Shown here: one piece after another, positions 1 through 64,000 of the stretch | How positions within the stretch are numbered: the stretch's first letter is position 1 | Layout: the number at the start of each line of letters is the position of its first letter | Origin: Phytopythium helicoides | Lineage: Eukaryota > Oomycota > Peronosporomycetes > Pythiales > Pythiaceae | Reading direction: 5' to 3' | Length of the DNA: 64,000 bases | Assembly: GCA_024867545.1 (NCBI GenBank) | Contig: JANFNE010000001.1 | Location: 1,364,001-1,428,000 of the forward strand | Position numbers and translations under genes: made by a program | The notes under the pieces: model-generated | Told to the model about the DNA's origin: nothing | Databases searched by the model: none | Seen by the model: the letters and a program-made list of their open reading frames with translations, nothing else

Positions 1-1214
1 GCTACAATGTTCGAGACCTTTTCGGCAACGGAATATTTGGCGTTGACGATGAAAAATGGGTGCATCAGCGCAAGGTGGCAAGCCGTTTGTTTACACAGAA
101 GACGATGAGAGATTCCATGAAGGTGTGTATTCAGAAGCACGCAGCGACTCTCGTCGGTATTTTGGAGAAGCAAGAAGGTGGTGGATCAATCGACCTGTTT
201 AGTCTGCTAAATCGATTTACGATGGAAGCCTTTGCGGAGATTGGTTTTGGAATCCAGATGAACTCTTTGCATGATGGCAAGGAGCATCAGTTTCAGACGG
301 CTTTCGATGGCGCGCAACGTATTCTCGCTGTACGGTTCACTCGGCCTACTTGGTTTTGGAGAGCACAACGGTGGCTTGGCGTGGGGGTAGAGGGCGAGCT
401 GAAGCACTATATTCACGTCATCGATTCGACCGTGCTAAAGATTGTCACCCAGTCGATTGCGCGGTACAGTGACGTCGCCGCCTCCTGCGTTGAAGCAGCA
501 CCGTACAAGGACCTTGTGACGTTATTTCTTGACTCCATCGACATGGATCACCACCCTGTTCCTGATCCCAGATTTCTTCGCGATATGGCTGTAAATTTCC
601 TCGTTGCTGGCCGCGATACAACAGCGCAAGCACTTTCGTGGTTCTTTTACAATGTCGCTCTCCACCCCGAAGTCGAGATGAAGATTGTCGGTGAGATCAA
701 CAAGAACGTACCCTATCTAATGAAAGAAGAGGGGAAATCGATGGTACCGGACGTGAGTGAGCTGGTGTACCTCGAGGCCGCCCTTCGTGAGACCTTGAGA
801 CTGCATCCGTCGGTCCCCTGCGAGCAAAAGACCGCTGCTCGAGACGTCGTGCTTTCTGACGGGACCTTCGTCCCAAAGGACTCCATCTTGGGCATCCCGT
901 TTTACGCGATGGGTCGTATGCCGTACGTGTGGGGAAAAGACGCCGCCGAGTTCAAACCCGAGCGCTGGATCGACCCCGAGACGTGTCGTATCAGAGCTGA
1001 GCCTGCGAGCAAGTTCGTGGCGTTCAATGCTGGTCCGCGAATTTGTCTGGGCATGAACTTGGCTCTGCTGGAGATGAAGTTGGTGGCTGCGAGTGTATTG
1101 AGCAGGTTCAGCTTGTCGGTCGTGGATCCGGGGAGCGTGACGTACGCTTTCTCGCTGACACTGCCAATGAAAGATGGAATGCAAGTGAACATTTCGCGTC
1201 GACAGCAAGAGTAG
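1..1214 (+). CDS. Cytochrome P450, CYP86/CYP52-like, 5' end outside window
   Basis: Haem-thiolate monooxygenase of the fatty-acid omega-hydroxylase type (CYP86/CYP52 clan by resemblance; substrate inferred). The frame is open from base 3, beginning in the region just before the conserved WVHQRK C-helix segment, so about 120 N-terminal residues and the membrane anchor lie off the window. Visible: I-helix AGRDTTAQALSW, K-helix ETLR (ExxR), FKPERW, and haem loop FNAGPRICLG with the ligand Cys about 348 codons into the visible part. Ends with TAG at 1212-1214. It is first of a plus-strand P450 series and most like the next gene. No frameshift is seen. Confidence 0.93.
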   Translation, partial: YNVRDLFGNGIFGVDDEKWVHQRKVASRLFTQKTMRDSMKVCIQKHAATLVGILEKQEGGGSIDLFSLLNRFTMEAFAEIGFGIQMNSLHDGKEHQFQTAFDGAQRILAVRFTRPTWFWRAQRWLGVGVEGELKHYIHVIDSTVLKIVTQSIARYSDVAASCVEAAPYKDLVTLFLDSIDMDHHPVPDPRFLRDMAVNFLVAGRDTTAQALSWFFYNVALHPEVEMKIVGEINKNVPYLMKEEGKSMVPDVSELVYLEAALRETLRLHPSVPCEQKTAARDVVLSDGTFVPKDSILGIPFYAMGRMPYVWGKDAAEFKPERWIDPETCRIRAEPASKFVAFNAGPRICLGMNLALLEMKLVAASVLSRFSLSVVDPGSVTYAFSLTLPMKDGMQVNISRRQQE

Positions 1215-1635
1215 CATCGGCTCCGCGCACCAGTCGAACGTCGATCTCCACTCATTTTTGACGAGACCGACTCGAATTCATACAGAGGCTCCTCGAAGTC
1301 TCGTTTGCATGTAGGATTTGCCTGATCCTCCGGGATTTTCAACAACGTCGACCACGTGCTGGTGGTCTGACGTACGTTGAGGCAGTAAACATCGAGATAG
1401 ATTTCTCATAATCCGCCTGGTTTTCCCTCATCCTAACTGCACGTTATCCCATCTGTTTCTACTTGTACTGTACAGGAGCCGGTTGCAGCCCCCTTGAAGT
1501 CACCTACTTCAACGGCGATCGACCTGCATACGTAGTCCAAACTGAGCAGCTCTCTCACTCTCGCTTGCGGCTGCATTTCGCAATTGGCTTCGTCCAAGCA
1601 GCTCAACTCTGCTCTGCTTTGGTACTCGGGAGCCA
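1215..1635. other. Intergenic, P450 to P450
   Basis: 421 bp between two same-strand P450 genes. It should hold the terminator of the first and the promoter of the second. No convincing ORF, repeat or RNA gene was seen. Confidence 0.5.
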
Positions 1636-3306
1636 ATGGACCAAAGCCCGGCCGCCGTCGGTGCTGTCGCCCTTGGGGGCTTGCTGCTGGCCAGCTACGC
1701 CATCTCGGCGATCGCACACCAGCCCAAGAAGGAATACGTGGCGGAGGACGGCACCATCAAGCCGTACCGAACCGTCCATCAGCTGCCCAACACACTGCCG
1801 ATCCTCCGCAACACGGTGGATCTCACGACGAACCTCCCTCGCTTCCGAGAGTGGCTCACCGAGCTCTGCGAGAAATACAACGGCGACCCGTTCCTGACGC
1901 AGATGATCGGACAGCCCGACATGATCCTCGTATCGACTCCGGAGGCGATCGAGGACGTGCTCAAGAATCAGTTCGACGCCTTCCCCAAGGGGACGCATTT
2001 CAACGGCATCGTCCAAGACTTGCTCGGCCACGGCATCTTCGCTGTTGACGACGACAAGTGGGTGCATCAGCGCAAGACTGCCAGTCGGCTCTTCACGCTG
2101 CGGGCATTGCGCGAAACCATGAGTGAAAATATCCAGAAACACACGAACACGCTGCTCCGAATCATGGAGAGGCAGCCAGAGGGAGTGCCGCTGGATATGT
2201 TTCAGTTGCTCAACCGATTTACCTTGGAGGCGTTTGCCGAGATTGGGTTCGGTGCCCAAATGAACTGCCTCGACACCGAGGTAGAGCATCCGTTCCAGAC
2301 TGCGTTCGATGGAGCGCAGCGTTGCCTGGCTCTTCGCTTCCGACGCCCTCGCTTCGTGTGGAAGCTCCAGAGGTGGCTCAATATTGGCATTGAGAGCGAG
2401 CTGAAGCACCATATTGAAGTCATCGACTCGACAGCGCTCAACATCATCAAAGACTCGCTCCAACGTCGCCACAACGGCATCAAGACAGCGAACCCGGGTG
2501 GCGACATCGTGTCACTGTTCCTGGACACAATCGGCACGGACCCCACGGGAGAGAACTCGGCGGCAATCCCGTCGGAGTTCGACCCTGTCTACCTTCGAGA
2601 CATTGTCGTGAACTTCATCATTGCCGGACGTGACACCACTGCGCAAGCGCTGTCGTGGTTCTTCTTCTTAGTATCCCAACGCCCCGACATCGAGCGAAAG
2701 ATCCTCGAGGAAATCCGTCAGAAGCTTCCACAGCTGATGCAAGATCACAAGCCACCATCAATGGAAGACGTCGCGGAGCTCGTCTACCTCAACGCTGCTC
2801 TGCACGAAACACTGCGTCTGTATCCGTCAGTGCCAATGTCGAACAAAAAGACCGCCAAGGACACGGTGCTGTCGGATGGCACGTTCATCCGCGAGGGCGT
2901 GGTTGTTGGCATCTCGTTCTACTCGATGGGCCGCATGAAGTACGTTTGGGGCGAAGACGCCGCCGAGTTCAAGCCCGAGCGCTGGATCGACGCGAAGACC
3001 GGCCACTTCAGGGCTGAGTCCGCCAGCAAGTTCGTGGCCTTCAACGCCGGTCCGCGCACGTGCCTCGGCAAGAACCTGGCATTGATGGAGATGAAGGTCG
3101 TGGCTGCGAGCGTGCTGAGCAAGTTCCACCTGACCGTGGTGGATCCCGAGCAGGTGACGTACGCGCTGTCGCTGACGATGCCCATGAAGAACGGGCTCCC
3201 CGTGCTGCTCACGCCGAGACGCGCCGTAGTCGATGTAGTAGTCGGGCCTCCTTCGTGCATGGTCTGTTTGTTGCTCATGAGTATATCGCTCGCTGCATGT
3301 GCGTAA
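1636..3306 (+). CDS. Cytochrome P450, CYP86/CYP52-like, full length
   Basis: 556-residue microsomal P450. Domains: N-terminal hydrophobic anchor (about residues 5-27), proline-rich hinge (LPNTLPILRNT), C-helix WVHQRK, I-helix AGRDTT at 330-335 with the acid-alcohol pair Asp333-Thr334, ExxR at 391-394, FKPERW near 450, and haem loop FNAGPRTCLG with ligand Cys476. All signature residues are present, so it should be an active monooxygenase, probably of fatty acids (family inference). It has a single exon, as do the neighbouring P450s. Oddity: after the usual end (LLTPRR) the frame runs about 30 more residues with a hydrophobic stretch, absent from its neighbours. This may be readthrough past a small indel or a real tail. 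Confidence 0.93.
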   Translation: MDQSPAAVGAVALGGLLLASYAISAIAHQPKKEYVAEDGTIKPYRTVHQLPNTLPILRNTVDLTTNLPRFREWLTELCEKYNGDPFLTQMIGQPDMILVSTPEAIEDVLKNQFDAFPKGTHFNGIVQDLLGHGIFAVDDDKWVHQRKTASRLFTLRALRETMSENIQKHTNTLLRIMERQPEGVPLDMFQLLNRFTLEAFAEIGFGAQMNCLDTEVEHPFQTAFDGAQRCLALRFRRPRFVWKLQRWLNIGIESELKHHIEVIDSTALNIIKDSLQRRHNGIKTANPGGDIVSLFLDTIGTDPTGENSAAIPSEFDPVYLRDIVVNFIIAGRDTTAQALSWFFFLVSQRPDIERKILEEIRQKLPQLMQDHKPPSMEDVAELVYLNAALHETLRLYPSVPMSNKKTAKDTVLSDGTFIREGVVVGISFYSMGRMKYVWGEDAAEFKPERWIDAKTGHFRAESASKFVAFNAGPRTCLGKNLALMEMKVVAASVLSKFHLTVVDPEQVTYALSLTMPMKNGLPVLLTPRRAVVDVVVGPPSCMVCLLLMSISLAACA

Positions 3307-3786
3307 TGCTGAGATGTGTGGAAGAAAACTCCCCACATGAACCGCCACGTGCGACTTGGATTCGTTTCTACATGAGTGCTCTTCGCGTTCATCCACACCT
3401 CACTCAGACGACCCTGGGCCGATCCGACAGGCGACGCATGACGTGCGTGCGCGGCTCCTCGACAAGGCGACGCTGCTGTTGACTCGTGCTGCTAGGACTG
3501 ACGGGCCCATCGAAACGAATCGAAACTCCTGGCGGTCAGACAGTGGCGTCGGTTGATATCGCCTCCGCGGATCGACGGCCGCGAGCCACCGCACGACAGG
3601 GTGGCGATCAGTTCAGCGGCTCGAGGTTCGACTCATCGCTGGCGTTTGGATGCGTCTCGCCGAGCGGAAGTCTCGGTCGCTCCGTCGTGGTCGGGGCTCG
3701 ACGCAGGGGGGCTGCCGGCGTCGCGTTATTCCTGAAAACTGCTCGAGCTGTGTACTGTATCCGTCGAACGCTCGATCCCAACCGAG
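3307..3786. other. Intergenic, P450 to P450
   Basis: 480 bp without a convincing gene; presumably the promoter of the following P450. No repeat noticed. Confidence 0.45.
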
Positions 3787-5402
3787 ATGCTGCTGCCGAT
3801 CTCCATCAACTCTCCGGCCGTGTGGCTGTCTGTGCTACTCTCCATGCTGCTACTGACGTCTGCGAAGCGCATGGGAGCTGTCCGGAAGCTGCGGAAGCAA
3901 ATCTCTGTTGCCAGATCAACGCAAGTGCTGCCTAAGTCGCTTGGCTCGGCTATGGCGAAACACCGTCGCGATCTACCGCAACGCAGGGAGGATGCATGAC
4001 TGGACGACAGACAATTGCAAGCGTCTCAATGGAGCTCCTTTCGTGTTGAAGGTCTCTGGGGAACCCCGATCAGCTCGTGGTGTACACGCCTGCTCACATG
4101 GAGGACGTGCTCAAGACGCACTTTGCAAACTTTCCAAAGGGCGAATATGTGAGCGATGTGGTGCACGACCTCGTGGGCGACGGCATCTTCGCGGCGGATG
4201 GAGCCAAGTGGGTCCACCAACGCAAAACAGTGAGTGCTCTGTTCTCCAAGCGCGCGCTGCGAGACTCGATGACTACCGTCATCCAACAGCGAGCCAAGGT
4301 GCTCTATACAGTGCTTGCGAGCCAATGCACGGACCAATCGATCGACTTGAGCAAACTCCTCAGTCGATTCACGATGGAGACGTTCGCAGAAATCGGCTTT
4401 GGCATCCGCATGGACTGCTTGCAGCGGGAGAACGAACATCCGTTCCAGACTGCATTCGACCGAGCACAGCGTGCGATCGCAGCGCGATTTCTTCTGCCTC
4501 GATGGGCCTGGAAGCTTGCGCGGTGGCTGCAGGTTGGACGTGAGAAGCAGCTTCAGCGAGACCTCGGAGTCATCAACTCGACCGTCGTGGGAATCATTGA
4601 GGGAGCATGCCAACAACATCGCCACGACCATCACAGCTGTAATGTCGATGATGTGGAGGAGCCACTTAATCAGCAGCGCGCGAGCGATATTGTGTCGCTC
4701 TTTCTTGAAAGTATGCGTGAAGATGGATCGGCTGACATTGATCCGATGTATCTGCGCGACATTGTCGTGACATTCGTTATGGCTGGTCGTGACTCAATTG
4801 CACAAGCTACGAGCTGGTTCTTCTACTGTCTGAGTATCAACCCAAGTGTTGAAGAACACATTCGACAAGAGCTGGCGTTGCATGGTATCGGGTCCATCGA
4901 CATGAACTCGCCCGACGACGATCAATCGATGCTGACGATGGACCAGATGCACGACCTCGTGTACCTTGAGGCCGCGCTGAAGGAGACCCTCCGGCTGTTT
5001 CCTTCTGTCCCATTCTTTCGTCGTCGAGCAGTGAACGATGTAGTGCTGTCCGACGGAACTTTCGTTCGCGCGAACTCGACCGTCGCGCTCGCCACGTACG
5101 CTATGGCACGGATGCCGTTCGTGTGGGGCGAGGACGCCGCGCAGTTCAAGCCCGAACGGTGGCTGGATCCTGCCACGGGGCGGCTCCAGTGTGTGTCACC
5201 CTTTAAATTCAGCGCCTTCAACGCCGGCCCGCGAACGTGCGTGGGCAAGAACCTGGCCATGCTCGAGATGAAGCTACTGGTCGTGGGGCTGCTTCGGCGC
5301 TTCCGCATCGCAGTCGATCACCCCGAGCGCGTGACGTACGACTGCTCCATGAGCCTGGCGATCAAGGGCCCGCTGCTCACTCGCGTCTCGCTCGTCCACT
5401 AG
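3787..5402 (+). pseudogene. Cytochrome P450, frameshifted in N-terminal quarter
   Basis: P450 of the same clan. The ATG at 3787 opens a hydrophobic anchor in frame 1. P450-like sequence then continues in frame 2 (a RMHDW segment near 3990-4050) and from about 4055 in frame 3 (NPDQLVVYTPAHMEDVL) to TAG at 5402. At least two indels therefore break the first 90 codons; the remaining 441 codons are clean. I-helix is AGRDSIAQ, with Ser in place of the usual catalytic Thr; K-helix is ETLR; haem loop is FNAGPRTCVG. No splice sites were found that would restore the frame. It is either a recent pseudogene or, given frameshifts in essential genes nearby, an intact gene with assembly errors. Confidence 0.8.
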
Positions 5403-5555
5403 ACCACAACAATGTACTCTACTCCCCCACTCCATCCACGCGCCTTGTTGAACTCATAGATCGCATCACAAGTGTAGCCATGTAGCCATTCCCAATCCAA
5501 AAGGTATCCAGTCATACTTGTGCGCCGATATGTCACTGAAAAGAGGGAACACTAA

Positions 5556-8500
5556 CGAGAAAGGCGGCAACTGCGAGGATGGCGCCGGTGCCCTGCATGG
5601 ACCGAGCGCGAGTGGCGCCCGCTGGCGCTGGAGCTCGTGGAGCGTCTGGACCGCTCGGCGTGGTGCGAGCCAAGACGCAGATGCAGCTGCCTGACGCTGA
5701 GGCGGGCGCCTGTAGCCCTCCAGGAGCGCCAGGAGGGGCTGCTGCTGCGCGCGGACCGCGTGGTGGGCAAGCTGTACAAGGGCGGCTTCCTGGAGAGCAC
5801 GCGGCCACAGGTGCTGAGCCAGGCGCGCGCGCTGGCCACCAAGTTCCGCGTGCACTCGCTGGACGAACGCGCGGAGAGGCTGGAGCGACTGGCGGGCGAG
5901 TGCGACTTCCAGGTGCTCAAGATGCTGATGGAGCTGGCGGTGCGACCGACCGCGGCGTCGGATGAGAGGATCCGGGTCGACGCGGTGGAGGAAGGGCAGA
6001 GCGAGTATTACATGAGGCTGGCGGAGCTGAAGGCTAAGGAGGAGGAAGGAGAGGCCAAAGAGCAAGAGCTGCGGGACCAGCTAATTGATGAAATGGTCGA
6101 GATCTCGACCAATGACGACTGGTACCAGGAATGGGACGCCACGAGCGATGAGGATGAAGACATGAACAGCGTTGCAAGCGATGAGATAGGCAAGCCGGCT
6201 CCGTGGCCTGCGGAGTCGTCATTCGCGCAGATGCGAAGACCTAAACGGACTAGTGCCGCGATGGAGGAGGAAGATGCCGTGGAGGAAGATGCAGCTGTCA
6301 ACAATTCGCTACAGTCAACTACAAACCGTGCGCAAGCATCATTGTCAAGCTCGGGCCTGGCAGAGCTATCTGACGACGAGCTGCACGATTTCCTAGTGAG
6401 CCAGAATTTCCAGCTTGTTGATACGTCCTCAGGGCATTTCGATACCCGACAGGACGAACTTGATTTCCAACAAGATACAATATCCATTGAATTGGACTCT
6501 CAAGAACTTGCCCCCTCGCGCTTTTCCATGGACAGACCTTGGCTGCTGTGTTCTTCTGTCGTTGTAGACTCTTCGAAACGGACTCGTCAGACAGATGCTT
6601 CCCCCGTGATCACCTTGATCCATGAAGAAACCTGCATCAACATGGTGTTCAGAGCCCTCCAAGGAGTTGAATCTGATCTTTTTGAAATGTTTCCTTCGAG
6701 CTGCAAGCGTCAAGTCTTCAACCGACAAATTAACACATCGGAATTTCGGCTCACGCCTCTTGCGCAACGCGTATCTGTCAGTCATTTGTCACCCGGTGCT
6801 TTCAAAATCGCTCTTCAAGAGTTTGCTACTACGGCTACGGATCTTGAACTTCTGCGGACCTACCAAGAACAGCTAAGACTACTGTCTATGGATGCCTTTT
6901 CTATTGTTACTTTGGATGGGCTCTCCAGTGCTTTGTCTGAAGTTTTGATGCTTATAGATGCTACGATATTGGCAGCAGAGCAAGAATGTCATCACTGCAA
7001 CGATGAGAATAGCCCTGATGATAGCACAGAATTACCGGTTTCTTGGTTTGCCCGCAATGCGTCACGCACACAGTCAACACTTCTTGGGGTTCGACGTCGT
7101 CTGATAACTACTTTTCGAATAGTCTCCTGGCTGTCGCGCGTTCTACCTCCTTGCTTGGAAGTATGCCAGCAGAACGAGCATACAGATATCCACCAACCTA
7201 GCAAGTGTTCGAGCTGGTTGTTGACCTCGTTATATCGACAGCTCGATGTAGAGCTCCTAGAGGAGACGCAGAATAGTCTTCTGGCCATCAACGACGAAGA
7301 TTTGGTTGGCGAGTGGAAGTGGAGCCGATGTGATGTGCTTCAACATTTATTCGTAGGCGCGCTGTGTCCCTTACATCGATATTCTTACCAACTTGCTGTT
7401 TGACCAGCGAGGTTGGTCTGTCACCGAAATATCTGAGCTGCCTGCCGAGTTGTTTTTCGTCAATTCATCCCAACCTGTGTCAACAATAGAGGATCAAAGC
7501 TTTCGAGCTGGTCTCTCCCAGCTAACATCATATGACATTGACGCAACAATGGTGCCAGAGTTTTTGGTGCCTTATATTGAGCCAATGAGAATGGCCATTT
7601 CAAGTCGGCAGCTTATGAACCATTTTCTCTCGATGGACTCGAGCAAAAGAACAGACTCGCACGAGCTAAATCATCCTCCGTGGTCGCTACGAGATCAGAT
7701 CACAGAAGGTATCGTTTCCACAAGAAGTTACTCCACGGAAGGAGCACTGCAAACTCTCCCAAGAGCACGAAAAACTCAGGATCAACGAAATTTATCAAGT
7801 CTGATGAAGTTAGACTTTGAGGCTGTTTCTGCGAAGCAGCTTCTCTGTACGAAAGTTTGGGAGCACCACTTGAAGACAGGGTAATGTAATATGTTTTCAG
7901 CTGCATGTGAACCCTTCAAGCTAACTGTGGATGATATATGTAGTGCCAAGTCCTGAATGGTGCAATCGCGGTCATCTTTCGTGAGCGCCTGCAGTACCTG
8001 GATTACATCCAAACACTCCGGCAGTTTGTGCTCATGCAGCAGGTACCATTTACTCTTTCGAAAATGATTTGATATAATGTCAACTCAGTGACTGATTGGC
8101 AATGTTTTTTTTTGTGCTGTGATGAGTAGCAAGATGTTTTCGGCATATTCTGCAAACAAATTGTGGCGCAGATTGTGCGCGATCCAGTTGGATGGGCGAA
8201 TAGCGAGCGTATAAACGCCAGTTTTCAGAATGCGATCCAGCAAATGTCGGACGAGAAAATGGTGTCGCCTGCATTGCGTCAAATTGCTGAACGAATTCAC
8301 ATCCGTATCGACTCAAAACAACTGAATTCACAGCTACTCTCCAGAAAAATTGATATCGGTTCGATCAGGTGTCTATACTTCACGCTATCGGCCCCGCAGC
8401 CTTTGCGGGTTCTTTTCAGTTCGAGCATTATGGAAAAGTATTCTAGAATCTCTATTTTCTTGCTCCAGGTGAAGGCAGTGGAGTCAACGATCATTCAGGT

Positions 8501-9517
8501 ACGGTGTTTTTTCCTACCACTAACAGGGATATCACGCTAAATCTACTTGGTGACAGTTCAAGCGTGGGATTCGGTATCGCAAGTCATTCTCGCGGTAAGG
8601 TCGTTGCTGACTCCAATATTTGTCACTGTATCTCTCATCGAGTATGAATGGACGGCACTAGGTTTGAGGACGATTTGCGTGCGCCGCTTCTGCAACTTGC
8701 GGACATGCTGCACTACACAAAGAGCCTCCTTGCATACCTCACAGACCAGGTTCGCAAACTCAATGCTAGCATATCTCTTGAGACAACCCTTTTGACGATG
8801 TGCATGGATTCAGATTGTGAGCGAGGAGTGGGCGACATGCTGCCATGTATTGAGATCCTCCACTGATCTAGCCGAGGTGCGTAGAACAAGAGTGCGATAA
8901 TCATCGTTGTATTCTGTCTAACTCATTTACTGCAAATATGTTTCTTCACAGATGGACGCGACGCATGAGGCCTACCTTGATCAACTGCTAAATCGCTTCT
9001 TCCTGCTCGACAAGGTAAGTTATGCAAAGTTACATACGTATGGAGTGCCCTACTAACGACAGCATTCATAGCATGCAACGGTGACCCAGTACATTCTGAG
9101 CACGTTCAATCAGATCATGCGCTATGTCCGGCTGCTGGATGACTGCGTGACAGTATCGGACCGGTTCCTTGGTGTGGAGGGTGAGCACGAGGATGTCATT
9201 CATTCCACTGAAGCCAATCCAGCAACTCGTGGCGCTCCATATTTACTCTCCCTGGTAATATCGAGCGGCGCGACGACATGGAGAAGTGCTCAGGGGAATT
9301 TCGCCGCCAGTCCCATTTCCTGGTTGTGATGCTGACTGCCATGGCGAAGCACAGTACGTCGACTCACGTTACCGAAATCCTTACCCGGTTGAACTTCAAC
9401 TACTTCTACCACGACCAGCTGCAAGATCGACGAGGAGGATACTCGACGGCTCGACCACAGCCAGCGCCAAAATCGATGCTCTCTCGTCAGCGTACATGGC
9501 CCCTAAAGGCAAAGTAG
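5556..9517 (+). CDS. Gamma-tubulin complex component (Spc97/Spc98 family, GCP5/6-like)
   Basis: Microtubule-nucleation protein of the gamma-tubulin ring complex. N-terminal GCP motif: LLTSLYRQLDVELL preceded by LRTYQEQLRLLS. Middle: PYIDILTNLLFDQRGW. C-terminal gamma-tubulin-binding half: LRQFVLMQQ, FSSSIMEKYSRI, YLDQLLNRFFLLDK, and the family signature ILTRLNFNYFY near the end. Introns with clear GT-AG ends are seen at about 7881-7943, 8042-8130, 8499-8557, 8596-8662, 8749-8816, 8878-8951 and 9016-9072; exact splices are approximate. Two places need an indel: about 7365 (frame 3 to frame 1) and about 9255. The first intron also does not join cleanly in frame. No ATG is seen in the opening frame after 5556, so the true start may be in an undetected upstream exon. 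The long insert after residue 100 suggests GCP5/6 rather than GCP2/3. Confidence 0.85.
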
Positions 9518-9870
9518 AACTATTCATCATCTGATCCTCAGTGATCTTGTGTGCGGCTGTTGAAGTTGACGCGATTATGGCAATCAACGCGAGCCGTTAT
9601 CCAGCCAACTGTTAGCATATTCGTCCAATCATCAAGTGTATTTTTCAGCGGAAGTAGTTTCGATTGGGCGAAATCTTGAACAGCATCGACCAGTTCAACA
9701 TCAACATCAACAGGTGCAGGAACCCACTTCCCGTGCCGAATCCTCCAGAGTGCTCTGACGTTCGTGGCAGCAAAAGGACGATTTGAGCGCACTGATCTCG
9801 TCGCAGTCTCCAACTTTCGCCCTCCCCAGCACTTCCAGATTTTTTTCTTTTTCCAAGAGGAGAATTGAGC
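9518..9870. other. Intergenic between GCP and P450
   Basis: 353 bp, no gene recognised; likely the promoter of the downstream P450. Confidence 0.45.
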
Positions 9871-11527
9871 ATGCTTGAGTGGGCATTCTCGTCGCCAACA
9901 TGGTCGGTGTTGGGTGCATCCCTGGCAATACCGCCCGGCGCTATTGCATGGGTGCTGATCGGGATTGTTGCTATCGCCCTCTTTGATGCCATGCGCAAGC
10001 CCAAGGTTTTATTTGGGACTCGTCCACCACATCGACTCCCGTCCACGCTCCCCATCCTTGAGAACACCATCGACATGATTCGAGCGTCAAGTCGCATCCA
10101 CGACTGGACTGTAAGCGCGATGGAGGATTTCAACTTCGAGCCTTATATGGCCAAATCTATCGGTGCCCCATTCATGACAATGCTGTGCTCACCGGAGGCG
10201 TTCGAGGATGTCTTCAAGACGCACTTCGATGCGTTCCCCAAGGGAGACTTCCAAACCGGAAATCTACAAGACCTGCTTGGAAATGGCATCTTCGCCGTTG
10301 ATGGAGAGAAGTGGGCCGCACAGCGCAAGACTGCGAGCAGACTCTTCACCATGCGAGCGCTACGGGACTCCATGACATCGACCATTCAGAAACATTCGGT
10401 TGTGCTGCACGAGATCTTCGAGAGAGCGAGCACCAGCGGTGAACCTATTGATTTATTCAAGCTCTTCAACCGGTTCACCATCGAGGCGTTCGCTGAGATT
10501 GGCTTTGGCGTGACTATGGGGTGCCTAGATAGTGAGGAGGAACATCCCTTCCAGCGCGCCTTTGACAGCGCTCAGCGACGACTTGTACTTCGTTTCTTAC
10601 GCCCGAACTGGTTTTGGAAAGGTCAGAGGCTGCTTGGCATTGGCGGTGAAGGACAGCTTCGACGAGATATGGACGTTATCAACACAACAGTGTTGGACAT
10701 CATCCACAAGTCGATGGCTCACAGGCATCAAAGTCATCAGGCTGTCGACTTGCACTCAACTGAAGGATCAGCTGAGGAAAGCAAGAACGATATAGTGTCG
10801 CTGTTTCTGGACAACTATGCGACCATTATGGGTGGGGACAGTTCTGCTCCGTTCGACCCGATATTTCTACGCGACATCGTGATTAACTTCCTCATTGCCG
10901 GACGAGACACCACCGCTCAAGCGTTGTCGTGGTTCTTCTACTGCTTGGATCAGAATCCAAGAGTAGCGGACAGAATTCGAGAGGAGTTGGCTGAGAAGCT
11001 CCCAAAACTCTTTGATCGGACCAAATCTTCAATTCCGTCGATGGAGCATGTTTCCCGACTAGTGTATCTCGAGGCAGCGCTGAAGGAGACACTGCGACTG
11101 TATCCGTCAGTTCCAGTCTCAACCAAAGATGCAGTTCGCGATGTGGTGCTCTCTGATGGAACGCCTATTCCGAAAGGGTCGACTGTTATGCTTATGTTCT
11201 ACGCGATGGGTCGAAACCCAAACGTGTGGGGACCGGACGCGAAGGAATTCAAGCCAGAGCGTTGGCTTGACACGTCTTCGAAGGAGCCCAAAATCGTGAG
11301 TGCCTCGGCATTCAAATTCATCGCATTCAACGCTGGCCCACGGATGTGTCTAGGGTATGAACCTGGCCATGCTGGAGATGAAGTTGATTGTTGCGTCAGT
11401 GTTGAGCCGTTTCCGTGTGAAGCTCACGCATCCCGAGGATGTGACGTATGACGTATCAGTCACACTTCCAATCAAAGGAGCCCTTCTTGCTCACGTCGAC
11501 CAGCTGCGGACATCAGCCGCAGCATGA
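9871..11527 (+). CDS. Cytochrome P450, CYP86/CYP52-like, one-base frameshift after haem loop
   Basis: Starts at ATG 9871 (an in-frame TTG lies at 9865). Hydrophobic anchor at residues 15-40, hinge LPSTLPILENT, I-helix AGRDTTAQALSW, K-helix ETLR, FKPERW, haem loop FNAGPRMCLG. Directly after the haem loop an extra T at about 11356 shifts the frame to a stop at 11451. Skipping it gives the normal P450 C-terminus (MNLAMLEMKLIVASVLSRF onward) to TGA at 11525-11527. Everything downstream of the indel is conserved, so the lesion is very recent or an assembly error. Otherwise the catalytic set is complete. Confidence 0.88.
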
Positions 11528-11724
11528 GGAGTTGGGCACGGGACTCCTTTGTCCTCAAGCTTGAGTGGGCGCTTGATTCATGAATCACGTTGTCAAATTC
11601 GCGTGGTGTCGTTATCAGCTAGCCTCGGCATGATACCATGGATGGCGCAATCATCATTGGAATGTAACGATGAACGGTAATTCATTGCAGAAGTCTAGCA
11701 TTTCTCAAAATCTACCAACCCACA

Positions 11725-13293
11725 ATGTCTGTTTTAGTTGGTTGCTTCCTGGCACTCCTTCTTTGCCTACCACTCTTCTACACCGTTTACTTTGCCATCA
11801 CACGAACCGCGATCAAGAAGGTGCCCCATGTGCCTATATTCTCGCTAGACTCTCTCTTAGTTTTGCTGAGGATCGCTCGCAATCCTGGTCGTGTTCATGA
11901 AGTTACCGCTGCAATGTGTCGTCACTTCAGCCCTGCCGTCGCGTTTTCGATTTGGATACCAGGTTGGCGCCGTGACTTGCTCGTGTTGAGCTCACCTGAA
12001 TTATTTGAGGATGTACTAAAACATCAGTTCGAGAATTTCCCGAAGGGTGACTACCAGTGCGACAACATGCGCGACTTGCTTGGCTCCGGGATCTTTGCAG
12101 TCGACGGAATACATTGGAGGCAGCAGCGCAAATCTACAAGCCGGTTGTTTACAGCTCGAGCCCTCCGTGAAAGCATGACAACCGTCATTCACCGTCATTT
12201 GGAGACCCTGATATTTGAATTGGGGAATTTTGCAGACACAACTGCCAGAGCCGCAGTTGATTTGCAGGAGCTTCTAAATCAGTTCACTTTCGAAGTCTTC
12301 GCGGAGATTGGCTTTGGCATCGAAGCAACTTCGGGTCGGAGAGCGTCGGGGAACAACCATGTCACGACCTCTTTAGCTTGTAAGTTCCAGAAAGCGTTCG
12401 ATAGCGCGCAGAGAGCGATAGCTCTTCGTTTTGTCCGCCCAGTGTGGTTCTGGAAGCTCCAGAGGTGGCTCAATGCTGGGTTAGAAAGGCAACTGAAGCG
12501 AGATTTGGCCACGTTTAATACGGTCTCTGAGACAATGATCACGAGACTGCTAGAGAACCACAAAACATCGAGTCGGGTTACGATTGGATCGCTTTTCCTA
12601 TCCTCCACTGAAGATCAGCATAATACTGCTCGCCAAGTGTATCGACCGGGACTTCGCGATGCTGTGGTCAACTTTATGCTAGCAGGTCGCGACACATCAG
12701 CGCAAACGCTTTCCTGGTTTTTCTATTGCCTGTCCAGACACCCAGAAGTTGAAGACAAAATCCGCCAAGAGCTTCAGCATACATCAGCAACGCTAAATCC
12801 GCACAACGACGAGAATGAAGCAGAATATGATCAATTTTACTTGGAGGCTGCAATTCGCGAAACGCTGCGCCTCTATCCTCCAGTTCCTTTCACAACTAAG
12901 GATGCAACAATCGACACAGTTCTCTCAGACGGAACCATTGTGCGGGCTGGAACAACCGTGGGCCTTGCATTTTACGCGATGGGTCGCAATCGGCACGTGT
13001 GGGGCAATGACGCAGACGTTTTCAAGCCTGAGCGCTGGCTAGATGAGTCCTCTGGCTCACTGAAGCTGAAGAATGTGTCGGCTTTCAAGTTTACAGCATT
13101 CAACGCAGGTCCACGAACATGCCTGGGCATGAAGCTAGCAATGCTCGAGATGAAAGCTGTCGCGGCAGCGCTGTTGGGCTCGTTTCGCTTCGAGATTGCA
13201 TTGGGAGGTCAAATCTCGAAAGAATGTGAACCAGAGTTAGGACTGACCATGCCCATTCGTGGTGGTCTTCACGTCCACCTCTTTCGATTGTAG
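11725..13293 (+). CDS. Cytochrome P450, CYP86/CYP52-like, intact parent of the array's plus-strand copies
   Basis: 522 residues, single exon, ATG 11725 to TAG 13293. N-terminal transmembrane anchor (about 3-28), C-helix WRQQRK, I-helix AGRDTSAQTLSW with Asp323-Thr324, ExxR, FKPERW, haem loop FNAGPRTCLG with Cys466. It is the only full-length copy of this subtype here: from 12306 onward its 3' part recurs four times downstream in truncated form. The downstream copies share replacements relative to it (for example ASNEDPHNTAHQQ against SSTEDQHNTARQV), so it diverged before the later amplification. Confidence 0.93.
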   Translation: MSVLVGCFLALLLCLPLFYTVYFAITRTAIKKVPHVPIFSLDSLLVLLRIARNPGRVHEVTAAMCRHFSPAVAFSIWIPGWRRDLLVLSSPELFEDVLKHQFENFPKGDYQCDNMRDLLGSGIFAVDGIHWRQQRKSTSRLFTARALRESMTTVIHRHLETLIFELGNFADTTARAAVDLQELLNQFTFEVFAEIGFGIEATSGRRASGNNHVTTSLACKFQKAFDSAQRAIALRFVRPVWFWKLQRWLNAGLERQLKRDLATFNTVSETMITRLLENHKTSSRVTIGSLFLSSTEDQHNTARQVYRPGLRDAVVNFMLAGRDTSAQTLSWFFYCLSRHPEVEDKIRQELQHTSATLNPHNDENEAEYDQFYLEAAIRETLRLYPPVPFTTKDATIDTVLSDGTIVRAGTTVGLAFYAMGRNRHVWGNDADVFKPERWLDESSGSLKLKNVSAFKFTAFNAGPRTCLGMKLAMLEMKAVAAALLGSFRFEIALGGQISKECEPELGLTMPIRGGLHVHLFRL

Positions 13294-13426
13294 CAGAGGC
13301 GGTGAGCATTTAGCTACAGTAGAGTAAGAAGCGATGATGGATCCATTTCATATACCAAAGGCACTCTGACTCCAGGTGATGCCCATTCTTCGTTTCTCAA
13401 CTAGCAAAAAGAAAATGCGCCTGAGC

Positions 13427-15061
13427 TCACGACTTGGTAACCTTGACGAAGAAAGACTCGGGTTGCATCGGGAGTGTCAGCGTGAACGAGTACTTGACTC
13501 GCTCGGGATTCTCGACTTCAAAGTGGAACGCGCGGAGCAGAGCAGCTGCGACCACTTTGAGCTCTAGCAAGGCGATGGCCTCTCCGAGGCAGCGGCGAGG
13601 ACCAGCATTGAATACTGGGTATTGCGAGGCCGAGACCTGGCGAAGTCGACCGTCAACTAGCCACCGCTCTGGCTTGAACTCCTCCGCATCGGCACCCCAC
13701 ACAGACTCCATCCGCGCCATGGCGTAAAACGCCAAGAAGACCGTCGATCCCTCTGGAATGAGCGTCTCTCCATCGATGATTACATCTTCCGCTGCGTCCT
13801 TTGTAGACGCCGGAACCGGAGGGTGGAGTCGCAGAGTCTCTCGGATCACCGCATCCAAGTAAGGTAGCGCTGCGACCTGAGCCACAGTGGGACTACTTGA
13901 TCATCTGTTCCATCGGGGTGAGAGTCCTTGTTGTAGACTGAGGAGGAAATCGGCGGGAGCTCCTTCCGGAGCTCTTCACGGATCTTGGCTTCGACTTCAG
14001 GATGCTGGTGAAGGCGAAGGATAAGCCAACAGAGTGCCTGGGCGATGGGATCGCGACCTGCGATCATGAAGTTGACGACGGCGTCACGGAGGAACAGCGC
14101 ACTCTGCTCGTAGTCGACGTCAAAGACCTCGCTCTCCTCTCCATCTCCTTGCTTCTTGGCTCCCAAGAAGAGCGTCACGATGTTCTTCTCATTCATCGCT
14201 GCGCCTTCAGCGCGCTTCGCCAATGTGTCCTGGATGATGCCAAGCACCGTGGCGTCCACAATCGATAGACAGTGGCGCAGCTCTCTCTCACTGCCGACGT
14301 TGAGCCACCGCTTGACCTTCCAGAGCCACTGCGGCTGCACGAAGCGCATGGCGATAGCGTGATGAGCTCCGTCGAATGCCAACTGAAACGGATGTTCCTC
14401 TTCGGTATTGCTCTGCTGAGACCTCAGGCGAAGACCGAAACCCATGTCCACGAACGCCTCCATCGTGAACCGCTGCATGACTCGGAACAGGTCGAAGCTC
14501 TTGTCTCCACTCTTGGCAGCCAGGTCTCCGAGCAGCACCCCCGTGTGGAAGCGCATGGTGGTGGCCATGGCTTCACGCAGCGGCGGGATCACTCTTGCCG
14601 CGATCTTGCGTTGTCTCGCCCACTGACCGCCGTCCACCGCATGGATGCCGAGCCCAAAGAGGTCGCGGAAGATGGCGCGCTGGAAGTCGCCCTTGGGGAA
14701 GCTGTCGTGGTGGGTCTGCAGCACCAGCTCCACGTCCTTCGGTCGCGAGACGACCTGTGATCCTCGGCAGCCCGAACGCGATGAGCGAGAACGGAGCGCT
14801 GGACGTGTGACGGACGGCGTCCTGCAGCCAGTCGTGGAACCTCGGGGCGTTCCAGAGCAGGTCGACCGTGTGCACGAGTCGAACGAGCAGCGTGGGCATT
14901 GGCAGCCATCGAGGAGCGATGGACCGCCGAGGGTCGAGAGGAGCAGCAGGCTGCGCTGGCAGCTTGTGCTTCGTGGCGCTTCGAAGTGGGACGGCGAGGG
15001 CGAGCAGGGCGACAGCTCCAGCCAGCAGCACCAACTGCGGCGGCGTCATTGGCAGCGGCAT
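13427..15061 (-). pseudogene. Cytochrome P450, minus-strand array copy A, two compensating frameshifts
   Basis: Same gene as the intact copies at 17850, 22314, 26765 and 31125. Against these it lacks one A at about 13891 (GGGACT for GGGAACT) and has one extra C at about 14754, so three overlapping reading frames cover one 545-codon gene; total length is unchanged from copy C. Start taken at ATG 15061 (MPLPMTPPQ), as in copy C. C-terminus reads VTKS rather than VIKP. I-helix AGRDPIAQ, ExxR ETLR, haem loop FNAGPRRCLG. Tail-to-tail with the full plus-strand P450, 133 bp between stops. Assembly error is a live alternative to true decay. Confidence 0.85.
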
Positions 15062-15110
15062 CGCCACGGAGGAAGCAGCGTCAGGAGAGGCTTGGAGGGA
15101 AAAGCTGGAA

Positions 15111-15143
15111 TGGCGTCGAGATGGCGTCGAGATGGCGTCGGGA
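15111..15143. repeat. 11-bp minisatellite 5' of P450 copy A
   Basis: Three copies of an 11-mer tggcgtcg(a/g)ga between the zinc-finger and P450 genes. The same block has three copies in units B-D and four in unit E (32819-32862). Confidence 0.8.
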
Positions 15144-15347
15144 TGGATGGACGAGTCCAGCACAGCGCGAAGAAGAGCTCCGCTGGGTGGTCGCCCGCGG
15201 ATCGCGCCAGGAGGCGCTTCAACGTGAGCATCATGCATGGGTCGGTGCGTCCCACTGCGCTGTGCGCATCGAGTCATTCCACACGTAACATTCGTCATAG
15301 CCACTACTTTCTCCACGCCACACGCACGGCCACTCCTCATACATAGC

Positions 15348-15830
15348 TCAGCACTGCAGGCTGCGACCGACGGTCTTGGAGTGGCGGACGCAGCAGCCGA
15401 GGCGCTGGGCCCACTTGGCGCAGTCGGGCACGGCGCACCGCGTGCCTCCGCCGTGCGTCCTGCAGCGGCCCTTGGAGATGGCGCCCTTGTCGCACGCCGG
15501 GTGCTTGCAGCGCGCGCCGCCGCCGTGCGACTTGCACACGCCTCGCGACTGCACGGGGCGGAAGCAGCCGGCCACCGTGCACAGCTTGAGCCCCTTGTGG
15601 ATGACGCACTTGCTCGCTCCGACGCGCACGGCCCGCAGACACCCCGTGACGGCGCACACCTCGTCCGGACTCGTCGCGATCTTGACGCTCAGCGGGGACA
15701 GCGAGGCGAGCGCCGTCGTGTCCGCCTCGGCTCGCGGTATTGGCGACAGCAGCGCTGGACGCGTCTCCACCTGCTGGCTCGTCGAGGCGTCTGACGTCAG
15801 CAGCATGAGCTTGAATTGCACGATGAGCAT
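15348..15830 (-). CDS. HGGG zinc-finger repeat protein, copy A (WRKY19-like label in oomycetes)
   Basis: 160 residues. After about 55 residues of Ser/Thr-rich lead come four tandem units of about 25 residues with pattern C-x4-C-x(8-10)-C-x2-H followed by GGG (for example CKSHGGGARCKHPAC). Such units are known from oomycete proteins labelled WRKY19-like and should bind zinc; a nuclear regulatory role is inference. No WRKY domain is present. The N-terminus (MLIVQFKLMLLTSD) is formed at a rearrangement junction: in unit E the same gene begins MDVSRLLNPLPALDAAESL and joins this sequence at MLLTSDAS. It lies 286 bp upstream of the P450 on the same strand. Confidence 0.75.
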   Translation of the reverse strand: MLIVQFKLMLLTSDASTSQQVETRPALLSPIPRAEADTTALASLSPLSVKIATSPDEVCAVTGCLRAVRVGASKCVIHKGLKLCTVAGCFRPVQSRGVCKSHGGGARCKHPACDKGAISKGRCRTHGGGTRCAVPDCAKWAQRLGCCVRHSKTVGRSLQC

Positions 15831-16724
15831 CGGACGGCGCTCGTGCCGAACGAATTGGTCACGTCGTTAGCGCCGACCTGTCAGGCCATGCTGCAAGCCA
15901 TTATGAGCATCGGACGACTGCAGGCTCCAAACCATTGTTTGGAGTGCGCAAGAAAAAAAGCCTTATGTTGGTACTTTGGAAATGGAAGATTCGGCAAGAT
16001 TCATGAAAAAATTCGCACAAGTTTTATTTCAAGCGCCAACATACAATTCTACAGTGTGCCCACCAAAAAACCTCAGAATTAGCGGTTTTCGGCATAAAGA
16101 TTACGAACATTCTCAAACCAGCTAATTCTTAGCTTTTCTAGTAAAACCGCTGCGAGGGATAGGGAAGGGGTAGGGATTGAATCGAGTCGATCAACCTTGG
16201 GCATTTTTTCGGCATAAAGATTACGCGCGCTGCGAGGGTATAGTTGAAGTGCATCGAATCAACCTTGGGCATTTTATGATTGAAGCCTCACAACGCGATT
16301 TTCCTCGCAACCACCACCATGCATTTCGCTGCGCTTCACGCCATTGAGCCTCGCCCGGGCACCAGCAAACGTCCCGTTGGTGTCGACGACGATCTCGCCG
16401 CTCCTCGAGCAGTCTCAGCGGGAGTACGAGCGCGAGCAGAAGGAGATTGAGCAGAATGAGCTCCGGCTGCAGAGAAAGCGTCGTCATGCTCAGAGTATAT
16501 AATGCAGGAAGAGTATAATTAGTAGATGTCCCAGCTCCAGCACTAGCACAATTCGATATTGCAGCAGCAGCACCACCAGTAGCAGCACCAGCACCAGCAG
16601 CAGTAGCTCGTGCCGCACCCAGGCCAACGAGTCGATCTGCCCTAAGCCCCATGCCAAGCTTCCCGTCCAGATTCAAATGAAGGCCTGCGCTAAGCTGCCC
16701 ATCAAGATGCCCGATCTCCCGTTC
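15831..16724. repeat. Array spacer A-B
   Basis: About 0.9 kb, repeated in each junction. It contains an AT-rich part with two imperfect direct copies of ttttcggcataaagattacg and of atcaaccttgggcatttt (16085-16274), a short coiled-coil-like ORF region, CAG-rich sequence (16560-16610), and a segment ending exactly where truncated P450 begins. It matches neither the left nor the right flank of the array, so it came from a third locus or predates the flanks. No intact gene is seen. Confidence 0.7.
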
Positions 16725-17716
16725 AGATTGGCTTTGGCATCGAAGCAACTTCGGGCCGAAAAGCGTCGGGGGACAACCTTGTCACGATTTCTTTAGCTTG
16801 TCAGTTCCAGAAAGCGTTCGATAGCGCGCAGAGAGTGATAGCTCTTCGTTTTGTCCGCCCGGTGTGGTTCTGGAAGCTCCAGAGGTGGCTCAATGCTGGG
16901 TTAGAAAGGCAACTGAAGCTAGATTTGGCCACGATTAATACGGTCTCTGAGACAATGATCACGAGACTGCTAGAGGACCACAAAGCATCGAGTCGAGTTA
17001 CGATCGCATCGCTTTTCCTAGCCTCCAATGAGGATCCGCATAACACTGCTCACCAGCAAGCGAATCGACTGGGACTTCGCGATGCTGTGGTCAACTTTAT
17101 GCTGGCAGGTCGCGACACATCTGCGCAGACGCTTTCCTGGTTTTTCTATTGCCTGTCCAGACACCCAGAAGTTGAAGACAGAATCCGCAAAGAGCTTCGG
17201 CGTACTTCACCAATGCCAAGTTCGCACAACGACGGGAACGAAGCAGAATATGATCGAATATACTTGGAGGCTGCAATTCGCGAAACGCTGCGTCTCTATC
17301 CTCCGGTTCCTTTCACAACAAAGGATGCATCAATCGACACAGTTCTCTCGGACGGAACCATTGTGCGAGCTGGAACAACCGTGGGCCTTGCATTCTACGC
17401 GATGGGTCGCAATCGGAACGTGTGGGGCAATGACGCAGACGTCTTCAAGCCTGAGCGCTGGCTTCATGAGTCCTCCGGCTCACTGAAGCTGAAGAATGTG
17501 TCGGCTTTCAAGTTCACAGCATTCAACGCAGGTCCACGAACATGCCTGGGCATGAAGCTAGCAATGCTCGAGATGAAAGCTGTAGCGGCAGCGCTGTTGA
17601 GCTCGTTTCGCTTCGAGATTGCATTGGGAAGTCAAATCTCGAAAGAATGTGAGCCAGAGTTAGGACTGACCATGCCCATTCGTGGTGGTCTTCACGTCCA
17701 CCTCTTTCGATTGTAG
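16725..17716 (+). pseudogene. P450, 5'-truncated plus-strand copy B
   Basis: Corresponds to the 3' part of the P450 at 11725-13293, from IGFGIEATSGR to the end. About 190 N-terminal residues (anchor, hinge, C-helix) are missing and the sequence is fused to array spacer. An in-frame TAA lies about 50 bp upstream of the junction and there is no P450 start. The retained part is undamaged: AGRDTSAQ, ETLR, FKPERW, FNAGPRTCLG. Without B- and C-helices it cannot fold as a P450. The clean frame suggests recent duplication, gene conversion or some use of the transcript. Confidence 0.88.
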
Positions 17717-17849
17717 CCGACATGGTGGTGAGCATTTAGCTATAGTAGAGTAAGATGCGATGAATCCATTTCAAATACCAAAGGCACTCTGACTCCAGGT
17801 GATGCCCATTCTTCGTTTCTCAACTAGCAAAAAGAAAATGCGCCAGAGC

Positions 17850-19487
17850 TCACGGCTTGATAACCTTGACGAAGAAAGACTCGGGTTGCATCGGGAGTGT
17901 CAGCGTGAACGAGTACTTGACTCGCTCGGGATTCTCGACTTCAAAGTGGAACGCGCGGAGCAGAGCAGCTGCGACCACCTTGAGCTCCAGCAGGGCGATG
18001 GCCTCTCCGAGGCAGCGGCGAGGACCAGCATTGAACACTGGGTATTGCGAGGCCGAGACCTGGCGAAGTCGACCGTCAACTAGCCACCGTTCTGGCTTGA
18101 ACTCCTCAGCATCGACACCCCACACAGACTCCATCCGCGCCATGGCGTAAAACGCCAAGAAGACCGTCGATCCCTCTGGAATGAGCGTCTCTCCATCGAT
18201 GATTACATCTTCCGCTGCGTCCTTTGTAGACGCCGGAACCGGAGGGTGGAGTCGCAGAGTCTCTCGGATCACCGCATCCAAGTAAGGTAGCGCTGCGACC
18301 TGAGCCACAGTGGGAACTACTTGATCATCTGTTCCATCGGGGTGAGAGTCCTTGTTGTAGACTGAGGAGGAAATCGGCGGGAGCTCCTTCTGGAGCTCTT
18401 CACGGATCTTGGCTTCGACTTCAGGATGCTGGTGAAGGCGAAGGATAAGCCAACAGAGTGCCTGGGCGATGGGATCGCGACCTGCGATCATGAAGTTGAC
18501 GACGGCGTCACGGAGGAACAGCGCACTCTGCTCGTAGTCGACGTCAAAGACCTCGCTCTCCTCTCCATCTCCTTGCTTCTTGGCTCCCAAGAAGAGCGTC
18601 ACGATGTTCTTCTCATTCATCGCTGCGCCTTCAGCGCGCTTCGCCAATGTGTCCTGGATGATGCCAAGCACCGTGGCGTCCACAATCGATAGACAGTGGC
18701 GCAGCTCTCTCTCACTGCCGACGTTGAGCCACCGCTTGACCTTCCAGAGCCACTGCGGCTGCACGAAGCGCATGGCGATAGCGTGATGAGCTCCGTCGAA
18801 TGCCAACTGAAACGGATGTTCCTCTTCGGTGTTGCTCTGCTGAGACCTCAGGCGAAGACCGAAACCCATGTCCACGAACGCCTCCATCGTGAACCGCTGC
18901 ATGACTCGGAACAGGTCGAAGCTCTTGTCTCCGCTCTTGGCAGCCAGGTCTCCGAGCAGCACCCCCGTGTGGAAGCGCATGGTGGTGGCCATGGCTTCAC
19001 GCAGTGGCGGGATCACTCTTGCCGCGATCTTGCGTTGTCTCGCCCACTGGCCGCCGTCCACCGCATGGATGCCGAGCCCAAAGAGGTCGCGGAAGATGGC
19101 GCGCTGGAAGTCGCCCTTGGGGAAGCTGTCGTGGTGGGTCTGCAGCACCAGCTCCACGTCCTTCGGTCGCGAGACGACTGTGATCCTCGGCAGCCCGAAC
19201 GCGATGAGCGAGAATGGAGCGCTGGACGTGTGACGGACGGCGTCCTGCAGCCAGTCGTGGAACCTCGGGGCGTTCCAGAGCAGGTCGACCGTGTGCACGA
19301 GTCGAACGAGCAGCGTGGGCATCGGCAGCCATCGAGGAGCGATGGACCGCCGAGGGTCGAGAGGAGCAGCAGGCTGCGCTGGCAGCAGCTTGTGCTTCGT
19401 GGCGCTTCGAAGTGGGACGGCGAGGGCGAGCAGGGCGACAGCTCCAGCCAGCAGCACCAACTGCGGCGGCGTCATTTGCGACTGCAT
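17850..19487 (-). CDS. Cytochrome P450, minus-strand array copy B, intact
   Basis: 545 residues from ATG 19487 (MQSQMTPPQ). The frame stays open upstream to 19628, but that part runs through the 11-bp minisatellite and is not shared between copies, so the shorter start is preferred. Leu/Val anchor at residues 8-25, C-helix WARQRK, K-helix ETLR, FKPERW, haem loop FNAGPRRCLG with Cys492. I-helix is AGRDPIAQ: the Thr normally paired with the Asp for oxygen activation is Pro339. That change is in all five copies, so it is not an error. Activity may be altered. Stops of this gene and the plus-strand copy are 133 bp apart. Confidence 0.92.
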   Translation of the reverse strand: MQSQMTPPQLVLLAGAVALLALAVPLRSATKHKLLPAQPAAPLDPRRSIAPRWLPMPTLLVRLVHTVDLLWNAPRFHDWLQDAVRHTSSAPFSLIAFGLPRITVVSRPKDVELVLQTHHDSFPKGDFQRAIFRDLFGLGIHAVDGGQWARQRKIAARVIPPLREAMATTMRFHTGVLLGDLAAKSGDKSFDLFRVMQRFTMEAFVDMGFGLRLRSQQSNTEEEHPFQLAFDGAHHAIAMRFVQPQWLWKVKRWLNVGSERELRHCLSIVDATVLGIIQDTLAKRAEGAAMNEKNIVTLFLGAKKQGDGEESEVFDVDYEQSALFLRDAVVNFMIAGRDPIAQALCWLILRLHQHPEVEAKIREELQKELPPISSSVYNKDSHPDGTDDQVVPTVAQVAALPYLDAVIRETLRLHPPVPASTKDAAEDVIIDGETLIPEGSTVFLAFYAMARMESVWGVDAEEFKPERWLVDGRLRQVSASQYPVFNAGPRRCLGEAIALLELKVVAAALLRAFHFEVENPERVKYSFTLTLPMQPESFFVKVIKP

Positions 19488-19543
19488 CGCCACGAGGCGG
19501 AGCGAGGAAGCAGCGTCTGGAGGCTTGGAGGGAAAAGCTGGAA

Positions 19544-19576
19544 TGGCGTCGGGATGGCGTCGGGATGGCGTCGGGA
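19544..19576. repeat. 11-bp minisatellite, unit B
   Basis: Three copies of tggcgtcggga, the homogenised version of the block in unit A. Confidence 0.75.
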
Positions 19577-19776
19577 AGGATGGATCGAGTCCAGCGCAGC
19601 GAGACGAAGAGCTCCGCTGGGTGGTCACCCACGGATCGCGCCAGAAGGCGCTACAACGTGAGCATCATGCATGGGTCAGTGCGTCCCACTGCGCTGTGCG
19701 CATCGAGTCATTCCACACGTAACATTCGTCATAGCCACTACTTTCTCCACGCACACGCACGGCCACTCCTCATAGC

Positions 19777-20198
19777 TCAGCACTGCAGGCTGCGACCGAC
19801 GGTCTTGGAGTGGCGGACGCAGCAGCCGAGGCGCTGGGCCCACTTGGCGCAGTCGGGCACGGCGCACCGCGTGCCTCCGCCGTGCGTCCTGCAGCGGCCC
19901 TTGGAGATGGCGCCCTTGTCGCACGCCGGGTGCTTGCAGCGCGCGCCACCGCCGTGCGACTTGCACACGCCTCGCGACTGCACGGGGCGGAAGCAGCCGG
20001 CCACCGTGCACAGCTTGAGCCCCTTGTGGATGACGCACTTGCTCGCTCCAACGCGCACGGCCCGCAGACAGCCCGTGACGGCGCACACCTCGTCCGGACT
20101 CGTCGCGATCTTGACGCTCAGCGGGGACAGCGAGGCGAGCGCCGTCGCGTCCGCCTCGGCTCGCAGTATTGGCGACAGCAGCGCTGGACGCGTCTCCA

Positions 20199-20233
<35 letters not shown>

Positions 20234-20289
20234 CTCGTCGAGGCGTCTGACGTCAGCAGCATGAGCTTGAATTGCACGATGAGCCCCAC
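19777..20289 (-). CDS. HGGG zinc-finger repeat protein, copy B with expanded polyQ
   Basis: 170 residues, same as copy A in the zinc-binding units. It differs by a run of 11 Gln after DASTS (CTG triplets on the plus strand, about 20201-20233) where copies A, C and D have two. N-terminus is MGLIVQFKLMLLTSD. An in-frame CAG expansion specific to one of five near-identical copies indicates slippage after the duplication. Confidence 0.75.
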
Positions 20290-21188
20290 AACAGCCGACG
20301 CTCGTGCCGAACGAATTGGTCACGTCGTTAGCGCCGGTCAGGCCATGCTGCAAGCCATTATGAGCATCGGACGACTGCAGGCTCCAAACCATTGTTTGGA
20401 GTGCGCAAGAAAAAAAGCCTTATGTTGGTACTTTGGAAATGGAAGATTCGGCAAGATTCATGAAAAAATTCGCACAAGTTTTATTTCAAGCGCCAACATA
20501 CAATTCTACAGTGTGCCCACCAAAAAACCTCAGAATTAGCGGTTTTCGGCATAAAGATTACGAACATTCTCAAACCAGCTAATTCTTAGCTTTTCTAGTA
20601 AAACCGCGCTGCGAGGGATAGGGAAGGGGTAGGGATTGAATCGAGTCGATCAACCTTGGGCATTTTTTCGGCATAAAGATTACGCGCGCTGCGAGGGTAT
20701 AGTTGAAGTGCATCGAATCAACCTTGGGCATTTTATGATTGAAGCCTCACAACGCGATTTTCCTCGCAACCACCACCATGCATTCGCTGCGCTTCACGCC
20801 GTTGAGCCTCGCCCGGGCACCAGCAAACGCCCCGTTGGTGTCGACGACGATCTCGCCGCTCCTCGAGCAGTCTCAGCGGGAGTACGAGCGCGAGCAGAAG
20901 GAGATTGAGCAGAATGAGCTCCGGCTGCAGAGAAAGCGTCGTCATGCTCAGAGTATATAATGCAGGAAGAGTATAACTAGTAGATGTCCCAGCTCCAGCC
21001 CCAGCACAATACGATACTGCAGCAGCAGCAGCAGCAGCAGCAGTAGCAGCACCAACACTAGCAGCAGTAGCTCGTACCGCCCCCAGGCCAACGAGTCGAT
21101 CTGGCCTAAGCCCCATGCCAAGCTACCCGTCCAGATTCAAATGAAGGCACCCGCTAAGCTCCGCATCAAGATGCCCGATCTCCCGTTC
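20290..21188. repeat. Array spacer B-C
   Basis: Same spacer as A-B with small indels. It contains an uninterrupted run of eight CAG/GCA triplets near 21020-21045 and an open 73-codon frame (20739-20960; SPLLEQSQREYEREQKEIEQ segment) that is shifted in units A and C by one T. Best read as a captured exon fragment, not a gene. Confidence 0.6.
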
Positions 21189-22180
21189 AGATTGGCTTTG
21201 GCATCGAAGCAACTTCGGGCCGAAAAGCGTCGGGGAACAACCTTGTCACGATTTCTTTAGCTTGTCAGTTCCAGAAAGCGTTCGATAGCGCGCAGAGAGT
21301 GATAGCTCTTCGTTTTGTCCGCCCGGTGTGGTTCTGAAAGCTCCAGAGGTGGCTCAATGCTGGGTTAGAAAGGCAACTGAAGCTAGATTTGGCCACGATT
21401 AATACGGTCTCTGAGACAATGATCACGAGACTGCTAGAGGACCACAAAGCATCGAGTCGAGTTACGATCGCATCGCTTTTCCTAGCCTCCAATGAGGATC
21501 CGCATAACACTGCTCACCAACAAGCGAATCGACTGGGACTTCGCGATGCTGTGGTCAACTTTATGCTGGCAGGTCGCGACACATCTGCGCAGACGCTTTC
21601 CTGGTTTTTCTATTGCCTGTCCAGACACCCAGAAGTTGAAGATAGAATCCGCAAAGAGCTTCGGCGTACTTCACCAATGCCAAGTTCGCACAACGACGGG
21701 AACGAAGCAGAATATGATCGAATATACTTGGAGGCTGCAATTCGCGAAACACTGCGTCTCTATCCTCCGGTTCCTTTCACAACAAAGGATGCATCAATCG
21801 ACACAGTTCTCTCGGACGGAACCATTGTGCGAGCTGGAACAACCGTGGGCCTTGCATTCTACGCGATGGGTCGCAATCGGAACGTGTGGGGCAATGACGC
21901 AGACGTCTTCAAGCCTGAGCGCTGGCTTCATGAGTCCTCCGGCTCACTGAAGCTGAAGAATGTGTCGGCTTTCAAGTTCACAGCATTCAACGCAGGTCCA
22001 CGAACATGCCTGGGCATGAAGCTAGCAATGCTCGAGATGAAAGCTGTAGCGGCAGCGCTGTTGAGCTCGTTTCGCTTCGAGATTGCATTGGGAAGTCAAA
22101 TCTCGAAAGAATGTGAGCCAGAGTTAGGACTGACCATGCCCATTCGTGGTGGTCTTCACGTCCACCTCTTTCGATTGTAG
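21189..22180 (+). pseudogene. P450, 5'-truncated plus-strand copy C with internal stop
   Basis: Same truncation point as copy B. In addition the Trp of the conserved VWFWKLQRWL segment is TGA at 21335-21337. I-helix, ExxR and haem loop remain. A pseudogene by both truncation and stop. Confidence 0.93.
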
Positions 22181-22313
22181 CCGACATGGTGGTGAGCATT
22201 TAGCTGCAGTAGAGTAAGATGCGATGAATCCATTTCAAATACCAAAGGCACTCTGACTCCAGGTGATGCCCATTCTTCGTTTCTCAACTAGCAAAAAGAA
22301 AATGCGCCAGAGC

Positions 22314-23948
22314 TCACGGCTTGATAACCTTGACGAAGAAAGACTCGGGTTGCATCGGGAGTGTCAGCGTGAACGAGTACTTGACTCGCTCGGGATTCTC
22401 GACTTCAAAGTGGAACGCGCGGAGCAGAGCAGCTGCGACCACCTTGAGCTCCAGCAGGGCGATGGCCTCTCCGAGGCAGCGGCGAGGACCAGCATTGAAC
22501 ACTGGGTATTGCGAGGCCGAGACCTGGCGAAGTCGACCGTCAACTAGCCACCGTTCTGGCTTGAACTCCTCAGCATCGACACCCCACACAGACTCCATCC
22601 GCGCCATGGCGTAAAACGCCAAGAAGACCGTCGATCCCTCCGGAATGAGCGTCTCTCCATCGATGATTACATCTTCCGCTGCGTCCTTTGTAGACGCCGG
22701 AACCGGAGGGTGGAGTCGCAGAGTCTCTCGGATCACCGCATCCAAGTAAGGTAGCGCTGCGACCTGAGCCACAGTGGGAACTACTTGATCATCTGTTCCA
22801 TCGGGGTGAGAGTCCTTGTTGTAGACTGAGGAGGAAATCGGCGGGAGCTCCTTCCGGAGCTCTTCACGGATCTTGGCTTCGACTTCAGGATGCTGGTGAA
22901 GGCGAAGGATAAGCCAACAGAGTGCCTGGGCGATGGGATCGCGACCTGCTATCATGAAGTTGACGACGGCGTCACGGAGGAACAGCGCACTCTGCTCGTA
23001 GTCGACGTCAAAGACCTCGCTCTCCTCTCCATCTCCTTGCTTCTTGGCTCCCAAGAAGAGCGTCACGATGTTCTTCTCATTCATCGCTGCGCCTTCAGCG
23101 CGCTTCGCCAATGTGTCCTGGATGATGCCAAGCACCGTGGCGTCCACAATCGATAGACAGTGGCGCAGCTCTCTCTCACTGCCGACGTTGAGCCACCGCT
23201 TGACCTTCCAGAGCCACTGCGGCTGCACGAAGCGCATGGCGATAGCGTGATGAGCTCCGTCGAATGCCAACTGAAACGGATGTTCCTCTTCGGTGTTGCT
23301 CTGCTGAGACCTCAGGCGAAGACCGAAGCCCATGTCCACGAACGCCTCCATCGTGAACCGCTGCATGACTCGGAACAGGTCGAAGCTCTTGTCTCCGCTC
23401 TTGCCAGCCAGGTCGCCGAGCAGCACGCCCGTGTGGAAGCGCATGGTGGTGGCCATGGCTTCACGCAGTGGCGGGATCACTCTTGCCGCGATCTTGCGTT
23501 GTCTCGCCCACTGGCCGCCGTCCACCGCATGGATGCCGAGCCCAAAGAGGTCGCGGAAGATGGCGCGCTGGAAGTCGCCCTTCGGGAAGCTGTCGTGGTG
23601 GGTCTGCAGCACCAGCTCCACGTCCTTCGGTCGCGAGACGACCGTGATGCGCGGCAGTCCGAACGCGATGAGCGAGAACGGAGCGCTCGACGTGTGGCGG
23701 ACGGCGTCCTGCAGCCAGTCGTGGAACCTTGGGGCGTTCCAGAGCAGGTCGACCGTGTGCACGAGTCGAACGAGCAGCGTGGGCATTGGCAGCCATCGAG
23801 GAGCGATGGACCGCCGAGGGTCGAGAGGAGCAGCAGGCTGCGCTGGCAGCTTGTGCTTCGTGGCGCTTCGAAGTGGGACGGCGAGGGCGAGCAGGGCGAC
23901 AGCTCCAGCCAGCAGCACCAACTGCGGCGGCGTCATTGGCAGCGGCAT
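22314..23948 (-). CDS. Cytochrome P450, minus-strand array copy C, intact
   Basis: 544 residues from ATG 23948 (MPLPMTPPQ), the N-terminal type shared with copy A (KHKLPAQ, one Leu fewer than B, D and E). At 23401-23430 it carries the LAGKSGDKS variant shared only with copy E, so it is a mosaic. Catalytic motifs are as in copy B, including AGRDPIAQ. An in-frame extension reaches 24143 but is not conserved. Expected in the endoplasmic reticulum membrane by its anchor. Confidence 0.92.
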   Translation of the reverse strand: MPLPMTPPQLVLLAGAVALLALAVPLRSATKHKLPAQPAAPLDPRRSIAPRWLPMPTLLVRLVHTVDLLWNAPRFHDWLQDAVRHTSSAPFSLIAFGLPRITVVSRPKDVELVLQTHHDSFPKGDFQRAIFRDLFGLGIHAVDGGQWARQRKIAARVIPPLREAMATTMRFHTGVLLGDLAGKSGDKSFDLFRVMQRFTMEAFVDMGFGLRLRSQQSNTEEEHPFQLAFDGAHHAIAMRFVQPQWLWKVKRWLNVGSERELRHCLSIVDATVLGIIQDTLAKRAEGAAMNEKNIVTLFLGAKKQGDGEESEVFDVDYEQSALFLRDAVVNFMIAGRDPIAQALCWLILRLHQHPEVEAKIREELRKELPPISSSVYNKDSHPDGTDDQVVPTVAQVAALPYLDAVIRETLRLHPPVPASTKDAAEDVIIDGETLIPEGSTVFLAFYAMARMESVWGVDAEEFKPERWLVDGRLRQVSASQYPVFNAGPRRCLGEAIALLELKVVAAALLRAFHFEVENPERVKYSFTLTLPMQPESFFVKVIKP

Positions 23949-24230
23949 CGCCACGGAGGAAGCAGCGTCAGGAGAGGCTTGGAGGGAAAAGCTGGAATGG
24001 CGTCGGGATGGCGTCGGGATGGCGTCGGGATGGATGGATCGAGTCCAGCACAGCGCGAAGAAGAGCTCCGCTGGGTGGTCGCCCACGGATCGCGCCAGAA
24101 GGCGCTTCAACGTGAGCATCATGCATGGGTCAGTGCGTCCCACTGCGCTGTGCGCATCGAGTCATTCCACACGTAACATTCGTCATAGCCACTACTTTCT
24201 CCACGCACACGCACGGCCACTCCTCATAGC

Positions 24231-24713
24231 TCAGCACTGCAGGCTGCGACCGACGGTCTTGGAGTGGCGGACGCAGCAGCCGAGGCGCTGGGCCCACTTG
24301 GCGCAGTCGGGCACGGCGCACCGCGTGCCTCCGCCGTGCGTCCTGCAGCGGCCCTTGGAGATGGCGCCCTTGTCGCACGCCGGGTGCTTGCAGCGCGCGC
24401 CACCGCCGTGCGACTTGCACACGCCTCGCGACTGCACGGGGCGGAAGCAGCCGGCCACCGTGCACAGCTTGAGCCCCTTGTGGATGACGCACTTGCTCGC
24501 TCCAACGCGCACGGCCCGCAGACAGCCCGTGACGGCGCACACCTCGTCCGGACTCGTCGCGATCTTGACGCTCAGCGGGGACAGCGAGGCGAGCGCCGTC
24601 GTGTCCGCCTCGGCTCGCAGTATTGGCGACAGCAGCGCTGGACGCGTCTCCACCTGCTGGCTCGTCGAGGCGTCTGACGTCAGCAGCATGAGCTTGAATT
24701 GCACGATGAGCAT
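24231..24713 (-). CDS. HGGG zinc-finger repeat protein, copy C
   Basis: 160 residues, near-identical to copy A (LSPILRAEADTT in place of LSPIPRAEADTT). Four C-x4-C...C-x2-H/GGG units. The same chimaeric N-terminus MLIVQFKLMLLTSD derives from the array junction. Two-Gln version of the Q tract. Confidence 0.75.
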   Translation of the reverse strand: MLIVQFKLMLLTSDASTSQQVETRPALLSPILRAEADTTALASLSPLSVKIATSPDEVCAVTGCLRAVRVGASKCVIHKGLKLCTVAGCFRPVQSRGVCKSHGGGARCKHPACDKGAISKGRCRTHGGGTRCAVPDCAKWAQRLGCCVRHSKTVGRSLQC

Positions 24714-25638
24714 CGGACGGCGCTCGTGCCGAACGAATTGGTCACGTCGTTAGCGCCGACCTGTCAGGCCATGCTGCAAGCCATTATGAGCATCGGACGA
24801 CTGCAGGCTCCAAACCATTGTTTGGAGTGCGCAAGAAAAAAAGCCTTATGTTGGTACTTTGGAAATGGAAGATTCGGCAAGATTCATGAAAAAATTCGCA
24901 CAAGTTTTATTTCAAGCGCCAACATACAATTCTACAGTGTGCCCACCAAAAAACCTCAGAATTAGCGGTTTTCGGCATAAAGATTACGAACATTCTCAAA
25001 CCAGCTAATTCTTAGCTTTTCTAGTAAAACCGCGCTGCGAGGGATAGGGAAGGGGTAGGGATTGAATCGGTCGATCAACCTTGGGCATTTTTTCGGCATA
25101 AAGATTACGCGCGCTGCGAGGGTATAGTTGAAGTGCATCGAATCAACCTTGGGCATTTTATGATTGAAGCCTCACAACGCGATTTTCCTCGCAACCACCA
25201 CCATGCATTTCGCTGCGCTTCACGCCATTGAGCCTCGCCCGGGCACCAGCAAACGTCCCGTTGGTGTCGACGACGATCTCGCCGCTCCTCGAGCAGTCTC
25301 AGCGGGAGTACGAGCGCGAGCAGAAGGAGATTGAGCAGAATGAGCTCCGGCTGCAGAGAAAGCGTCGTCATGCTCAGAGTATATAATGCAGGAAGAGTAT
25401 AACTAGTAGATGTCCCAGCTCCAGCCCCAGCAGTATATGCTGCCCCAGCTCCAGCACTAGCACAATACGATACTGCAGCAGCAGCACCACCAGTAGCAGC
25501 ACCAGCACCAGCAGCAGTAGCTCGTGCCGCACCCAGGCCAACGAGTCGATCTGCCCTAAGCCCCATACCAAGCTTCCCGTCCAGATTCAAATGAAGGCCT
25601 GCGCTAAGCTGCGCATCAAGATGCCCGATCTCCCGTTC
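24714..25638. repeat. Array spacer C-D
   Basis: Spacer copy with an extra duplicated segment (agctccagccccagcagtatatgctgcccc region, 25415-25450) shared with D-E but absent from A-B and B-C. No gene. Confidence 0.65.
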
Positions 25639-26630
25639 AGATTGGCTTTGGCATCGAAGCAACTTCGGGTCGAAAAGCGTCGGGGGACAACCTTGTCACG
25701 ATTTCTTTAGCTTGTCAGTTCCAGAAAGCGTTCGATAGCGCGCAGAGAGTGATAGTTCTTCGTTTTGTCCGCCCGGTGTGGTTCTGGAAGCTCCAGAGGT
25801 GGCTCAATGCTGGGTTAGAAAGGCAACTGAAGCTAGATTTGGCCACGATTAATACGGTCTCTGAGACAATGATCACGAGACTGCTAGAGGACCACAAAGC
25901 ATCGAGTCGAGTTACGATCGCATCGCTTTTCCTAGCCTCCAATGAGGATCCGCATAACACTGCTCACCAACAAGCGAATCGACTGGGACTTCGCGATGCT
26001 GTGGTCAACTTTATGCTGGCAGGTCGCGACACATCTGCGCAGACGCTTTCCTGGTTTTTCTATTGCCTGTCCAGACACCCAGAAGTTGAAGACAGAATCC
26101 GCAAAGAGCTTCGGCGTACTTCACCAATGCCAAGTTCGCACAACGACGGGAACGAAGCAGAATATGATCGAATATACTTGGAGGCTGCAATTCGCGAAAC
26201 ACTGCGTCTCTATCCTCCGGTTCCTTTCACAACAAAGGATGCATCAATCGACACAGTTCTCTCGGACGGAACCATTGTGCGAGCTGGAACAACCGTGGGC
26301 CTTGCATTCTACGCGATGGGTCGCGATCGGAACGTGTGGGGCAATGACGCAGACGTCTTCAAGCCTGAGCGCTGGCTTCATGAGTCCTCCGGCTCACTGA
26401 AGCTGAAGAATGTGTCGGCTTTCAAGTTCACAGCATTCAACGCAGGTCCACGAACATGCCTGGGCATGAAGCTAGCAATGCTCGAGATGAAAGCTGTAGC
26501 GGCAGCGCTGTTGAGCTCGTTTCGCTTCGAGATTGCATTGGGAAGTCAAATCTCGAAAGAATGTGAGCCAGAGTTAGGACTGACCATGCCCATTCGTGGT
26601 GGTCTTCACGTCCACCTCTTTCGATTGTAG
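25639..26630 (+). pseudogene. P450, 5'-truncated plus-strand copy D
   Basis: Same truncation point as copies B, C and E. Frame open to TAG 26630. It shares with copy E the changes AQRVIVLRF and AMGRDRN, so D and E are sisters in this part. Catalytic 3' motifs are retained. Confidence 0.88.
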
Positions 26631-26764
26631 CCGACATGGTGGTAAGCATTTAGCTGCAGTAGAGTAAGATGCAATGAATCCATTTCAAATACCAAAGGCA
26701 CTCTGACTCCAGGTGATGCCCATTCTTCGTTTCTCAACTAAGCAAAAAGAAAATGCGCCAGAGC

Positions 26765-28402
26765 TCACGGCTTGATAACCTTGACGAAGAAAGACTCGGG
26801 TTGCATCGGGAGTGTCAGCGTGAACGAGTACTTGACTCGCTCGGGATTCTCGACTTCAAAGTGGAACGCGCGGAGCAGAGCAGCTGCGACCACCTTGAGC
26901 TCCAGCAGGGCGATGGCCTCTCCGAGGCAGCGGCGAGGACCAGCATTGAACACTGGGTATTGCGAGGCCGAGACCTGGCGAAGTCGACCGTCAACTAGCC
27001 ACCGTTCTGGCTTGAACTCCTCAGCATCGACACCCCACACAGACTCCATCCGCGCCATGGCGTAAAACGCCAAGAAGACCGTCGATCCCTCCGGAATGAG
27101 CGTCTCTCCATCGATGATTACATCTTCCGCTGCGTCCTTTGTAGACGCCGGAACCGGAGGGTGGAGTCGCAGAGTCTCTCGGATCACCGCATCCAAGTAA
27201 GGTAGCGCTGCGACCTGAGCCACAGTGGGAACTACTTGATCATCTGTTCCATCGGGGTGAGAGTCCTTGTTGTAGACTGAGGAGGAAATCGGCGGGAGCT
27301 CCTTCCGGAGCTCTTCACGGATCTTGGCTTCGACTTCAGGATGCTGGTGAAGGCGAAGGATAAGCCAACAGAGTGCCTGGGCGATGGGATCGCGACCTGC
27401 GATCATGAAGTTGACGACGGCGTCACGGAGGAACAGCGCACTCTGCTCGTAGTCGACGTCAAAGACCTCGCTCTCCTCTCCATCTCCTTGCTTCTTGGCT
27501 CCCAAGAAGAGCGTCACGATGTTCTTCTCATTCATCGCTGCGCCTTCAGCGCGCTTCGCCAATGTGTCCTGGATGATGCCAAGCACCGTGGCGTCCACAA
27601 TCGATAGACAGTGGCGCAGCTCTCTCTCACTGCCGACGTTGAGCCACCGCTTGACCTTCCAGAGCCACTGCGGCTGCACGAAGCGCATGGCGATAGCGTG
27701 ATGAGCTCCGTCGAATGCCAACTGAAACGGATGTTCCTCTTCGGTATTGCTCTGCTGAGACCTCAGGCGAAGACCGAAACCCATGTCCACGAACGCCTCC
27801 ATCGTGAACCGCTGCATGACTCGGAACAGGTCGAAGCTCTTGTCTCCACTCTTGGCAGCCAGGTCTCCGAGCAGCACCCCCGTGTGGAAGCGCATGGTGG
27901 TGGCCATGGCTTCACGCAGCGGCGGGATCACTCTTGCCGCGATCTTGCGTTGTCTCGCCCACTGGCCGCCGTCCACCGCATGGATGCCGAGCCCAAAGAG
28001 GTCGCGGAAGATGGCGCGCTGGAAGTCGCCCTTGGGGAAGCTGTCGTGGTGGGTCTGCAGCACCAGCTCCACGTCCTTCGGTCGCGAGACGACTGTGATC
28101 CTCGGCAGCCCGAACGCGATGAGCGAGAATGGAGCGCTGGACGTGTGACGGACGGCGTCCTGCAGCCAGTCGTGGAACCTCGGGGCGTTCCAGAGCAGGT
28201 CGACCGTGTGCACGAGTCGAACGAGCAGCGTGGGCATCGGCAGCCATCGAGGAGCGATGGATCGCCGAGGGTCGAGAGGAGCAGCAGGCTGCGCTGGCAG
28301 CAGCTTGTGCTTCGTGGCGCTTCGAAGTGGGACGGCGAGGGCGAGCAGGGCGACAGCTCCAGCCAGCAGCACCAACTGCGGCGGCGTCATTTGCGACTGC
28401 AT
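26765..28402 (-). CDS. Cytochrome P450, minus-strand array copy D, intact
   Basis: 545 residues from ATG 28402 (MQSQMTPPQ). Near-identical to copy B; carries LAAKSGDKS and AGRDPIAQ. Anchor, C-helix, ETLR, FKPERW and FNAGPRRCLG all present. Tail-to-tail with truncated plus copy D, 134 bp apart. Confidence 0.92.
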   Translation of the reverse strand: MQSQMTPPQLVLLAGAVALLALAVPLRSATKHKLLPAQPAAPLDPRRSIAPRWLPMPTLLVRLVHTVDLLWNAPRFHDWLQDAVRHTSSAPFSLIAFGLPRITVVSRPKDVELVLQTHHDSFPKGDFQRAIFRDLFGLGIHAVDGGQWARQRKIAARVIPPLREAMATTMRFHTGVLLGDLAAKSGDKSFDLFRVMQRFTMEAFVDMGFGLRLRSQQSNTEEEHPFQLAFDGAHHAIAMRFVQPQWLWKVKRWLNVGSERELRHCLSIVDATVLGIIQDTLAKRAEGAAMNEKNIVTLFLGAKKQGDGEESEVFDVDYEQSALFLRDAVVNFMIAGRDPIAQALCWLILRLHQHPEVEAKIREELRKELPPISSSVYNKDSHPDGTDDQVVPTVAQVAALPYLDAVIRETLRLHPPVPASTKDAAEDVIIDGETLIPEGSTVFLAFYAMARMESVWGVDAEEFKPERWLVDGRLRQVSASQYPVFNAGPRRCLGEAIALLELKVVAAALLRAFHFEVENPERVKYSFTLTLPMQPESFFVKVIKP

Positions 28403-28691
28403 CGCCACGAGGCGGAGCAAGGAAGCAGCGTCTGGAGGCTTGGAGGGAAAAGCTGGAATGGCGTCGGGATGGCGTCGGGATGGCGTCGGGAAGGATGGAT
28501 CGAGTCCAGCGCAGCGAGACGAAGAGCTCCGCTGGGTGGTCACCCACGGATCGCGCCAGAAGGCGCTTCAACGTGAGCATCATGCATGGGTCAGTGCGTC
28601 CCACTGCGCTGTGCGCATCGAGTCATTCCACACGTAACATTCGTCATAGCCACTACTTTCTCCACGCACACGCACGGCCACTCCTCATAGC

Positions 28692-29171
28692 TCAGCACTG
28701 CAGGCTGCGACCGACGGTCTTGGAGTGGCGGACGCAGCAGCCGAGGCGCTGGGCCCACTTGGCGCAGTCGGGCACGGCGCACCGCGTGCCTCCGCCGTGC
28801 GTCCTGCAGCGGCCCTTGGAGATGGCGCCCTTGTCGCACGCCGGGTGCTTGCAGCGCGCGCCACCGCCGTGCGACTTGCACACGCCTCGCGACTGCACGG
28901 GGCGGAAGCAGCCGGCCACCGTGCACAGCTTGAGCCCCTTGTGGATGACGCACTTGCTCGCTCCGACGCGCACGGCCCGCAGACAGCCCGTGACGGCGCA
29001 CACCTCGTCCGGACTCGTCGCGATCTTGACGCTCAGCGGGGACAGCGAGGCGAGCGCCGTCGTGTCCGCCTCGGCTCGCGGTATTGGCGACAGCAGCGCT
29101 GGACGCGTCTCCACCTGCTGGCTCGTCGAGGCGTCTGACGTCAGCATGAGCTTGAATTGCACGATGAGCAT
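28692..29171 (-). CDS. HGGG zinc-finger repeat protein, copy D
   Basis: 159 residues, one fewer than A because an AGC triplet is lost next to the junction (KLMLTSD for KLMLLTSD). Zinc-binding units unchanged. Same chimaeric start. Confidence 0.75.
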   Translation of the reverse strand: MLIVQFKLMLTSDASTSQQVETRPALLSPIPRAEADTTALASLSPLSVKIATSPDEVCAVTGCLRAVRVGASKCVIHKGLKLCTVAGCFRPVQSRGVCKSHGGGARCKHPACDKGAISKGRCRTHGGGTRCAVPDCAKWAQRLGCCVRHSKTVGRSLQC

Positions 29172-30073
29172 CGGACGGCGCTCGTGCCGAACGAATTGGT
29201 CACGTCGTTAGCGCCGACCTGTCAGGCCATGCTGCAAGCCATTATGAGCATCGGACGACTGCAGACTTTGGAGTGCGCAAGAAAAGCCTTATGTTGGTAC
29301 TTTGGAATGGAAGATTCGGCAAGATGCATGAAAAAATTCGCACAAGTTTTATTTCAAGCGCCAACATACAATTCTACAGTGTGCCCACCAAAAAACCTCA
29401 GAATTAGCGGTTTTCGGCATAAAGATTACGATCATTCTCAAACCAGCTAATTCTTAGCTTTTCTAGTAAAACCGCGCTGCGAGGGATAGGGGAGGGGTAG
29501 GGATTGAATCGAGTCGATCAACCTTGGGCATTTTTTCGGCATAAAGATTACGCTGCGAGGGTATAGTTGAAGTGCATCGAATCAACCTTGGGCATTTTCC
29601 TTCTAGTGAAGGCTCACAACGCGATTTTCCTCGCAACCATGCATTCGCTGCGCTTCACGCCGTTGAGCCTCGCCCGGGCACCAGCAAACGTCCCGTTGGT
29701 GTCGACGACGATCTCGCCGCTCCTCGAGCATTCTCAGCGGGAGTACGAGCGCGAGCAGAAGGAGATTGAGCAGAATGAGCTCCGGCTGCAGAGAAAGAGT
29801 CGTCATGCTCAAAGTACATAATGCAGGAAGAGTATAACTAGTAGATGTCCCAGCTCCAGCCCCAGCAGTATATGCTGCCCCAGCTCCAGCACTAGCACAA
29901 TACGATACTGCAGCAGCAGCACCACCAGTAGCAGCACCAGCACCAGCAGCAGTAGCTCGTGCCGCACCCAGGCCAACGAGTCGATCTGCCCTAAGCCCCA
30001 TACCAAGCTTCCCGTCCAGATTCAAATGAAGGCCTGCGCTAAGCTGCGCATCAAGATGCCCGATCTCCCGTTC
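29172..30073. repeat. Array spacer D-E
   Basis: Spacer copy with several small deletions relative to the others (for example near 29262-29290 and 29640). Open frame 29567-29821 corresponds to the coiled-coil-like fragment seen in B-C. No gene. Confidence 0.6.
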
Positions 30074-31065
30074 AGATTGGCTTTGGCATCGAAGCAACTT
30101 CGGGTCGAAAAGCGTCGGGGGACAACCTTGTCACGATTTCTTTAGCTTGTCAGTTCCAGAAAGCGTTCGATAGCGCGCAGAGAGTGATAGTTCTTCGTTT
30201 TGTCCGCCCGGTGTGGTTCTGGAAGCTCCAGAGGTGGCTCAATGCTGGGTTAGAAAGGCAACTGAAGCTAGATTTGGCCACGATTAATACGGTCTCTGAG
30301 ACAATGATCACGAGACTGCTAGAGGACCACAAAGCATCGAGTCGAGTTACGATCGCATCGCTTTTCCTAGCCTCCAATGAGGATCCGCATAACACTGCTC
30401 ACCAACAAGCGAATCGACTGGGACTTCGCGATGCTGTGGTCAACTTTATGCTGGCAGGTCGCGACACATCTGCGCAGACGCTTTCCTGGTTTTTCTATTG
30501 CCTGTCCAGACACCCAGAAGTTGAAGACAGAATCCGCAAAGAGCTTCGGCGTACTTCACCAATGCCAAGTTCGCACAACGACGGGAACGAAGCAGAATAT
30601 GATCGAATATACTTGGAGGCTGCAATTCGCGAAACACTGCGTCTCTATCCTCCGGTTCCTTTCACAACAAAGGATGCATCAATCGACACAGTTCTCTCGG
30701 ACGGAACCATTGTGCGAGCTGGAACAACCGTGGGCCTTGCATTCTACGCGATGGGTCGCGATCGGAACGTGTGGGGCAATGACGCAGACGTCTTCAAGCC
30801 TGAGCGCTGGCTTCATGAGTCCTCCGGCTCACTGAAGCTGAAGAATGTGTCGGCTTTCAAGTTCACAGCATTCAACGCAGGTCCACGAACATGCCTGGGC
30901 ATGAAGCTAGCAATGCTCGAGATGAAAGCTGTAGCGGCAGCGCTGTTGAGCTCGTTTCGCTTCGAGATTGCACTGGGAAGTCAAATCTCGAAAGAATGTG
31001 AGCCAGAGTTAGGACTGACCATGCCCATTCGTGGTGGTCTTCACGTCCACCTCTTTCGATTGTAG
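30074..31065 (+). pseudogene. P450, 5'-truncated plus-strand copy E
   Basis: Same truncation as B-D; sister to copy D. The gap to the minus-strand P450 is 59 bp rather than 133: a 74-bp deletion lies between short GGTG direct repeats just after the stop codon. Confidence 0.88.
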
Positions 31066-31124
31066 CCGACATGGTGATGCCCATTCTTCGTTTCTCAACT
31101 AGCAAAAAGAAGATGCGCCAGAGC

Positions 31125-32762
31125 TCACGGCTTGATAACCTTGACGAAGAAAGACTCGGGTTGCATCGGGAGTGTCAGCGTGAACGAGTACTTGACTCGC
31201 TCGGGATTCTCGACTTCAAAGTGGAACGCGCGGAGCAGAGCAGCTGCGACCACCTTGAGCTCCAGCAGGGCGATGGCCTCTCCGAGGCAGCGGCGAGGAC
31301 CAGCATTGAACACTGGGTATTGCGAGGCCGAGACCTGGCGAAGTCGACCGTCAACTAGCCACCGTTCTGGCTTGAACTCCTCAGCATCGACACCCCACAT
31401 AGACTCCATCCGCGCCATGGCGTAAAACGCCAAGAAGACCGTCGATCCCTCCGGAATGAGCGTCTCTCCATCGATGATTACATCTTCCGCTGCGTCCTTT
31501 GTAGACGCCGGAACCGGAGGGTGGAGTCGCAGAGTCTCTCGGATCACCGCATCCAAGAAAGGTAGCGCTGCGACCTGAGCCACAGTGGGGACAACTTGGT
31601 CGTCTGTTCCATCGGGGTGAGCGTTCTTGTTGTAGACCGAGGAGGAAATCGGCGGGAGCTCTTTGCGGAGCTCTTCGCGGATCTTGGCTTCGACTTGAGG
31701 ATGCTGGTGAAGGCGAAGGATGAGCCAACAGAGTGCCTGGGCGATGGGATCGCGACCTGCGATCATGAAGTTGACGACGGCGTCACGGAGGAACAGCGCA
31801 CTCTGCTCGTAGTCGACGTCAAAGACCTCGCTCTCCTCGCCATCTCCTTGCTTCTTGGCTCTCAAGAAGAGCGTCACAATGTTCTTCTCGTTCATCGCTG
31901 CTCCTTCAGCGTGCTTCGCCAATGTGTCCTGGATGATGTCAAGCACCGTGGCGTCCACAATCGATAGGCAGTGGCGCAGCTCTCTCTCACTGCCGACGTT
32001 GAGCCATCGCTTGACCTTCCAGAGCCACTGCGGCTGCACGAAGCGCATGGCGATGGCGTGATGAGCTCCGTCGAATGCCAACTGAAACGGATGCTCCTCG
32101 TCGGTGTTGCTCTGCTGAGACCTCAGGCGAAGACCGAAGCCCATGTCCACGAACGCCTCCATCGTGAACCGCTGCATGACTCGGAACAGGTCGAAGCTCT
32201 TGTCTCCGCTCTTGCCAGCCAGGTCGCCGAGCAGCACGCCCGTGTGGAAGCGCATGGTGGTGGCCATGGCTTCACGCAGCGGCGGGATCACTCTTGCCGC
32301 GATCTTGCGTTGTCTCGCCCACTGACCGCCGTCCACCGCATGGATACCGAGCCCAAAGAGGTCGCGGAAGATGGCGCGCTGGAAGTCGCCCTTCGGGAAG
32401 CTGTCGTGGTGGGTCTGCAGCACCAGCTCCACGTCCTTCGGTCGCGAGACGACTGTGATCCTCGGCAGCCCGAACGCGATGAGCGAGAATGGAGCGCTGG
32501 ACGTGTGACGGACGGCGTCCTGCAGCCAGTCGTGGAACCTCGGGGCGTTCCAGAGCAGGTCGACCGTGTGCACGAGTCGAACGAGCAGCGTGGGCATCGG
32601 CAGCCATCGAGGAGCGATGGATCGCCGAGGGTCGAGAGGAGCAGCAGGCTGCGCTGGCAGCAGCTTGTGCTTCGTGGCGCTTCGAAGTGGGACGGCGAGG
32701 GCGAGCAGGGCGACAGCTCCAGCCAGCAGCACCAACTGCGGCGGCGTCATTTGCGACTGCAT
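31125..32762 (-). CDS. Cytochrome P450, minus-strand array copy E, most diverged intact copy
   Basis: 545 residues from ATG 32762 (MQSQMTPPQ). It has the most amino-acid differences among the five (NKNAHPDGTDDQ, LRAKKQ, KHAEGAA, TVLDIIQ, ESMWGVD). It shares LAGKSGDKS with copy C. AGRDPIAQ, ETLR, FKPERW and FNAGPRRCLG are conserved. Being next to single-copy flank, it may be the oldest position of this gene. Confidence 0.92.
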   Translation of the reverse strand: MQSQMTPPQLVLLAGAVALLALAVPLRSATKHKLLPAQPAAPLDPRRSIAPRWLPMPTLLVRLVHTVDLLWNAPRFHDWLQDAVRHTSSAPFSLIAFGLPRITVVSRPKDVELVLQTHHDSFPKGDFQRAIFRDLFGLGIHAVDGGQWARQRKIAARVIPPLREAMATTMRFHTGVLLGDLAGKSGDKSFDLFRVMQRFTMEAFVDMGFGLRLRSQQSNTDEEHPFQLAFDGAHHAIAMRFVQPQWLWKVKRWLNVGSERELRHCLSIVDATVLDIIQDTLAKHAEGAAMNEKNIVTLFLRAKKQGDGEESEVFDVDYEQSALFLRDAVVNFMIAGRDPIAQALCWLILRLHQHPQVEAKIREELRKELPPISSSVYNKNAHPDGTDDQVVPTVAQVAALPFLDAVIRETLRLHPPVPASTKDAAEDVIIDGETLIPEGSTVFLAFYAMARMESMWGVDAEEFKPERWLVDGRLRQVSASQYPVFNAGPRRCLGEAIALLELKVVAAALLRAFHFEVENPERVKYSFTLTLPMQPESFFVKVIKP

Positions 32763-32818
32763 CGCCACGAGGCGGAGCAAGGAAGCAGCGTCTGGAGGCT
32801 TGGAGGGAAAAGCTGGAA

Positions 32819-32862
32819 TGGCGTCGGGATGGCGTCGGGATGGCGTCGGGATGGCGTCGGGA
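32819..32862. repeat. 11-bp minisatellite, unit E, four copies
   Basis: Four copies of tggcgtcggga against three in the other units. Confidence 0.75.
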
Positions 32863-33062
32863 AGGATGGATCGAGTCCAGCGCAGCGAGACGAAGAGCTC
32901 CGCTGGGTGGTCACCCACGGATCGCGCCAGAAGGCGCTACAACGTGAGCATCATGCATGGGTCAGTGCGTCCCACTGCGCTGTGCGCATCGAGTCATTCC
33001 ACACGTAACATTCGTCATAGCCACTACTTTCTCCACGCACACGCACGGCCACTCCTCATAGC

Positions 33063-33589
33063 TCAGCACTGCAGGCTGCGACCGACGGTCTTGGAGTGGC
33101 GGACGCAGCAGCCGAGGCGCTGGGCCCACTTGGCGCAGTCGGGCACGGCGCACCGCGTGCCTCCGCCGTGCGTCCTGCAGCGGCCCTTGGAGATGGCGCC
33201 CTTGTCGCACGCCGGGTGCTTGCAGCGCGCGCCGCCGCCGTGCGACTTGCACACGCCTCGCGACTGCACGGGGCGGAAGCAGCCGGCCACCGTGCACAGC
33301 TTGAGCCCCTTGTGGATGACGCACTTGCTCGCTCCGACCCGCACGGCCCGCAGACAGCCCGTGACGGCGCACACCTCGTCCGGACTCGTCGCGATCTTGA
33401 GGCTCAGCGGGGACAGCGAGGCGAGCGCTGTCGTGTCTGCCTCGGCTCGCGGCATTGGCGACAGCAGCGAAGGGCGAGTCTCCACCTGCTGCTGCTGGTG
33501 GGGCTCGTCGAGGCGTCTGACGTCAGCAGCATGAGCGACTCGGCCGCGTCGAGCGCCGGCAGCGGGTTCAGCAGCCGCGAGACGTCCAT
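33063..33589 (-). pseudogene. HGGG zinc-finger gene, copy E with native 5' end, frameshifted
   Basis: The only array copy with its original N-terminus, ATG 33589 (MDVSRLLNPLPALDAAESL), followed by MLLTSDASTS. An 11-nt insertion in the CAG/CCC stretch (about 33488-33500) relative to copies A-D then shifts this frame away from the zinc-finger frame (QQQQVETRPSLLSP onward), which itself stays open through all four units to 33063. Either a broken gene or an indel in a slippery repeat. It shows what the array copies lost: about 17 N-terminal codons and the native promoter. Confidence 0.7.
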
Positions 33590-33831
33590 GAGGATCAGCG
33601 CCAGTTCGCGAGTGGCGCGCGCGCATGGGCGGTGCTCCCTTCTCCTCGAGATTCGACGTCACAGGTGCGCGTGCAAGGGGGATGTGTCGGCAGCGAGAAA
33701 ACCTGTGACATCGTCGGCGTCATGCAGGCGGTGAATCTTGAGACGAGCGGCTCATCCACATACTCAGCGCAAGACAAGGCGCCGCACAGCGAATCTCCGC
33801 TGGCAGAGTGGACAACTGCTACGTCAGAAAC

Positions 33832-36418
33832 CTACACTCCCGACAGCATCGAGCGGTACTCGTCCTCGAAGTCTCGACCTGACGCCGCCTTGCCCTGCAG
33901 CGCCAGCAGCAGCATCTGCTCGAACGCGCGCGACCGCTTCTTCTCCGCGCTGCGGACAATGGAAAAACATGAAATCGGTTACTCGGTGGCATGAGGGCGA
34001 CAAGCAAGCAAGCTGGTGGTGGCGTACCTGATCTCGTGCTCCAGTTTCTCGATCTCAGATACCTGGTTGGTTTCGCTTGGAGATTTGTCGTGGTCGCTGC
34101 TGTCGATAGGCTCAACGGTGTGCTCGAGCAACTCACGGGATACCCTCGAGGTCGGGATAGGATCCAACAACGAAGTGGGAGGGCTCTGTCCTGGAGGCAG
34201 GAACCATGATCGCCACGCAGAGTTTGCCGTCAACGACTTGAGGAATTCGTTGTCGGCCTCATCACATGCGGCTTCAGCCGAACTGCCAGATGCAGTGGTG
34301 CTGATCAAACTGCTGCGGTGCTTCAAGCGTGGAGAGTTAGGCGCACCCAGTGCACTTGGATCTCGCTTGAAAGAAATGCGCTTCACAAAGTTGGCTGCAC
34401 CCTTGGACAAAAACCAAGAGCTAAGAGGCTTTGGTCGCCGCAAGCGGCGAGTGGTGCGACGACGAAGTCGATGACTGCTGCAGTAGGAGGACTAGCTCCG
34501 AAGTATCCAAAGGACGCACCCCATGCGTTGGGCGGGCGCTTCAGAACCTGCTTCTGTAACTGCGCTTGCGGCAAGGGCTCGGCGACTGGGTCGCGCTGCA
34601 TCAGCTTGGCAACGTAGCTAGTGGCTGTCCATGACAATGCCAAAAGTCTTTGTCTTCTTGGCTGCTGCGGGCCGGAGAGGCGGCATTGCCGTTGACCGAC
34701 CCTTGGGCTTCTCTTCATCACCCACGCTGTCCTCGCGTCTTCGCTTCTTTGATGCAATTGGCGCTTTAGCTTCAGGGCTCCGATGGCTTCGGCTTCTGCG
34801 GAGTAGAGAAGCCAGCTGCAGTCTGAGGTTGAGAAGCTTGCAAGTGCCTCAGCTCGCTTGAAAAAATTCGGCGAACGGCGAGTGTCGCTGGAGACATCAC
34901 CCTGCCATTATCCATCACACTCTGTGCACTCCCGGGCTCATCAGACCCTTTAACAGGTGGGATGGTAACAGGAGGGACGGTGAGTTCCATAGTTGGTCGC
35001 ACTGGCGCACGAGGAGGTGCAGCAAAGGAAGTAGATATTGTTGGCTGAGTTGATGACGTTGCCAGTGACGTACTTGTTCCGAGGGTAGGCGCCGCCGACG
35101 ATGACTTTGCTTCCACACTGGATGATTGAGGCTTCGCAATAAATTTGCTCGACCGTTTTTGCTTCGTAGCTGGGAGAATTACTCTCCGGGCTGGGTTCTT
35201 GACAGGTGATAGCTTTGACGATTGGGGCGAGCGTGGTTGTCGAGATAACCCTTGTAGCAAGCGATCGAGTATCCATGGTTTGCACACGAGGCTTTGGGCT
35301 TGGCAGTCGTTTGAGAGCGGAGTGTCGCTTTCCTGCTTTGCTTCACTGGTGGCGGACAGTGTTGTGGAAACAACTACCTTCACGTCGCTAGAAGTAGATG
35401 GGAGCTTGGCAGGATGAAATACATCTGACACGTCTGAGCTAGAGTTTGTCGTCTGTGGTCTTGCCCGTCCCAATAGACTACCGATTTCTGAATAGTGGCA
35501 CTCTCCTCCGAAACACTCGAGATTAGCTTCGGCTCTGCCTTCGGTTGCGCAGAAACTGATGGTAGGGGCACATTCTGCAGCTTTACTAGTAGCAGTCATC
35601 GGTAGAGTAGGTGTCACAAAGCTTTTCGGTGCAGATCCTTCGAGTGATGGTTGTGTTGTGATAGCAGGTGCCTTCGGTGTTATTGAAGTCGGTGCTGAGG
35701 TTGACTTGGTCAGCGAAACATCCACCTTGTCTTTTATCTTGACGCTCGTAGATAAAGACGTCGTGTCAAGCAATATTTTGTTTGACGCCAAACTATTCGA
35801 CGCCATAGAGGTCTTGGAATCAGCCTCCGAGTTTGGCAACGGCCTTGGTACACTGAGGTTCTTAGACTCTTGCGTGATTGCAACAGCTGAACCAGGCTTG
35901 GTTGCCACAGAATTGCCAGCAGCCTCTGCGCTGCCAATATCTGTTCGTAGCTTCTTCTTTGGCGCTGGATATGTTGACACCGAGGTCAGCTTGGCAATAG
36001 CTTGTCCGGTTTGTACAGGTGAAGACACTACTGGCTTTGGCGCATTGTGCCCAGCACCTAGATCAACTGTGCTCCCAGACCCGTGAGGATTGAGATGGAC
36101 AATATGTTTGGCAGTAGTGTGCTGCACCTGATGCAATTCAGGCTTCGAAGGCGCTACGCTATCAGCAGTCACTCCAGCTGTTGGGGTCGCCGCCTCATGA
36201 TCGCTCGACCCGGTAGAATTCGCTCGTCGCTTCTTACTGCGCGCTCGCTTCCCCCCAGTCAGCGACACCACGGTCGACTTGGTTGTCTGATCCGACGGGG
36301 TTGACGGGTGTGCAGCAACAGGAGTCTCCTTCTCCGGCGCACAAGTCGCCGAATGCGTTCCTCCACCCGATTCAGCGTGCTGCTGCTGCTGCTGCTGCTG
36401 CTGATGTTGTTGTTGTTG

Positions 36419-36454
<36 letters not shown>

Positions 36455-36886
36455 ATGCTGCTTCTTCTTGCCCGCTCGCTTCTTCCCGACCGTACCAGCA
36501 GACGCCGCTACTGCAGCAGTCTCGCTGGCATTAGCCGCCGCTTCCGCCCCGTGAGCAGCTCCGCTCTGCTTGCCCTTGGCGCCCTTGAGACTCACCACCT
36601 TCTTCTTCACCGCCGTCTTTGCCGCGCTCAGCACCTCCACGGCCTTGGGCACCGCCGCCTTCGCTGCCTTGGCCTTGCCAGAGGGCAGCGTCACCACCAC
36701 TCCCTTCTTCCCTGCCGCCCCGCTCTTCTTCGCCGCGTTCCCGCCAGCATTCCCGCCAGCGTTCCCGCCAGCGTTAGCGCCAGCGTTAGCACCAGCATTA
36801 GCGTTCGCATTCGCATTAGCGTTGCTGGCCGCGCCCTTCCTGCGCTTCTTGCCCTTGCCGCGTCCGCCACCTCGTCCTCCGTCCAT
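33832..36886 (-). CDS. Unknown low-complexity nuclear-type protein
   Basis: Not recognised. ATG 36886. N-terminus is basic and Gly-rich (MDGGRGGGRGKGKKRRKG), then Asn-Ala/Asn-Ala-Gly repeats, a Lys/Ala-rich segment with AGKKKQ, a long Gln tract, then Ser/Thr/Pro-rich disorder to about 34772. Conserved-looking sequence continues in other frames: SPEAKAPIASKKRRRED, YVAKLMQRDPVAEPL, WFLSKGAANFVKRISFKRD, and EIEKLEHEI, joined across a 78-nt GT-AG intron (33950-34027) to EKKRSRAFEQMLLLALQGK and TAG at 33832-33834. Frame changes at about 34780, 34620 and 34450 have no good splice sites, so indels are likely. The lysine patches suggest nuclear localisation (inference). The C-terminal 40 residues could form a helix. 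Confidence 0.6.
36380..36455. repeat. CAG/CAA polyglutamine tract
   Basis: Runs of CTG and TTG triplets on the plus strand encode about 25 Gln with two His interruptions in the minus-strand protein. Confidence 0.85.
36738..36830. repeat. Asn-Ala-(Gly) coding minisatellite
   Basis: Six- and twelve-base repeats on the plus strand (gcgttagcgcca, gcattagcgttc, gcgttcccgcca variants) encode NA, NAGA and NAGG units near the start of the minus-strand protein. Confidence 0.8.
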
Positions 36887-36984
36887 GGTGATCCTTCCGT
36901 CAATCGTGTCGGTTACGCGAAAGGGTACCTCCCAATCGTACCCCTCGTATCCCTACGGTAACGACACCCACCTCTGGAAGCGCC
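36887..36984. promoter_or_regulatory. Bidirectional promoter region, 98 bp
   Basis: Only 98 bp separate the ATGs of the divergent low-complexity gene and the DHX16-like helicase, so both core promoters and 5' leaders must lie here or overlap coding sequence. No TATA box is evident. Confidence 0.55.
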
Positions 36985-39872
36985 ATGGCGGGTGGCGACA
37001 GGCGGCAGCGGCGGCGCCGCGCCGGCAGCGACAGCGACGGCGGCGAGGAGGCGACGATCGTGTTCGACCACCGGAGCAAGCGCGAGCTGGAGCGGCAGGC
37101 GGACGAGGACGCGGACGACGCGGCGCCGCTGGACGCCGAGGAGCGCGAGCGCGCGCGCGACCGGCAGGAGCGCGACGCGTTCGCCGAGCGTTTGCGCGCG
37201 CGCGACGAGGAGAAGACGCGGCGGCCGCAGAAGCGCGCGCGGCTGGAGGACGACGACGCTCGGGGGCTCACGGAGGACGAGGTGCGCGCGCTGTCGACGC
37301 GCGGCGCGGTGAGCGTGGCGGCCGACGAGAAGCTCGGCAAGCTGCGCGAGCTGTCGCGCCAGGAGTACCTCAAGAAGCGCGAGGAGAAGGAGCTGGCGCT
37401 GCTCGAGTTCCAGCTCAAGGACGAGCAGCTGCTCTTTGGCGACGAGGCGCACAAGCTGTCGGCCGGAGAGCAGCAGCAGGCGCTGCTCAACCAGCGCATC
37501 CTCGAGACGGCGCGCGAGCGAGCGTCCAAGAAGGCAGATGCAGACGACGGGTACCGCCTGCCGGACTCGTACGAGCAAGTGGACGACGAGGGCAACAGGG
37601 TGCGCAAGCGCGACGACGCGCTGCTGCTGACCGACCGGTATGAGGAGGAAGAGGTCGTGCGCACGGAGCAGGAGGTGTGGGAGGAGACGCAGACCAAGAT
37701 GGCCACGTCCAGGAGGAAGTCGCGCAAGAAGGAGGAGGAGGAGTATGACTACGTATTTGACGACCAGATCGACTTCATCTCGCAGCAGATGCTGTCGGGC
37801 AAGCATGTTAGTGAAGAGGACGTGGCGGACGCGCGCAAGAAGATGGCTGCCAAGAAGCACCAGACCATGCAGGAGTCGCGACAGCAGCTACCGATCTATG
37901 CGTACCGCGAGCCACTTCTCGAGGCGATCGCAATTATCCTGTGCTGATCATCGAAGGCGAGACTGGTTCGGGCAAGACGACGCAGATCCCGCAGTATTTA
38001 CATGAAGTTGGGTACTCGGAGCTCGGCAAGATTGGCTGTACCCAGCCGCGTCGAGTAGCTGCGATGAGTGTCGCTGCACGAGTGGCGCAGGAAATGGACG
38101 TCAAGCTCGGCAACCAGGTTGGATACTCGATCCGTTTCGAGGACTGCACGAGCGACGAGACGGTGATCAAGTACATGACGGACGGTATGCTGCTGCGTGA
38201 GTTCCTGACGGAGCCCGACTTGAAGTCGTATAGCGTCATGATTATTGACGAGGCTCACGAGCGAACGCTGAACACGGACATTCTTTTCGGACTGATCAAG
38301 GATGTGGCGCGCTTCCGCGACGACATCAAGATCATTGTGGCAAGTGCGACGCTTGATGCCACCAAGTTTTCTCAGTATTTCGATGACGCACCTATCTTCA
38401 AGATCCCTGGCCGAATGTATCCGGTGGATATCTTGTACACCAAGGCTCCTGAAGCAGACTACTTGGATGCAGCGATCGTGACGGTGCTGCAGATTCACAT
38501 CACACAGCCGTTGCCAGGCGACATTCTCGTCTTCTTCACGGGTCAAGAAGAGATTGAGGCAGCTGAAGAAGCACTGTTACAACGAACACGAGGCTTAGGC
38601 TCGCGTATACGAGAGTTACTGATCCGGCCAATCTACGCTACTCTCCCATCAGAGCGGCAAGCTCAGGTATTTGAGCCAACACCCGAAGGCGCGCGCAAGG
38701 TTGTGTTGGCGACCAATATTGCTGAGACGTCGTTGACTATTGATGGCATCTGCTTTGTCGTCGACACTGGATTCTGCAAGCAGACCAACTACAATGCTCA
38801 GACTGGCATGGAATCGCTTCTTGTTCAACCAGTGTCTCAAGCAATGGCGAACCAGCGCGCAGGTCGTGCAGGACGAACGGCACCAGGCAAGTGCTTCCGT
38901 CTATACACTGCTTGGTCGTACAAGAACGAGCTAGATGTGAACACAGTGCCAGAGATTCAGCGAACGAACTTAGCTAGCGTTGTGCTGCTCATGAAGTCGC
39001 TGGGTGTGAACGACCTGCTGCACTTTGACTTTATGGATCCTCCACCAGAGAAGGCGCTGATTCGGTCACTAGAGCAGCTGTATGCGCTTGGAGCACTCAA
39101 TGCTCTCGGTGAGCTGACGAAACTCGGCCGACGAATGGCCGAATTTCCACTCGACCCGATGATGGCAAAGGCGCTGCTGGCTTCGGAGCAGTTCGGCTGC
39201 GTAGAAGAGGTCATGACAGTGTGCGCAATGCTGAGTGTGAACAACGCAATCTTCTACCGACCGAAGGACAAGGCCGTGCATCGCTGATACAGCACGGCTA
39301 AACTTTGCTCGTGGCGGCGGTGGCGACCACATTGTGCTGCTGAACGTCTACAATCAGTGGGTCGAGACGAATTACTCGACGCAGTGGACGTACGAAAACT
39401 TTGTCATTGCTCGCGCACTCAAGACAGCTCGAGATGTACGCGAGCAGCTAGAGTCCTTGTGTGACCGAGTGGAACTACCTCGCACAAGTAACCGCGGAGA
39501 CCATGAACCCGTGCGCTAAGGCGATTTGCGCTGGGTACTTTTACCACACGGCCAAACTGGACTCAGGGCAGCGTCGGCCCGAAGGGTGACGGCCCTGCAG
39601 GTGGAGGTGGTGGCGGCAGCGCTGCTATCTACAAGACTGTGAAGCGTGCGCAGTCGGTAGCCATCCACCCGAGTTCGTGCCTCGTGAAGCTCGAGGAGGT
39701 GCCGCGCTGGGTCGTGTACCACGAGCTGGCGTTCACGACGCGCGAGTACATGCGGAACGTGATCCCTATCAAGAGCGAGTGGCTGCTGGAGCTGGCGCCG
39801 CACTACTACAAGGCCAAGGAGGTCGAGGACGCGCGCGCCAAGAAGATGCCCAAGGCCGTCGGCCGCGCGTGA
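36985..39872 (+). CDS. DHX16: DEAH-box pre-mRNA splicing helicase, DHX16/PRP2-like
   Basis: Spliceosomal ATPase that remodels the activated spliceosome before the first splicing step (family knowledge). N-terminal acidic/basic domain with a [15 protein letters not shown]...LLFGDE segment typical of DHX16. Helicase core: GETGSGKT (I), TQPRRVAA (Ia), DEAH (II), SAT (III), FFTGQEEIE (IV), [12 protein letters not shown] (V), QRAGRAGR (VI). Then winged-helix/ratchet and OB-fold with [12 protein letters not shown] and PHYYKAKE, ending TGA 39872. Four frame changes occur inside conserved sequence: about 37930 (a missing base restores [13 protein letters not shown]), 39281 (extra base before ADTARLNF), about 39470 and about 39590. 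None has intron signals. For an essential single-copy gene these are most simply assembly indels. Confidence 0.88.
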
Positions 39873-40882
39873 GGATCCTTAGAGGCGTCCAAAGTTGAAG
39901 CGGGTAGTAGGGTACATAGTACAGTAGGAACCGTGATAGTTCCGTTTCTTTTCACCACAATGGCTACCTGGTAGTCTTTATGATGGAATACGTAGTCACT
40001 TTTTGACTATCTGGTAGTCACATGAATTCGCTATTTGACGATCGGGAAGTCTAATACTGACTACCAGAGAGTCAAAAAGCCATTTTCCGCGACGCTATAA
40101 TAGCCAATCAGTGTGGACAGTGGTCCAAAACTGACCAATCACGCTCGAGAAAGGATGCCTCCGAAAACGGATGTGTATACCTCTGAAAATCCTTAATGTC
40201 GCTAACACTAAGCACGTTCGCGGAACAGAGGCCTTTTTTTGTGCATCTCCTCGCATGTTGCTCGAATATTCCGTGGCGTGGTCCACACTGCACGTTCGTT
40301 TGCGTACCGTAGCGTTCGGAATAAGAGCGGAATGTGTGGTACACCCGGTTTTCTCGCCGTCAAGTCGCAGTTCGGATGGGCAGCTGCTTCGATTGTACTT
40401 GTCGTTTGTATGAAGATATACAATCATCAAGTGAAGTGTTGCGTGGCGCGACGTCACTTGGTAGCAGTATGGTATATACTTTCCGCAAGGTGTCTTCGTT
40501 TCGAGGTGGAATGCCGCCCATCGCGAGGTTTTACGATCGAGAACACCTGGTTGTTCGTCCTGCATCAACCGCGCGTTTCCTTGCGTTATGACGCCCAACC
40601 GTCCCGCTTAAATCGGACCATCACCCCCCGCCACTTGCCCCCACTATGCCGCATACTGGCGGCAAGAGCGCGCGGGTGGCCGGGGACCGACCGGCCGGCC
40701 GCCGAGCGAGAAAGGCGAGAGAGAGAGAGAGAGAGTCCGCGAGCCTGAGCTCCCGCGCGCGCCTGGCGAGCAGCGAGCAGCAGAGCGCGGCGACCGAGCG
40801 GCAGGCGCGGCCACCGACCGATTCCCTCGCTCCCCTCGCGGTTCTCGCGGCCTCCAGCGCTCCGTGGAGCGAGCAACGCGCG
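39873..40882. other. Intergenic between DHX16 and WNK, with inverted repeat and GA-rich leader
   Basis: About 1 kb. It holds the 22-bp inverted repeat at 39999-40079, and a GA dinucleotide run near 40708-40733 just upstream of the WNK start. The WNK frame is open back to an ATG at 40646, but that 79-residue stretch is Arg/Ala/Glu/Ser low complexity and is treated as leader. No other gene seen. Confidence 0.5.
39999..40079. repeat. Inverted repeat, 22-bp arms, 37-bp loop
   Basis: Arms ctttttgactatctggtagt(ca) at 39999-40020 and its reverse complement with one mismatch at 40058-40079. A further ctggtagtc lies at 39968-39976. Resembles ends of a small non-autonomous element or a hairpin; no flanking duplication identified. 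Confidence 0.7.
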
Positions 40883-43800
40883 ATGGACGAGGCGGACGTG
40901 TACAAGCGCCACGAGGAGGGCGACCGGCCCGTGGAGAAGTCGCCGCGCGGGCGCTACATCCGCTTCGACGTGCGGCTGGGCACGGGCGCCTACAAGTCGG
41001 TGTACAAGGCGTACGACACGGACCAGGGCATTGATGTCGCGTGGAACGCCATCGACATTGGCGTGCTGCCCGCCACCGAGAAGACGCGCATCATCCAGGA
41101 GGTGCAGCTGCTGCAGAAGCTCGAGCACAAGAACATCATCAACTTCTACGGCTCGTGGTTCTCCAAGGAGAAGAACCAGGTCGTCTTCATCACCGAGATC
41201 ATGACCTCGGGCACGCTCAAGTCGTACATCAAGCGCGTGCAGTTCATCAAGTGGAAGATCATCAAGCGCTGGTGCGTGCAGATCCTGGAGGGGCTGCACT
41301 ACCTGCACAGCCAGAACCCGCCAGTCATTCACCGCGACCTCAAGTGCGATAACATCTTCATTAACGGCAACACGGGCGACTTGCGCATTGGAGACCTGGG
41401 GCTGTCCACGCAGCTCGCCGTGCATAAGCGCTCCAAGGCCCAGAGCGTGTTGGGAACGCCCGAGTTCATGGCGCCGGAGCTCTACGACGAAAGTTACGAC
41501 GAAAAAGTGGACATTTACGCGTTCGGTATGTGCGTACTCGAGATGGTGACCAAGGAGGTGCCGTATTCCGAGTGCATTAACCCTGCGCAGATCTACAAAA
41601 AGGTGACGGCGGGCATTCGACCAAAGGGGCTTCAGCGTGTGGTAAGCCAGGCCGCGCGCGACTTCATTGAGCTGTGTCTGTCGCGCGGCAATGGACTGGT
41701 GGATGTCAGCGCCGAGTACTTGCTCGACCATCCTTTCTTAAAGCCTTCGGATGATGATGGAGATATGGTTCAGCTCTTGGACGAGGACGAGCTCGAGCGC
41801 GAAGTCAAGGTGCAGCAAGAAAAGCTGGCGCGTGTGAGCGAGGAGTCGTTTGCCGTGCAGCTGGACATGGAGAGCGCGTCGAAGAGCTCCGATAGCACAT
41901 CCGTTGTGACGGATCGCCGTAAGCAGTTTCCAACACTCTCATTGGAGCCGGAAGAGCTCTCAGGCGATACCTCGGGAGCGAAGGAGGGTGCGCCGAGTAC
42001 AGAGTCGGATGTATCGATTCAAGCCGAAGAAAAGTCTGCTGGCAAGAGACATTTGGTTTCGGTACCTCAGATGAAAGATGCTATCGCTGGCATAGAGAAC
42101 CCGTCAGCGCCGACAACGCCCGCTACATCTCCTTCACCGCCACCCGTAGCCCCAGTGGCAGTTGCCGAGCCAATACCAGCCCCGTCGTCCAACGGTCCGA
42201 TCATCAGCGAGTCGTTTGTTGACCCAGATGAACCGCGCTCGGGTAGGCGTGATGGTGACGGGAACGTCGATGAGTTTCTTGCGACGATGCCTGGAAGTGA
42301 GATTCGAATTCAAAACACTCGCATGAAGCTTATGGGTGGACGCGACCATGTGTTTGTTCCTGAAGACGACGCTCAAGACGACGAACCCGAAGAAAATGAG
42401 TCGGGTGTCACCACCTCCGTAACCGATGATGCTCGGTCACTGTCGCCTGTTCCTGATGAAGTCACCTCTGCTCCGCTAAGCGCTCCCACTCCAGCTAGTA
42501 CGAATGCTCAGCCTCTACCCGAAGTTGTTGCGCCTGCCCCATCAAGTGCCCCTTCGTCGCTGCCGCCTCCGTCTCCTGCCCCAGCGGCACAGCCGAACCA
42601 GTCAGACGGCACCCCACGTCTCGTTCCTGCAGAGCCGTCGCCTGATTACAGTAGCCTCCGACGACCAAGTCTCCACTCACTCAGCGAAGACCTGCCGCTA
42701 CCGACCGTCGACCTTTTGCGCAGCGAAAGTGGAACGCTGTTGAGCAACAATAATAGTAGCCGCCCGCCCTCGGCATCGAGTAGTACCTCGAGCATCGCCA
42801 GCTCAACGAGAAGGCGAGCAAAGCGTCATGAAATCAAGGCCGCAAAAGACCCGGAAAACGAGCACAGCATTTTGCTGAATCTGCGAATCATGATTGACGG
42901 AAAGTCAAAGGAGATCAAGTTCCCGTTCAATCTTTTTACCGACAGTACGCACGAGGTCGCTTGCGAACTTGCTGTTGATGTTGGGATTTTGGAGCCTGAC
43001 CTTGAGGACATCGCGGATTCGATTCGATTTCTTGTGACCGAGGGAAAGATCAACAATCTTCGTGACGAGCAAGTTGACGTTTGGGAAGAAGCGCCTGAGC
43101 CACGATCGTTTTCGTCGAAGGTGCTGCCACCTGTATCGAAGATGAGTGTCGTTCAGGCGCCGAGCGCCACGCCAGCGCTAGTCCCTCAACAGTCACAGTC
43201 TCAATCGCAGCCGCAAACCCCACAGACACCGCACTTGATGCCGGGAACGCCGCTTGATCGCCCGCAGACGGTACCGATCTTTTCGCTTGGGGAGCAAGCG
43301 CATCATAATATTCTGGCGAGTCATCCTCCGGTGTTGAATGTGGCAGCTGCTGGTGGTAGTGAGATGCCTACCCAAGCTGCTGTTCCCCCGTTGATGATGC
43401 TTGATCCGAACGCAACTGGTGTTAGCTCCGGTGTGAATGGCAGCGCAACTCCCAGCACGATTGCTTTTCCCTCCTTGACGGAAAGTGCTCCTCGGTCCCC
43501 GTCGCATGGCGCATTGGCCCATGCTGCAAGCGAGAACTCGCTATCGACGGAGGCGTTACTGAGCAAGCTCGAGTTGCGTGAGCGTGGTGTCTCCATTGGC
43601 TCGCTCAAGGATCCGCACTACATCCAAAAGGTGCACAATTTCGAGGACCGCATGAAAGTGGCTCGCTCAGCATTTGACGAGCGTGAGTCGACACTGGAGG
43701 CGGCGATCCGCAGCGAAGAGGAGAAGCACCAGCGCGAGATTGAGCGGTTTCGAAAAAAGATGGAGGAGTTCAACAAGCAACGCGCTGCTATCGCGCGGCA

Positions 43801-44110
43801 GCAAAACGGGAGCGTCAATGGAAACGCGAATGGCGAGGCGGTGGAATTGGTTGATGGCACGCTGCTGACACCGCCGGCCCCGCCTCTGTCGATTGTGACA
43901 GACAGCAACGGGTTGATGACCTTGCAAGGCGTGGACGGGCTCTCGGTGTCAGTACCTCCCCAGATGACCAACTACATCAATGGTGGCGTTGGATATGACG
44001 CGAGAAGCCCTCGCCAGCTTGAAATGAAGTCCGTAAACGGACTCAGCGACGGCACTGTGCCGATTTCGCTGCCCGACATGCCGGCACTGCCCAACGAGGC
44101 GCAGAGATAA
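40883..44110 (+). CDS. WNK: WNK-type serine/threonine kinase with OSR1-C-like domain
   Basis: About 1075 residues from ATG 40883 (MDEADVYKRHEEGD). Kinase domain about 27-285. The beta-3 motif is VAWN, with Asn55 where other kinases have the ATP-binding Lys. A Lys sits in the glycine-rich loop instead (GTGAYKSVYK, Lys38): this is the defining WNK arrangement. HRDLK begins at 150, DLG at 171-173, GTPEFMAPELY in the activation segment. A second folded region near 660-715 (LLNLRIMIDGKSKEIKFPF) resembles the OSR1 C-terminal/PF2 domain found in WNKs, and a coiled coil lies near 923-972. The rest is Pro/Ser-rich. WNKs control ion and osmotic balance in other eukaryotes; the oomycete role is unknown. 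Single exon. Confidence 0.92.
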   Translation: MDEADVYKRHEEGDRPVEKSPRGRYIRFDVRLGTGAYKSVYKAYDTDQGIDVAWNAIDIGVLPATEKTRIIQEVQLLQKLEHKNIINFYGSWFSKEKNQVVFITEIMTSGTLKSYIKRVQFIKWKIIKRWCVQILEGLHYLHSQNPPVIHRDLKCDNIFINGNTGDLRIGDLGLSTQLAVHKRSKAQSVLGTPEFMAPELYDESYDEKVDIYAFGMCVLEMVTKEVPYSECINPAQIYKKVTAGIRPKGLQRVVSQAARDFIELCLSRGNGLVDVSAEYLLDHPFLKPSDDDGDMVQLLDEDELEREVKVQQEKLARVSEESFAVQLDMESASKSSDSTSVVTDRRKQFPTLSLEPEELSGDTSGAKEGAPSTESDVSIQAEEKSAGKRHLVSVPQMKDAIAGIENPSAPTTPATSPSPPPVAPVAVAEPIPAPSSNGPIISESFVDPDEPRSGRRDGDGNVDEFLATMPGSEIRIQNTRMKLMGGRDHVFVPEDDAQDDEPEENESGVTTSVTDDARSLSPVPDEVTSAPLSAPTPASTNAQPLPEVVAPAPSSAPSSLPPPSPAPAAQPNQSDGTPRLVPAEPSPDYSSLRRPSLHSLSEDLPLPTVDLLRSESGTLLSNNNSSRPPSASSSTSSIASSTRRRAKRHEIKAAKDPENEHSILLNLRIMIDGKSKEIKFPFNLFTDSTHEVACELAVDVGILEPDLEDIADSIRFLVTEGKINNLRDEQVDVWEEAPEPRSFSSKVLPPVSKMSVVQAPSATPALVPQQSQSQSQPQTPQTPHLMPGTPLDRPQTVPIFSLGEQAHHNILASHPPVLNVAAAGGSEMPTQAAVPPLMMLDPNATGVSSGVNGSATPSTIAFPSLTESAPRSPSHGALAHAASENSLSTEALLSKLELRERGVSIGSLKDPHYIQKVHNFEDRMKVARSAFDERESTLEAAIRSEEEKHQREIERFRKKMEEFNKQRAAIARQQNGSVNGNANGEAVELVDGTLLTPPAPPLSIVTDSNGLMTLQGVDGLSVSVPPQMTNYINGGVGYDARSPRQLEMKSVNGLSDGTVPISLPDMPALPNEAQR

Positions 44111-44498
44111 AACTATGAGCGCGCAACCCGCTGTCGCTCGCTCGCCTATCTCAGGCAGACGTGAAGTCGCTATCTGCGCGTTGGACGTGCCGCTGTATCT
44201 GTGAGTGCGTTTGGACGGGGAGCGAGCAAGCCGGCGGGGGCGCTGCGCGTGAGACTTGACTCGACGAGCACGGACGCCGGCGCCTCCCCCTCCCGCTATT
44301 CTGTAAGTTATCTGCGTCGTTGGAAGAGGAAAAAGAGAGCAAGCCGGGCGTTTTGTTGAACACGGATTCACCAAAAACCAACTCGACTTTCCTGATTTTC
44401 ATGTCCTCACCGCGTGCTGTCCGAGATGATCCACACTTACCGTTTCACTCGCAGATATTTTCGTCGGCTGATTGCTGAAGTGACAGTGGATAAACGCC

Positions 44499-45417
44499 AT
44501 GGCAGCTCGCTTCGTGGTTGTTGTGTGCATGATGGCATGTCTTCATTGTTCGCTTGCTGTCAACCTTGCGGTGCGCTATATTGCTCAGACTAAGTGTGCC
44601 TAAGACTCATTTTCTTTTGGCTGTCTAGCAAACCTACGGCGTTTTTGGCGCTGTTCAGGCAGCGACATCAACGGTAGCGTCAACATCGGCATCCAAGTCT
44701 CGGCTACTTGATCGCTGCTTCCCTGGGTTTGCACTTAGCGGTTGCGTCGATCGCAATGCTGCGTCCAAGGCCAATGTATTTACTGCGCAGTTCAAAGATG
44801 AGTCCCAGGCGTACTGTTTGCAATGTTGCACACACCCGGTGCCTGATGCTGGAGCTGATGAGCTGTGGGACCTCGCGTGTCCGCTCACAGCTGCACAGCG
44901 ACTTACTGTTAGTCGATCCGACCGCGTATTTCGTTTCGCACGTCGTGAGTCGTTAACCGACGACTCCGTCGTTGAATGCAAGATGCCAGCGCGCACTCTA
45001 GGCACATATCTCGTGGGATATTCCCTCGAGCTCTTTGTAGTCGAACGTACCGCGTCCATGGGTGCCAAGTACTGGCGTGAGGTCATCAACTGCTCTGTGA
45101 CGGCGATCAACGAAACGAGTGTGCCACCCAACACATTCTACGAGTATATTCGTGTGCGTTCAATTCCCACAGACGAAGACGAGCAGTCGACGTCGCGTTG
45201 GATCGCGGTTGTGGCTGGAGGTGCAGCAGTTGCTATCGTAACCGTGGTGGCAGTGCCGGTGTACCGCGGCAAGATTCGCGGTCAGCGATGCACACACTGC
45301 GGTACATGGCTTATGTTCTCAGCTCGACCTCACTGTGCAGTGTGTTCGATACTGGGCTACAACCTTATCGAGGCTGCACCGTCCGCCTCGACAAAAGTAC
45401 ACGTGACTAGTGAGTGA
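44499..45417 (+). CDS. Predicted type I membrane protein with Cys-rich ectodomain and cytosolic CxxC pairs
   Basis: Two exons, 44499-44570 and 44629-45417, with a 58-nt GT-AG intron in phase 0; 286 residues. Signal peptide MAARFVVVVCMMACLHCSLA, then an ectodomain with about nine Cys. One transmembrane helix follows near residues 223-245 (WIAVVAGGAAVAIVTVVAV), a basic stop-transfer stretch (YRGKIRGQR), and a short cytosolic tail with CTHC...CAVC, which could bind one zinc. The family is not recognised. No RxLR motif follows the signal peptide, so no argument for an RxLR effector. Converges on SDS22, 85 bp between stops. Confidence 0.75.
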
Positions 45418-45502
45418 GCTTATCGTGGGTTCTCCTTCTGAAGCAAATCAATTCGGACCTCCTCAACTTCTCCATTCTGAACAGCTCATATGGGATTCGA
45501 GT

Positions 45503-46890
45503 CTACACGCGGCGCGCTTTTGTCGTGGGAACCGCATCGATCTGTTCCAGTTGTGGCATCAACGCCTCGATTTTCTTGCGGTACTCGAAGTCGGACGCGA
45601 TCGGATTGCGCTCGAGGTACAGCGTTCGCAGAGCGCCTGCAGCCATTGGAACCAGGTTCTCTACATCTCCAAAGCTTGCAACGCGATTGTCGTTTAGCCA
45701 CAGGTCCTCGAGCTCGGTCAAGGCACACAATGATGGAGGAATCTCAGGAATGCGATTTGCGCCGAGATCCATCACCGTTAGCCGACTCTGTGCACATGAA
45801 AAAGTTGTCATGTTAGTCTGGACCGACTGCCAGGCGAATGCAGTAGGTTGTACAAAACAGCACGAACCAGGTGCTCGACATTCTCGATCTTCTCGATGCC
45901 ATTGTGGCTCAGATACAGCTCTTCCAACTCAGTATTGTTTTCTAGACCTTCCACTTTCACAAGTCGGTTGCTCTGTGCAGAACGAATCGTTGCAACTAAT
46001 CAGCGCAATGCGTTTTATCCGCCGTAACACAACCCTCAAAGATTCGTACCTGCACGCTGATAATCTTCAGCTTCGTAAGCTGATCGATACCCTCCAGCTT
46101 GGTGATTTTGTTCTTGCCAAGCCACAGCTGCTCCAAGCTAGGAAGCGCTTCCAAGCCTTCCATTTTGCGGATGCGGTTGGCGCCAAGATCCAACTTCCGC
46201 AGCTTGGTCAGCCCCGAGAACCCGGCGATCTTCTTGAGCTTGTTATTGGCAACGTACAGCTCCTCTAGCTGGGTCAGCATGGTCAGATCCGGGATGAAGC
46301 GGATGTGGTTGAACGACAGGTCCAGAACCCTGAGGTTCGTGAGCGATGACAGTCCCGTGATCGCCTCGATCTCGTTGTCGTACAGCTCCAGGTGCTCCAG
46401 CGACGTCAGCTTCTCCACGCCCTGCATCGACTTGAGCAAGTTCGAGCGCACATGCAGCCTCTGCAGCATCAACCCACACACGCAGAGTGAGCACCTGTCA
46501 GGTCCAGCCATGCAGTCCCCTGACGAAATCCACAGCCGCACCTCCACGCGCGTCAGCGTCTCCAGCCCGTCCAGCTCCGTCACCTTGAGCCCCGACGTGC
46601 CCACGTAGTACACGTCCTGCACCTCCGTCCACGTCAGCAATCCGCTGCTCCCAGAGCCGCCCATCCGCCCCGCGCACCTCGTCGTCCGCGCTGAGCTCCA
46701 CGCATTCGGTGAGCTTGACGACGCGCCGCTCCTCCTCCTCCTCCTCAGCCTCGTCCTCGCCGCTCTCGCCGCCCTCGCGCCGCGCAGCCGCCGCCGCCTC
46801 GCGCTCCGCCATGGCCGCGACCAGCGCGTCCGTGTTGACGACGCGCGGCGGCTTGGCGGCCGCGGGCTTGTCCTCCATCTGCTCGCTCAT
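45503..46890 (-). CDS. SDS22: Leucine-rich-repeat regulator of protein phosphatase 1, SDS22/PPP1R7-like
   Basis: Nuclear/cytosolic PP1-binding protein. Five exons give a clean frame: 46890-46678, 46616-46542, 46460-46050, 45972-45868 and 45787-45503, each a multiple of three, totalling 362 residues; introns are 61, 81, 77 and 80 nt, all GT-AG and phase 0. N-terminus is acidic (EDEAEEEEEE). About eleven 22-residue SDS22-type repeats follow, such as LEHLELYDNEIEAITGL, LRVLDLSFNHIRFIPDL and LEQLWLGKNKITKLEGI, then the LRR cap (NPIASDFEYRKKIEALMPQL). Length matches yeast and animal SDS22. Confidence 0.92.
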
Positions 46891-47068
46891 GTCGTCGTCC
46901 TTTCTCGATGACAGGCAACTTGCCAACTGCCCAAACGAGTGTCTCCGCGAGGCGGTTTGTCCTGGATTTTACGTCACAAATGGGCGCTCCGACGATAAAA
47001 CTAGGACGGCACAACCGCCGACGCCCCCCTCGGGGCTATTTTCCGAGCCAAAAGGCGGCGCCGACGCC
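46891..47068. promoter_or_regulatory. Bidirectional promoter region, 178 bp
   Basis: Divergent region between the SDS22 and DIX-domain genes; both transcripts must start within or near it. No TATA box is apparent. Confidence 0.5.
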
Positions 47069-48315
47069 ATGGAGGGCATGCTCAACTACTTCGTGCCGGA
47101 GGACGGCGACTCGTCCGACCACCTGAACGTCGTCCCGCTGCCCCGCGGCGTCGACCAGCTGCGGCTCCAGCACATCAAGAAGGTGGCGCCTCGCTGTCTT
47201 TAGAAGGAGCGAGGCGGACTGGAAGACTCACCGCATGTGGTGACCGCAGGTGTTCCCGCTGCCCGGAGACTTCCACTTCCGCTTCAAGACGGCGTTCGAG
47301 GGCACCTACGGTCGGTGGTCTGCGAGTCGCACGGTCTGCGATGGTGCGGTCGACTGATGATGCTGCGCCTCGGCAGTCTGGCTGGATGTGGTGAACGACG
47401 CGGACGTCGTGCCGGACTACAACGGACTCGTCATCAGCAAGATCGCGCGAATCCATCCGTCTGGAGACGCTGGCGCCGCGGCGACTGCGCAGTCGGCGAC
47501 GGCGCAGGCTGCTCGCGCGCCCACGCCGGTCAAGGCTCCTGCTGCGCCGACACCTGATCTCATTGAAACTTCGCTGCCCCCAACGCCCCAAGGTTGGTAG
47601 CAAGTCGATTGTTTTGGATCATACGCGAGCTGACGGAGTGATTGCAGCCAAGCAAAACGAGGCGTCTGTTCCGGCCAAGGCGTTCAATGATGACCTTGTT
47701 GGCCTGGTGAGTGCGTCTGCGAATCGCAATGCTGCAAGAACTATCCATTCACTGATGGTATTTTTGCTGGTGGTTTGTAGCTGTCGGATCCTGTCCCAGC
47801 CACTTCACCGCCAGCTTCTTCTCCTCCAACGCCGACTCCTTCCGTACGTTTGCATAGGATACGTTCCTGTCGGTGGTCATTTCGAATGCTGACATTCATT
47901 GTGTTCGGTGGTGATGCTGCAGTCGGCTCCGCAGGCTCCCCCGGACCCGTTCAATCTCTTTATGGGTGGCGCTCCGGGCTCCGGCAACGGCAATCCCAAC
48001 AACATGCGACCACAAAGCGCGCCGATGAACGCAGCAGCTCGTGGTCCTGTGCCTGGTGGGCCGAGCGCGTTCGGTGGACAAAATCAAGGCTTCAACCCTA
48101 TGGGTAGCGGAGGCCCCGGCTCTATGGGTCCACGGCCCATGGGCAGTATGAACATCAGTCAGATGCACATGGGTATGGGTCAAGTTGGCGGCCCCCCTGG
48201 TCACCAGCAGCAACAGCAGCAGCACAGCTTCCAGGGCCTCCAGTGGCAAGGCATGGGTGGCCAGCCGCAGCAGCCGCGCGGCAACCCCATGCAGCCCAAC
48301 TCGCGACAGTGGTAG
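47069..48315 (+). CDS. DIX-domain protein with Gly/Met/Gln-rich tail
   Basis: Five exons: 47069-47182, 47250-47310, 47377-47706, 47781-47843, 47923-48315, with GT-AG introns of 62-79 nt. The first about 85 residues fit a DIX fold as in Dishevelled/Axin: LNYFVPEDGDSSDHLNVVPL, then FPLPGDFHFRFKTAF and a VWLDVVNDADVVPDYNG segment, in the order acidic loop, LP, FK, D-D, VP-NG. DIX domains polymerise head-to-tail to build signalosomes. The remainder has a DDLVGLLSDP segment, a DPF motif and a tail rich in Gly, Met, Pro and Gln. One extra C in CCCC at about 47585 breaks the frame in exon 3; without it the exons join cleanly. DIX assignment is by eye. Confidence 0.68.
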
Positions 48316-48613
48316 ACTGAAATGTGTCGATGCATCCGCGCGCGCCAACCAGGCGATTGAATATTACTACTCCCTTGCCATTGACCGATCTTCCACCGCC
48401 ACCTCCGCTTCAACATGCGACGCGCGCCACCCGCCCTCTAAAAGAGCTGCTTTTGCCTCGCTTCTACCGATCCCGTCCCGTCTAAATTGCCTCGTTAGCC
48501 CACTCCTCCCGCATTGAAAGCCCGCAATAGGTCGCTTCTCGCCGACCGCATGCGGCGTTGTATCTTTCCAAGAGCCGCGATCAGAAGCAGACTCGCCGCC
48601 TCCACGCGCCGCC

Positions 48614-50007
48614 ATGTCGATCGAGCCCTCGCGCTTCGGGCCCGAGTTCCACCGCGTGACGGTCTCGCGCGACGTGTTTGAGGTGCGCTCGCACTACGTC
48701 AACCTGCGGCCGGTGGGCGGCGGCTCCTACGGCATCGTCTGCTCGGCGGAGGACACGGTGCGCCACGTTGGACCGCTCCGAGGATGGGGCTGCGTGCTCA
48801 CGGGGGTTGTGGACAGCTCCGGGGCCGCAAAGTGGCCATCAAGAAGATCACGGACGTGTTTGACGACCTCACGGACGCCAAGCGCATCCTGCGGGAGATG
48901 AAGCTGCTGCGCCACCTGGGCGTGCACGAGAACATCATCAATGTGCGAGCGCAGCTGGGGGCGGTGGTTGACGTGGGCGCCGATGGCTAACGACGCGTGT
49001 CGCGACGAGCAGATACTCGACGTGATACTGGTGCCGCCCAACGTGATGGATTTCAGCGACATCTACATTGTCACGGACCTCATGGAGAGCGACCTCGAGC
49101 GCATCATCAGCTCGTCCCAGCCGCTCTCGGACGCGCACTTCCAGTACTTTCTGTACCAGATCCTGCGCGGAGTCAAGTTCATCCACTCAGGTAACGTGCT
49201 CCACCGCGACCTCAAGCCGTCCAACCTGCTCGTCAACTCGAACTGCGACCTATCCATCTGCGACTTTGGGCTCGCGAGAGGTGTCGAGGTCGCCCACAAT
49301 GAGGACCTGACCGAGTACGTTGTGACGCGATGGTACCGCGCACCGGAGCTGCTGACCGATTGCCCCAACTACAACGACGCGGTCGACGTCTGGGCGGTCG
49401 GCTGCATCTTTGCCGAGATGCTGCGCCGGCGTCCGTTCTTTACAGGTCGAGATCCCGCGGACCAGCTGCACGCGATCATTCGCGTGCTTGGATCGCCCAC
49501 AGAGGACGAAATGAGCTTCGTTCCCCACGAGGCGGCTCGCAGAGCCATCCTTCAGCACGGCTACTACCCCAAGGTAAGCAAACCGAAACCGTGCGTTATA
49601 GATTCGTTTACTAGCATTTGACTGACGTGACTGTCGTCTAGCGGCCTCTCAACGAATTCTTTCCCGACGCCAACCCGTTGGCGGTCGACTTGCTCGCCAA
49701 AATGCTGAAGTTCAACCCGGACGAGCGGATCACGGTGCTACAAGCGCTGGCGCACCCGTATTTGAGCCAGCTACACAATCCCGTGAGTGGTCTCGTTGAA
49801 CACTGGGTGTCGACACCACCAGCTAACGCAACTGTTTGCGGGTGATCATCACAGGCGGACGAGCCAGTGTGCGCAGAGGCGTTCAACTTTGATTTTGAGC
49901 GCGAGTCGCTGGACCTTGGCGTGGAGATGCCCAAGGAGGAGCTTCAGCGGCTCATCTTTCGTGAATGCCTTACCGTGCACCAGCTCGACGCACAGCAGAT
50001 GCTGTAG
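48614..50007 (+). CDS. Mitogen-activated protein kinase, TEY type (ERK-like)
   Basis: Five exons: 48614-48757, 48817-48942, 49013-49573, 49642-49782, 49855-50007; introns 59, 70, 68 and 72 nt, all phase 0; 374 residues, a normal MAPK length. Gly loop [12 protein letters not shown] Lys57 in KVAIKK, HRD at 154-156, DFG at 174-176, and activation-loop TEY at 190-192, dual-phosphorylated by a MAPKK. DRxPxxHP-like C-lobe element [11 protein letters not shown]. An acidic C-terminal stretch ([11 protein letters not shown]) fits a common-docking site. No frameshift. Orthology within the oomycete MAPK set cannot be assigned here. Confidence 0.94.
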
Positions 50008-50571
50008 CTGGGTTCGCAGACAGCGTCTGCTCGAGGTCGAGACCACATTTCCGCCGTCGGAAGCGAGCGAGCGTCGTAGGGGAAAATCCATGGCAATGTA
50101 TAACATCCCTAGTGGTACAGTAGCCCTATCGTCGAGACCTCTCACGCCCCCTCCAGCGGGCGGGCAACACAGACAGACCGACACACACACTCATCTGTCG
50201 CTGACGCAAAGATCTGAGCCATTGACGACAGCGAGAGCTGGCAAAAACATCCTGGCGTCACGCCATCCGAGAGCTGGCCCGATGGCTACAAAAATATGGA
50301 AATCCCGCGGCAATGTTCCGCGAAAGACCACCATGGGTCCTGCAGGTTTGTATCTCGCCCGCCAGCTGACAGGCGCGGCGATCTGAACGGTTGAGCAATT
50401 CGTGCTCCATGCGCTTTCTTTCTTGTTGCTCTTGGTCCTATTCGCTACATTACGGTGAAATCCTACATTTTCATGCACGCTGGCACCGTCGCTCTTGCCC
50501 ACGGCTCGCCAGATAACCTTATATCCATCCATCCATCCATGCACGCGCCACAGTCCGACCGCCAATGTGCC
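50008..50571. other. Intergenic, MAPK to zinc-finger gene
   Basis: Convergent 3' flanks, 564 bp. It includes a short atcc tandem run (about 50521-50540). No gene recognised. Confidence 0.45.
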
Positions 50572-52422
50572 TCAGGTGCTTGTGGCTGACGGCGACGCCC
50601 CGCCCTGAATCAGGGAGTTTGCATGTGCACGACATAGCCCTTTCTTCTTGACGTGCTTGTTGCAGTCCTCGACGCGGCACTTGCGCTTGCCACCGTGGGC
50701 TGTGCACAAGTCCTGTCGGACGACTCCCTTTTGACATCCTGGCACGCAACACCGACGGCCACCACCGTGTCGGATGCACAGTCCCATACTTCGCTGGATA
50801 TTGGAGCACCCCTTGGCGCGGCAGATACGCCCGCCACCATGGGCGACACACAATCCCTTGGACTGAGCTCCGCGAGTGCACCCCTTGCGCTGACACCGCC
50901 GTCCACCACCGTGGCTGATACACAGACCACGGGTGACTGCATTGCTCGTGCATTGGGGGAACGCACACAACTTTTTCTCGCGTCGAGGGTCTTGCTGTGT
51001 TGATGAGAAAGACGAGTCGTTGAGCCCGGCAGCGCCAAACAACGACACGGAAATGCCACCGGTCGTTGAAGCAGACTGGAGAGCATCGGCCAGTGTTCGG
51101 CCGCTTCTCTCCAAGAGCTGCAAGGCATGAGCCGACTCGGCCAGCGAGTTCAATGGCTTGTGGTCGAGCCTGATCAAATACATGAAACAAACATTAGAGT
51201 CATGCCTCTACGAGGTTGTATGGCCCTCAACGCACCACTGGTACAGGTTGATGGACTCTGCTGGCGGTCGAGGTCGCCCACTCGCACCATCCACGGAGCT
51301 GCTCCGCTCAAGGCGGTTCTGGCTGATGTCTTGAAGCGTAAGCGTGCGGTACTCAGGTTGAGGGAGAGGCGAGTGGCGGTCCTCCTCGCTCTCGTCATGG
51401 TATCCAACGTCGTACTGATGCTGCTCGTACTGTGGGCTGCTTCCACCGCTAACACTGCCCAAGGACGACGACGGCGAGGTGACTTCGCCGCTGTCACGGC
51501 TGCCTGACGACCCAAACACAAACCTCGAGGCGCGGCTGTCGCCGCTGAGCCCTCGCAGGATCGAAGATGTGACGGTTGGGTCGGATGGACACGAAGCTGA
51601 GCGCTGGTACTGGATGGGCTTGCAGATGTCCTCGATCGTTAACATGCCCGACCCATTGGAGGCAGATGGCGGCGACAGCGGGAACGCCGAGCAGTTGGAG
51701 ATGGACGAGACCGTAGACGCGGCTGACTCGGATCGGATCCCGGCCTGGCGCTCCAGCGCCTCCTTGAGCGACGGGATCTGCGTGGAGCCGCCCATGCCGG
51801 TGGACATGGTGGCAAACTTCTCGGACAGGCTACCGCAGCTCGAGACGCGCTGCGGCGGGCCCAGGAACGGCGGGAAGCGCTCGTCTCTGTTGGATCCCGT
51901 CCACTTCTGCGGCGAAAGCGGGGGCGTGTTGGACAGGCTGGGCAGGCGGAAGCCGCCGCCCATGGGCGACGTGAGCGCTGCTGGCGGTCCACCGGCGGTT
52001 CCACTGGTCGTAACTTCGGTGGACGCTCCGTTCTCGGGGAGATATGCCGCCAGCGGAGCCGGGCGCGCGTTGAGCTTGGGGATGAAGCCTAGCGTCTGCT
52101 TGCTCAGGAATCGCGTGACGGGCGTGTGGTGGCTGAGCGGGGCGGTCCTCCTTGCCTTGCTCATCTGCTCGTCGTCGTCCTCGGCCGTGGGTGGCGCGAA
52201 GCCCGCGGCCGTCTGGTTGGGCCGGTCGAAGGCTCTGCGGTCGTTCTCAATGTCGTCGTGGTCGTATCCTGCAGCGTGCTGGTCGTCCGCCTGCTCCATC
52301 ATCTCTGCGTCCTCGTGCCCCCGGTCGTCTCCGTCCATGTCGCTGTCTCGGTCGTCCCAGCGCTGGTGGTCCTGCGTCGGTCGCTGGGTCGCGGCGTCTG
52401 CTCGCAGGTCGGCCATGCCCAT
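50572..52422 (-). CDS. HGGG zinc-finger repeat protein with long Ser-rich N-terminus
   Basis: Relative of the array zinc-finger genes. Two exons, 52422-51236 and 51169-50572, joined over a 66-nt GT-AG intron that restores the frame (YQW then LDHKPLNSLAES). The N-terminal 390 residues are Ser/Pro/Gly-rich and probably disordered, with SLKEALERQAG and MLTIEDICKPIQYQRSAS segments. The C-terminus has five C-x4-C...C-x2-H units, four with HGGG or HGGK. Start set at MGMADLRAD (52422); the frame is open farther upstream without a convincing start. It shows the likely full architecture from which the 160-residue array genes are cut down. Nuclear function inferred. Confidence 0.78.
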
Positions 52423-53789
52423 GACTGGCTGCTCGCAAACGTCCGCGCGTCGACAATGGCCTGGCACTCGCCTCCTCGAGGGAAAAAGCCGAACTGCGGA
52501 GACCTCGCGGGGTCGGCGGCCGCCGCAGGAAGAGCGAGGCCGACCCTTCGCCAGAAGCCGCACACTCACACCACACCCCCATGGAGCGTGGAGGTGTACA
52601 GTACGTGCGGACAGATGGATGCGCGGGCCAACGCCTACGCACGCACGGTACGCCGCCGCCGCCATGATGATTCGAGGGAGGGAGACAGGCAGGCGCCTCG
52701 AGAACAGGCGCAAAGATCTCGGCGGCTTCTAGATCGCCACGCCCGTAACGGCGCTGCGTGGCCCACACCCCCGCGTCGTCGTCGACGAGCTGCATGGATC
52801 ACTGGAGACGCATGAGGAACCTCCTCGCTTTTTGATGAGGAGCATTTGGCTCGCAACCTCCATGGAGGCGTTGGCCGCGAGCCGTTGGCTGCGGCAAGAC
52901 CTGCACTTGGTGAAAGAACCGCCGGCGGGAAATGGAAGCGAAAAATGGAAGCGCAGGAAGTGGTTTCTCTTGATTCCAGTATACTTTCGTAGACGCTCGA
53001 GTGGCCCGTCTGACGTCGAAAGCGGGTGGGCCTACCGGTACACAACCGGTATTCGACCATACGAAATCCAAGAGGAAATCGGTGAAGGTTGCGAGAACCG
53101 AAAATCAAAACGGGCCAGCCCAACCAAAATGAACCCATTTTTTGCTCGAAAGCAGGAAGACTTGCCTCGTGCGGTCAACTCCGGACAACATCAACCAGGA
53201 CGTGATGATGATGCCGGATGGCCCTCGAGTCCCACCAAATGACCAGCGAACGGTGCCTGAACGTGCCCGCAAGATCGCTAGTTGAGGCAATGACACGCTG
53301 CTGGTCAGTCATCCCATCGTGCAAGATCGCTGCAACCGTCCCGACTCAACACAACTGGCGGACCCGACATTGGTCACTTCAGCTCCACCGCGGGAATATC
53401 ACTGCTGCCCACCGATGGGACCACTTCCGTAGTTCTTGCCATGTTCACTCATGCCCATCAGTTTGCTGTCGAAGCTCTGCAGCGTCTGCCCTCGAGACGG
53501 GCTGACAGCACCTAGCCATCTCTGTGGTCGACACTGCCTGCGCAGATCGCAAACGATGTGCATTGACTTCTACTTCGCTGCCGATGTGAGTTTAGGGCTA
53601 GTGGCTTTTTGTGATGAATGCTCTCGCACTGCCTGCTTGGGATGGCGGAATGTCGCCATGGTTTCCCATAGAGCACGCATACACAAACCTATCTTCTTAG
53701 TACCAGCATGTATTGCCAACGAGTTAGAGCTACGTCCATCTACGGCCCTCCTAGTGCGCATTGGTGCGACGCACGCTGCCGTCTGTGGC
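52423..53789. other. Intergenic, no gene recognised
   Basis: About 1.4 kb between the zinc-finger gene's start and the oxidoreductase's end. Short ORFs on both strands have no recognisable features. It probably includes the zinc-finger promoter. Confidence 0.4.
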
Positions 53790-54966
53790 CTACGGGAGAT
53801 CCGTGTATCCCCTCCGCGCCGCGAGAGGCGTCGTAGAAATACTTGTAGTCGAGCATGGCGCTCAGAGGCTTACCCGTGCGGAATCTGTCAACCAAGTCTG
53901 GGTTGCTCATGTACCAACGGCCAAAGCCCACGCAGTCAGCTTCTCCACTGCGGATCTTCGCCTCGGCACTATCACGGTCGTAGTTGTAGTTCGCCATGAC
54001 AACACCGCCAAACAAACGCTTGACTTCCGCACTCGTGATGAAGCGCGTAGCCGTGCTGACACCCTCGCCCTCGCCGTCCTGAAGTGCGACGTACGCGAGC
54101 TTGCGGACACCGAGCTCTCGCAGCAGGTATTCAAATACATCGCTGTTGTCCTCCTTCCCCATGCCGCCAAAGGTGCGGTTCGGAGCGATGCGGACTCCAA
54201 CTCGGTGTGCAGGATAGACGGAGCGAACCGCGTCCACGGCTTGAAGCGTGAAGCGCGCGCGATTCTCAACGCTCTGGTCTCCATACTCGTCGGTGCGCGA
54301 GTGGTTGGTGCTTCGCTGCAAGAACTGATCGAGCAGGTACCCACCCGCGGCGTGCACTTCGACTCCATCGAAGCCCGCAGCCTTGGCTCGCTCAGCACAC
54401 TTTCGGTAGTCATCGACGATATCCTGAATCTCGGGCGTCGTGAGAGCTCGAGGTGTCTCGTACTGCGTCGACACTCCGTTCGCGTTGCGAGTGCGTCCCT
54501 CGGCATACCGAGTTGCTGAGGCCGAGACAATCTCGTGCTTGCTGTTGAAGCTTGAGTGAGCCTGTCGGCCCATGTGCCAGAGCTGGAGAAACATCTTGCC
54601 TCCTCGAGCGTGCACTCGCTCAACCACTTTTCCCCAACCGCGCTGCTGGTCGTCCGTGTACATTGCTGGCGCTCCGTACCAGCCGAAGCCCTGCTCCGAG
54701 ATGGCGCACGCCTCGGTGATGATCAGTCCCGCATCTGCACGCTGCTCGTAGTAAATGGCGTTGAGCTCGCTTGGCACGTGGTCGTCGACGGAGGACCTGG
54801 CACGGGTCACCGGAGCGTGGATGATGCGATTGGCGAGCGTCAGGTCCGACCCAAGCTGGAGCGGCGTGAAGAGCGCATAGTCCGTCGCAGGCTTTGCTTG
54901 GCCCGGCGGAGCTGGAGCCACAGTGTACTGGTTGTCGTATGCGTCGGTCGAGCTGTCGGACACCAT
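53790..54966 (-). CDS. Old Yellow Enzyme family flavin oxidoreductase
   Basis: FMN-dependent NAD(P)H ene-reductase (OYE/12-oxophytodienoate reductase family), cytosolic. ATG 54966. TIM-barrel landmarks: LFTPLQLGSDLTLANRI, APVTRARS, FLQLWHMGRQAH, GFDGVEVHAAGGYLLDQFL, RTDEYGDQSVENRARF, VGVRIAPN, and ADCVGFGRWYMSNPDL near the FMN phosphate. The usual substrate-binding pair His-x-x-Asn/His appears as His-x-x-Gly. An extra G in the GGGG run at about 53806 replaces the conserved ending AEGYTDLP (TAG 53790-53792) with a 17-residue out-of-frame tail. Corrected length 391, typical. No predicted signal peptide. Confidence 0.9.
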
Positions 54967-55666
54967 GATTGCAGGCGGAGGTTGATGCGGAAGCGCTTAG
55001 AGCTCGTGCTTGAGGGTGGATTGGAAAATGACAAGCAGCTCGAGCATGGCAATGCGCTTCAACTTGGCTTGGCTGAAAATGCGACATAGTACGTCCCTAA
55101 CGCAAACAGGACATGTCGTAATCTCTAACGCAAACAGCCAGCTAGCGTTCGTCGGTACAACGCGATATGATGTCTCGCAACAGCCGGGAGTTCAAGCTTG
55201 ACAACTCGAAGCTGGTGAGGACAGGACCAAGGCTACTGGAAATGGGCTTGCTAAGCAGTGCCGTCCTGGAGACCAATGCTACATGGATGAAAATGCCCCA
55301 TTTTTGCATTCAGCCTGAAAGGCAGTGGGTACAGGATACTTGATCATTGTTGGGAAGTCCGACTTATCATTTCGACTCCAAGTCAAAGTAGCACGCTGGC
55401 GCAGAGAAATGGGATGCCGCACAATCATTTACAATGCTAACTTTGGCTCCCTGAATCAAATCGTATTTTCGTCCGGAGTGCTTCTACAATCATCCGTCTT
55501 TTCTTGAATGGCCTTGATCAAGGCGACCACTGCAAGTTCACTTACACGTAACCAACGAGTCCAACGACTCGGACGCGGATTGTTTGCAAAGGCGCGGTTC
55601 TCACGAAGAGAGTTCGGTTCTTGGACACGTGCTCAACAAATCTCCACAGGAGTCTAAGACGCGGCT
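54967..55666. other. Divergent intergenic region, 700 bp
   Basis: Between OYE (minus) and the channel gene (plus); two promoters expected. Small ORFs only, none recognised. Confidence 0.45.
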
Positions 55667-58651
55667 ATGGCGAGCAAGCCGGCGAACTCGCAAAGCGCTA
55701 ATAATCGCGTTGTGCCACAGTCGGACACACCAGAAGCGAGCCTGTCTAGAGCTGATGCGAAATGTGGCGATGGAGCAAATGGACCTCAAGACCAGACTTC
55801 CAACGCGGCCAATTCACCTGTGGTACAGGACTCGCCTGCACTGGAAAATCGCCCTCCAGGAATCGTAAGATCGCGTAGCAAAGGAGGTAGCCGTCGGGGT
55901 GCAGAGCCTCAAAAAGTGTTCGACTCCGTACAGTCTGCACCGAACCCTCCTGTGGAGGGTCCCACAGCACCTCCTGTTATCCATAATCGTCGTTGGAAAG
56001 TTTTGGGAAAGCTTGCGATGCTAGCTCGCACGGCTGAACCCGTGATCGACATTTATCACGAGACGATATCCAACAACGGCAAATCGACTTTCATGGTCCA
56101 TCCCAACTCCAAGATTCGTCGGATGTGGGAAGTAACGACTGCCTGCTGTGTGTTATACGTCGTCACCATGGTTCCGCTTATCATTGGGTTTAATTACGTC
56201 GACTGGACCGGACTTGCAGAATTGAACTCCTTTATTGATTGGTATTTCATCCTTGGTGAGTTGCATTCGATTCCTAGTGCAACATGGCATATAGCTCACA
56301 ATTGTTTCCCACACAATGCAGACATGGTTATGACTCTGCGAACTGGTATCGTGTCCAACGGCGAAGTTATTATGGATGCCAAAGTTGTCGCGCACAAGTA
56401 CTTCCACTCCTGGTTTATCGTGGACCTCATATCCAACTTCCCGCTTTCGCTACTGTTATCGACTTCAAGCAAGTCGATCAAAATCGTTAAACTCCAGAAA
56501 ATCCCCAAGCTTTTGCGCTTGCGTCGACTGCTCAAGTATCTGCGAGAGTACGCCAAGTACTATAATCTTGCGTTGAGCTTTTTGGCACTTGTGCTTGGGC
56601 TTCATCTGTTTGCTTGCTTGTGGGCAAACTTATTCAACGAGTGTGTCCACCCAGACGGTCACAGTTTGTGCGATTCCTCTTCGGTGCGTTATTCTATTTG
56701 AAATGGATGTGTCGTGAGTAACTAACGTTGGCGCTCATTGTCTAGATGGGACCCATGTACCTGCAGAGCGTTCATACGGTTATGTTAATGTTCCTCGGAA
56801 TCGGCGAGAGCACGTCTTACTCTCGAATCTCACAAATGCGGGACCCCCTAACTGATGCCACAACCGATCTTTACGCTGTCAGCCTCGCCGTTTTCCTAGT
56901 GGGCTCTGTCTTTTCAAGTTTTCTCTTCGGGAACGTACTTGCACTGCTTATGAGCTGGGACCAACAGAAAGCTCAGTTTCGCAATCGCATGGACATTATA
57001 TCAGCAGAGATGAAGTACTATGAGCTCCCAGAGGAGCTTCAACATCGTGTGCGCCGCAACTACGACTACCTGTGGATTAATGTAGGATTGCATTAATGAC
57101 GCATTGGCATGACTCGAAACTAACATGGATTTTGTTCTGCAGCAACGTGCATACTCGGATATGATGCTGCTGAACCAGCCAGGGATATCCAAACCACTGC
57201 GAACGACAATTGCGCTCCATCTCTACAAAGACCTTGTCAAGACTGTTCCATTTTTCGCTGGGTCCGACGCACGTTTTCTTGGCAAGGTGTGCTTAGCACT
57301 CGAGACTGCCGTATATTTACCGGGAGACACTATTATCTACTTCGACGAAATCGGCAAGGAGATGTTTATCGTGCGTAAAGGTCTGGTTGAGATTCTCGTA
57401 TCTGACGGCTCCAAGAGTGTGCAAGCTACCAACACTGATGGTACTGGCGAAGAGAAGCGTGTCTACCTTCGAGATGGAAACTTTTTCGGCGAAACTGCTC
57501 TTGTTATCGACGTCCGACGTACCAACACTGTGCGTGCTGTCACGATCTGCGATCTGAACGTGCTGAGCAAACGTGCTTTCAATGAGATTGCAGCAGAGTA
57601 TCCTGAATTTGGAGAGCGCATGAAGCGCACCGTCATTAAAAGGCAGCTAGACAACATGAACATCCAATCTCCTGCCGAGAAAATCAAAGTCCAGAACCAG
57701 CTTAACCTGGTCGTTGAGAAATCACTCAAGCAGCGCCGCATGTCGGTCTCACTGAGAACCATCTATCGAGCCAAAAAACTGGGGGACAAACTCAAGGAGA
57801 TCGCAGATCGAGCCGCACAGGTTAATTCTCAGTCAGTACGGCGACTTTCTCGAGGTTTCACTCGTGCGGGAGGGTTTGGACGGCCTTTGAGAGTCGGCTT
57901 GAGTGGTCTTGGTAACTCGCAGCAATCCGAATTTCTTGACAACTCTGGTGGATTCAGCTCGAGCATGAATAGCATTTCGCCCGCCCGTCCTACAGAAGAG
58001 GTTCCAGCTCGCCCATTAAAGGGCCGCCATACTTTAGATCTTCCCGGGCCAAGGCGTGTTTCACAGATTGACACAGTGTCCAGGAAGCTGAGCAAGGCAG
58101 AGCTGACACTAGACTTGATCCCTACAGCGTTGGCAGAAATCTCCTCAATGGTAACCCAGATTCGCCGTACAACCGACAGGTTAAGCCGTCGATTAGACTC
58201 GAGAAGTGAGTCCGAACCGATGGAAGACGACGACCTAGACTTTGACGACGAATTTGCTGACCTTGACGCCGAGCTGGGAGGTGGTGCAGCTAAGCGCAAA
58301 CCATTATCTGGCACAAATGACGAGTTTGGACTTAGCGCTGAAGCAAGAGCTCGAATCTCTACGTTGAAAGAAGAGTCTGAGGAGGAAGTTGCTCGCCGAG
58401 AGAGCAATAGCATTGTGCGTCCTCAGTCGTTGCAAATCGTCGCTACGCAACTTCTAACGTGGCTGTGTACATTTTGCGCAGTACATCCCACGCGATGGAT
58501 CTCCGTTGGCGAGAAGATCAGTTGAAGCGGTACCAGCTGCGGTAAGTGCCAACGTTAATCAAGATTGTCGAGAGCTACTGCTAATGACTGTCGGTGCTGT
58601 ATTGAAGGACTCGAGCGAGCGAGCTGGCCCGTCACTCAATCTCAATGGATT
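55667..58651 (+). CDS. Cyclic-nucleotide-gated-type cation channel (S1-S6 plus CNBD)
   Basis: Exons 55667-56255, 56322-56683, 56746-57081 and 57143 onward; introns 66, 62 and 61 nt. S1 (VLYVVTMVPLIIGF), S2 and LRTGIV, S3 (WFIVDLISNFPLSLLL), basic S4 (KIVKLQKIPKLLRLRRLLK), S5, pore loop YLQSVHTVMLMFLGIGESTS, and S6. A C-linker and cyclic-nucleotide-binding domain with phosphate cassette FGETALVIDVRRTNTVRA (from 544) follow. The filter ends IGES (336-339), like IGET of animal CNG channels and unlike the GYG of K+ channels. The C-terminal tail is basic, Ser-rich and acidic. Unspliced, the last exon stops at 58525. Splicing near 58430-58482 and 58544-58609 extends it to TGA 58651 (ending SELARHSISMD); both ends are possible. 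Confidence 0.87.
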
Positions 58652-58787
58652 GACCCCAAAAGCATGAACACCACAGCACTGGCAACGTGTCCTGAATGTT
58701 AGTTGCGTGAATGAAAATTTTCAGTTTGATTTCGAACGCATCTTTGATTGTCATCTATTCATGGATGTTACACTCCTCATCGCCTTA

Positions 58788-61700
58788 TTAGTTTGCTATC
58801 CGCTCACTAATATCACTTTCTCCATTTCCCTGTTTCTTGTAAGACGAAATGACCGAAGCTAGCATCATTTCGACCGTCACGCCACCGGGTCCCTTGCCCT
58901 TTTTCGGCTTCTTGCCTGCGACAGCCCCATCCTCGTCAGCGTGCGCATTGAGCTTGCCCAGCACTGCATGATTGAGCTGCGTTTTGGTTTCGCCCAACTT
59001 GTAAATTTCGTGGTCCACGGTATCGGACGATACGAGTTTGTAGATGCTCACGGGTCGCGTCTGGCCGATGCGGTGGCAGCGGTCGCACGCTTGCTCGTCG
59101 TTGGTCGGGTTGAAATCCAAGTCATGAAGAATGACAGTGTCAGCAGCTGTCAGGTTGATACCGAGACCACCAGCACGCGTGGAAAGCAAGAATGCGAAGA
59201 TTGACGTGTCGGCATTGTACGTGTCAATGAGACCCTGGCGCTCGGCGACGTCAGTGGATCCATCCAGTCGAAGATATCTGTACTCCATATGACTCATGAG
59301 CACCTCAAGTAAGTCAAGGAGTTTGGTCCACTGCGAAAAGATCAACACGCGATGACCCTCAGCTCGCAGCTTGGGCAGTAGCGTTCGAAGGTAGTTGAAT
59401 TTTGCAGACCCAAGCAGAACTTCAGCAGGCAGCTGCAATGCGCGTAGCTGCTCATTGCCCGCATACTGGACGCAAAGGTCGTGGAGTTCAAAGTCTGAGT
59501 AGCTCTCAAGTTCCTTGCGCACCATGGCAAGCGAGCACTGATTCCCAAACGCTTCTGCTCGGTGCAGGCAGCGAGTCATGGTGTCCAAATCCTCGTCATT
59601 AGTGTAGTGTAACCGCAATAGAGCTGGGTGGTTGGCTGCTTTGCGCAGCTGGGTGAAGATGGCAGAATCTGAGCCAACTGCGGAATCCGCTGTGCCATCC
59701 ACGTCCCCTTCAACGTCAAATGTTTCACCCAGCAACGAGCGGACTTGTCGATCAAGCTTGCTCTTATTACGACGCTTGCGTTCTTTTGCCTCGAGCTTGC
59801 GCGCCGCAACGGCATCTTTTTGCTTGATGACAATCTCCAGCAAATCCTGGTAGGCTTTTCGCTGTTGTTCACTGATTTGGAGCATTTCAGTGTGAACAGT
59901 TTTAGGCACCAGCTGATTCAGCACGTATTTCTTCTCACGACGTAAAATGAAAGGTGCGAGGATTCGTCGAACTTTAGCGCACTTACTCTCTTCATTGCCA
60001 TCGAAAAATGACAGCAACTCGTCGGACCCGTGGTCGAACATTCGAGGCATTAGGAAGCTTAGCAGCGCCAGCAGCTCATTCAGATTGTTCTGGATCGGAG
60101 TGCCACTGAGGACAAGCCGGGTACGTGCACGAACGGCAGTGATTCGCTTGAAGCGTGAGGTCTTCGCGTTCTTAATGCTGTGACCTTCGTCAAGAATCAT
60201 GTAGCCGAATTTGAAGCTCCGCAAAAAGGCTCGATCTTCTTGGCACGAATCACGCTCAAAATACGAGTACGTTGTCAGCAAGATGTCAAATGGTAGCTTC
60301 TTGTCGTCACTCTCGTCATCAGTATTGGCTCGAAGCAAAGTGTCCTGAAGTTCCAACCGATCGTCCTTCGCTCCATGGTACACAACCACCCGAAGGGAAG
60401 GGGCAATCCACTTGAATTCGCGCTTCCAGTTGTTCAAAACACTTGCAGGGACAACCACGAGGTACGGCCCAGACGTTTTTGGTCCTTTTGTCTTCTTCTT
60501 CGCCAGAGTCTCCAGCAACTGCAGAAATGCAATAGTCTGCACGGTCTTGCCAAGACCCATTTCGTCAGCAAGCACGCCTGACACGTTATTCTCGTTCAGC
60601 AGGAGCAGCCAGTTCACACCGACAACCTGATATGGTTTTAGCTCAAGAGTAGGACACAGGTCCGGGATATCGTCTTGGGTGACAACGCGTGCTCCTGCCG
60701 ATTTAGAAGCAGCCGACGGTGCAAACGCAGCTATCGACACGTGCTCTTCGGGCAGCTGCTGCCTATCTTCATCAGAAACATCTGTGAGGTTCGACGGCGA
60801 CGAAGCTGCGGAGGCCGCTTCGTTTTGGGCATTTCCAGACCAGTCAAGGATTGACCGCCGTAGTTTCTTTGCAATGTCTTCGCACTCGAGAAGCAGGTTT
60901 CCAACTTCATCATGGGAACGACTGAACTGCTCTTCGTCGGAATCGCCATCATCGTCGCCATCCTCGATGCCGTGACGGGATTTAAATCTTTTTGCAGTAA
61001 CCCACTTCTCACCCGATCGGGCGGTCTTCTGCTTTTTAGAGGTATTGCCGATACGTCCATACGCCTCCATCCAATCGCGAGCTGCAGATACACGTGGTCG
61101 ACTACCCAAGGCGCTCGCGGACTTGGGAGGTGACGATATAGTCGTATTCTTTTCCAAATCGTGGATGAAAACGTCGTCCTCAGCTGGAGAGTCTGCTCCA
61201 TTGCGCGTCGAGGTTTGCAGTTCCTCGTCGTCATCGTCGTCTTCATCTTCATCGTCCGACTCGATGATCGCGCGCGCACTCTTGTTGCGCCGTATCCTAA
61301 CCGGCGCGCGCGCTTCTTCTTCCTCTTCGTCTTCCGAGCTAAACTCCACCACCTCTTTCTTTTTGTCGTCTGCCTTGACCTCCATCTTGGCTTCATCCTT
61401 TGCCTCCGTCTTGACCTGCGTCTTGATCTCTGCCTTACCCTCTGCCTTGACTTTAGTCGGCGACGCCTTGGCAGCCACGCGGTGCGCAAAGAACCCGGAG
61501 ATCACGCGCGGCGCCTGCGGGCTCGGCTTGGCTGGCTGCTTGGCACTGCTGCTGGACGAGAACGCCGCCCCCGCGCGCGCCGAGCCCAGCCGGATGGCCG
61601 GTACGCGCGTGGGCAGCACGTTGAGCGCGGCCGCGAGCGGCGGCGCCTGCTGCGCTTCGTCCTGGTCGACGACCTCGTACTTTGTGAGCGTGCCGTTGGC

Positions 61701-61986
61701 GTAGAAGGTGTCGCTACGAGCAAGAACAAGTTGAGTCGGCCAGCCCAGCCCCACAACGCGAGCGCGAGACTCACCCCTGGTCCAGCAGGATGACGTCGCC
61801 CATGCGCAGCACGCTCTGCTTGAGGCGACACGTGACGATGAGCGCCGCCTTGCCGCAGCAGCGCAGCGCCAGCCGCGGGCCGCTGCGGTACACGACGCCC
61901 TTGCCGCCGCACACGCGCTCCTCGCGCCCGTCGGCCCCCAGCGACAGCCGCCGGCCGCTCACGCTCTCGCGCACGCTCAGCGCCAT
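58788..61986 (-). CDS. SNF2-family chromatin remodeler, SMARCAD1/Fun30-like
   Basis: Two exons, 61986-61775 and 61713-58788, joined over a 61-nt intron (LLDQG then DTFYANG); 1045 residues. N-terminal 400 residues are acidic and Lys-rich, with segments such as SSEDEEEEEA and DDEDEDDDDDEE. ATPase core: DEMGLGKT with Lys460, VVVPASVLNNWKREF, DEGH at 579-582 (the DEGH box is typical of Fun30/SMARCAD1), LSGTPIQNN. After a linker come the C-lobe motifs LIFSQWTKLLDLLE, LDGSTDVAERQ, STRAGGLGINLTAADT and DRCHRIGQTRPVSIY. The first exon encodes a separate Cys-containing segment. Nuclear ATP-dependent nucleosome remodeler, linked to heterochromatin upkeep and DNA end resection in other eukaryotes. Confidence 0.9.
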
Positions 61987-63733
61987 GGCGACTCCGCGCC
62001 AGTCGAGCCTTTGGCGCCAAAACTGCAGCGGAAGGGAGTACCGTCACGGACGATGGCAGGGGCGCACTTGCGAAGAGGATAGAAGTGGTGGCCAGTGGGC
62101 GTAGTAGGGTGTCGGGGACGACGAGGTGGTGTATGGTACACATTCTGACCTGAGCTCCGCGTCCTGAGCGCATCAACGCTGCTATCGCGAGGGAGTGGAG
62201 AGGAGCAGTGGAGGTGGAGGGAGGCAGGCTTGACCGAGAATTGACGCGGGAGGACGTGACGGCGGTGGTCTACAACCACCACTGCTAAACCATTGCCAGG
62301 AATTCTTGCGTCGTAACACGACTGAGGTCTATCGGAGCTAAGTTCACGACGTAGGATTCCTACGGCATGTTTGTATCCTACGGGAGGATACGAACATGCA
62401 AAATGATCGATTGAAGCTTTGCTCGCCGCATTCACGGTCGGCGTGACGGTGCGTGGACACGCAGTCGAAGGTGGTATTGATAGTAGAGTCAACGGTGCTT
62501 CAACCATCGGATCGGATTGGCATAAGCAGCTGAGGACGATGGCATCCAGCTGGCCGCCTGGCGGACTAGACCATGCACCGTGTTTACCTTTTTGCGCTCC
62601 GTACAGCCTGCTGTTTCAACTGCTGCTTTGACGTCGTTTTACGTGGACGGGCCCATCCCGTCAAGAGTTGACAAGATTCACCACTGGTGCCGTTGGCTCG
62701 TGGGCAGTAACGCGACGACAATGCGCACTGCAAGTGCAACAGTGCAGAGCTCCCTTTGGGGTCGGCAATGTGTGCAATGCGCTGGGGTCTGCCTGGAGTG
62801 ATCGATATCACGATTGACAGTCCTACAGTCGCGGTGAGATTCGTTGATTTGGACGGTCGAGGGATCCTGGGCCAGGGGCTCAAATTCGCCGTGGACAGAC
62901 TCGACTTGACAGCCGCAGCGAGCAAATCGGACCAAACGGTATCCAGACAGGATGGTACAGCACCGCTGGCTGTCGATGAAGAGGTGGCAATCACCGGCAG
63001 GGACAGCCGCTGACACGTGAACTGAATGTCTTGAGCGTTGCACTCTTGAGCTGGGAAGGCCGAGGCGTGATCTGCGCGTCGCGTCTCCGCTCGTGAAAAA
63101 TTTTGCCAGCGTGTAGTGACGATTCGAGGGACGCAGCTCAGCAGAGACGCGCTCCGATCGTCCGCCCCCGCTCGTCTGTCGGCCGCTTTGCTCGACCAAC
63201 GACGCCTGCACGTGCCACCACCTCTTTTTCCCAAGAGTATTCAGTCCAAAAATCGCGTCTTGACCAATCAGCGATCGGAACGGAGCAGCTAGTCAGAGCG
63301 TTCAGGGTTGAAGCGTAGCTCTTCACTCGTACGGTATCGCTTCCGTACCTACAAACTACTCGCCCCTAGTATTAACCAACGTAGCGCGGCCGACAACCGC
63401 CGACCTCGTGTAAAAGTCGACGTCGTCGTGCATCACCACGCGCCAGCTCAGCCCCGCCGAGTCTCCGTTGCGCGCTCTGTATGACGCTCGCCACCTGCCG
63501 GCCCACAGCTGCCCGCGCTCTGCCACTTGCGCGCTTTCCCGGTGAGATCCCGCGCTGTTGTACGACGCCACGGCCCGGGATCATCTCGTCCGATCGCCGT
63601 CCGCATCTCTCGGCGCGTCGGTCCGCCTTTCCTCTTCTGCTGCGCCCGTCAGTTGCGATTCAGCCGCCCAGCGAGCAGGTGACAACCGGCAGAGCTGCCC
63701 CGTGACGGTGGATAGACATACAGATAGACAGAC
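61987..63733. other. Long intergenic region, 1.75 kb
   Basis: Probable SMARCAD1 promoter on the left and promoter of the edge gene on the right. Contains the hairpin at 62351-62399. ORFs 62584-63234 (minus) and 62756-63013 (plus) overlap each other and show no recognisable features; neither is called. Confidence 0.45.
62351..62399. repeat. Strong hairpin plus adjacent short palindrome
   Basis: gtaggattcctac (62351-62363) is a 6-bp-arm palindrome. It is followed by a 15-bp stem with a 5-nt loop: arm gcatgtttgtatcct (62365-62379), loop acggg, arm aggatacgaacatgc (62385-62399), one T-C mismatch. Confidence 0.85.
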
Positions 63734-64000
63734 ATGCGCGGCATCGTCACCTCCAGCATGCCCAACACGGCACAGACCAAGCCGCCGATGGTGCCGGCAC
63801 TCGTGCTGCGCTCCGGCGGAGGCGACAAGCCGCCTGTGGCCATGGGCGGCACGGCCATTGAGCGCTCAATGGTCTCCCCAGGGTCCATTGCCGTCTACGA
63901 CGTCAAGCCTGCGCACGTGCGCCGGCAGGCGAGCTCCTCGCTGTCGCAGATCAAGACCAACCAGGCCGTGTTCGCCGTGTACGTGCAGAACGCCATCACG
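63734..64000 (+). CDS. Unknown gene, 5' end only
   Basis: The frame is open from ATG 63734 (MRGIVTSSMPNTAQTKPPM) to the window edge, 89 codons without a stop. Pro/Ser/Gly-rich at first, then a more structured stretch (SQIKTNQAVFAVYVQNAIT). No signal peptide. Not recognised. The antisense frame over part of it is shorter. Confidence 0.55.
   Translation, partial: MRGIVTSSMPNTAQTKPPMVPALVLRSGGGDKPPVAMGGTAIERSMVSPGSIAVYDVKPAHVRRQASSSLSQIKTNQAVFAVYVQNAIT

What the first reader, a model, noticed from the sequence alone, without database searches (positions are those of the whole stretch)
12306..33536. Five-unit, 4.4-kb tandem amplification coupling two P450s with a zinc-finger gene
Five head-to-tail units (starts 12306, 16725, 21189, 25639, 30074) are near-identical over coding and non-coding parts. 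The array raises the dosage of one intact P450 and a putative regulator together. Period lengths differ by only tens of bases. Oomycete P450 families are often clustered, but amplification of a mixed P450/zinc-finger unit stands out.
Basis: partly seen in the sequence, partly recalled or inferred. Interest (0 to 1): 0.75.

Follow-up and report, generated by a model that had tools for sequence, protein, structure and literature searches.

The report
Tandem P450 array with truncated neighbours
A water-mould genome carries five head-to-tail copies of a 4.4-kb block that multiplies one complete cytochrome P450 gene, while the second P450 and the zinc-finger gene in the block are cut by the block's own ends; it is an ordinary kind of gene amplification, but the multiplied enzyme has an unusual active-site residue.

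Summary
The array is real in this assembly: five units at the stated starts, 95.9-98.8% identical. The reading needs correction. The unit ends lie inside two genes. P450-A is whole only at the left end; units 2-5 hold its 3' 329 codons. The zinc-finger gene Z (Zf_WRKY19) lacks its N-terminus and native upstream DNA in units 1-4; unit 5 has the native 5' end but its frame is broken. Only P450-B is amplified as a complete gene: open in 4 of 5 units, frameshifted in unit 1, with no other close copy found in the genome. A ~0.9-kb insert joins Z' to A', with a phosphate-transporter gene relic and a small inverted-repeat element. Units 2-4 are hybrids: unit-5-like left of ~18,120, unit-1-like just right of it, with equal divergence on both sides (Ks ~0.11). 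This fits an old two-copy state expanded by unequal crossing-over. A-Z linkage probably predates the array. P450-B carries Pro instead of the I-helix Thr in 5 of 5 copies and in its closest homolog. Copy number is untested by reads. Known kind of event, modest interest.

The parts
11725..13293 (+). P450-A, full-length gene (522 aa); unit 1 begins inside it at 12306
   Evidence: PF00067 E 1.2e-68; ORF
12306..16724 (.). array unit 1
16725..21188 (.). array unit 2
21189..25638 (.). array unit 3
25639..30073 (.). array unit 4
30074..33536 (.). array unit 5, lacks the joining insert; homology to the other units ends at 33536
16727..17716 (+). A' of unit 2: 3' 329 codons of P450-A; 253-aa ORF from an internal ATG at 16955
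21191..22180 (+). A' of unit 3; one stop upstream of the internal ATG
25641..26630 (+). A' of unit 4
30076..31065 (+). A' of unit 5
13427..15061 (-). P450-B of unit 1, broken by two single-base indels
17850..19487 (-). P450-B of unit 2, intact, 545 aa
22314..24122 (-). P450-B of unit 3, open (602-aa ORF; the part homologous to the other copies starts near 23948)
26765..28402 (-). P450-B of unit 4, intact, 545 aa
31125..32762 (-). P450-B of unit 5, intact, 545 aa, the most divergent intact copy
15348..15830 (-). Z' of unit 1 (Zf_WRKY19, N-terminally truncated)
19777..20262 (-). Z' of unit 2, with an expanded CAG (Gln) tract
24231..24713 (-). Z' of unit 3
28692..29171 (-). Z' of unit 4
33063..33589 (-). 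[not shown]
15811..16724 (.). joining insert, unit 1/2 (left edge = end of homology with unit 5)
20267..21188 (.). joining insert, unit 2/3
24694..25638 (.). joining insert, unit 3/4
29152..30073 (.). joining insert, unit 4/5
20293..20386 (-). relic of the N-terminal part of a PHO4-type phosphate transporter gene in the insert
   Evidence: 83% DNA match over 60 bp to C24:1347506, inside a PHO4 gene; tblastn match in 4 of 4 inserts
20519..20599 (.). small element with 28-bp imperfect inverted arms (79%); relative at C20:153187
18115..18125 (.). switch point inside P450-B where units 2-4 change from unit-5-like to unit-1-like

Best explanation
A segmental tandem duplication, sealed with a ~0.9-kb patchwork insert, gave a first copy (whole P450-A, P450-B, Z' cut at its 5' end) and a last copy (A' cut at its 5' end, P450-B, Z with native 5' end). 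The two diverged to Ks ~0.11. Unequal crossing-over between them, with a switch point inside P450-B near 18,120, made a hybrid middle unit; further unequal crossing-over and gene conversion raised the count to five. The net effect on complete genes is extra copies of P450-B alone, a P450 of the oomycete set whose relatives are named as fatty-acid or alkane hydroxylases; Z' and A' ride along as fragments. The simplest timing is that the duplication itself ended inside A and Z; truncation by a later deletion, before the amplification, is the main variant (first rival). Shown: anatomy, hybrid pattern, equal divergence. Inferred: order of events, origin of the insert, any effect on expression. The confidence is for the core, whichever timing holds.
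Against: A' looks too well preserved for a fragment dead since the first duplication: 0 frame-breaking indels against A, while the insert and the B-Z spacer show 4 per 12-39 substitutions in the four pairs used; the short A-B spacer, however, shows 0 per 6 (units 1-2). Amino-acid changes polarised by P0143 are 8 on A', 11 on A, 18 undecided of 37. So truncation may be younger than the duplication, or A' may be in use. Patterns are mixed right of 18,830, so gene conversion is needed too. Copy number was not checked with reads.
Confidence: 0.8

Rival explanations
1. [not shown]
For: A' kept its frame and shows no excess of amino-acid change over A (one-sided P 0.011-0.038 if undecided sites split 8:11).
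Confidence: 0.4
2. Assembly artefact: haplotypes or repeat copies joined head to tail, so that the true number is one or two units.
For: No read data were available; unit 1 B and unit 5 Z carry small indels that could be consensus errors.
Against: Copies differ by 49-139 substitutions, carry copy-specific indels, and show an ordered hybrid pattern; they lie inside a 1.96-Mb contig.
Confidence: 0.1
3. Adaptive co-amplification of a P450 pair with its regulator.
For: Z and P450 genes appear to be neighbours in relatives; the last 122 codons of Z' have no amino-acid change among units 1-4, with 0-3 synonymous changes per pair.
Confidence: 0.07
4. The A' half-P450 is itself a used product, kept as a 253-aa protein.
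For: ORF from the internal ATG open in 4 of 4 truncated copies, the only stop (unit 3) lying upstream of it; frame kept.
Against: The 253-aa ORF lacks the N-terminal part up to about the middle of the P450 domain (profile match starts at 236 of 462); codons 1-76 (3 synonymous, 9 non-synonymous) and the rest (21, 29) are not clearly different.
Confidence: 0.1

Closest known systems
Avr1a and Avr3a tandem arrays of Phytophthora sojae (PMC2661136; passages read)
   Same: Near-identical tandem segments of 5.2 kb (Avr1a, four copies) and 10.8 kb (Avr3a) in an oomycete; the Avr3a segment carries neighbouring genes along; the authors suggest transposable fragments may have played a role.
   Different: Effector genes, not P450; copy number differs among strains there, untested here; hybrid units and gene truncation at the unit ends were not in the passages read.
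P450 blooming by tandem duplication in oomycetes, CYP5014/5015/5017 (PMC4486971; passages read)
   Same: Tandem P450 genes of one family; fatty-acid metabolism suggested for CYP5014-CYP5017.
   Different: It counts P450s lying on the same scaffold; the words 'truncated', 'pseudogene', 'zinc' and 'I-helix' do not occur in its main text, so no multi-gene block with cut genes is described. The CYP family of P450-A and P450-B was not assigned here.
CYP152 peroxygenases such as OleT (PMC5377825; one passage read)
   Same: Pro in place of the Thr of the acid-alcohol pair.
   Different: CYP152 has Arg-Pro; P450-B keeps the Asp (Asp-Pro). P450-B's best matches with a named organism are oomycete P450s.

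Membership tests
Segmental tandem array grown by unequal crossing-over | Head-to-tail near-identical units with shared junctions | tested here: met
Segmental tandem array grown by unequal crossing-over | Inner units are hybrids of the two end units | tested here: met
   up to 18,830; mixed patterns further right need gene conversion
Segmental tandem array grown by unequal crossing-over | Copy number varies among individuals | not testable with these tools
   one assembly only, no reads
Cytochrome P450 (P450-B) | PF00067 match, ExxR, heme-binding FxxGxRxCxG (motifs recalled) | tested here: met
   E 3e-59; ETLRL, FNAGPRRCLG in 3 of 3 copies read
Cytochrome P450 monooxygenase, canonical | I-helix acid-alcohol pair (Asp/Glu-Thr) | tested here: not met
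   AGRDPIA in P450-B; Thr in 216 of 236 aligned sequences
CYP152 peroxygenase | Arg-Pro replacing the acid-alcohol pair | tested here: not met
   Asp-Pro
Zf_WRKY19 zinc-finger protein (Z) | PF24906 repeats over the cut-off | tested here: met
   61.9-62.9 bits against cut-off 27, three stretches, 5 of 5 units
Zf_WRKY19 zinc-finger protein (Z) | N-terminus seen in close homologs (MDV/MNVxxLLNPLP in P0121-P0124) | tested here: not met
   absent in units 1-4; in unit 5 present but in another frame than the fingers

The most novel reading that the evidence does not exclude
The array selectively multiplies a P450 with altered oxygen activation. P450-B has lost the I-helix Thr (Asp-Pro instead of Asp-Thr), the change predates the array (it is shared with P0001), and the enzyme may work with peroxide or do rearrangement chemistry rather than ordinary monooxygenation, with dosage favoured by selection.
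Probability: 0.2. Interest if true: 0.55.

Novelty: new member of a known kind. Interest (0 to 1): 0.33.

Why it matters
It is a readable record of how an oomycete P450 block grows: one founding junction, equal divergence on both sides of a switch point, hybrid middle units. It also warns that counting domains in an array overstates gene dosage, since two of the three genes per unit are cut by the unit ends. The amplified P450 has an uncommon active-site residue that could be assayed directly.

Tried and rejected
Origin of the joining insert: searched in the own genome by DNA and by its 60-aa ORF. Only two short pieces found relatives (PHO4 gene on C24, small element on C20); for the rest no source was found (best protein match outside the array 35%, E 0.06; a weak 93-bp match elsewhere in the window, 68%, E 0.03). 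A second copy of the missing A 5' half: not found; the query's first ~180 bp, which cover the 3' end of the upstream P450 gene, have P450 relatives, but A's own 5' half matched only itself. Zinc-finger coupling as a new event: rejected because Z homologs P0121, P0125 and P0127 (3 of 22 listed) share contig lengths with P450 homologs (P0143; P0164; P0159 and P0186). That these are the same contigs is inferred from equal lengths. The P450 lists show the best 120 of 143 and of 889. The P450-B homolog P0001 has a different contig length (5677), so a whole A-B-Z order in that relative is not shown. A structure model of P450-B was not available. Species: not determined; the best homologs are unnamed proteins at 68-69% identity. 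Different constraint on the untranslated part of A': no clear signal. as proof of absence elsewhere: dropped, since it missed the array itself; one search replaced it. Literature: (P450, I-helix, 'threonine replaced by proline', oomycete; at least 3) gave 5 papers, 0 of 5 with that phrase; (oomycete, WRKY19, zinc finger) gave 2 papers, both on plant immune receptors by title and abstract; others (10 of 55 listed; 10 of 35 listed; 6 of 6 listed) showed no P450 array of this form in titles and the starts of abstracts. Beyond these searches and I make no claim that it is not in print.

Full report
Observation. Self-comparison shows five head-to-tail units at exactly the stated starts. Identity is 95.9-98.8% over the 10 pairs, with 49-139 substitutions each. 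Unit 5 stops at 33536 and lacks the last ~0.9 kb of the others; a search with its right flank found only itself and the array. P450-B as a DNA query gave five full-length matches, all in the array, and two short ones at 70-71%. A whole-unit query gave 25 partial matches but missed the array itself, so I do not use it as evidence of absence.

Anatomy. On the plus strand lies P450-A; on the minus strand lie Z, then P450-B. P450-A is whole only as 11725-13293, the unit border cutting it at 12306. Units 2-5 carry the last 329 codons (A'), open in units 2, 4 and 5, with one stop in unit 3 upstream of the internal ATG. P450-B is open in units 2-5 and has two single-base frameshifts in unit 1. Z has three Zf_WRKY19 stretches over the cut-off in 5 of 5 units. 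Its close homolog P0121 starts MDVSRLLNPLPALDAAES; this start is encoded at 33589 in unit 5 (27 residues, 96% identical) but not in the frame of the fingers, and it is absent from units 1-4.

Joining insert. Between Z' and A' lie ~0.9 kb found only in the array, except for two pieces. About 60 bp match C24:1347506, inside a PHO4-type transporter gene, and a translated match to that protein is seen in 4 of 4 inserts (E 5e-5 to 2e-4 for a search of these four sequences alone). About 105 bp match C20:153187 at 90%; there the piece sits in a ~141-bp insertion that is absent from a related site on C30, flanked by near-identical 13-bp repeats. In the array this piece has 28-bp arms, 79% complementary. 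I read it as a small mobile element; that label is mine, and only one relative was found.

History. Counting two-state sites up to 18,830, the sites that separate unit 1 are 70 of 70 left of 18,116, and the sites that separate unit 5 are 2 left and 25 right (Fisher 3.5e-21; sites in order; the cut was placed after seeing them). So units 2-4 are like unit 5 on the left and like unit 1 on the right of a point inside P450-B. Both divergences are equal: A/A' Ks 0.114; B of units 2 and 5 between 18116 and 18825 Ks 0.113, with no difference between 17853 and 18115 (with other site counting, gives 0.118 for A/A'). This is what unequal crossing-over between two old copies predicts. Right of 18,830 the patterns are mixed (11 sites group units 1 and 3, for example), so gene conversion also acted. 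The inserts of units 2 and 4 differ more (39 of 888) than their A' (5 of 990) or B (6 of 1638) parts.

Constraint. B Ka/Ks is 0.06-0.14 over the 6 pairs of intact copies. A/A' (unit 2) has 26 synonymous and 36 non-synonymous differences. With P0143 as outgroup, 8 of 37 amino-acid differences fall on A', 11 on A, and 18 are undecided. Between A and each of the 4 A' copies there is 1 in-frame and 0 frame-breaking indel. The insert and the B-Z spacer show 4 frame-breaking ones per 24, 19, 39 and 12 substitutions in the four pairs I used; other pairs range from 0 per 2 (B-Z, units 2-4) to 3 per 5 (B-Z, units 1-3), and the A-B spacer has 0 per 6 (units 1-2). Taken as Poisson with 30 substitutions on the A' line, zero has a probability of 0.00005-0.046 by the rate chosen among the four. 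The synonymous test gives P 0.011-0.038 if undecided sites split 8:11, and 0.13-0.29 if all go to A'. I conclude that A' probably spent at least part of its life as constrained coding sequence; whether it was then whole or already cut is open.

Linkage. Equal length suggests the same contig; I could not fetch them. The family is numerous in this genome (150 scored repeat matches of 379 candidates, a lower bound), so chance neighbourhood is possible for single cases.

P450-B active site. The motif is AGRDPIA. In an alignment of 236 P450 sequences (six from the window, only one of them a P450-B copy, and the 230 different proteins listed), the column after the acid reads Thr 216, Ser 10, Ala 4, Pro 2 (P450-B and P0001), Gly 1, Asn 1, gap 2. 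The codon pattern for AGRDPIA occurs five times in the genome, all in the array (its reversed control matched once). In CYP152 peroxygenases the pair is Arg-Pro (PMC5377825, one passage). P450-B keeps Asp. A changed reaction is an inference only.

Verdict. The array is a known kind of event and its reading as co-amplification of two P450s with a regulator does not hold; it multiplies one complete, slightly odd P450.

Noticed in passing
17850-19487 and the other four P450-B copies: I-helix Thr replaced by Pro (AGRDPIA) in 5 of 5 copies and, among 236 aligned sequences, only in P450-B and its closest homolog P0001.
   Followed up: partly
1-13293 and upstream to about C1:1327369: The array lies at the end of a large P450 cluster; some neighbours look like recent duplicates (for example 9992-11478 is 89% identical to a stretch in L023).
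   Followed up: partly
4098-5402: P450 with Ser instead of Thr at the same I-helix place (AGRDSIA), shared with P0174.
   Followed up: no
50602-51024: A second Zf_WRKY19-type gene 17 kb beyond the array, 33% identical to P0121.
   Followed up: no
19543-19576 and the same place in the other units: 11-bp tandem repeat upstream of P450-B, 3.1 to 4.1 copies depending on the unit.
   Followed up: no
C20:152799-153799 and C30:430272-431168: Related sites with and without a ~141-bp insertion flanked by near-identical 13-bp repeats; the inserted piece is related to part of the array's joining insert.
   Followed up: partly
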